Below are positions 1 to 28,873 of a stretch of DNA of 28,873 nt, piece after piece. The stretch comes from a virus. A model generated the notes under the pieces. That model saw only the letters and a list, made by a program, of their open reading frames with translations. It was not told where the DNA came from and made no database searches. Each line of letters begins with the position of its first letter. Position 1 is the stretch's first letter. The DNA is taken from positions 1 to 28,873 of IMG/VR virus record IMGVR_UViG_3300049893_000959, one strand, 5' to 3'. A program made the position numbers and the translations under genes.

Positions 1-841
1 TGTTATTTTCTATAATAGCGCCTAATTCGCCAGCGTTAATCGCCGTTCCAGCTCGGTGAGAAATATAACTATTATTGATAAAACATGGAAATTTAAAATT
101 CGCCCCACCAACTCTAGTTGTAGTGGTCCTTAATCCAGAGGTTCCTATAAATGTACAATTAGAAACAATAACACCGCCACCTTCGTTATTAGATGTCCCA
201 GATGATGTTACAGTAACTCCATCTGTCATAGCTATAAATAACGAGTTTTGAACTTTTATACTAGTATCAAAATCATCTCCAGTGCCAGTGGTTAAAGTAA
301 CAGTAACTCCGTTATTTCCGAACGCAAAAATACATTTATCAACTAACCAATTTGCACGAACTCCAAACCCAATAGTCATTACAATCCCACTACAGTTATT
401 ACTAGCATTTGAACTTTGGATGAAAGCACAGTTTATAAATTTTATATCTGTGCTCGTCGATGTAGATGCAGTTATTAAACTTGCAGAGGATGATCCTATA
501 AAAGTAATATTATAAAAACTTAAGAAATCTCTTCCGTTAAGAGTAAAGGCATTAGATGTGGAAGGAAGTGTTTCGTTGTTTTTAAGAAAGGGACTAAATA
601 TAATTTCTCCGGCATCCCCGGTTCTTGCTCCGTCTATATCGCCAATAATAAACGTTTCTGCGGTTGCGCTTGTCATGGCGACGGTTATAACTTCGCGGTA
701 AACACCAGCGCCAATATAAACAGTGTCACCAGACGCAATGCCTGCCGCACCCAATGCCTTACCAAATGTTCTCCATGCTGTAGCGGGAGTTAATCCGTCA
801 TTATTATCTGAACCGGTAATTCTAACATAATAAATAGCCAT
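1..841 (-). CDS. Right-handed beta-helix protein, probable tailspike or surface depolymerase (3' end outside window)
   Basis: The reading frame starts at ATG 841-839 and stays open to base 1, giving about 280 residues; the C-terminus is outside the window. The N-terminus (YYVRITGSDNNDGLTPATAW, then GDTVYIGAGVYREV near residues 37-50) is the typical cap of right-handed parallel beta-helix proteins of the pectate-lyase or DUF1565 type. Short beta-strand repeats with Asn turns follow (FINCAF-like, VSNCTF, INNSYI). Proteins of this fold on phage tails usually bind or cut host polysaccharide. No catalytic residues can be assigned from the visible part. It lies 5 nt after the 847-1176 gene and probably shares its transcript. 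The N-terminus resembles that of the 1221-2918 gene, so the two are likely paralogues. The fold call is fairly sure; enzymatic activity is inference. Confidence 0.8.
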   Translation of the reverse strand, partial: MAIYYVRITGSDNNDGLTPATAWRTFGKALGAAGIASGDTVYIGAGVYREVITVAMTSATAETFIIGDIDGARTGDAGEIIFSPFLKNNETLPSTSNAFTLNGRDFLSFYNITFIGSSSASLITASTSTSTDIKFINCAFIQSSNASNNCSGIVMTIGFGVRANWLVDKCIFAFGNNGVTVTLTTGTGDDFDTSIKVQNSLFIAMTDGVTVTSSGTSNNEGGGVIVSNCTFIGTSGLRTTTTRVGGANFKFPCFINNSYISHRAGTAINAGELGAIIENN

Positions 842-846
842 AAAAA

Positions 847-1176
847 TTAACCTTTAGCTGGTAAATCCATACTTTCTATTGAAGTTTTATTTACATTGCC
901 AGTATCAATAATTTCTTTTGTTTCTTCTGGCGCGTCGTTATTTATCTGATGTATATCTTTATTGATAAACCATTGGCCAATATAATGATACAAATCAATT
1001 CTTTGTGCTTCGGTCAAGCTGTCTAGAATATCGGGAAAAACAATAGAATTACCGCCATTTCTTGAAATTAATGATTTACCAAGACTGGAATCTACGACTC
1101 TATAATCAAATGAAATTCGCGGGCATTTACCTATATCCCCTAATAACTCTGGCGTAGATGTAAATATATCCGGCAT
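847..1176 (-). CDS. Hypothetical protein between two beta-helix genes
   Basis: 109 residues, starting at ATG 1176 (MPDIFTSTPELLG) and ending in TAA. I do not recognise a family. It is acidic near the C-terminus and has a short helical stretch (TEAQRIDLYHYIGQWFINKD, about residues 54-73). No signal peptide or membrane segment is seen. It is the first gene after the GTGTAAT element at 1203-1212 and lies directly upstream of the partial beta-helix gene, so it may be a small partner or chaperone for the neighbouring tail proteins. That role is only suggested by position. No Shine-Dalgarno sequence precedes it. Confidence 0.65.
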   Translation of the reverse strand: MPDIFTSTPELLGDIGKCPRISFDYRVVDSSLGKSLISRNGGNSIVFPDILDSLTEAQRIDLYHYIGQWFINKDIHQINNDAPEETKEIIDTGNVNKTSIESMDLPAKG

Positions 1177-1202
1177 TTTATTAAAAACTTTATATTCTCA
1201 AG

Positions 1203-1212
1203 ATAATTACAC
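1203..1212 (-). promoter_or_regulatory. GTGTAATTAT intergenic element, candidate phage promoter (copy 1)
   Basis: The minus strand reads GTGTAATTAT, and its first base is 36 nt before the ATG of the 847-1176 gene. An ATATAAAG block follows about 10 nt later. The same core recurs before five other minus-strand genes. Promoter function is inferred from position and recurrence. Confidence 0.5.
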
Positions 1213-1220
1213 TAAATTGT

Positions 1221-2918
1221 CTAAAAAATGGCTGCAAAATTAGGCCATGCGCGGTCTATTTCAACAACTGGAGTGGCGCTGGCATATAAATGATATGCTT
1301 TTGCAGTTACATAACCCCCACTAGATTGATAGGTGAATGGTAAATCATATAGTTGCCGCCTTGGAATTCCGTCTTCGTAAAAAATAACGAAATTAATAAT
1401 ATCTTTATAATTTGTGTTAATTACGTATGAATTTTCACCATTTTGAACTAAATTAGCTTGAATGTCATATCCGCTATTAGCAATATAAGGATAAGCGCCA
1501 ATATCTCTATTTCGGGTGGTCCTAACTGAATCTCCCGCGCTATATGTTATATTTGAATTTATAAGTAATTGATTTTCTAAATAATTGATACCGGTAATTA
1601 CTGTATAATTTGAACTTCCTACAATTATTTTATCGCCAGATGTTATTCCATAGCCATCAAAGAAAAAGGTAGAGTCATAAACGTTTAATATATTTGTATT
1701 TGTGCCGTTTGCCGATGCGTAGGTCAATGGACCACCAGAGTTTATAGCTATCGAACCGCCTTTTAACTGATATCTTCCACCGGTTTGGAGGATAAACTGA
1801 GGATCGATGCCAGTTATTTCGTAGATTCCGGTTAAATCGCCACCAAGATATGACAAATTGTAATTTCCAGATAAGCCGGTGCATGATGGAATAGAGCCAG
1901 CTAGAGTGTTTGAATATGGTGGATATCCCGGTGTGCTGACATCAAAGAAGATATTATTTAATACCGTGTGATTATTACTATTTTCAAAAGAAACCGCGCC
2001 TCTTTTTGGTAAATTAGCTACGTTATTATTACAATATGTATTATTGTATAATTTAACACCGGATACTCCTTCGTAGCCATCTGCCGATCCAATATTAGCA
2101 ATAACGTTATATCTAGTAACTATAGTATGGCAAAATTGTCTTAAATCCGATGTATTTCTCATCAAAACGAAATGTCCATTGTCTAGAACATTCCGATCCA
2201 TAAAATTAGAATCTATTAAAATTTTGTTACAAACAACATTATTAGTCGCTATCGCAACTTGAACGCCATCGGTGTGATGTCCTAAAACTCCAGAACCAAC
2301 GTGTTCTGTAAAATCGCTGTCGCTACATTCGCCAAAGTAATTATTTCTAACTATATTTTGAACGCCGCCGATATTAGTATAGTCTCCAACTCTTTTAACA
2401 GAATTATACTCAACTAAATTACCAGTTCCGAACCCAAAAGCAATGGCATTTTCACCTACACTATCACCGGGAACACCTCTTGGATATTCAACTCTATTAC
2501 CGCGAATTATACAATTCACAGTGCCGCCGTTACTCATTCTTATTCCGATTTGGTCGGTATTGTGAATATAATTATCTATAATTTCACAATTTCTAGAACC
2601 AATAAGATAAATACCCTCCCAGTTTGTGGCTGTTCCGGTTTGTGTTATTTCAAAATTAATTATTTTGCTATTATGTCCGGGATTTAATTGAAATCCACGA
2701 GCTATTGTGCCTGGATCTGCAACGTAAATTATTGGATTTTGAAGGGTTCCAGTTCTAGTGGTAATAGAAATACGTTCGTCATACAATCCAGAACGAACAC
2801 GGACCAGATCTCCGGGGCTTACTGTGCTTGCTGCTTTTTGAATCGTAAGCCAAGAACCAGTATCAGAAAGGCCATTATAGGAATCGCTTCCACTTTTAGA
2901 AACGAAATATCTTGCCAT
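1221..2918 (-). CDS. Right-handed beta-helix tailspike-like protein
   Basis: 565 residues from ATG 2918 to TAG 1223-1221. The N-terminal cap (ARYFVSKSGSDSYNGLSD, then GDLVRVRSGLYDERISI about residues 35-51) and the repeated INFEI, IIDNYIH, IIRGNRV, IVRNNYF, ILIDSNFMD and LYNNTY strands up to about residue 330 are typical of a parallel beta-helix (pectin-lyase-like or NosD-like). The last 90 residues look like a separate C-terminal domain ending in AWPNFAAIF. Such proteins are usually trimeric tailspikes that bind or cleave host surface glycans. No certain catalytic residues are visible, so enzyme activity remains open. It lies 3 nt after the 2922-3482 fibre gene and shares its N-terminal pattern with the partial gene at the left edge. 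Confidence 0.85.
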   Translation of the reverse strand: MARYFVSKSGSDSYNGLSDTGSWLTIQKAASTVSPGDLVRVRSGLYDERISITTRTGTLQNPIIYVADPGTIARGFQLNPGHNSKIINFEITQTGTATNWEGIYLIGSRNCEIIDNYIHNTDQIGIRMSNGGTVNCIIRGNRVEYPRGVPGDSVGENAIAFGFGTGNLVEYNSVKRVGDYTNIGGVQNIVRNNYFGECSDSDFTEHVGSGVLGHHTDGVQVAIATNNVVCNKILIDSNFMDRNVLDNGHFVLMRNTSDLRQFCHTIVTRYNVIANIGSADGYEGVSGVKLYNNTYCNNNVANLPKRGAVSFENSNNHTVLNNIFFDVSTPGYPPYSNTLAGSIPSCTGLSGNYNLSYLGGDLTGIYEITGIDPQFILQTGGRYQLKGGSIAINSGGPLTYASANGTNTNILNVYDSTFFFDGYGITSGDKIIVGSSNYTVITGINYLENQLLINSNITYSAGDSVRTTRNRDIGAYPYIANSGYDIQANLVQNGENSYVINTNYKDIINFVIFYEDGIPRRQLYDLPFTYQSSGGYVTAKAYHLYASATPVVEIDRAWPNFAAIF

Positions 2919-2921
2919 TTA

Positions 2922-3482
2922 TTAAAACCCGCGACATAAACCAACGACACGCCACTTGCTGTCTCCGCTATAATATCTACAAGCAACTTCAAATTTAGAA
3001 CCTGAAGCATTTGGTATCATGCCGGTTACAATATCGGTACCAAAAGCAAAAACGTTATTCCATTGTAAATATCCGGTTTGCGCCAGTTGAAATCTAAACT
3101 GAAGTAATTGACCGTTTTGGATACTTCCAGTCGGAGCATTTATAGCTACTGAACCGGTTAAATTAACAGCATCTAATACATTTCCAAGATTAGTATTTGG
3201 TGTTATTGAATTAGAGTTACTAATATCAGAAAATCCGCCAGCTAAAATATAACTCCATGAATAGTCATTATCTGTACTTGACGATTTTCTTAGATATTGT
3301 CCTGATTGACCGCCAGCTATATTTGCGCCTCCTCCAGCGGTAGCATTTATTGCGCCACTTAGGGTTCCCCATGAAACTTTTTTGACTGTACCGTCTGTAT
3401 CTGGATTTGTCTGTACGACGAATACGTCTCCCGTCGCCAAGGTAGTGGCGTAATTTTTCTCTTTTATCTGAAAACTGGGCAT
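2922..3482 (-). CDS. Small tail fibre / virion protein
   Basis: 186 residues from ATG 3482 (MPSFQIKEKNYATTL). The first 40 residues (GDVFVVQTNPDTDGTVKKVSW) resemble the short attachment segment found at the start of many phage fibre proteins. A Gly/Ala-rich linker follows (about 45-65). The C-terminal 90 residues look like a compact beta domain ending SKFEVACRYYSGDSKWRVV, a pattern common at the tips of phage head or tail fibres. It is packed tightly with the downstream beta-helix gene (3 nt gap). It is probably a fibre or an adaptor for the tailspike; the ligand is unknown. Confidence 0.65.
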   Translation of the reverse strand: MPSFQIKEKNYATTLATGDVFVVQTNPDTDGTVKKVSWGTLSGAINATAGGGANIAGGQSGQYLRKSSSTDNDYSWSYILAGGFSDISNSNSITPNTNLGNVLDAVNLTGSVAINAPTGSIQNGQLLQFRFQLAQTGYLQWNNVFAFGTDIVTGMIPNASGSKFEVACRYYSGDSKWRVVGLCRGF

Positions 3483-3483
3483 A

Positions 3484-3909
3484 TTACTTAATAGTTAATA
3501 TTCTCTTTAGATTACACCCATTGGTATCAGTTGTCTGCCATCCAAGTAAATAACTGATATTATGATTAGTTTTGATTCCGTCGGTAAATGATATGTTATT
3601 TTTTTTGAAATAAATTAATCTTAATTTAAGATTTTTTATGTTACTATATGAGAAATCGTAATCGTCCTTATCTTTAGTGAAGATAATGTCATTTAATGAT
3701 ATTCCGTTTAATAAAAATTCGCCGGTTTTAAGATTTACGGTATATTCCTTATAATTATTTGGATCATTATTTCTGAGGGCGAAAGCGATTAACTTATCAT
3801 GATTTATATCGTAAAAACATGATTTTGTTGGATTTTGGATTGATTTATCCTCGTCGTTTTGTTCGAGAATGGTATTATCCGAATAGAGGGCAACAAATTT
3901 CAGTGGCAT
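3484..3909 (-). CDS. Hypothetical virion-cluster protein
   Basis: About 141 residues with the start placed at ATG 3909 (MPLKFVALYSDNTILEQNDE). A TTG at 3939 would lengthen it by 10 residues but would overlap the HNH gene, so I prefer the ATG. No family is recognised. It is rich in Asn, Lys, Asp and Ile, has no membrane segment, and contains YKEYTVNLKTGEFLLNGI, which reads like a beta-sheet protein. It lies between a homing endonuclease and a fibre gene, so a structural role is plausible but not shown. A GTGTAAT match at 3511-3517 lies inside this gene and is probably chance. Confidence 0.6.
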   Translation of the reverse strand: MPLKFVALYSDNTILEQNDEDKSIQNPTKSCFYDINHDKLIAFALRNNDPNNYKEYTVNLKTGEFLLNGISLNDIIFTKDKDDYDFSYSNIKNLKLRLIYFKKNNISFTDGIKTNHNISYLLGWQTTDTNGCNLKRILTIK

Positions 3910-3932
3910 AAATTGTATTTTGGGCCAACTTC

Positions 3933-4868
3933 TTAGCAATAAAGACTTTTAACGTATTTTTCTCCAATTAAATCTAAAACTTGGTTAGTCTCAGCTTCTA
4001 TAGTTGTGTGGCATTTGTTACAATAAGAAATTAAATTATTATTTAATGTTTTATAACAATTTGCTTTATTATAATCTACAATATTATCACGTTCAAAAAA
4101 ACGCCAAGGAATGATATGATGAACATCTAATTGTTTTTCGTGGTTAGCGGTTGTTTTTCCGCAATTTTGGCAGGTGTTATCATCACGATTACGAACGTCA
4201 TTTTTAATTTTTCCCCAACGCGGACCATAATATCTATCCGCCCAAGAACCACCTCGAAAATTATAAATTTTATCTCCAAAAAGATTTAGAGATTTCCATT
4301 CCCCATTGCATTTAGTGCAACAAAAAAATTTATTAGTTTTTGATTGTAATATTCTACTTTTTTTTACATAAATAATATTATCACATGTTGGTCCATCACA
4401 TTTTTGTTTAATAGAGCTAAATTTTGGATTTTTTTCTCCTATTAGATTAGATCTAAAAGTTCTCCAGCATATTTTAGAACAAAAATAATTTTTAGTTTTT
4501 TTAATTTTACATTGCTGTAATAAAAATTCCTTTCCGCATTGAGAACAATTTACTAATTTTTGTCTAAAATTTAATCCGCGACCAGTATTTGGATTGATAT
4601 TTCCTTTTTTCCCTGATAAAGCTTTTGAAATTTTTTGTTTATGTTCCTCTGAAAATTTATGACCTTTTAATGGTCCGTCATAATCTTTATATTTATTTTT
4701 TATCTTTATTCCTAATTGTTTAAAAAGTTTTCTTACTGTTGGTTGTGATGTTATTATCATTTTAGCAATATCTCTAGTAGTAATACCTTTTTCCCAATAT
4801 TTTTGTTCTAAAAAATCTTTAGAATATTCATTAAGAATTTCTTTTATAGTTTTACTATTTAATCTCAT
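3933..4868 (-). CDS. HNH homing endonuclease with HTH and NUMOD3-type modules
   Basis: 311 residues. Modules in order: a helix-turn-helix (about 29-54, TTRDIAKMIITSQPTVRKLF); a NUMOD3-like DNA-binding motif (about 68-88, HKFSEEHKQKISKALSGKKG); two zinc-binding CxxC...CxxxC stretches (about 108-180); and a C-terminal HNH nuclease (CQNC at 233-236, HHIIPW at 250-255, CNKCH at 283-287). The paired CxxC motifs around the HHII catalytic core define a zinc-binding HNH fold. Free-standing enzymes of this kind cut DNA to spread their own gene. The gene is notably AT-rich and sits between the 4872-5456 and 3484-3909 genes with gaps of 3 and 23 nt, so it looks like a cleanly inserted mobile gene. Family call secure; target site unknown. 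Confidence 0.93.
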   Translation of the reverse strand: MRLNSKTIKEILNEYSKDFLEQKYWEKGITTRDIAKMIITSQPTVRKLFKQLGIKIKNKYKDYDGPLKGHKFSEEHKQKISKALSGKKGNINPNTGRGLNFRQKLVNCSQCGKEFLLQQCKIKKTKNYFCSKICWRTFRSNLIGEKNPKFSSIKQKCDGPTCDNIIYVKKSRILQSKTNKFFCCTKCNGEWKSLNLFGDKIYNFRGGSWADRYYGPRWGKIKNDVRNRDDNTCQNCGKTTANHEKQLDVHHIIPWRFFERDNIVDYNKANCYKTLNNNLISYCNKCHTTIEAETNQVLDLIGEKYVKSLYC

Positions 4869-4871
4869 TGA

Positions 4872-5456
4872 TTAATTTTCTAAATACTGAATAGAATATA
4901 AAATAGGACCATTGGCAAAATCTCCAGCGGTTGCCGCAGTAGTCGTTTGTAGTTGTAATCCAACATAAGAACTCCAAGCTGGATTTGCGGTTGTAGAATT
5001 TGCCTTTCCAGTACAATTAGGTCCAGCATTAGCATTAATTCCAGTTCCGCCAACATGAACAGAAATACCGGTGGATGCTAATCCAGTTGATGTTAAATTT
5101 ACAGTAAAAACGGAATTAGTTGTTTGTGATGGAGTAGTATAAAACCCACTAGCTCCAGTGGCTACCATTAAACTTAATCCAGCACCTAAATTTCCACCGG
5201 TATGTTGAAATTTAATATCACTTATTGTGTTGTATGTTCCTGTAAAAAGAAAACTAATAAATTTTGAATAAGAATTAGTTCCCCCGGTAATTGGATAACT
5301 AGCATATGAAGAAGATGTATCGTCTATACTTTTTAGATTAACATTTGATATACCCGTTGTTCTGGTTGAACCTCTTGCCGGTTGTGTGCTTGCCGTTCCA
5401 TTATCTTCACAAATTTGAAACGATGCCGCTCTTAAAATTCTATGATAATTAAACAT
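4872..5456 (-). CDS. Hypothetical beta-rich virion protein
   Basis: 194 residues from ATG 5456 (MFNYHRILRAASFQICEDN). It is rich in Ser, Thr and Gly, with a beta pattern such as FISFLFTGTYNTISDIKF and LSLMVATGASGFY, and it ends in GPILYSIQYLEN. The composition is typical of phage head or tail surface proteins, but I do not recognise a named family. Its start overlaps the stop of the 5456-5725 gene by one base (TAATG), suggesting coupled translation. The HNH gene follows 3 nt after its stop. Confidence 0.6.
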   Translation of the reverse strand: MFNYHRILRAASFQICEDNGTASTQPARGSTRTTGISNVNLKSIDDTSSSYASYPITGGTNSYSKFISFLFTGTYNTISDIKFQHTGGNLGAGLSLMVATGASGFYTTPSQTTNSVFTVNLTSTGLASTGISVHVGGTGINANAGPNCTGKANSTTANPAWSSYVGLQLQTTTAATAGDFANGPILYSIQYLEN

Positions 5457-5725
5457 TAAAATGCTCCCTGTAAATATAAAGCTGGATTAAATGAAGAATT
5501 AACGCGATTAAGACCAAAAATATTAACAAATATAGTAGACGCGCCAGTTACATAAGCTGGTGGCGGCGAAGGTGGTGCGGCGGCGGCAACCTGTTGAATA
5601 ATAATGTAAGGATATAACTCCGGAGTTTTACTAAAGAAATCAAAGTTATTCGTTGATTCCTTGCTAATAAATGGAACCGTTTCGCCGTTTCTGTTAAAAA
5701 AATCAAACGAATTATTATTAGGCAT
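5456..5725 (-). CDS. Small hypothetical protein with Pro-rich segment
   Basis: 89 residues with the start placed at ATG 5725 (MPNNNSFDFFNRNGETVPFI). A TTG at 5743 would overlap the upstream gene by 16 nt and is less likely. The N-terminus holds two similar segments, NNNSFDFFNRNGE and STNNFDFFSKTPE, a short internal repeat. A low-complexity stretch, AAAAPPSPPPAY (about residues 49-60), precedes a short hydrophobic end. The family is not recognised. Position among small virion genes and the one-base TAATG overlap with the next gene suggest co-expression with structural proteins. Confidence 0.55.
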   Translation of the reverse strand: MPNNNSFDFFNRNGETVPFISKESTNNFDFFSKTPELYPYIIIQQVAAAAPPSPPPAYVTGASTIFVNIFGLNRVNSSFNPALYLQGAF

Positions 5726-5727
5726 AA

Positions 5728-6033
5728 TTAGTAGGCTTCCCAAACTATATAGCTAGTATTTAACGCTCCACTAGCTGTAACCGCGCCCTTCCATCTATCT
5801 TCAATATAAACACCAGCGGTTCCGTCGCCGCTGTTAGTTGCGGCTTTTAGAACGATATTAAAGTAAGTATTTGATGCTAAACCGGTTCCGAGAGCAATAT
5901 ATAATACTCCAGTTGATAAATTTTGAACGCAAAAATGACTACGATTGCCATTAATGCCAAGAATTAAACCGTTGTCACCGGATTTTGTGTAATTTGATAT
6001 AACACTAGCGATTGGAAATTTGCCATTATTCAT
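5728..6033 (-). CDS. Small virion-type hypothetical protein
   Basis: 101 residues from ATG 6033. It has a beta-rich pattern with NRSHFCVQNLSTGVLYIALG in the middle, then FNIVLKAAT and a terminal YIVWEAY. This resembles small proteins found repeatedly in phage structural clusters, although I cannot name a family or role. It is the first gene after a minus-strand terminator and the GTGTAAT element at 6055-6064, so it probably opens a new transcript that runs through the fibre genes. Confidence 0.6.
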   Translation of the reverse strand: MNNGKFPIASVISNYTKSGDNGLILGINGNRSHFCVQNLSTGVLYIALGTGLASNTYFNIVLKAATNSGDGTAGVYIEDRWKGAVTASGALNTSYIVWEAY

Positions 6034-6054
6034 AAAAATCTTTAGTTTTCTAGA

Positions 6055-6064
6055 ATAATTACAC
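6055..6064 (-). promoter_or_regulatory. GTGTAATTAT intergenic element, candidate phage promoter (copy 2)
   Basis: The minus strand reads GTGTAATTAT, starting 31 nt before the ATG of the 5728-6033 gene, with CTAAAG about 10 nt downstream. It lies just after the U-tract of the 6074-6105 terminator, which is where a promoter for the next unit would be expected. Function is inferred. Confidence 0.55.
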
Positions 6065-6073
6065 TAGAAATAA

Positions 6074-6105
6074 AAATAAAAATGCGAGAACTTGATGTTC
6101 TCGCA
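6074..6105 (-). terminator. Rho-independent terminator after the 6125-6478 gene
   Basis: A perfect 9-bp stem (6083-6091 with 6097-6105, TGCGAGAAC on both arms) with a 5-base loop is followed on the minus strand by TTTTTATTTTTATTT. It lies 20 nt past the stop of the 6125-6478 gene. Confidence 0.9.
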
Positions 6106-6124
6106 ATGTTTTGAAAGGCAAAAA

Positions 6125-6478
6125 TTAGGATCGAGTATAATACGGAATAGCAATACTTTGACCAGACGCATCAATAAATGGTAAAAATCCATTGGGAGCA
6201 CCGAGAAAAGTATTTAAATTAGCCGATCCGGTTCCACCATATCGGATACCGGTTACAGCTATACCAGCGCCACCAAGAAGAACGCTTAGTCCAGTTGGGA
6301 CAGTTTGACCCAACATCGCTATAGTGTTTACTACTTGCGTTCCAACTTGATAAGTAGTTCCATTAGAATTTATTGCCATTAATATTCCACTAGCGTCAAC
6401 ATATGTTTTGATAACGCTGGAGCTTGACGGTGCGCTGGGAGTAGTTGATTGGATTCTAAGTTCTTGATTTTGTGCCAT
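6125..6478 (-). CDS. Small structural-type hypothetical protein
   Basis: 117 residues from ATG 6478 (MAQNQELRIQSTTPSAPSSS). After a Ser/Thr/Pro-rich N-terminus, the segment VIKTYVDASGILMAINSNGT resembles the start of phage fibre proteins that carry short display repeats. The rest is Gly-rich and beta-like (GLSVLLGGAGIAVTGIRYGG) and ends FIDASGQSIAIPYY. It stands as a single-gene unit between a candidate promoter (6507-6516) and a strong terminator (6074-6105), which fits a virion protein needed in large amounts. The exact role is unknown. Confidence 0.6.
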   Translation of the reverse strand: MAQNQELRIQSTTPSAPSSSSVIKTYVDASGILMAINSNGTTYQVGTQVVNTIAMLGQTVPTGLSVLLGGAGIAVTGIRYGGTGSANLNTFLGAPNGFLPFIDASGQSIAIPYYTRS

Positions 6479-6506
6479 AAAAAAATATATTTATATTATA
6501 CTGATA

Positions 6507-6516
6507 ACAATTACAC
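6507..6516 (-). promoter_or_regulatory. GTGTAATTGT intergenic element, candidate phage promoter (copy 3)
   Basis: The minus strand reads GTGTAATTGT, 36 nt before the ATG of the 6125-6478 gene. It is followed by TATAATATAAATA about 10 nt later, an AT block also seen at other copies. Function is inferred. Confidence 0.5.
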
Positions 6517-6545
6517 AGTATAAGAGCATTTATGTATTTTATTTT

Positions 6546-6851
6546 TTAAATATCTTCTCCGTCAGAAAAGAATTTTTCTCTATTTAAGATTTGATATCCT
6601 ATTTCTAGAATATTCTTGTTTTTATTGATTACGGAAGAAGCTAAAGCATCAAATTCTTCGGAGTCAGTAACTACAAATGAACGTTTCGCTACAGGTTCTA
6701 ATCCATCTTGCCTAGCTTGACTATCTTTATGTGCTATAACGCTAACAAATATAGTTTTTTCGATTGCACTATAATTTACGGATGCGACCCTCCAATAAGA
6801 ATCTGGAAATGTAACTCCTTGATTATTAGTAAAATTTATTCGTTTTGCCAT
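6546..6851 (-). CDS. Hypothetical protein of the phage structural cluster
   Basis: 101 residues from ATG 6851 (MAKRINFTNNQGVTFPDSYW). It has alternating beta strands (YWRVASVNYSAIEKTIFVSV) and a helical C-terminus (NILEIGYQILNREKFF) ending in an acidic DGED. The pattern, beginning with the substrate-like NQGVTFPDSYWR, is one I associate with small proteins of phage head or tail clusters, but I cannot assign a role. It lies 3 nt after the zinc-ribbon gene and is the last gene before the 6507-6516 element. Confidence 0.6.
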   Translation of the reverse strand: MAKRINFTNNQGVTFPDSYWRVASVNYSAIEKTIFVSVIAHKDSQARQDGLEPVAKRSFVVTDSEEFDALASSVINKNKNILEIGYQILNREKFFSDGEDI

Positions 6852-6854
6852 AAG

Positions 6855-7277
6855 TTATTCTGAGTCAATTATTTCTATTGGTTTTTGGGATGGTCCCGCA
6901 GCGGTCTTAAAATTTCTAATAAAAGCATCATTATCAATCACTGTAACTGGTTTTACAGATCTGGTTATTTTTTTATTTTTAGCAACATCACCAATAGTAA
7001 CAACCTTTCTTTCGTCCTGAATTGTTACTGGATCGTATTCGAATGTTGATGGATCGTCTGGATTTATATATGAATACGATACATCTTCACCGTCTTCATC
7101 ATTTATTTGTTGAGTATTTTGAAAATTTTTGATTTTACTATTTAATTGTGATTTTGGGGGTATTGATTTGGCTTGTGATGTAAGTTCCATCTTATTACCG
7201 CAGGAATTACAAAATTTTGGTTTTGAGCTAACATACTCATTTGGCGCACCGCATTTTTGGCAATACGTTTTTAACAT
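6855..7277 (-). CDS. Zinc-ribbon protein
   Basis: 140 residues from ATG 7277. The N-terminus is a zinc ribbon with CQKCG (residues 6-10) and CNSCG (23-27), typical of short zinc-ribbon domains that bind nucleic acid or protein. The remainder is polar and probably disordered: an Asp/Glu-rich stretch (INDEDGEDVSY), then a Lys-rich piece and IIDSE at the end. No enzyme domain is visible. The gene lies 3 nt after the 7281-7652 gene and 3 nt before the 6546-6851 gene. It may be a regulator or assembly factor; the zinc ribbon is clear but the function is not. Confidence 0.7.
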   Translation of the reverse strand: MLKTYCQKCGAPNEYVSSKPKFCNSCGNKMELTSQAKSIPPKSQLNSKIKNFQNTQQINDEDGEDVSYSYINPDDPSTFEYDPVTIQDERKVVTIGDVAKNKKITRSVKPVTVIDNDAFIRNFKTAAGPSQKPIEIIDSE

Positions 7278-7280
7278 AAT

Positions 7281-7652
7281 TTATCTTCCGCCAGCCATTA
7301 TTTTACTAACAATATCAAAATTTGGATTATTTGATGTTTTTGGAGTTGCATCGGCGGGAACGCGATATTTAGCTCTATTTTCTCTAAATAGATCTAACAA
7401 TTTATTTTCAACCAATCTCCTGTTATCCAAGAAAATAATACCAAAATCCTGACAATGGGCGTATAAATCAGATTGTCCCATTTGTTTAATATATGAGGAA
7501 TATTCATCTTCAGAAAAGGGATCTTTTAGAAATCTATAGGTAGATGTTCCGTTATTCCCAAGAACTTGGTCAATTGTGGTTGGTTTTCTTTCTATTTTTC
7601 CATGTACGGTATGGGCGGTCTTGAGAACCGATGTTTTACTTTTGCGCGGCAT
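7281..7652 (-). CDS. Hypothetical protein with SAP-like helical segment
   Basis: 123 residues from ATG 7652 (MPRKSKTSVLKTAHTVHGKI), with a basic N-terminus. Residues about 52-92 (YSSYIKQMGQSDLYAHCQDF followed by GIIFLDNRRLVENKLLDLF) resemble a SAP-type helix-loop-helix, often a DNA-binding motif. This resemblance is by eye only. It is the first gene after the LAGLIDADG gene and probably originally followed the capsid terminator directly. A DNA-binding or packaging-related role is possible. Confidence 0.6.
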   Translation of the reverse strand: MPRKSKTSVLKTAHTVHGKIERKPTTIDQVLGNNGTSTYRFLKDPFSEDEYSSYIKQMGQSDLYAHCQDFGIIFLDNRRLVENKLLDLFRENRAKYRVPADATPKTSNNPNFDIVSKIMAGGR

Positions 7653-7697
7653 AGATTTTTTCTTTTTTTTTATCTTATTTATTATATGAGCCCGGTA

Positions 7698-8669
7698 TTA
7701 AATATTACAGTTGTTTTTTTTATTATTGCTGTTTTTGGTATTGGAGCCATTTTTTTGGTATTGGAGCCATTTTTCTGGGATTTGGAGAGTTTTGAAGAAG
7801 TGAGGGTATTGTTTTTTTTGTTTTTCTATTAATTCTAAAACTTGTGGTTGGTCCCATTTTCGGGACAGTTTGGGAACCGGAAATTGGCGAAGATAGTCGA
7901 TAATGACTAATGATTTCAATCCGCTTATACTATATCTATATGCATTAGAGTATGATGTTTTTTGTGGTCCATTATTTTTTCTATTTCTTATAAAAACATT
8001 AGGAAAATCTTCCATTATTAATGAATGAATATAATCTAAAGCCATTTGCGAACATGATGTCATTGATATTGAGGGTTTTTCGTGCGTTCCAGATGTTATT
8101 GAGCCGTCTCCGCATACATAACCTATAAACCAGCACCATTCTAGAAATCTGTCATTTAATATTGGTTTGGATATTCTATGAGCCTTTTGTGGGGTTATTG
8201 ACCAAATTGTGTTTAAATCTTGCATCCATTTAATTGCGCCATTAATTCTAATAGAGCAAGTTTCTTTAATTTTTCCATTTTTTATTCTTTTATTTATTTT
8301 TATTGGTCCGGTATTTTTTATCACCTTATTAAAATTTTCTAAAAGATGTATATCAACAGTTGAAATTTCTAATCTATAAGAATTGGTTTTGTAAGTCACG
8401 CTTGCGTCTGCGGCGCTAAATCCAGCGTAATATGAATTAATTGGATTTGGATCTGACCAAAAATTTTTATCATGAGTATATATTCTTCTAATATATTTGT
8501 TTCTAAAGCCTAATACACGAGAATGATCTTGACATGATTGCCCAGTTCTTCCAAGAATTTTACCTATTTCTTTAAACGAATATTTGGATGATTCTACAAG
8601 TTCTTTAAGTTCTATCTCTTCCGATGGTCTCCAATAATGATATGAATCTGTTTCGGGATGGAATGACAT
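7698..8669 (-). CDS. LAGLIDADG homing endonuclease with N-terminal HTH
   Basis: 323 residues. The N-terminus (about 12-55) is a Myb/HTH-like DNA-binding segment (WRPSEEIELKELVESSKYSF). The two LAGLIDADG helices are YYAGFSAADASV (about 80-91) and WFIGYVCGDGSI (180-191), each with the conserved acidic residue that binds the catalytic metal. A single protein with two motifs acts as a monomer. The last 18 residues come from a 20-bp tandem duplication that shifted the frame. The gene sits between the capsid terminator and the 7281-7652 gene, and its codons are AT-rich compared with the capsid gene, which fits a mobile insertion. It is free-standing, with no intron seen in the capsid gene. Confidence 0.93.
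   Translation of the reverse strand: MSFHPETDSYHYWRPSEEIELKELVESSKYSFKEIGKILGRTGQSCQDHSRVLGFRNKYIRRIYTHDKNFWSDPNPINSYYAGFSAADASVTYKTNSYRLEISTVDIHLLENFNKVIKNTGPIKINKRIKNGKIKETCSIRINGAIKWMQDLNTIWSITPQKAHRISKPILNDRFLEWCWFIGYVCGDGSITSGTHEKPSISMTSCSQMALDYIHSLIMEDFPNVFIRNRKNNGPQKTSYSNAYRYSISGLKSLVIIDYLRQFPVPKLSRKWDQPQVLELIEKQKKQYPHFFKTLQIPEKWLQYQKNGSNTKNSNNKKNNCNI
7735..7774 (-). repeat. Two perfect 20-bp tandem copies at the 3' end of the LAGLIDADG gene
   Basis: TTGGTATTGGAGCCATTTTT occurs at 7735-7754 and again at 7755-7774. Because 20 is not a multiple of 3, the second copy is read in another frame. With one copy removed, the protein would end PEKWLQYQKQQ followed by TAA TAA. Confidence 0.95.
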
Positions 8670-8713
8670 TGATAAAATTATATATTGTTATGTTATCTAT
8701 AAATCTCGAATCA

Positions 8714-8753
8714 TGAAATAAAAAAAGCAAAGTTTTTTAGGCTTCGCTTTTTG
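8714..8753 (-). terminator. Rho-independent terminator after the major capsid gene
   Basis: A 10-bp stem pairs 8723-8732 with 8742-8751 around a 9-base loop, followed on the minus strand by a T-rich tract. One pair is G-U only in the minus-strand transcript (A-C mismatch on the plus strand), so it is strand-specific. It lies 9 nt after the capsid stop codon. Confidence 0.88.
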
Positions 8754-8759
8754 TGATTA

Positions 8760-9869
8760 TTAAAATACAATCGCCGTGAGTACGCGACTGTCTAAACAAA
8801 TGCGCCCCTCTTCTAATTCTAAGAACCAACCAACTTTCTTAGATCTCGTACTCCACTGATCGTCTACCCGAACAACTACAGAACCACCGGTTTCTGAGTT
8901 GATTGCGACAGGACGAATAAGAGCTTCTCTCGTAGCATCCCATGCGAGAACCAATTCATCTACGCTCGCAGAGAAGGCACCACCGGCGGGACCATTCAAA
9001 CCAGTATCAAACTGATCAAACAACGTATTATAAGTTTGACTAACACCAAATTCAAGAGCCTCATGTAATCTTATACCATAGATCTCAGGGGCTCCAGCCG
9101 CATTGAAGATTTGGGTGCGAATCGATTCGGGAAGCGGAACAGCAGTTGATTCGTCAGTGTTCGGAACGGCGCGCGTATTCATTGGCTGATAAGCCCATGA
9201 TCTAATTTCTTCCATAGCTTCCGGAGAAAGCAACATGTCAGTAGCTCCTCTGCTATAAGGATTAGTAGGAGTACCACCATTAAACGCAACATTAATTCTC
9301 TTAGAACGAGTAATAAGATTATTAAAATCATCTAATTGAAGAACATTGGCGGTTGCGGCGGTAATAGTGTGAATATTACCATTAGTAGAGGCTTCGCCGA
9401 GGGCGCGTAGGACAACAAGCATCGCGTTCTTTTCTTGTTTCGCCATCGCTTCTTGAGCCATGCGATTGAGGGCCATACCAACAATCGGAACTCGGCCTCT
9501 CTTGATATTTCTCTCTAAAAGATGAACCGCGCTATCAATCGGATACGTGGTAAACTTCATTTCCTGTAAACCGGTAACAAGAGACGAGCCAAGACCACCA
9601 GCTACGGACTGATACCAAACGGTGACATGATCGACGGAGGTGCCGTAGAACATATCGAGCGGGAATGACGGGCTATCATCTTCGTTATAAGGAAAGTCCT
9701 TATAAAGCATGGGTGAAATAGGAGCCAAATCAAGCACCTGTTGGATAATGGGTCCAACAAAGGCCGCAAAAGCGTGGCGCGCTTTCATCGCGGTCTCTGG
9801 GTTCTTATCGGCCATCGCTTGGATCAGTTCGACCTGTTTTGGTGTGTATTTGAGCTGAATTTTATTCAT
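8760..9869 (-). CDS. Major capsid protein (HK97-like fold, probable)
   Basis: 369 residues from ATG 9869. Length, gene order (protease-scaffold, small decoration protein, this gene, strong terminator) and composition fit a major capsid protein. Features include an early amphipathic region (AFAAFVGPIIQQVLDLAPIS), a long central helix like the HK97 spine helix (VPIVGMALNRMAQEAMAKQE, then NAMLVVLRALGEAS, about 128-162) and many small beta segments towards DELVLAWDATREALIRPVAI and GWFLELEEGRICLDSRVL. The DNA is clearly richer in G+C than its neighbours, as expected for codon selection in a very highly expressed gene. No Shine-Dalgarno is seen; the leader is almost pure A/T. The fold is inferred from pattern and context. 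Confidence 0.85.
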   Translation of the reverse strand: MNKIQLKYTPKQVELIQAMADKNPETAMKARHAFAAFVGPIIQQVLDLAPISPMLYKDFPYNEDDSPSFPLDMFYGTSVDHVTVWYQSVAGGLGSSLVTGLQEMKFTTYPIDSAVHLLERNIKRGRVPIVGMALNRMAQEAMAKQEKNAMLVVLRALGEASTNGNIHTITAATANVLQLDDFNNLITRSKRINVAFNGGTPTNPYSRGATDMLLSPEAMEEIRSWAYQPMNTRAVPNTDESTAVPLPESIRTQIFNAAGAPEIYGIRLHEALEFGVSQTYNTLFDQFDTGLNGPAGGAFSASVDELVLAWDATREALIRPVAINSETGGSVVVRVDDQWSTRSKKVGWFLELEEGRICLDSRVLTAIVF

Positions 9870-9915
9870 AATATTTTTTTTAATTTAAATTATTTATAAT
9901 GTATGTTTATTTTAA

Positions 9916-10491
9916 TTATCTGGCGTCAATATCAAGTTTAAATAGGACCCAACCCTGAGCATCCTTATTACTGAGGAATTGACCAACCTTGGTGATTTGA
10001 GTGCGGTCATTGCTACCGGTCGTATTTACGCCACCGTCATTACCCAAAAAGGCGGGGGCACCGGGAACAGGATCGGCGGTTACAACTGCTCCACCATTAA
10101 CACCAGAATAAAGGAAGATACCTTCAGTGGCAAGAACGGCGGCATTACCAGAAATAACCCAATTATTCTCTTCGGCCTTACGAGGATTGAAAACAAGTTT
10201 TTCGCCATTTTCATCGGTTTCGCGAACATCATAAAGCAACATACCGATAGCGCGGTCGCCAGAGTTGTTACAGGGAACAACGGTTGGCGTCACGAGCCAA
10301 CGGGGAGAAAGACTGTTTGAATAGGCTTGACCAACGGAAGCGAGCAAACTAAGATTAGATGCGCCGCTATAAGTCGTCGCGCCGGGTTTTACGAAGGTAC
10401 CGGCATACGCGGGAACTGCACCATCGTATTTAAATACCCCGTTGACAACTGTGGTTTCGTCGTAAGAGCGATAAGGTTTAAGAGCTGGCAT
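9916..10491 (-). CDS. Probable capsid decoration / head protein
   Basis: 191 residues from ATG 10491 (MPALKPYRSYDETTVVNGVF). It lies 46 nt upstream of the capsid gene and just after the protease-scaffold gene, the position of decoration proteins in many phages. It is beta-rich with segments such as GTFVKPGATTYSGASNLSLL, AIGMLLYDVRETDENG and an end GWVLFKLDIDAR. The alternation of exposed loops and short strands fits a protein that binds the outer capsid shell. Base composition matches the capsid gene (more G+C than neighbours). No exact family was identified; head-tail roles cannot be excluded. Confidence 0.65.
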   Translation of the reverse strand: MPALKPYRSYDETTVVNGVFKYDGAVPAYAGTFVKPGATTYSGASNLSLLASVGQAYSNSLSPRWLVTPTVVPCNNSGDRAIGMLLYDVRETDENGEKLVFNPRKAEENNWVISGNAAVLATEGIFLYSGVNGGAVVTADPVPGAPAFLGNDGGVNTTGSNDRTQITKVGQFLSNKDAQGWVLFKLDIDAR

Positions 10492-10494
10492 ATG

Positions 10495-10581
10495 TTTGTT
10501 ATTTTATTTAAATTTTGATTATTTTGTATCTATTCGTTATTACAATGTTTTTTGTTATTTGTGAAAAAATATTTGTTATTT
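10495..10581. repeat. Three copies of TTTGTTATTT in the leader of the decoration gene
   Basis: Direct copies lie at 10495-10504, 10551-10560 and 10572-10581, the last crossing the stop of the protease-scaffold gene. A weaker version of the GTGTAAT element (TTGTAATAAC, 10538-10547) lies among them. The region is AT-rich, so chance is possible. Confidence 0.3.
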
Positions 10582-12072
10582 AATTTTTACAATACAATTC
10601 TTGGGATCGAATTCCTTGGCCCATTCAGCGTATAAGTCTTCAGCAACCGTAGTAGAATTGGGAATTTCGTTGGTTTTTTCTCCATTTTTGAGAGCATCTT
10701 CTACAACCGTATCGGCAGCAGAGGGATTCGGAGTTGAAGCATTAGATTCCAAAAGTTTCTTTGCTTCGGCTTTTTCCTTGGCTTCGGCAATAGCCTTTTT
10801 GTTAATTGATTTAAATAAAACAGCGGCTTTCTTTTGATAAGCAACAAAACCATCTTCATCTAAATTTTTAATATCAGAGGCAATTATTGCTCTGTATTCA
10901 CTATCGAGTTCATATTCGCTATCAAAATAAGACATTCTGGCGTTAAAAGTTTGCTCGGCTTCTTGTGCAACTACCTTGTTATTAAGATCTTCGAACTTTT
11001 TGGTGAGATCGGCCAATTCCTTCTGCGCCTGTTCGGCTTTCTCGGCGGCGGCAGCTAGTTTATTCGTTAATTCAGCGGCTTCGGCTTCTTTCGCTGAAAC
11101 CTGAGATTTCCACTGTTCATTTGCTTTATCTATTTCGCTATCAATGAAATCAGTAATTACTGACGCGCTAACTTCTTTTAAGATAGAATCGGTAATGTCA
11201 GAAAGTTTAGTAATTTTAGGCATATTTTCTTCAGGATTTATTTGTTTATCGTTTCTATCTAAAATTACATCAGATTTTGAATTTTGTGAAATATCGTCAT
11301 TTTTTTCTTCATTTTTCTCTTCTTTTTCTTCACTATTTACTATTTCTAATCCAATAACATTTCCAGCGGGATGAGAAACTATTCCAACTCCTAATCCAAC
11401 ACAAAAATCATCTTTAATTAAACGATAAACAATATTTCCATTTTTATCTTTTCCAGATCCATTATTTGATGGAAGATATTGTTCATATTCTTGTTTTTGT
11501 TTTTCGTCGGTGATTACTTTCGCTTCGCTTACGTATTTAGATCCGACGCAAATATCATAATTTTTGAATAAAAGTTCCCACGAAAAACTTAAAGAATTAT
11601 AATCTGGACTATTTTCATCTACAGAATTCTCTAAAAGATCAATAAATCTATCACTTAATACTGATTTATACAAAAGAACGGCAATTGAGATATTTATTGG
11701 ATTTTCTTCTTTTATTGCTTCTTCTTCGGTTAGAATTTCATTTGTTCCATATTTGGAAAATCCGTAATTACAAATAGTTCCAATTATTATATTTTTCTTG
11801 TGTTCGGCATTTACGTATTTATAAACAAAACTTTTTGCTATTTTTATTGCAGTTTCATTTGAAATGGCATCAAAATTTTTATTAACTAAACCACCGACGC
11901 AAAGATTTCCAACAATTCCTATTAAATCTGGATTTTCATTTAAATTTATTTCTTTTGGAAGTAATTTGGTTAATTTTTCTAATCCGGCTATTGATATGTA
12001 TTTGTCAAGTTCGGAATTTGATATTTTTTGGATTCTTGACGCGAAAGTGGACTTAAATGGATAATCGTTCAT
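10576..12072 (-). CDS. Prohead protease fused to scaffold protein
   Basis: 498 residues from ATG 12072. Residues about 1-250 resemble a prohead maturation protease: VYKYVNAEHKKNIIIGTICN has the expected catalytic His; LSFSWELLF is the strand expected to hold the catalytic Ser; and CVGLGVGIVSHPAGNVIGLE matches the end of the domain. An acidic, disordered linker follows (about 252-285). Residues about 285-460 form an Ala/Glu/Lys-rich coiled coil (AAAAEKAEQAQKELADLTKK) typical of a scaffold. The scaffold would organise the capsid shell and the protease would later cut it out. The internal ATG at 11223 (MPKITKLSDITDSILKEV) could give a free scaffold, as in lambda C/Nu3. The first half is AT-rich and the second half is richer in G+C, like the capsid gene. 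The domain calls are from pattern and order. Confidence 0.78.
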   Translation of the reverse strand: MNDYPFKSTFASRIQKISNSELDKYISIAGLEKLTKLLPKEINLNENPDLIGIVGNLCVGGLVNKNFDAISNETAIKIAKSFVYKYVNAEHKKNIIIGTICNYGFSKYGTNEILTEEEAIKEENPINISIAVLLYKSVLSDRFIDLLENSVDENSPDYNSLSFSWELLFKNYDICVGSKYVSEAKVITDEKQKQEYEQYLPSNNGSGKDKNGNIVYRLIKDDFCVGLGVGIVSHPAGNVIGLEIVNSEEKEEKNEEKNDDISQNSKSDVILDRNDKQINPEENMPKITKLSDITDSILKEVSASVITDFIDSEIDKANEQWKSQVSAKEAEAAELTNKLAAAAEKAEQAQKELADLTKKFEDLNNKVVAQEAEQTFNARMSYFDSEYELDSEYRAIIASDIKNLDEDGFVAYQKKAAVLFKSINKKAIAEAKEKAEAKKLLESNASTPNPSAADTVVEDALKNGEKTNEIPNSTTVAEDLYAEWAKEFDPKNCIVKIK

Positions 12073-12084
12073 AAATTCTAAAAA

Positions 12085-12094
12085 ATAATTACAC
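12085..12094 (-). promoter_or_regulatory. GTGTAATTAT intergenic element, candidate phage promoter (copy 4)
   Basis: The minus strand reads GTGTAATTAT, beginning 22 nt before the ATG of the protease-scaffold gene and immediately after the U-tract of the 12095-12127 terminator. If it is a promoter it would drive the capsid genes. Function is inferred. Confidence 0.55.
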
Positions 12095-12127
12095 CATAAA
12101 AATAAAAAACCGCCATAAAGGCGGTTT
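12095..12127 (-). terminator. Rho-independent terminator before the capsid operon
   Basis: A perfect 8-bp stem (AAACCGCC, 12107-12114 with 12120-12127, 5-base loop) is followed on the minus strand by TTTTTATTTTTATG. It lies 29 nt past the stop of the 12157-12582 gene. Confidence 0.9.
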
Positions 12128-12156
12128 CTTAATTGAGATGATTATTAATTTTTTAA

Positions 12157-12582
12157 TTACTTGCGAAAATCTGGAAACTCAACAATAATGTCAGAATTTG
12201 ATTGTTTGGATGCCTCACAGTAAATCGTGGGCTTCATTACATTGTATCTATCTTCCATACCAACAACCTTGAGAAATTTCTGCATGGCGTCGGCTGGGAG
12301 CGGAGGGACATGATTGGAACCGGTATGCTTGCGACACATTCCTTCAACTTCATAAGCATAATCGAAAGCCATTGATACTCTAGAATTTACATAATCAATA
12401 TATTTTGCTAGAGCGGAACACATTTCCTTCATATCTTCGTTTGTGTCTTCATCTTCTTCTTCCATTCCATCGCCATTGGCTTTGGTTTTTAGTTTTTCAG
12501 AAATGGCAGCAATAGATTTCTTAAAATCTTCACCCTTAGCTTTAAATTCTGCCTCTGATTTTTTAAGTTCTTCGATATTCAT
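12157..12582 (-). CDS. Hypothetical helical acidic protein
   Basis: 141 residues from ATG 12582. The first 35 residues are a Lys/Glu-rich helix (MNIEELKKSEAEFKAKGEDF), followed by an acidic patch (MEEEDEDTNEDMKEM, about 40-54) and another helical segment with YIDYVNSRVSMAFDYAYEVE. The end is a short beta stretch. No family is recognised. It is the last gene before a strong terminator and just upstream of the capsid operon, so it may be an assembly factor, but nothing proves this. No Shine-Dalgarno is present. Confidence 0.6.
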   Translation of the reverse strand: MNIEELKKSEAEFKAKGEDFKKSIAAISEKLKTKANGDGMEEEDEDTNEDMKEMCSALAKYIDYVNSRVSMAFDYAYEVEGMCRKHTGSNHVPPLPADAMQKFLKVVGMEDRYNVMKPTIYCEASKQSNSDIIVEFPDFRK

Positions 12583-12587
12583 AATAA

Positions 12588-12716
12588 TTAAAATAAAATT
12601 CCACCTATAATTACAGCAAAAACAAGAGTTTTGACTACCGGAACTTTAAGACCTTTAATGTCAATAAAGAGGTCAAAAGCCCAAAATTTCTTAGCAAATA
12701 TCTTGAATTTGTCCAT
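12588..12716 (-). CDS. Small single-pass membrane protein
   Basis: 42 residues with the start placed at ATG 12716 (MDKFKIFAKKFWAFDLF). An ATG further upstream, at 12794, would overlap the 12742-12927 gene and is not preferred. The C-terminus holds one hydrophobic segment (VPVVKTLVFAVIIGGILF, about 25-42), and the N-terminus is basic. The start lies 31 nt after the GTGTAAT element at 12738-12747. Small membrane proteins between tail and head genes can serve in lysis (holin-like) or assembly; none of these can be claimed here. No lysin gene is visible nearby. Confidence 0.5.
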   Translation of the reverse strand: MDKFKIFAKKFWAFDLFIDIKGLKVPVVKTLVFAVIIGGILF

Positions 12717-12737
12717 AATATAGTTTATTATCTGCCA

Positions 12738-12747
12738 AATATTACAC
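12738..12747 (-). promoter_or_regulatory. GTGTAATATT element overlapping a stop codon, candidate promoter (copy 5)
   Basis: The minus strand reads GTGTAATATT, 31 nt before the ATG of the 12588-12716 gene, followed by ATAATAAAC. Its TAA (12744-12742) is the stop codon of the 12742-12927 gene, so this copy is partly coding. Confidence 0.45.
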
Positions 12748-12927
12748 TGGTTTTTGGTCTTTGGCGGTATCCGAGGTTTTGAGAAGTCTATCATAATCCT
12801 CTAAAACCTTGGCGAGTTGTTCGCAATAGGTTCGTATTTGGTCATGTTGCGCGGCTGGCGCGGCTACCGAGCGGGCGAAGTTAAATACGGCATTAAGGGC
12901 TTGAATTGGCGTGATGTTGTTTTCCAT
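12742..12927 (-). CDS. Small hypothetical helical protein
   Basis: 61 residues from ATG 12927 (MENNITPIQALNAVFNFARS). It is mostly helical with a heptad-like pattern (AAQHDQIRTYCEQLAKVLED) and a polar C-terminus ending in QKPV. No family is recognised. It follows a 133-bp gap after the fibre gene; that gap (12928-13060) holds a TATAAT on the minus strand near 12959, but no convincing hairpin. G+C is somewhat higher than in the next small genes. Confidence 0.5.
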   Translation of the reverse strand: MENNITPIQALNAVFNFARSVAAPAAQHDQIRTYCEQLAKVLEDYDRLLKTSDTAKDQKPV

Positions 12928-13060
12928 AAGAATATAATTGGTTTTTTCTTTATTATAGATGAATAAATATTAAAGTTAAAGGCAAAATTTTGTATAGTAT
13001 TTTCGTGATAGTTAAAGTATGGCTTGAACTATTGGGATTAAACTATGTAAATAAGACGAC

Positions 13061-14830
13061 TTAGGCCAAGGTGACGGATTTCCAACCTCCGTTGTATATC
13101 CATAATTTACTGGCACTGGTGTCAAAAACTACCGAACCGTTATTGTCCGGCGTTCCGCTTGGGGTTCCGCTCATGGTGGGAATGACTATAAACCCCTCCG
13201 TAGATGACGTGCTAATACCGAGTGAGTTAAAATATATGTCTTTAACAGTGCTGCCGCTACCGCCATACAAATGTGTTTTTTCAGCCTCGACAATTAAAAA
13301 TATATTACTATTTTGTCTCCACCAGAGCAGATCCGCGCTAGCAACAAAGTCAAAAATATTAGTTCCGCTATTAGATGTTAGATTTAGTCCGTAAAAAGTT
13401 GGCGTTGCTGCTGTATGAATGTTCTGTGGTGTGCTTAGGGTTATTGTTCCGTCGCCATCGTTAGTAACGGTTATCTGATTTGATGTTCCGGCAACCCATG
13501 ATGCTAAATTAGACACTGACGATAAGTTTTTACTACCATCTGTTGAAATTAATCTACTAGCAGTTAATCCCGATAAATTAAGACCAGTAAATGTTGGCGT
13601 TGATGGGATCGACAATTGAACGGTTCCATTTCCAACATCCGTAGCCGTTATTTGATTTGATGTTCCTAACACCCAATTAGCTAAATTAGAAACGCTAATA
13701 ATTGTTTTTGCGCCGTCGGTTTGTAATAAACGTGATGCGGTTAGAGCGGTAGAAGAAAAAGATAAACAAGACGAATAAGCCCCAGCGTTAATGCTGCTTT
13801 CCAATACCCAGAGTCCAGTTGGAGCCGAGGTTCCCTGAACCGGCTGAACATAAGCTCTAAATTCTACAGATTGCGAAGCGGCGGTTGCATCAGTTTTCCA
13901 TCCATAACCAGTCCAATGGACTGGCGGGGAATATTGCTGCGCCCCAGCAGCAGCGGCGGTAGAATTAACTAAATTAAGTCCATAGGCATCCGATTGTGTT
14001 GCCCCGATGGAGGTTTTAAGTATTTGAACCTGTCCTTCGATTGAAGATGTTAATCCGCCTAGTAAAAGATTTCCACTAGAATCAATAATTAAACGATAAG
14101 CCGTCGCAACATTATCATAAGCCCGTAATTCATTAGAAGTAGTGCCAAGAGTCCAGTCGCCAGTACTCGCTGTCACTCTTGTTAATCTAAGTTGCGCGTC
14201 TGTTCCGGCTGCACTTACTTGGAGTGGATAGGTTGCGGCAGTGGTAGATAAAACAGTGGCTCCAGTAGTTGCCATTGTTAAATATGTGGTAGTTTCGTTA
14301 TATTCTAACTTAAAAGCATTACTTGCTGTATTATCGGCATATAATTGCCACAAATTAGTAGTATCGACTCTTAAATTAAGTCCGGGTTTTCTCGTTCCGC
14401 CTGATGTATCTGATATTGTTAATTGTTTTTTAGCATAACTAGAAATAGCATGGACATGCAATTTTGAAACTGGTGTACTTCCAACGCCAACATTTCCAGC
14501 AAAATAAGAATCGTCTGTATTTTCGTTATATATAGAATAATCTGAAGTAGGAGCTACAGAGTTTGAACCAATTAAAATATCGACATTGGCTGTGGTTCCT
14601 TTAGTTAATGACGCAATGTGAAGTCCAACTTGTTTAGTAACCGCTCCGGAGCCTGTTGCGTCAGAAATTGATAAATTTAAACTTTTGGTTAAAGTCGAAT
14701 TAGTAACTCTTGAAATTAAAAGATCGGTTTGATTGTTATGTAAAGTAAAATAACTGTCGCCGCCACTTAAAACGCTTGAGAATATCTCTAATTTTCGTCC
14801 GGCAACTAATTGATAAGGTGTTAGTGGCAT
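13061..14830 (-). CDS. Tail fibre protein with tandem repeats
   Basis: 589 residues from ATG 14830. It is low in charge and rich in Ser, Thr, Ala and Gly, as expected for a trimeric fibre. Residues about 1-130 contain fibre-like strands (SYFTLHNNQTDLLISRVTNS) and a NENTDDSYFAGNVGVG turn also seen in phage and virus fibres. Residues about 363-486 hold two tandem copies of a 60-residue repeat with the core SNLAxWVxGTSNQIT and TPTFxGLNL. Repeats of this kind are widespread in phage tail fibres. The C-terminus (TPDNNGSVVFDTSASKLWIY) resembles a typical fibre end that closes with KLWIYNGGWK. It follows the J-like gene and the 14832-15248 gene, so it is probably attached to the tail tip. The receptor is unknown. 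Confidence 0.85.
   Translation of the reverse strand: MPLTPYQLVAGRKLEIFSSVLSGGDSYFTLHNNQTDLLISRVTNSTLTKSLNLSISDATGSGAVTKQVGLHIASLTKGTTANVDILIGSNSVAPTSDYSIYNENTDDSYFAGNVGVGSTPVSKLHVHAISSYAKKQLTISDTSGGTRKPGLNLRVDTTNLWQLYADNTASNAFKLEYNETTTYLTMATTGATVLSTTAATYPLQVSAAGTDAQLRLTRVTASTGDWTLGTTSNELRAYDNVATAYRLIIDSSGNLLLGGLTSSIEGQVQILKTSIGATQSDAYGLNLVNSTAAAAGAQQYSPPVHWTGYGWKTDATAASQSVEFRAYVQPVQGTSAPTGLWVLESSINAGAYSSCLSFSSTALTASRLLQTDGAKTIISVSNLANWVLGTSNQITATDVGNGTVQLSIPSTPTFTGLNLSGLTASRLISTDGSKNLSSVSNLASWVAGTSNQITVTNDGDGTITLSTPQNIHTAATPTFYGLNLTSNSGTNIFDFVASADLLWWRQNSNIFLIVEAEKTHLYGGSGSTVKDIYFNSLGISTSSTEGFIVIPTMSGTPSGTPDNNGSVVFDTSASKLWIYNGGWKSVTLA
13373..13744 (-). repeat. Two tandem ~60-codon repeats in the tail fibre gene
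   Basis: The copies run 13744-13568 (59 codons) and 13567-13373 (65 codons). Each starts LTASRL and includes SNLAxW, GTSNQIT, GNGT/GDGT and TPTFxGLNL. The second copy has a short insertion, NIHTAA. Confidence 0.9.
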
Positions 14831-14831
14831 A

Positions 14832-15248
14832 TTATCTATATTTTACAAAGTCAACTACAGACCCAGATTGTAAATTGAAATTAAATGCTATTCCGGTGGT
14901 ATTTTTTTGTGAGTAGTCATTATCAGCAGAGTTTGTAGTAGTGTCTTTAAATTGTAGAGAACCATTAAGATAGATGAATAAATCTGAATTTGTTCCAGTG
15001 TTATATGTGAAACCGCCGCTTAATCCTATAATAGTTCCAGCGGCCCAACCGCCGGTTGGAGAATTCCAGCGATAACGAGTGCCAACTGGAGAAAGTTCCG
15101 CCCATGTATTATTGCCGGTTAATAAAAATTGTTTACCGTTTTCGACATTAAAACAATTGGCTCCAGCCATTAATCCGGTCGGGATTGTTACATTTGACCC
15201 GGATATAATTATTTTATCTCCGTAATAATATCTAATTCCAGTATTCAT
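14832..15248 (-). CDS. Small tail-tip or fibre protein
   Basis: 138 residues from ATG 15248 (MNTGIRYYYGDKIIISGSNV). It is beta-rich (GKQFLLTGNNTWAEL, DLFIYLNGSLQFKDT) and ends in FNFNLQSGSVVDFVKYR. The stop of the J-like gene overlaps its start by one base (TAATG) and the fibre gene follows 1 nt after its stop. It may be an adaptor between J and the fibre; the family is not known. Confidence 0.6.
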   Translation of the reverse strand: MNTGIRYYYGDKIIISGSNVTIPTGLMAGANCFNVENGKQFLLTGNNTWAELSPVGTRYRWNSPTGGWAAGTIIGLSGGFTYNTGTNSDLFIYLNGSLQFKDTTTNSADNDYSQKNTTGIAFNFNLQSGSVVDFVKYR

Positions 15249-18200
15249 TATATCAGCCTGCTAGCTCCTATAAATTCTCTACCATCGTTATCAACAAATT
15301 TACTATAAGCATAAGTCTTTGAATCCTCGGATGCGCGCTCCATTTGTAATGAGTTAAAATCGTTCAAATTATTTGTATTGTAAATATCTATTCGCCGGGT
15401 TGCTCTAAAACTATGTAAATCGCCAGATGCATATACCGGAACAATATTACTTACAGGTAAATCTAATCCAAGATATATACCCTTTTTTTGTAATTCGGAA
15501 TCAAATTTATCATAAAGAGCAATTGCCATCCAGCCAGAATTTGTATAATTTAAGCGGCTTGATGATGACATAAAGTTAGACGCGGGGGTAATTGGATTCA
15601 TTTCTATAATATCAACTAATCCACTATAAAGATGACTGGTAGTGAAAAAACCAGAACTTGAATATATGTATCCGCCAACGGTCTTAGCTGGAAGATTTCC
15701 GCTAGTAATTAGAACTTTAATTGAACCATCCGCATCTATCCATTGCTGGGTTCTTAAATCGCTTGGCATCGAATTGCCACTGGTTAGATAAATACCAGTG
15801 ATTCGTGGATTATCAACGTTTACAATGTCATAACCATATGGATTACTAGACCAACCATTTTCGGTATAAGAATAGTTGGTTGTTACGCTATTTCCGGCAG
15901 ATGTTTTCCCAGATGGGTCGATTGCTTCTACAACTAAATCATATTTTCTATATGGTCCACCACTTATATTGATATTTAATCCTAAATCAAACTGAAATCT
16001 TGGATTTTCATATGGAGCTGCGTATCCGGTGTCTTGATAATAGATAGTTGATGATGGGATATTATTAAGAGATGGCGGGCGAACTGATATTCTATATTTA
16101 AAATCTAATGGATTTATTGAGTTTGCATCGAGTCCAACCTGCCAAGTGAAGACCGGAGAATCTAAATCATAGACGCCGCTTTTCGTTTTATCTCCAGATA
16201 ATCCAGCCGTAGTTACGTCTTTTATTCTAAGAGATGAAATAATAACATCTCGAATTGGATAACTTCCTTCAATAATTGAATGACCAGTAATACCAGATGG
16301 TGATAATATATTTGCCTCATCATTCGATGAAAATACTTTGAAATAATATGTTCCAGTGGTATAGGTATTTAGAGTCCCACCAAGAACATCCGCCGGTAAA
16401 TTAGAAACCAGAAATCTATCTTCGGGTGGATTTTTTGTTAAAATATTTGACGGGTTAGTGTCAGCGTAGACTCTATAACTTGTTATACCAGAGTAATTCA
16501 CGGGGGTATAAGAAAATCCAAGTGATCTAGTATTTCGGGATCTTTTAATTGGATAAACGGAAAGCGCCTGTGGCGGTTCGGGTATTGTTTTGTATTCTCT
16601 AACTGGCCTATCGAAAAATAATCCAGTCTCTAAATCATTATATTTTAGTATATTGTGATTAAGGGCAATTATATTGCATTTGAAATCTTCTTCTTGGTTT
16701 TTAATTACTCTGTAATAATCGTAATATTTATCTAAATGGCCATATGATTCATTTATGGTTGTTGTTCCGGTTGTTGTATTGAGATATCCAGAATATAATT
16801 CGATTGACCAAACTAAATTTCCAGTAACATTATAACTAGAAGTATTGAGCGCTGTATCGAATGTTATTTCTGTTTTTGTATTTCCATCAACCGTTATGCC
16901 GGATGCCTGATATCCAGTAAAACTTATCGATTGTAGCTGTGGCCTGCGAATATTATTATAATCAACGCCAGATAAGTCAGATATTTCTATTGGATTATAA
17001 TAATAAGATGGTGTTAGTATATCAAATTTATATACAGATCCAGTGTTTAATCCGGTAATATAACTATCAAGTAATACTCTCGATCTTCCTTCGTTGTCTA
17101 TTCTTAGCGTTCTCCCTGCTAGTTTATTTAATTTTCTATTAGAATCGAAAACTTGAATAATATCTCCAGGACGAATAAATGATCCCTCTATTCCAGCATT
17201 AAACGAAACTGTTTCTGTTTCTGTCTTCTCGGTCAAAAGAACCCATTTTCCAAGGCGTTTTGCTTGTCCCCTGCTAGTGCATCCGAAGGCATTTATTTCT
17301 AATTCTCTTATTCCATATTGTCTAATTCCATCAAAATCTTCAACATATTCAATCGCGGGTCTATAAAAATTTGTTTTATCATTGTATCTTACAATAGCGA
17401 CTGTATGACGGACTCTTTGACTACTTGATGAATAGACGAAATTTCCATCTTCAACGTTATCGTTTGTGAATTGATAAATCGGATCTTTAGGGGAGTCCTG
17501 AACTGTATATATTGTTCCACCGGCATAGTAAGTAATTCCCCTGAAAATAGAGGCCATATCATTTATTACTTTATATGCCTCATCTCTGCTATTTATACTT
17601 AAATTACATGTAAATCTTGGCTCAAGTCCGCCGTAGCCATCTGGAACTAATTGATCACAATATTTTCCGATCTCATATAAAGTCCATTTATCGATATTGG
17701 CTTCTGGTAGATATTTTCCGAGACCGTATCTTTGATTTGTTAATAAATCATAATAACACCATGCTGGATTATCGGTCCATTGTTTACTTGAATGAAATGA
17801 TCCGCTCCATCCTTCTGCTGGCTCTGTATATGTCTTTTTTCTTGGGTCGTAAGTATCTGGAATTTTGACTTTTAGTAATTCTACCTCAAATGCTCTCGTT
17901 GGTATTTGTGAAAAAAATTCAGCACTAAATCTTGATCTAACAATTGCTGAATTAGGGTATAAATAAGTATCTGAATATATTTCTGTTAAACTATCAATAA
18001 ACGTTTGATTTCTTAAATTGGTTCCAAGTGAATCTGGGGTTATTCTTATGATTTTTATTTCCCAGCCAACAAAATCTTTCTCGTTTTGAAAATTTCCATA
18101 AAAAGTAATTCTTGAGGATTTTATGTAACCATAATTTAATTTACCTTTTACCTTTTCACGAAACCCAAGGTAATAATAAGGCGGAGTTTTGCCAACTGTA

Positions 18201-18844
18201 GAAAATAGTGGGCGATAGTGTCCTTCATATTCTACTGTAGTTGCATATGTATTACCGTATTCATTTTTATTTTCTGGATCTGATATTGTTTCAGATAATA
18301 CAGTAAATTTAACATTAATATCTGCCGCTTGGCATTCTTTATTTAGTATTCTATAATATTTTGTGTAGTCTTTATTAATATCATCTGCTTGACCGGCGGC
18401 GCTTAGTGTTGTTCCGCGCAGTCTTTCTCCTATTTGTCTTGTTATTGTAAGTTCTGGATCGCTCTGATTTACTAAAGAACCATCTGGGGTCCCAAATGAA
18501 TATGAAGTGTCAATTCGTTGAAAATTATATTTATTATCACTACTAACAACCGGAACCTCGCCCCAGTAAATGGATCGCAAAAATTTGGATGTTGAATTTG
18601 GTGGATTTGGATATGGATGAAAATAATTATACTGCCAGCCAATTTCACCGGCATTTCCAGATGTTCCGGTTGGAGGATAATAACCGGTAACTAATCCTTG
18701 AATTTCGCCTTCACATATTAAATCTAATACTTCTATTTCAGTAAGGGAGAGGGCTCCTTTTGGCAAATAATTACCGTTGGCGTCGTATTGTCCCAAAACG
18801 GCGTCTGTTACTGGATATTCAACTGGATAATGTTGTTCAGCCAT
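15248..18844 (-). CDS. Tail tip / host specificity protein, lambda gpJ-like
   Basis: 1198 residues from ATG 18844, close to lambda gpJ (1132). The N-terminal third includes the start SLTEIEVLDLICEGEIQGLV, typical of the family, and WTDNPAWCYYDLLTNQRYGL (about 352-371), which matches the lambda WTDNPAW segment. The region after it (FTCNLSINSRDEAYKVINDM and onwards) is the phage_tail_3/TipJ domain. The rest is made of beta-sandwich, fibronectin-like repeats to the C-terminus, which in this family carries the receptor-binding end. The protein forms the central tip of the siphovirus tail and contacts the host. The order L-K-I-J upstream supports the call. It overlaps both neighbours by one base. 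Confidence 0.93.
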   Translation of the reverse strand: MAEQHYPVEYPVTDAVLGQYDANGNYLPKGALSLTEIEVLDLICEGEIQGLVTGYYPPTGTSGNAGEIGWQYNYFHPYPNPPNSTSKFLRSIYWGEVPVVSSDNKYNFQRIDTSYSFGTPDGSLVNQSDPELTITRQIGERLRGTTLSAAGQADDINKDYTKYYRILNKECQAADINVKFTVLSETISDPENKNEYGNTYATTVEYEGHYRPLFSTVGKTPPYYYLGFREKVKGKLNYGYIKSSRITFYGNFQNEKDFVGWEIKIIRITPDSLGTNLRNQTFIDSLTEIYSDTYLYPNSAIVRSRFSAEFFSQIPTRAFEVELLKVKIPDTYDPRKKTYTEPAEGWSGSFHSSKQWTDNPAWCYYDLLTNQRYGLGKYLPEANIDKWTLYEIGKYCDQLVPDGYGGLEPRFTCNLSINSRDEAYKVINDMASIFRGITYYAGGTIYTVQDSPKDPIYQFTNDNVEDGNFVYSSSSQRVRHTVAIVRYNDKTNFYRPAIEYVEDFDGIRQYGIRELEINAFGCTSRGQAKRLGKWVLLTEKTETETVSFNAGIEGSFIRPGDIIQVFDSNRKLNKLAGRTLRIDNEGRSRVLLDSYITGLNTGSVYKFDILTPSYYYNPIEISDLSGVDYNNIRRPQLQSISFTGYQASGITVDGNTKTEITFDTALNTSSYNVTGNLVWSIELYSGYLNTTTGTTTINESYGHLDKYYDYYRVIKNQEEDFKCNIIALNHNILKYNDLETGLFFDRPVREYKTIPEPPQALSVYPIKRSRNTRSLGFSYTPVNYSGITSYRVYADTNPSNILTKNPPEDRFLVSNLPADVLGGTLNTYTTGTYYFKVFSSNDEANILSPSGITGHSIIEGSYPIRDVIISSLRIKDVTTAGLSGDKTKSGVYDLDSPVFTWQVGLDANSINPLDFKYRISVRPPSLNNIPSSTIYYQDTGYAAPYENPRFQFDLGLNINISGGPYRKYDLVVEAIDPSGKTSAGNSVTTNYSYTENGWSSNPYGYDIVNVDNPRITGIYLTSGNSMPSDLRTQQWIDADGSIKVLITSGNLPAKTVGGYIYSSSGFFTTSHLYSGLVDIIEMNPITPASNFMSSSSRLNYTNSGWMAIALYDKFDSELQKKGIYLGLDLPVSNIVPVYASGDLHSFRATRRIDIYNTNNLNDFNSLQMERASEDSKTYAYSKFVDNDGREFIGASRLI

Positions 18845-20871
18845 TAATATTCTCCATTATACAAAAATGCAAAATTAGGCCAAAGTTTATCTTGATATCT
18901 GTCCCATTTGCCGCCTATCATTATTCTTCCATCGGTTAATGTTGATGCTGTAAAGTTTTCGTCGTCCCGGCATAGAACTTTATAGACAATGGTATCAGGT
19001 TCGCCCGGATCGAATCTAGAGATAAAAGAAGTATCGAGTGATCCATTTGTATTTAATCTAGCTAAATTTTTACTTGATAGCGTGTTTCCAATTGTGTCTG
19101 AAATTGTATCCCATTGTCCACCTATTAAAATTTTTCCATCTCTAGTCTGAACATAAATTGAACGTATCGATATATTAGATCCAGTAAAACTGGGAGATGT
19201 AAATGATGAGTCATTACTTCCGTTGGTATTGATTCTGGTGATGTAATGCTTGTCAGTGTCGGAGGCAACAGAAGTAAAATCACCAGCCACAAGTAGTTTG
19301 CTATTGGAATCCAGTTTTATATCATATACGGTTCCATTCATAACTTCCGGATCTGAAAATGATAAATCTAAGGCACCAGTTGAATCTAATTTCGCAACTC
19401 GACCCCTGGTGGTTCCATTTACACTTGTGAAATTACCACAAATAAATATATTATCAGAACCATCAACGATTACGCATCTTATTGTTGATGAAGCTGAAAT
19501 TCCAGACCATGATGATAAATCGGTTGCATTGTGTCTAATTTTTCCATTTCCGTCTATAACTTTTGTAAATTTTCCAAGATTTGGTTTTGTTATTGTTGAT
19601 GCCGACTGTCCAATTTCTGTGGATGAATATTCTGTAAAATCCCCGCAAATAAAAGTATCGCCAGATGTATTGGTGGCAGATGATCCTGGTTTTATAAAAG
19701 ATCCGTATACAGTTCCATTTGCTGTGACTATAGCTATATCGCCGGTTCCATCGTATCCGCCATCGTTTTTGTCACTGAAAATAATTAGATTGTTTTTAAA
19801 AAGTTTTGATTGAGAAAACCTGTTTGGGGGGATAAAAATATTAAATATTCCACCGAGTACAGCATGTCCGGAAAGAGATCCGCGTTTCATTATCGTGTAA
19901 AAAAATGATTCACCGGCCATATCGCTTGTTATTAACAGGGGTGGGGGTCCAATTTCACTAAGTAGTGGCCCGCCATACTGTTCAAATTTATGATCATCTT
20001 GAATGTCTTTAAAAAATTTATATCCAACTCTTCTTTCGGCTCCGTAGCCATAATATCCTTCGGTGACTTTTGTATTTCCTCTAAATATTAATATTGGTGA
20101 TGATTTTATTTTGTTAATTCCCATGCTATACTGGATATCGTAGTCTCCAGTTCCATGACTAATTTCTTTTCCGTCTTGATCATGAAAGTCTAAAGCTCCA
20201 GGTGTAGTATCATTTTCTCCTAAAATTGCATTTGCACTTATATTGCTAATTACATAAGCTGCTGATATCACCTGACTTCCAACAATTAATCTTCCATAGC
20301 CAACTGGAACTGGTCCACCTTCATTTACTGTATTTTCTGGACCATTAAATAAATATGACTTTTTACCCGCACTAGAATCTATTTGTCTAAAATCGTCAAA
20401 TTTGGGTGGCCTCATTAGTAAATTAATAACTCCTCCCGCTATTAATCCAAGACCGGCAACAATTAATGGTGCGGCCCATGCTGGACCGGCGAATGCTAAT
20501 CCAACGATAGCCAAAACAACCCCAAGAATAACAGTAAAAATACCTAAAATTTCATCTCCAGCTCCCTCTAAAACTGGAACTATTTCTATTGTTTTTAATT
20601 TTGAATTTTTTATAGAAAGTTCAGAATCTTGAATATTATTTAAATTATTTAAATCTTTATCTGTTTTGAATGGTTCTCCATTTATAATCATTTTATAGCG
20701 AACGCCAGCTTTATCCCTTTCTAGCAACCAAGGATAAAGTTTTCTTTTTGAATTGATATTGATGGCGTGGATGGCTTCGGAAATAGACGAAACACAAAGA
20801 TTATATTCTTTATGAAAATTCTTTCCAAGTTCGCCATATAATTTAACTTTTACAGCTTTTTGTTGTTCCAT
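18844..20871 (-). CDS. Tail assembly protein, lambda gpI-like, fused to delta-60 beta-propeller
   Basis: 675 residues from ATG 20871; lambda gpI is only about 220. Residues 1-210 match gpI: a ubiquitin-like start, a Gly-rich hydrophobic stretch at about 110-155 (VILGVVLAIVGLAFAG), and the signature YLFNGPENTVNEGGPVPVGY (173-192) with GSQVISAAY. Residues about 380-675 hold five blades of delta-60-type repeats (FICGDFT, FICGNFTSVNGT, LLVAGDFTSV, ILIGGQWDTIS, IMIGGKWDRY, with ARLNTNGSLDTSF-type linkers), a beta-propeller surface domain. The fusion is unusual. The gpI part should help assemble the tip, and the propeller could be exposed for binding. Both are clear in sequence; the combined role is inference. 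Confidence 0.85.
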   Translation of the reverse strand: MEQQKAVKVKLYGELGKNFHKEYNLCVSSISEAIHAININSKRKLYPWLLERDKAGVRYKMIINGEPFKTDKDLNNLNNIQDSELSIKNSKLKTIEIVPVLEGAGDEILGIFTVILGVVLAIVGLAFAGPAWAAPLIVAGLGLIAGGVINLLMRPPKFDDFRQIDSSAGKKSYLFNGPENTVNEGGPVPVGYGRLIVGSQVISAAYVISNISANAILGENDTTPGALDFHDQDGKEISHGTGDYDIQYSMGINKIKSSPILIFRGNTKVTEGYYGYGAERRVGYKFFKDIQDDHKFEQYGGPLLSEIGPPPLLITSDMAGESFFYTIMKRGSLSGHAVLGGIFNIFIPPNRFSQSKLFKNNLIIFSDKNDGGYDGTGDIAIVTANGTVYGSFIKPGSSATNTSGDTFICGDFTEYSSTEIGQSASTITKPNLGKFTKVIDGNGKIRHNATDLSSWSGISASSTIRCVIVDGSDNIFICGNFTSVNGTTRGRVAKLDSTGALDLSFSDPEVMNGTVYDIKLDSNSKLLVAGDFTSVASDTDKHYITRINTNGSNDSSFTSPSFTGSNISIRSIYVQTRDGKILIGGQWDTISDTIGNTLSSKNLARLNTNGSLDTSFISRFDPGEPDTIVYKVLCRDDENFTASTLTDGRIMIGGKWDRYQDKLWPNFAFLYNGEY

Positions 20872-20874
20872 TTT

Positions 20875-21591
20875 TTATGACTTTAACCTAATTACGTGAG
20901 TCACTTTATTTTGAAAAAATTTATCAAAAATCTCCATTTTAGAAAATTGATAGCGTGGATGATGAAGAAAAATTCCATCCTCTACATATAATCCAATATG
21001 GTGCGGGGGACCATTTATGTTTGTATAATTAAATAATATAATATCGTTTTTTGATATATTATACTTCCAATTATCAAGAATATTAAATTGATTACTTTTA
21101 TTTAAATTATCAAGTATTAAATTTTTATTTGATAAATACCATTTTTCGTCCATTTCTGGTATATTAGCCGCAATAATAGTATTTAATTCGTTTTTATAAA
21201 AATCAAAAATAAGTGAAAAACAATTATTTGTCTTATAGTCAAATTTTCTTCCTATATATTTATTTGAATAGTCACTTGGATAGAAAACATTAAATTCGTC
21301 CGTTTCTAGGCAATACATTACGTATATTTTGTTATGATTTGTAGAATTTACCTTGTCAAATTCGCTAAAATTCTTGTTTTTGGCGTGTGAATGATATACG
21401 GCTGCTATTTTATTCTCTTTTTCCGCTTCGATATAGTCTAGTGGGTGAATAGAAAATGTTTTATGTTTTAAGCATGACACATTTCTGGCTCTAAATATAT
21501 CGTTATCATCAAGAATAAAACCACAAACCTCCTCGTTTGGAAATTCAAGTGAATGTTTTTTTATTTTTGATTTAATTATATCTGTTAACAT
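20875..21591 (-). CDS. Tail protein with JAMM and NlpC/P60 domains, lambda gpK-like
   Basis: 238 residues from ATG 21591. The first half is a JAMM (MPN) zinc-peptidase-like domain: Glu20 or Glu21 in PNEEVCGF and HSHAKNKNFSEFD at 67-79. The second half is an NlpC/P60 papain-like domain with the probable catalytic Cys124 (TNNCFSL) and His198 (PPHHIGLY). Lambda gpK has the same order. The NlpC domain may cut peptidoglycan cross-links during entry, and the JAMM domain may process a tail protein. The gap from the second His to the Ser (six residues) is one shorter than the usual JAMM spacing. The gene lies between L and I. Confidence 0.9.
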   Translation of the reverse strand: MLTDIIKSKIKKHSLEFPNEEVCGFILDDNDIFRARNVSCLKHKTFSIHPLDYIEAEKENKIAAVYHSHAKNKNFSEFDKVNSTNHNKIYVMYCLETDEFNVFYPSDYSNKYIGRKFDYKTNNCFSLIFDFYKNELNTIIAANIPEMDEKWYLSNKNLILDNLNKSNQFNILDNWKYNISKNDIILFNYTNINGPPHHIGLYVEDGIFLHHPRYQFSKMEIFDKFFQNKVTHVIRLKS

Positions 21592-22637
21592 TATCTAGCT
21601 AATTTATTTACCGAGGGAAAACCACAATATTTTAGTCTTCCTTTAACGATGCCAGTTGAGCCTGGAATAACAGCACCAGATGTTCCCCATCTTAATTTAC
21701 ACCCACTGACAAATCTTGAGCAATTATCGGCTATCCAGTATCTAGTATCAGGCGGAGATGCTAATGGATTATTTATAGATGCTACAAAATAGTATTTTAT
21801 GTTATTTTTTTGAATAAAAACATAATGTCCTTTTTTATAGGGAATATTTGTTTGGTATTCGCCCATATCAACAAGTGAAATATTCCCAAGGATTTCTGTA
21901 ATCAATTCATCTTTTTCATTTGCTATTGGGGGAGCGTCAAGTGGTAATGTTGCATTATTATGTATTGATGTAATTCTAGATGCTGATTCATAACAGCATC
22001 CTTCTCCCCTATATTGAGCAGGACAAACATTAGAAACGACAAGTCTGCCCGGTAGTTTAATCCCATCTACATTTATAATTGGAGATAATTCGTATTCTAT
22101 TGATGACTTATCTTCTCTTGATTTTCTATCAAAATAAAATATATCTCTCGGAAATTCGGCATATGGATCTGGGTCTGGTGAAAATCCATGAATATCGCTT
22201 AAAAAATTTTGAGCATCTAAATATTTAGCAAATGTTCTTATTCTTGTTATTTTCGCGCCAACAAGGTCGCCGATTTGACGAATATAAACTTTTAACCTTG
22301 AAAATTCGGGAATTCCTTGATCTGATACGGTTATTGACAGTTTGGGTTCTGGAATGGTTCCATCTCCAGTGTATTCCATTCCTGTTATTTGAATTGGAAT
22401 AGCAATATATTCATTGCCACGCCAATAAATAGAAGAATCAAATAGTTTTATATTATTATGGAATCTAAATATTCCAAGAAATGGATTATTTATAATATCT
22501 GAATTTTTAATAATCCCAAGGTCAATAGCGAGATTAGATATATCTATTTCAAACATGCTTACTACAGTTGTCGGTGTTAGTGACAGTAAATCACTTTGAA
22601 TTTTCTTTGATGATATTTGTGCTTGGGCTTTTTCCAT
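21591..22637 (-). CDS. Minor tail protein, lambda gpL-like, with probable Fe-S site and inserted domain
   Basis: 348 residues from ATG 22637; lambda gpL is about 232. The N-terminal part (LLSLTPTTVVSMFEIDISNL, GNEYIAIPIQITGMEYTGDG) is typical of gpL. Cysteines at 205, 214/215, 306 and 313 have spacings of 9 and 7 residues on each side of a long insertion, as in the four lambda gpL cysteines that hold an iron-sulphur cluster (from memory, positions 173, 182, 205, 212). Between them lies an extra stretch, including a carbohydrate-binding-like segment at about 259-305 (YKKGHYVFIQKNNIKYYFVA). It overlaps its neighbours M and K by one base each. It acts in tail-tip assembly. Confidence 0.88.
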   Translation of the reverse strand: MEKAQAQISSKKIQSDLLSLTPTTVVSMFEIDISNLAIDLGIIKNSDIINNPFLGIFRFHNNIKLFDSSIYWRGNEYIAIPIQITGMEYTGDGTIPEPKLSITVSDQGIPEFSRLKVYIRQIGDLVGAKITRIRTFAKYLDAQNFLSDIHGFSPDPDPYAEFPRDIFYFDRKSREDKSSIEYELSPIINVDGIKLPGRLVVSNVCPAQYRGEGCCYESASRITSIHNNATLPLDAPPIANEKDELITEILGNISLVDMGEYQTNIPYKKGHYVFIQKNNIKYYFVASINNPLASPPDTRYWIADNCSRFVSGCKLRWGTSGAVIPGSTGIVKGRLKYCGFPSVNKLAR

Positions 22638-23152
22638 TAGACAACCGTTTCTTCAAAAAGGCATTTAATTGAATAATTATTATAGAAATCAATAGAAATA
22701 GGAAATTGTAGGCATTTCCATCTTTTTTTCTTTCCAAAAGGAGGCGGAAGGGTAAAAAGAAACGTTCCACCATTTCTGGTTGATAAAAAATGAACAATTG
22801 CTAGAGCCTCGTCAACATTTCTTCCATTGAATTGAGCGTCAATTGTTATTAGATTGTTGTTTATTCCGTCTGGAATAATTTGTGAGTATCCATTAGAAAA
22901 TTTAATTACTTGTGTTCTTGGGGACATGTCTATGCTTAAACTATAGGACGGAAGCCAAAAAAACTCTGGTTTTGTAGAATTGTCTATTGGATCATATCCC
23001 ATTCCGCCCCATCTGGTGCCACCTGGAGATGGCGTATTGTTGCTATTATTATCTATTAAAGAATAATAGTAATCGTTGTTTTGTTTTACTGTATTATTTT
23101 TGGAATAAACAGTAGAACTGTTCCATGTTGAAATAGAATAAATATCTGGCAT
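22637..23152 (-). CDS. Minor tail protein, lambda gpM-like, with N-terminal carbohydrate-binding-like segment
   Basis: 171 residues from ATG 23152. Residues about 60-171 (PEFFWLPSYSLSIDMSPRTQ, then GYSQIIPDGINNN and TFLFTLPPPFGKKKRW) match the phage minor tail M family, which joins the tip to the tail tube. Residues about 8-50 (STWNSSTVYSKNNTVKQNND, YYYSL, NNTPS) resemble CBM5/12 chitin-binding-like modules, with their W, Y, V, YY and TP pattern. The gene is first in the M-L-K-I-J series and lies 30 nt after the GTGTAAT element at 23173-23182. No tape-measure gene is found upstream, because the opposite-strand block begins there. Confidence 0.85.
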   Translation of the reverse strand: MPDIYSISTWNSSTVYSKNNTVKQNNDYYYSLIDNNSNNTPSPGGTRWGGMGYDPIDNSTKPEFFWLPSYSLSIDMSPRTQVIKFSNGYSQIIPDGINNNLITIDAQFNGRNVDEALAIVHFLSTRNGGTFLFTLPPPFGKKKRWKCLQFPISIDFYNNYSIKCLFEETVV

Positions 23153-23172
23153 ATTATCAATACCTATCTCAA

Positions 23173-23182
23173 TAAATTACAC
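23173..23182 (-). promoter_or_regulatory. GTGTAATTTA element, candidate promoter for the M-L-K-I-J genes (copy 6)
   Basis: The minus strand reads GTGTAATTTA, 30 nt before the ATG of the M-like gene, in the 71-bp divergent region between the minus and plus blocks. Function is inferred. Confidence 0.55.
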
Positions 23183-23190
23183 GAAATTGC

Positions 23191-23200
23191 CTGTAATATT
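23191..23200 (+). promoter_or_regulatory. CTGTAATATT element, candidate promoter for the plus-strand block
   Basis: The plus strand reads CTGTAATATT, 33 nt before ATG 23224. It shares the TGTAAT core with the minus-strand elements and sits back to back with the copy at 23173-23182. This is the only plus-strand candidate next to a gene start. Confidence 0.45.
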
Positions 23201-23223
23201 AGTTGTTAAGGCTAGAAATACAA

Positions 23224-24084
23224 ATGATTAATAATTTAGTAGCTAATTCTAATACAACAAGAGAAGAACAGCATTTTTTCATTGGATCTACCCAGATTCC
23301 GGGGGTCCAGACTGTTGATTATTCATATACAACCAATTCAATTCCATTAAAATTTATAGGAATGACTGGAAATGTAATGTCAATTCCGGCGGGACCAGAA
23401 AACGGAAGGGTTGGGGTTGGTACTTTATTAATAACGAATGATCAATTTATAGGATTAACTGGAAATCAGGGGGTTAATGGTTATATATTTAAAGATATAA
23501 CTCAGACTGGAAATAATATTGGATTTGTTTCTGGATATTTAACGAATTATAATGCTTCTTGCGCTATAGGTCAAATTCCACAAATTGGTGCTAATTTTGA
23601 AGTTCTTGGTAATATAGGTCGAATACCAAGTTCAGAGGCTAGTTCTGTCGTGTCTAATTTTCAGTCGATAGCAAGCCATGTATCTACATTGCCATTAAAA
23701 ATAGCAAATCCAAATTCAATAGTATTAAGTTTATCTGATTTAACGACTAATAGAACACAATCTTTTGATGTAAATATAACCGTTCCGAGACAGGCAAATT
23801 ATATTATAGGAAATAGATATCCAGTTTCAGTTTCTATTAATTATCCAATAGAAGCAAGAGTTAGATTTACAATTGATTGTAATGATTATGTTTTTAAGAC
23901 GTTAAAATCTTTTCCATTTAATGAAAAAAGAAACGATATATCAATAACGTTAAAAGATTTAGAAATTGGAGATACTATTTTAACTTATAGTTTTAGTGAT
24001 ATGGAACTTGTTGGTGAAGAATATTCAACGGATGTAAATGGTTCAGCTAGGGCAACGATAGAATATAGAAAATTTTTAATGTAA
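23224..24084 (+). CDS. Tail-tube-like protein, first of three paralogues
   Basis: 286 residues with the start placed at ATG 23224 (MINNLVANSNTTREEQHFFI). A TTG at 23203 is possible but less likely. The protein is beta-rich and uses the TG and SG turns seen throughout the block (KFIGMTGNVMSIPAG, GFVSGYLTNYNASCAIGQIP, about 105-124). The GYLTNY motif with a following strand is shared with the next two proteins. The middle and C-terminal parts (RQANYIIGNRYPVSVSINYP, ARATIEYRKFLM) fit a tail-tube or tail-surface fold. It overlaps the next gene by one base (TAATG). A structural role in the tail is inference. Confidence 0.6.
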   Translation: MINNLVANSNTTREEQHFFIGSTQIPGVQTVDYSYTTNSIPLKFIGMTGNVMSIPAGPENGRVGVGTLLITNDQFIGLTGNQGVNGYIFKDITQTGNNIGFVSGYLTNYNASCAIGQIPQIGANFEVLGNIGRIPSSEASSVVSNFQSIASHVSTLPLKIANPNSIVLSLSDLTTNRTQSFDVNITVPRQANYIIGNRYPVSVSINYPIEARVRFTIDCNDYVFKTLKSFPFNEKRNDISITLKDLEIGDTILTYSFSDMELVGEEYSTDVNGSARATIEYRKFLM

Positions 24085-24929
24085 TGCCAATTTTTAACTA
24101 TAAAGATGTCAGCGTTAAAATAAATGGCTCTGGAATATTAGCTGAATCAGCAAGTATTCAAAGTCAAAATAATTTATCGCCGTTTTATGTAATAGGAAAG
24201 GGATACGAAAGAACATCCACTGTTAAAAATGTTATATCCGGACCAATACAAAGCAATATTGGATTGCAGTATATTTTGCAAACAAATTATAGTCCAGATT
24301 TTAATCTTGTAAATAGAATAAAAAATTCTCCACTTTCTTCTTATTTATACCCGGCAACTAATTTAGAAGTAGCTGGAATTAGCGGGGTTGGATATTTAAC
24401 AAATTTTTCAGTAAATTTAGATGGGAATAATCCGGTGTCGGTTCAATCAAATTATGCAATATTTAATGAGATGTCTGGAAATTTGGGAGGAAGTAGTTTA
24501 GTTGGAGAAAAGTATTCACTGGATAATATTTCCGGTTTAGCTCATGGATATACAACTTTTGTTACGGGTCCGCAAAATTATGTAACTGGTAGGGTGTTTG
24601 ATTTGAATTATCAATGTGATTTGAATTGGAAACCCTTGTATATTTTAGGAAGAAAATCGCCGCTTCAGGTAAATTTTATGGATGGAAAGGAAACCATATC
24701 TTTTACTAGGGATGTTTATACTGGTGTAAACTTTTCGGGACAACAATTAACTGGATATTTTAATTTTTCAGATTCTAGCATCGATTTTTATGGTCTTGGA
24801 TATTTAAATGGCGCGACAAATAATCTTATACAATTAGGGCTTACCGGTATGATAATACGACAGGTATCAACATCGATAGATGTAGATGATTGGGTAAAAG
24901 TTAAAGTAGAAGCTGAAAGATATTTCTAA
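24084..24929 (+). CDS. Tail-tube-like protein, second of three paralogues
   Basis: 281 residues from ATG 24084 (MPIFNYKDVSVKINGSGILA). Segments LSPFYVIGKGYERTS, GYLTNFSVNLDGNNPVSVQS and FDLNYQCDLNWKPLY line up with parts of the following gene (LSPDYIVTKRHPDNL, GYLSSYNLALKPNNPLSVNA, VDFNYSCQINPNY). The order and spacing are conserved, so the two are clearly related. No enzyme motif is present. Both junctions are one-base TAATG overlaps, so the three genes are probably translated together. Probably a component of the tail tube or its surface. Confidence 0.65.
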   Translation: MPIFNYKDVSVKINGSGILAESASIQSQNNLSPFYVIGKGYERTSTVKNVISGPIQSNIGLQYILQTNYSPDFNLVNRIKNSPLSSYLYPATNLEVAGISGVGYLTNFSVNLDGNNPVSVQSNYAIFNEMSGNLGGSSLVGEKYSLDNISGLAHGYTTFVTGPQNYVTGRVFDLNYQCDLNWKPLYILGRKSPLQVNFMDGKETISFTRDVYTGVNFSGQQLTGYFNFSDSSIDFYGLGYLNGATNNLIQLGLTGMIIRQVSTSIDVDDWVKVKVEAERYF

Positions 24930-27133
24930 TGTCTTACGAGATTTATAAAGATGGTAAAATATATTTGGATGGTGTTGAATTTTTAGCTAATTCAATTTCT
25001 ATTACAACGGAAAATAGTTTATCGCCTGATTATATAGTAACAAAAAGGCATCCAGATAATCTATATCCATCAAATGGGATAAAGGGAAATATAAGTTTAT
25101 CATATTACTTAACTGGAAATGATTATTTGTATAATTTTGTTACAAATGAACAGCGAGGAATATCTGTAAGTTCTTTGGGTTCAAATCTCGTATCAATGAA
25201 TGTTACTGGATATCTATCAAGTTATAATTTAGCATTAAAGCCTAACAATCCATTATCTGTAAATGCTAATATTGTATTTTTTGAAGAAATATCAGGAACG
25301 GCAAGTGTTTCATATTCTACATATCTAGTAGAACCTAAAATATTATCAACCTCTGATATTATAGTTGACGCGCTGCAGGGATTTTCGGAAGAAAATATTA
25401 CAAATATTGAATCTGTTGATTTTAATTATTCGTGTCAAATAAATCCAAATTATACTATAAATACAGGAGCATTGCCTTATGATACGTATCCATATAATAT
25501 AAGACCGTCTAGTGTTACCTATGGAGAAAAACAAATAAGTGCAAATTTAGTATATGACGGGTATTCACAAACGGCAAATTATACAATACCGGTTACGGGA
25601 AAAAATATGGGTGTTAGAGTTAGATATCGACACCCTGAAATTCCAAATTTTTCGGGTTCATTTATTTGCTCTGGAAAATTAACATCAAAAAATATCAAAA
25701 CATCCGTTGGGGATCATATATTAACAAGTTTGTCAATTGTTCAATATAATGTTGACGAGCCACCAACAATTACAGGATTTGACCCAATTACAAGTTCGCC
25801 AGGTTCGTTTGTTAGAATATCTGGAAGAAATTTTTCAAATGTTTCAAATGTTTATTTTCACGATAGGGAAGCAATCCGATATACTGTTATCAATGATACT
25901 TTGATATCTGGAATAGTTCCATACGATGCTATTACCGGAAAGATAAACGTATATACATATGGGGGAATGGCGCAATCATCTACTAATTATTTATTAAGTT
26001 ATCCGCCAATAAATATAAAGTATGTAAGTCAATATACCGGATTTTCTGGTCAGCCGGTTCTAATTAGTGGTGATAATTTTTATAGAATTAGTCATGTTTT
26101 TTGGGGGAATGAAAGTGGAACTTTTAGAAATATAAATTCTGGATGCGTTAACGCTTATATTCCCGGATATGCAAAATCTGGAATATTAAAAGTTGTATCA
26201 ACAGGAAGAAATCTCTTTGCTAATGCTCCGCATGGATATGTTCCGGTCCCGTTTATAACAGGATTTGAGCATTGGTCTGGAATGAGTGGCGATATTGTTA
26301 GGGTTTCTGGGTTTGGTTTTAGTGGAATAAATACATTTAAATTTAATAACATCAATGCCATGTCATTTGATGTGATAAGCAACGAATTAATGACTGGAGT
26401 AGTTCCGAGTGGCAATATCAATGGTTATATTTATTTACGGGGAACAAGTGGTGTTGCGTGTTTATCCAGAGATAAATTTCGATCATCATTATTTATTTCT
26501 GGAATCAATCCTCTGAGCGGAAGCGCGGGAGATATTGTTGAGATATCTGGTTATAATTTTCAAACTGGAATTTTATATCAATTATCTGGAGGATTTAAGG
26601 TAAAATTTAATAATTCATTATCAATATTTCAAATACATAATAATAGATTGTTGACAGGGAAGGCTCCGGCTGGTTTTACGGCTGGACCAATATATTTATA
26701 CGATCCAGATAATGTAGTTTATTATAATACTGGTTTCTGGGGCAGAAAAAATGCAACACCAACAATAACAAGTTTTTCACCATCTTATGCTGTTTCTGGA
26801 TATAGATATGATGGGTATATAGAAGGAACAGAATTATTCAATGTAACTGGATTAAGGTTTATCGGAACGGATGGAACGTCAACATCAGACCAAAATGCTG
26901 GAAGAACATATATTATTCCAATGATAAACGACATTGGAGAAAGAGTTTTAAGATCTGATTCTCTTGGTTTAAGATTAAATATAACAAATTATACTGGATT
27001 TGTTTTTCCAACTGGAGTAGCAAGTCATCCAGCAAAAGCAACTGGAAGATTTGATTTGTATCTTTATACAACCCAATATTCAACAAGTTATACATCTACA
27101 AAACTACTCATTGAGAGCGCGCCGCGATTGTAG
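24929..27133 (+). CDS. Tail-tube-like protein with about five IPT/TIG Ig-like domains
   Basis: 734 residues from ATG 24929. Residues 1-275 are paralogous to the previous protein (LSPDYIV, GYLSSYNLALKPNNPLSVNA, ISGTASVSYS). From about 278 on, IPT/TIG-type Ig-like units follow: PPTITGFDPITSSPGSFVRI, a second unit with GFSGQPVLISGDNFY, a third beginning PFITGFEHWSGMSGDIVRVS, a fourth FISGINPLSGSAGDIVEISG, and a degenerate fifth, TPTITSFSPSYAVSG. Each unit has the typical G-F-x-P start and SGxxF turn. Phage Ig-like domains usually stick out from the virion and bind carbohydrate weakly. The end overlaps the stop of the opposite-strand gene by 26 bp. Confidence 0.75.
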   Translation: MSYEIYKDGKIYLDGVEFLANSISITTENSLSPDYIVTKRHPDNLYPSNGIKGNISLSYYLTGNDYLYNFVTNEQRGISVSSLGSNLVSMNVTGYLSSYNLALKPNNPLSVNANIVFFEEISGTASVSYSTYLVEPKILSTSDIIVDALQGFSEENITNIESVDFNYSCQINPNYTINTGALPYDTYPYNIRPSSVTYGEKQISANLVYDGYSQTANYTIPVTGKNMGVRVRYRHPEIPNFSGSFICSGKLTSKNIKTSVGDHILTSLSIVQYNVDEPPTITGFDPITSSPGSFVRISGRNFSNVSNVYFHDREAIRYTVINDTLISGIVPYDAITGKINVYTYGGMAQSSTNYLLSYPPINIKYVSQYTGFSGQPVLISGDNFYRISHVFWGNESGTFRNINSGCVNAYIPGYAKSGILKVVSTGRNLFANAPHGYVPVPFITGFEHWSGMSGDIVRVSGFGFSGINTFKFNNINAMSFDVISNELMTGVVPSGNINGYIYLRGTSGVACLSRDKFRSSLFISGINPLSGSAGDIVEISGYNFQTGILYQLSGGFKVKFNNSLSIFQIHNNRLLTGKAPAGFTAGPIYLYDPDNVVYYNTGFWGRKNATPTITSFSPSYAVSGYRYDGYIEGTELFNVTGLRFIGTDGTSTSDQNAGRTYIIPMINDIGERVLRSDSLGLRLNITNYTGFVFPTGVASHPAKATGRFDLYLYTTQYSTSYTSTKLLIESAPRL

Positions 27134-28118
27134 CTTCTTTTGCTTTGATTTTGCCAAGAATATCAAATATTTCTGTCGTGGGAATATCATTTACGGAGTT
27201 ATAGGATTGTATTCTTTTCTTGTATTCTTCTGTTAAACCCTTTGCTATTAATGTTGCTTTCATTTTATCAAATGAGATTCCTTTGGCTTCTAATGTTGAT
27301 GCTAATAGCGTGGCTGGACTGCTTATTGACTGTGTTTGTTCTTGTGGAATTTCATTGTTATTTTTGGGCGACAGTTCTTCCGCTGATACAATACCAATAC
27401 GCAAAAAACCACGAACGGCTCGGCAAAAGGCTCTATTTTCAGCCATTTCAACAAGATAGTTTTTGGTCATCTGGTTTGTGGTGAGAAGATTTGCGCTGCC
27501 GACGCCGGAAGATCCAATCGTATCAAAAACAGCTTCAGGATTTAAAATAGGGGTCTCGTAATTCGGAATCCAATAAATTCTACAAACAATCGATGCGTAT
27601 TCGTTGGACGCCTGATGAATACTATAACTAATATCGGTAAATCCGCGTAAAAAGGCTAAATAACGGATTCCCTGTAATGTAATTACAAGATCGCGGTCCT
27701 TAACCTTATCTTCGATAACTGAAATTTCTGAAATTTTTTTCTTATGTTCCTTCTCAATTCGCTCGGTATGCTGTGGATTAAGATATAAAAATTGTGGTGG
27801 AATCATTGATCGCCAATTAACAGTTCCATCGTCTGAAAATATATAATCGAAATTTTCAAGCAGTCCGTATTCGTTGCGTCTGAATGTTCGCGGAGGGACA
27901 TTATTCGATACTTTACTTTCACAGATAATATTTGATGGCAGTCTTGGTTCTGCGTTGGTTTCTGTTGGGGCGGTTATGGATTCGGTGGTTAATTGGGTTA
28001 TTTGTGGTCCATTTTCTAAACTTTCTCGTTCTGGAAATGGATTTAACGAATATCCCTTGTTTTTATTATCAGTATTAATTGATTCTGTGACTGTTGATGT
28101 TGTATTTTTGTTTTTCAT
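27108..28118 (-). CDS. Probable single-strand DNA-annealing (Rad52/ERF-like) recombination protein
   Basis: 336 residues from ATG 28118. The first 90 residues are polar and probably disordered. The middle (DLVITLQGIRYLAFLRGFTD, YASIVCRIYWIPNYETPI, AENRAFCRAVRGFLRIGIVS, about 145-252) has the pattern of phage annealing proteins: a Gly-rich helix, a beta-sheet, and an ENRAFCRAVR helix like the AETRAxxRALR motif of the family. The C-terminus (ATLLASTLEAKGISFDKMKA and ETTEIFDILGKIK-like helix) could bind a partner. Such proteins anneal complementary strands in phage recombination. The family is by pattern only. It ends in TGA and overlaps the convergent plus gene by 26 bp. Confidence 0.5.
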   Translation of the reverse strand: MKNKNTTSTVTESINTDNKNKGYSLNPFPERESLENGPQITQLTTESITAPTETNAEPRLPSNIICESKVSNNVPPRTFRRNEYGLLENFDYIFSDDGTVNWRSMIPPQFLYLNPQHTERIEKEHKKKISEISVIEDKVKDRDLVITLQGIRYLAFLRGFTDISYSIHQASNEYASIVCRIYWIPNYETPILNPEAVFDTIGSSGVGSANLLTTNQMTKNYLVEMAENRAFCRAVRGFLRIGIVSAEELSPKNNNEIPQEQTQSISSPATLLASTLEAKGISFDKMKATLIAKGLTEEYKKRIQSYNSVNDIPTTEIFDILGKIKAKEATIAARSQ

Positions 28119-28169
28119 AGAAAATTATTTTTAAGGTTAATTAAAGAATAACAGAAGAATTTAACAGTG

Positions 28170-28873
28170 TCAAATCTTTTCTAGTATAGCTAGATGTGGA
28201 AACTCGTTGACGAGAATTTCTGAATCTTCTTCGACTTTGTGAATTTTTTCGGTAAAGTCTGAGCATGGTTTGTTATTGTAATAAGCGTAATCTGACGGGT
28301 ATATCTTGCCAGAAGAAAGGATAAAACGGTTAGTTTTGTAATAAAGATTATTTATATCTTTTTCCTTAAATTCTGCGCGGTCCATTAATTTTATTGGAAT
28401 TCGATTGTGGATAAGTCCAATTTCAAAATAATCTAATTTAAGAGAATCGAGGGTTTCTTGGTTCATAAATCCAATCATATCGGTCTTGATTCCTATTTTT
28501 TGAGAAAATAATACGTCGTTGGGATTGGTATGTCTGCTTATCTTAAACACCATTTGCTTGATTCTAGGTTTAAATGCCGTTAATAGATTTGGATTCGGTA
28601 ATCTATCAGTAATAATAACACAATCGCAGCGTTTCAATTGTTCTGCCAGGATATTATCATTTTGGAAAAGATCATAACGCATAACTATCGTATTGACGCC
28701 TAAGTGGTTATGGTCAACAACTTGGTTTGGCACGCTTTCAATAATACGTTGTTGGTAGAAATCCCCATAAGTTACGTACTTATATGGAAAACTATTTGAA
28801 AGATTTAACAAGTTTAGCGCGGCGGCGGCAATATCTTCTGGTTTAATTGTATTAATTGTTTTGGGGTGTTCAT
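28170..28873 (-). CDS. Unidentified protein, 5' end outside window
   Basis: The frame is open from the right edge to TGA 28172-28170, giving about 233 visible residues. An in-frame TTG at 28811 is unlikely to be the start because the coding pattern continues upstream (KTINTIKPEDIAAAALNLLN). The visible part has an alpha/beta look with CDCVIITDRLPNPNLL, then IKQMVFKISRHTNPNDVLF and a later FILSSGKIYPSDYAYYNN. I do not recognise a family; a glycosyltransferase-type or nucleotide-binding fold is only one possibility. It lies 51 nt before the annealing-protein gene and is probably in the same transcript. Confidence 0.55.
   Translation of the reverse strand, partial: EHPKTINTIKPEDIAAAALNLLNLSNSFPYKYVTYGDFYQQRIIESVPNQVVDHNHLGVNTIVMRYDLFQNDNILAEQLKRCDCVIITDRLPNPNLLTAFKPRIKQMVFKISRHTNPNDVLFSQKIGIKTDMIGFMNQETLDSLKLDYFEIGLIHNRIPIKLMDRAEFKEKDINNLYYKTNRFILSSGKIYPSDYAYYNNKPCSDFTEKIHKVEEDSEILVNEFPHLAILEKI

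Follow-up and report, generated by a model that had tools for sequence, protein, structure and literature searches.

The word GTGTAAT, found upstream of genes in a 28.9 kb tailed-phage fragment (IMGVR_UViG_3300049893_000959; the whole stretch analysed, called the window here) and in its relatives, is very probably the start signal of late genes in a family of large uncultured phages. It is likely that it acts as a single-element, -10-like late promoter used by the host RNA polymerase with a phage sigma factor, giving rise to leaderless or short-leader mRNAs. The lineage would consist of large siphovirus-like phages with contigs of about 170-210 kb, to which the window would also belong. In the mechanism proposed, a small phage sigma factor made up of regions 2 and 4 alone would load onto the host RNA polymerase core, the loaded polymerase would recognise GTGTA(A/T)(A/T) alone, without a -35 box, and RNA would begin about 8 nt past the last base of the element, in most cases at a purine preceded by a pyrimidine. 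Ordinary host sigma70-type promoters (TTGACA-17-TANNNT) would serve the earlier genes. In the relatives, numerous promoters of either class would have the A of the ATG as the first transcribed base, which would produce leaderless mRNA; virion genes, including those of the window, would receive short leaders instead.

GTGTAAT copies in the window

The tail genes of the window resemble lambda-type tail proteins (J at E=3e-147, and the adjoining tail genes). Seven copies of GTGTAAT are located on its minus strand, and all of them (7/7) lie 15-31 nt upstream of an ATG, with gaps of 15, 23, 24, 24, 28, 29 and 31 nt between the end of the 7-mer and the ATG. These seven ATGs start open frames of 42 to 498 codons. 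Because only 6.9% of the minus-strand positions have a comparable ATG (frame of at least 42 codons) 15-31 nt downstream, this placement would be expected by chance with a probability of about 7e-9. It is the placement before ATG, rather than the total count, that constitutes the signal: both strands together contain 8 copies versus 4.1 expected, which is only a mild excess, and the sole plus-strand copy (5987) lies within a gene, off target. Chance words in AT-rich DNA might be invoked on the grounds that the raw count is merely twice the expectation, but this explanation, to which practically no weight can be given, is refuted by the placement and by its independent replication in the relatives.

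The six minus-strand copies listed in the first-pass annotation (cores at 1206, 6058, 6510, 12088, 12741 and 23176) all exist and, as it had claimed, precede ATGs. The copy at 3511 had been set apart there as lying inside a gene; it does overlap the 3' end of an ORF, but it also stands 28 nt upstream of the ATG of gene 2922-3482, and it therefore joins the promoter set as its seventh member. The gene after the 12741 copy starts at ATG 12716, not where the longer ORF does. The features of the window are the following:

1206..1212, minus strand: predicted GTGTAAT promoter core; predicted start 1198, ATG 1176, gene 847-1176
3511..3517, minus strand: predicted GTGTAAT promoter core, overlapping the 3' end of upstream ORF 3484-3939 and reclassified from 'inside a gene'; predicted start 3503, ATG 3482, gene 2922-3482
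6058..6064, minus strand: predicted GTGTAAT promoter core; predicted start 6050, ATG 6033, gene 5728-6033
6083..6105, minus strand: terminator-like hairpin with T-run; 18 nt separate its end from the 6058 promoter downstream; putative unit boundary
6510..6516, minus strand: predicted GTGTAAT promoter core; predicted start 6502, ATG 6478, gene 6125-6478
12088..12094, minus strand: predicted GTGTAAT promoter core; predicted start 12080, ATG 12072, gene 10576-12072
12103..12131, minus strand: terminator-like hairpin; 8 nt separate its end from the 12088 promoter downstream; putative unit boundary
12741..12747, minus strand: predicted GTGTAAT promoter core; predicted start 12733, ATG 12716, 42-residue ORF 12588-12716
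23176..23182, minus strand: predicted GTGTAAT promoter core; predicted start 23168, ATG 23152, minor tail protein phrog_14
23191..23197, plus strand: CTGTAAT variant with 1 mismatch, facing the divergent gene; ATG 23224, gap 26
28145..28173, minus strand: predicted sigma70-type promoter, given for contrast (TTGACA, 17 nt, TATTCT), 26 nt upstream of gene 27108-28118; coordinates hand-derived from the printed sequence

Short-gap copies are absent from the window, where the predicted leaders are of about 8-24 nt. Two of the copies are found directly downstream of the terminator-like hairpins at 6083-6105 and 12103-12131. A terminator followed by a promoter is expected where one transcription unit stops and the next one starts, and the juxtaposition is suggestive of such boundaries; the number of terminator-like hairpins in the region is no higher than chance.

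Gene 10576-12072 is syntenic with the gene of the relatives that precedes the second virion gene and the capsid-like gene. The hydrophobic 42-residue ORF 12588-12716 (minus strand), placed between structural genes, has its own predicted GTGTAAT promoter and possibly encodes a lysis or membrane protein. Two stand-alone endonuclease genes are also inserted among the structural genes, at 3933-4868 and 7698-8669, both on the minus strand (HNH; phrog_4645 endonuclease), and the second of them has a 35% identical homologue in the relative G001 (L039:265-1263). Gene 27108-28118 (minus strand), under a sigma70-type promoter, is probably an early gene. TTGAC promoters also precede its orthologues in G001, G006, G008 and G007/G011; the protein is conserved in most relatives and lacks a strong family match.

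Enrichment and conservation in the relatives

The capsid-like protein of the window (8760-9869) gave zero matches among 50,697 phage records and no match in a host search against bacterial genomes. Its relatives were found in IMG/VR, with identities of 38-55%, several of them on contigs of 172-211 kb. Nine related contigs (G001, G003-G009 and G011; loci L039-L114) were analysed with one common pipeline, in which each 7-mer upstream of the predicted starts was ranked against the remainder of the same contig; the gene caller was simple, the start being the first ATG. This ranking and the spacing analysis were chosen because free EM motif finding in 21-nt windows drifted to A/T-rich sequence in several genomes.

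In the closest relative, G001 (182 kb), GTGTAAT holds rank 1 in this unbiased ranking (21 seen vs 0.31 expected). It is also first in the window (6 upstream vs 0.05 expected) and in G006, and it occupies ranks 2-8 in G003, G004, G005, G007, G008 and G009. In G011 the first two ranks correspond to the variants GTGTAAA and AGTGTAA; this contig and G007 are the same virus, and the picture is unchanged without it. Apart from G001 and G006, the relatives show GTGTAAT, AGTGTAA, GTGTATA or GTGTAAA at or near the top beside TTGACA, which is the -35 box of ordinary promoters. GTGTAAT or a near variant is among the strongest upstream words in 9/9 relatives, so the enrichment upstream of genes on which the first-pass annotation had staked its proposal in advance is indeed found. 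As a positive control, the same pipeline puts the known ATAAATA/TATAAAT of T4 first, and the control regions of T4 and of Rhizobium phage L338C contain 0 upstream copies of GTGTAAT. The literature searched, which left out most subscription journals, yielded no description of GTGTAAT or GTGTAA phage late promoters.

The consensus of the element is GTGTA(A/T)(A/T), abbreviated as GTGTAWW, with weakly A/T-rich flanks on either side. It is oriented with the gene (215 sense vs 59 antisense sites in the same upstream windows), and from these 59 antisense sites about one quarter of the pooled GTGTANN sites can be considered background. The profile is flat at the place upstream of GTGTAWW where a -35 box would be expected, the extended -10 of sigma70 (TGNTATAAT) is not visible at these sites, and they do not fit the standard TTGACA and TATAAT boxes; the first-pass annotation had noted a mismatch with T4 late, T7 and usual sigma70 two-box promoters. 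The AT block about 10 nt later, which it had noted for most copies, had to be discarded as a second element: among 85 leader-bearing sites from the window and the relatives there is no strongly conserved position downstream, and the block is merely A/T-rich.

Where two genes diverge, each direction has a copy of its own, as is best seen at the minor tail gene pair 22637-23152 (minus strand) and 23224-24084 (plus strand). The predicted promoter before the orthologue of 22637-23152 is kept in G001, G005 and G007/G011, and GTGTAAT or GTGTAAA occupies the matching divergent position before the 23224-24084 orthologues of G001 and G005. The gene that faces the other way in G007/G011 is a weaker homologue of 24929-27133 and likewise has GTGTAAT/GTGTAAA. 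The elements have been retained at orthologous pairs whose proteins are 31-47% identical. The arrangement bears on the idea that GTGTAWW is a translation signal acting at the RNA level. Such a role would explain why the element nearly always precedes an ATG, but it is hardly credible in view of gaps that range from 7 to about 40 nt, of the two window copies located directly after terminator-like hairpins and of the divergent pairs with one copy each way.

Spacing, predicted leaderless mRNA and genes served

The spacing was analysed in a pool formed by the window and the nine relatives, in which ATGs with an open frame were counted. Gaps of 0-6 nt account for 9 open ATGs in total, whereas 60 are found at gap 7, followed by 25, 13 and 13 at gaps 8, 9 and 10; a second, broad group extends over about 15-32 nt. 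The reversed control word shows no such pattern (counts of 2 and 2). The base preceding the ATG at gap 7 is a pyrimidine in 59/61 cases (T48, C11, A2, G0), and a pyrimidine before the start is the usual step at transcription starts. The simplest reading of these data is that transcription would start about 8 nt past the last base of GTGTAWW, usually at a purine after a pyrimidine, so that the gap-7 genes would be leaderless.

The same distances are of use to evaluate whether GTGTAWW could be the operator of a phage activator or repressor standing beside an undetected promoter. A short conserved word upstream of genes is what such an operator would look like; nevertheless, at a gap of 7 a further -10 could not fit between GTGTAWW and the ATG, and the strict orientation, the gap floor and the pyrimidine-purine step suit a polymerase footprint, which makes the operator very improbable.

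The host-type promoters of the relatives behave in a similar way, since at 151 sites TTGAC-(17)-TANNNT ends exactly 6 nt before the ATG; in 136 of these the base that precedes the ATG is a pyrimidine (T or C). Widespread leaderless early genes under host-type promoters are predicted from this spacing. The promoters of T4 show no comparable peak. As regards the start codons, in 23/46 short-gap genes the alignment with the best homologue begins no later than residue 8 of either protein, and the rest are mostly partial matches. Shine-Dalgarno content (45% in the leader class, 25% in the short-gap class and 19% in the others) was dismissed as a class marker, the difference between classes being only modest. 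On balance, it seems that this large-phage lineage would run mainly on leaderless mRNA from both promoter types, its virion genes being set apart by short leaders. If this is true, the hosts would be built for leaderless translation, or the phage would shift the ribosome towards it.

Among the genes preceded by GTGTAWW with a leader are those for tail fibres, tail spikes, J, minor tail and internal virion proteins. Those with TTGAC promoters include the genes for DNA polymerase, helicase, primase, ribonucleotide reductase, clamp loader and rII. Read from sequence, the division between the two sets resembles the usual early/late split, and the gene content suggests late timing for the GTGTAWW genes. 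Products of the short-gap GTGTAWW genes of the relatives include homing and HNH endonucleases, endonuclease VII, PhoH and methyltransferases; this endonuclease-rich class, predicted to be late and leaderless, contrasts with the virion-rich leader class.

The candidate sigma factor and known promoter systems

Every relative larger than 170 kb has one gene for a sigma-like protein of about 200 residues, which also occurs in G006, G011 and G013. The family profile matches with E=1e-60 in G005 and 5e-48 in G001; compared with solved structures, it finds region 2 of SigA/RpoD (E=5e-10) and region 4 of RpoH (E=1e-4). Protein by protein, Pfam region 2 is at or slightly under the cut-off, and single-protein scans recover near relatives only. 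Among the phage records there is only one borderline match to the sigma (E=7e-3). The AlphaFold model contains domains 2 and 4 (mean pLDDT 82; the domain arrangement is uncertain, pTM 0.49), and its top PDB matches are all sigma factors, the best being sigma32 (E=1e-5). By these comparisons of sequence and predicted fold the protein is classed as a phage-encoded sigma70-family factor. Its alignment with SigA retains the KFST motif, and the residues after it differ. In sigma70 the residues that follow KFST contact the -10 box; by analogy, the differing ones may set a new specificity. Region 4 would permit contact with a -35 box, yet a -35 motif is not seen.

Additional sigma-like genes are found beside the conserved one in G008 (L100:10474-11061) and G007 (L089:14426-15283), the one in G008 being closer to ordinary sigma factors. 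The window does not contain the sigma gene, presumably because it is a fragment. The pairing of sigma factor and motif is a co-occurrence, and all the large relatives examined carry both. A phage sigma factor as the reader, one of the possibilities raised by the first-pass annotation, fits with this conserved gene and with the failure to find a phage RNA polymerase in seven relatives, and we infer that it would direct the host core RNA polymerase to GTGTAWW.

Another conceivable reader of the element is an alternative sigma factor of the host, or a host sigma70 altered by a phage protein. TGTAAT differs from TATAAT in one base, for which reason a remodelled sigma70 holoenzyme is conceivable; besides, the relatives also use TTGAC/TANNNT promoters, and G007 and G008 each have the further sigma-like gene. 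Against this, a single orthologous phage sigma is found in all the relatives above 170 kb, the motif is common to contigs of 35-50% GC, which probably infect different hosts, and a -35 box is lacking and the sigma70 extended -10 is not visible, so that a host reader is regarded as unlikely.

These results provide an uncultured group of large phages with a candidate sigma factor and with a promoter code, and the code allows early and late genes to be called from sequence alone. The leaderless placement, if true, would offer a natural test of the translation of leaderless messages from large viruses, and the sigma-element pair could be an orthogonal expression tool.

T4 late promoters (TATAAATA), which depend on gp55, gp33 and gp45, use a phage sigma factor on the host core. 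They resemble GTGTAWW in being a single -10 element before virion genes, and the relatives have some T4-like genes (rII, clamp loader). However, TATAAATA is not the element found here, the phage sigma has region 4 unlike gp55, to which it shows no detectable similarity as a homologue, and T4 promoters lie 14-40 nt from the ATG, without a peak at 7. Promoters of phage polymerases (T7, phiKZ/AR9) were discarded, as neither single- nor multi-subunit phage RNA polymerases were found in 7 relatives (the PF00940 search had no positive control).

The middle/late promoters of phiEco32 (tAATGTAtA) have one element, are used by the host core with the phage sigma gp36, and start 6-8 bp downstream (PMC8948821). 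GTGTAWW shares with them the -10-like element without a -35 box, and a similar start distance is predicted here from the gap floor and the pyrimidine-purine step. The word and the type of virus are different, and gp36 has been described as lacking region 4; a homology between gp36 and the sigma reported here was rejected (hhalign probability 0.1, no detectable similarity). In phage 7-11, the phage sigma gp47 serves late genes through GTAAtg-16-aCTA (PMC8948821), which is comparable as regards the phage sigma and the late genes, but its promoters have two boxes and GTGTAWW has one. Finally, most middle and late transcripts of the Thermus phage phiYS40 are leaderless (PMC3594737); the phages analysed here are different ones, and leaderless placement is predicted for both host-type and phage-type promoters, in a separate lineage.
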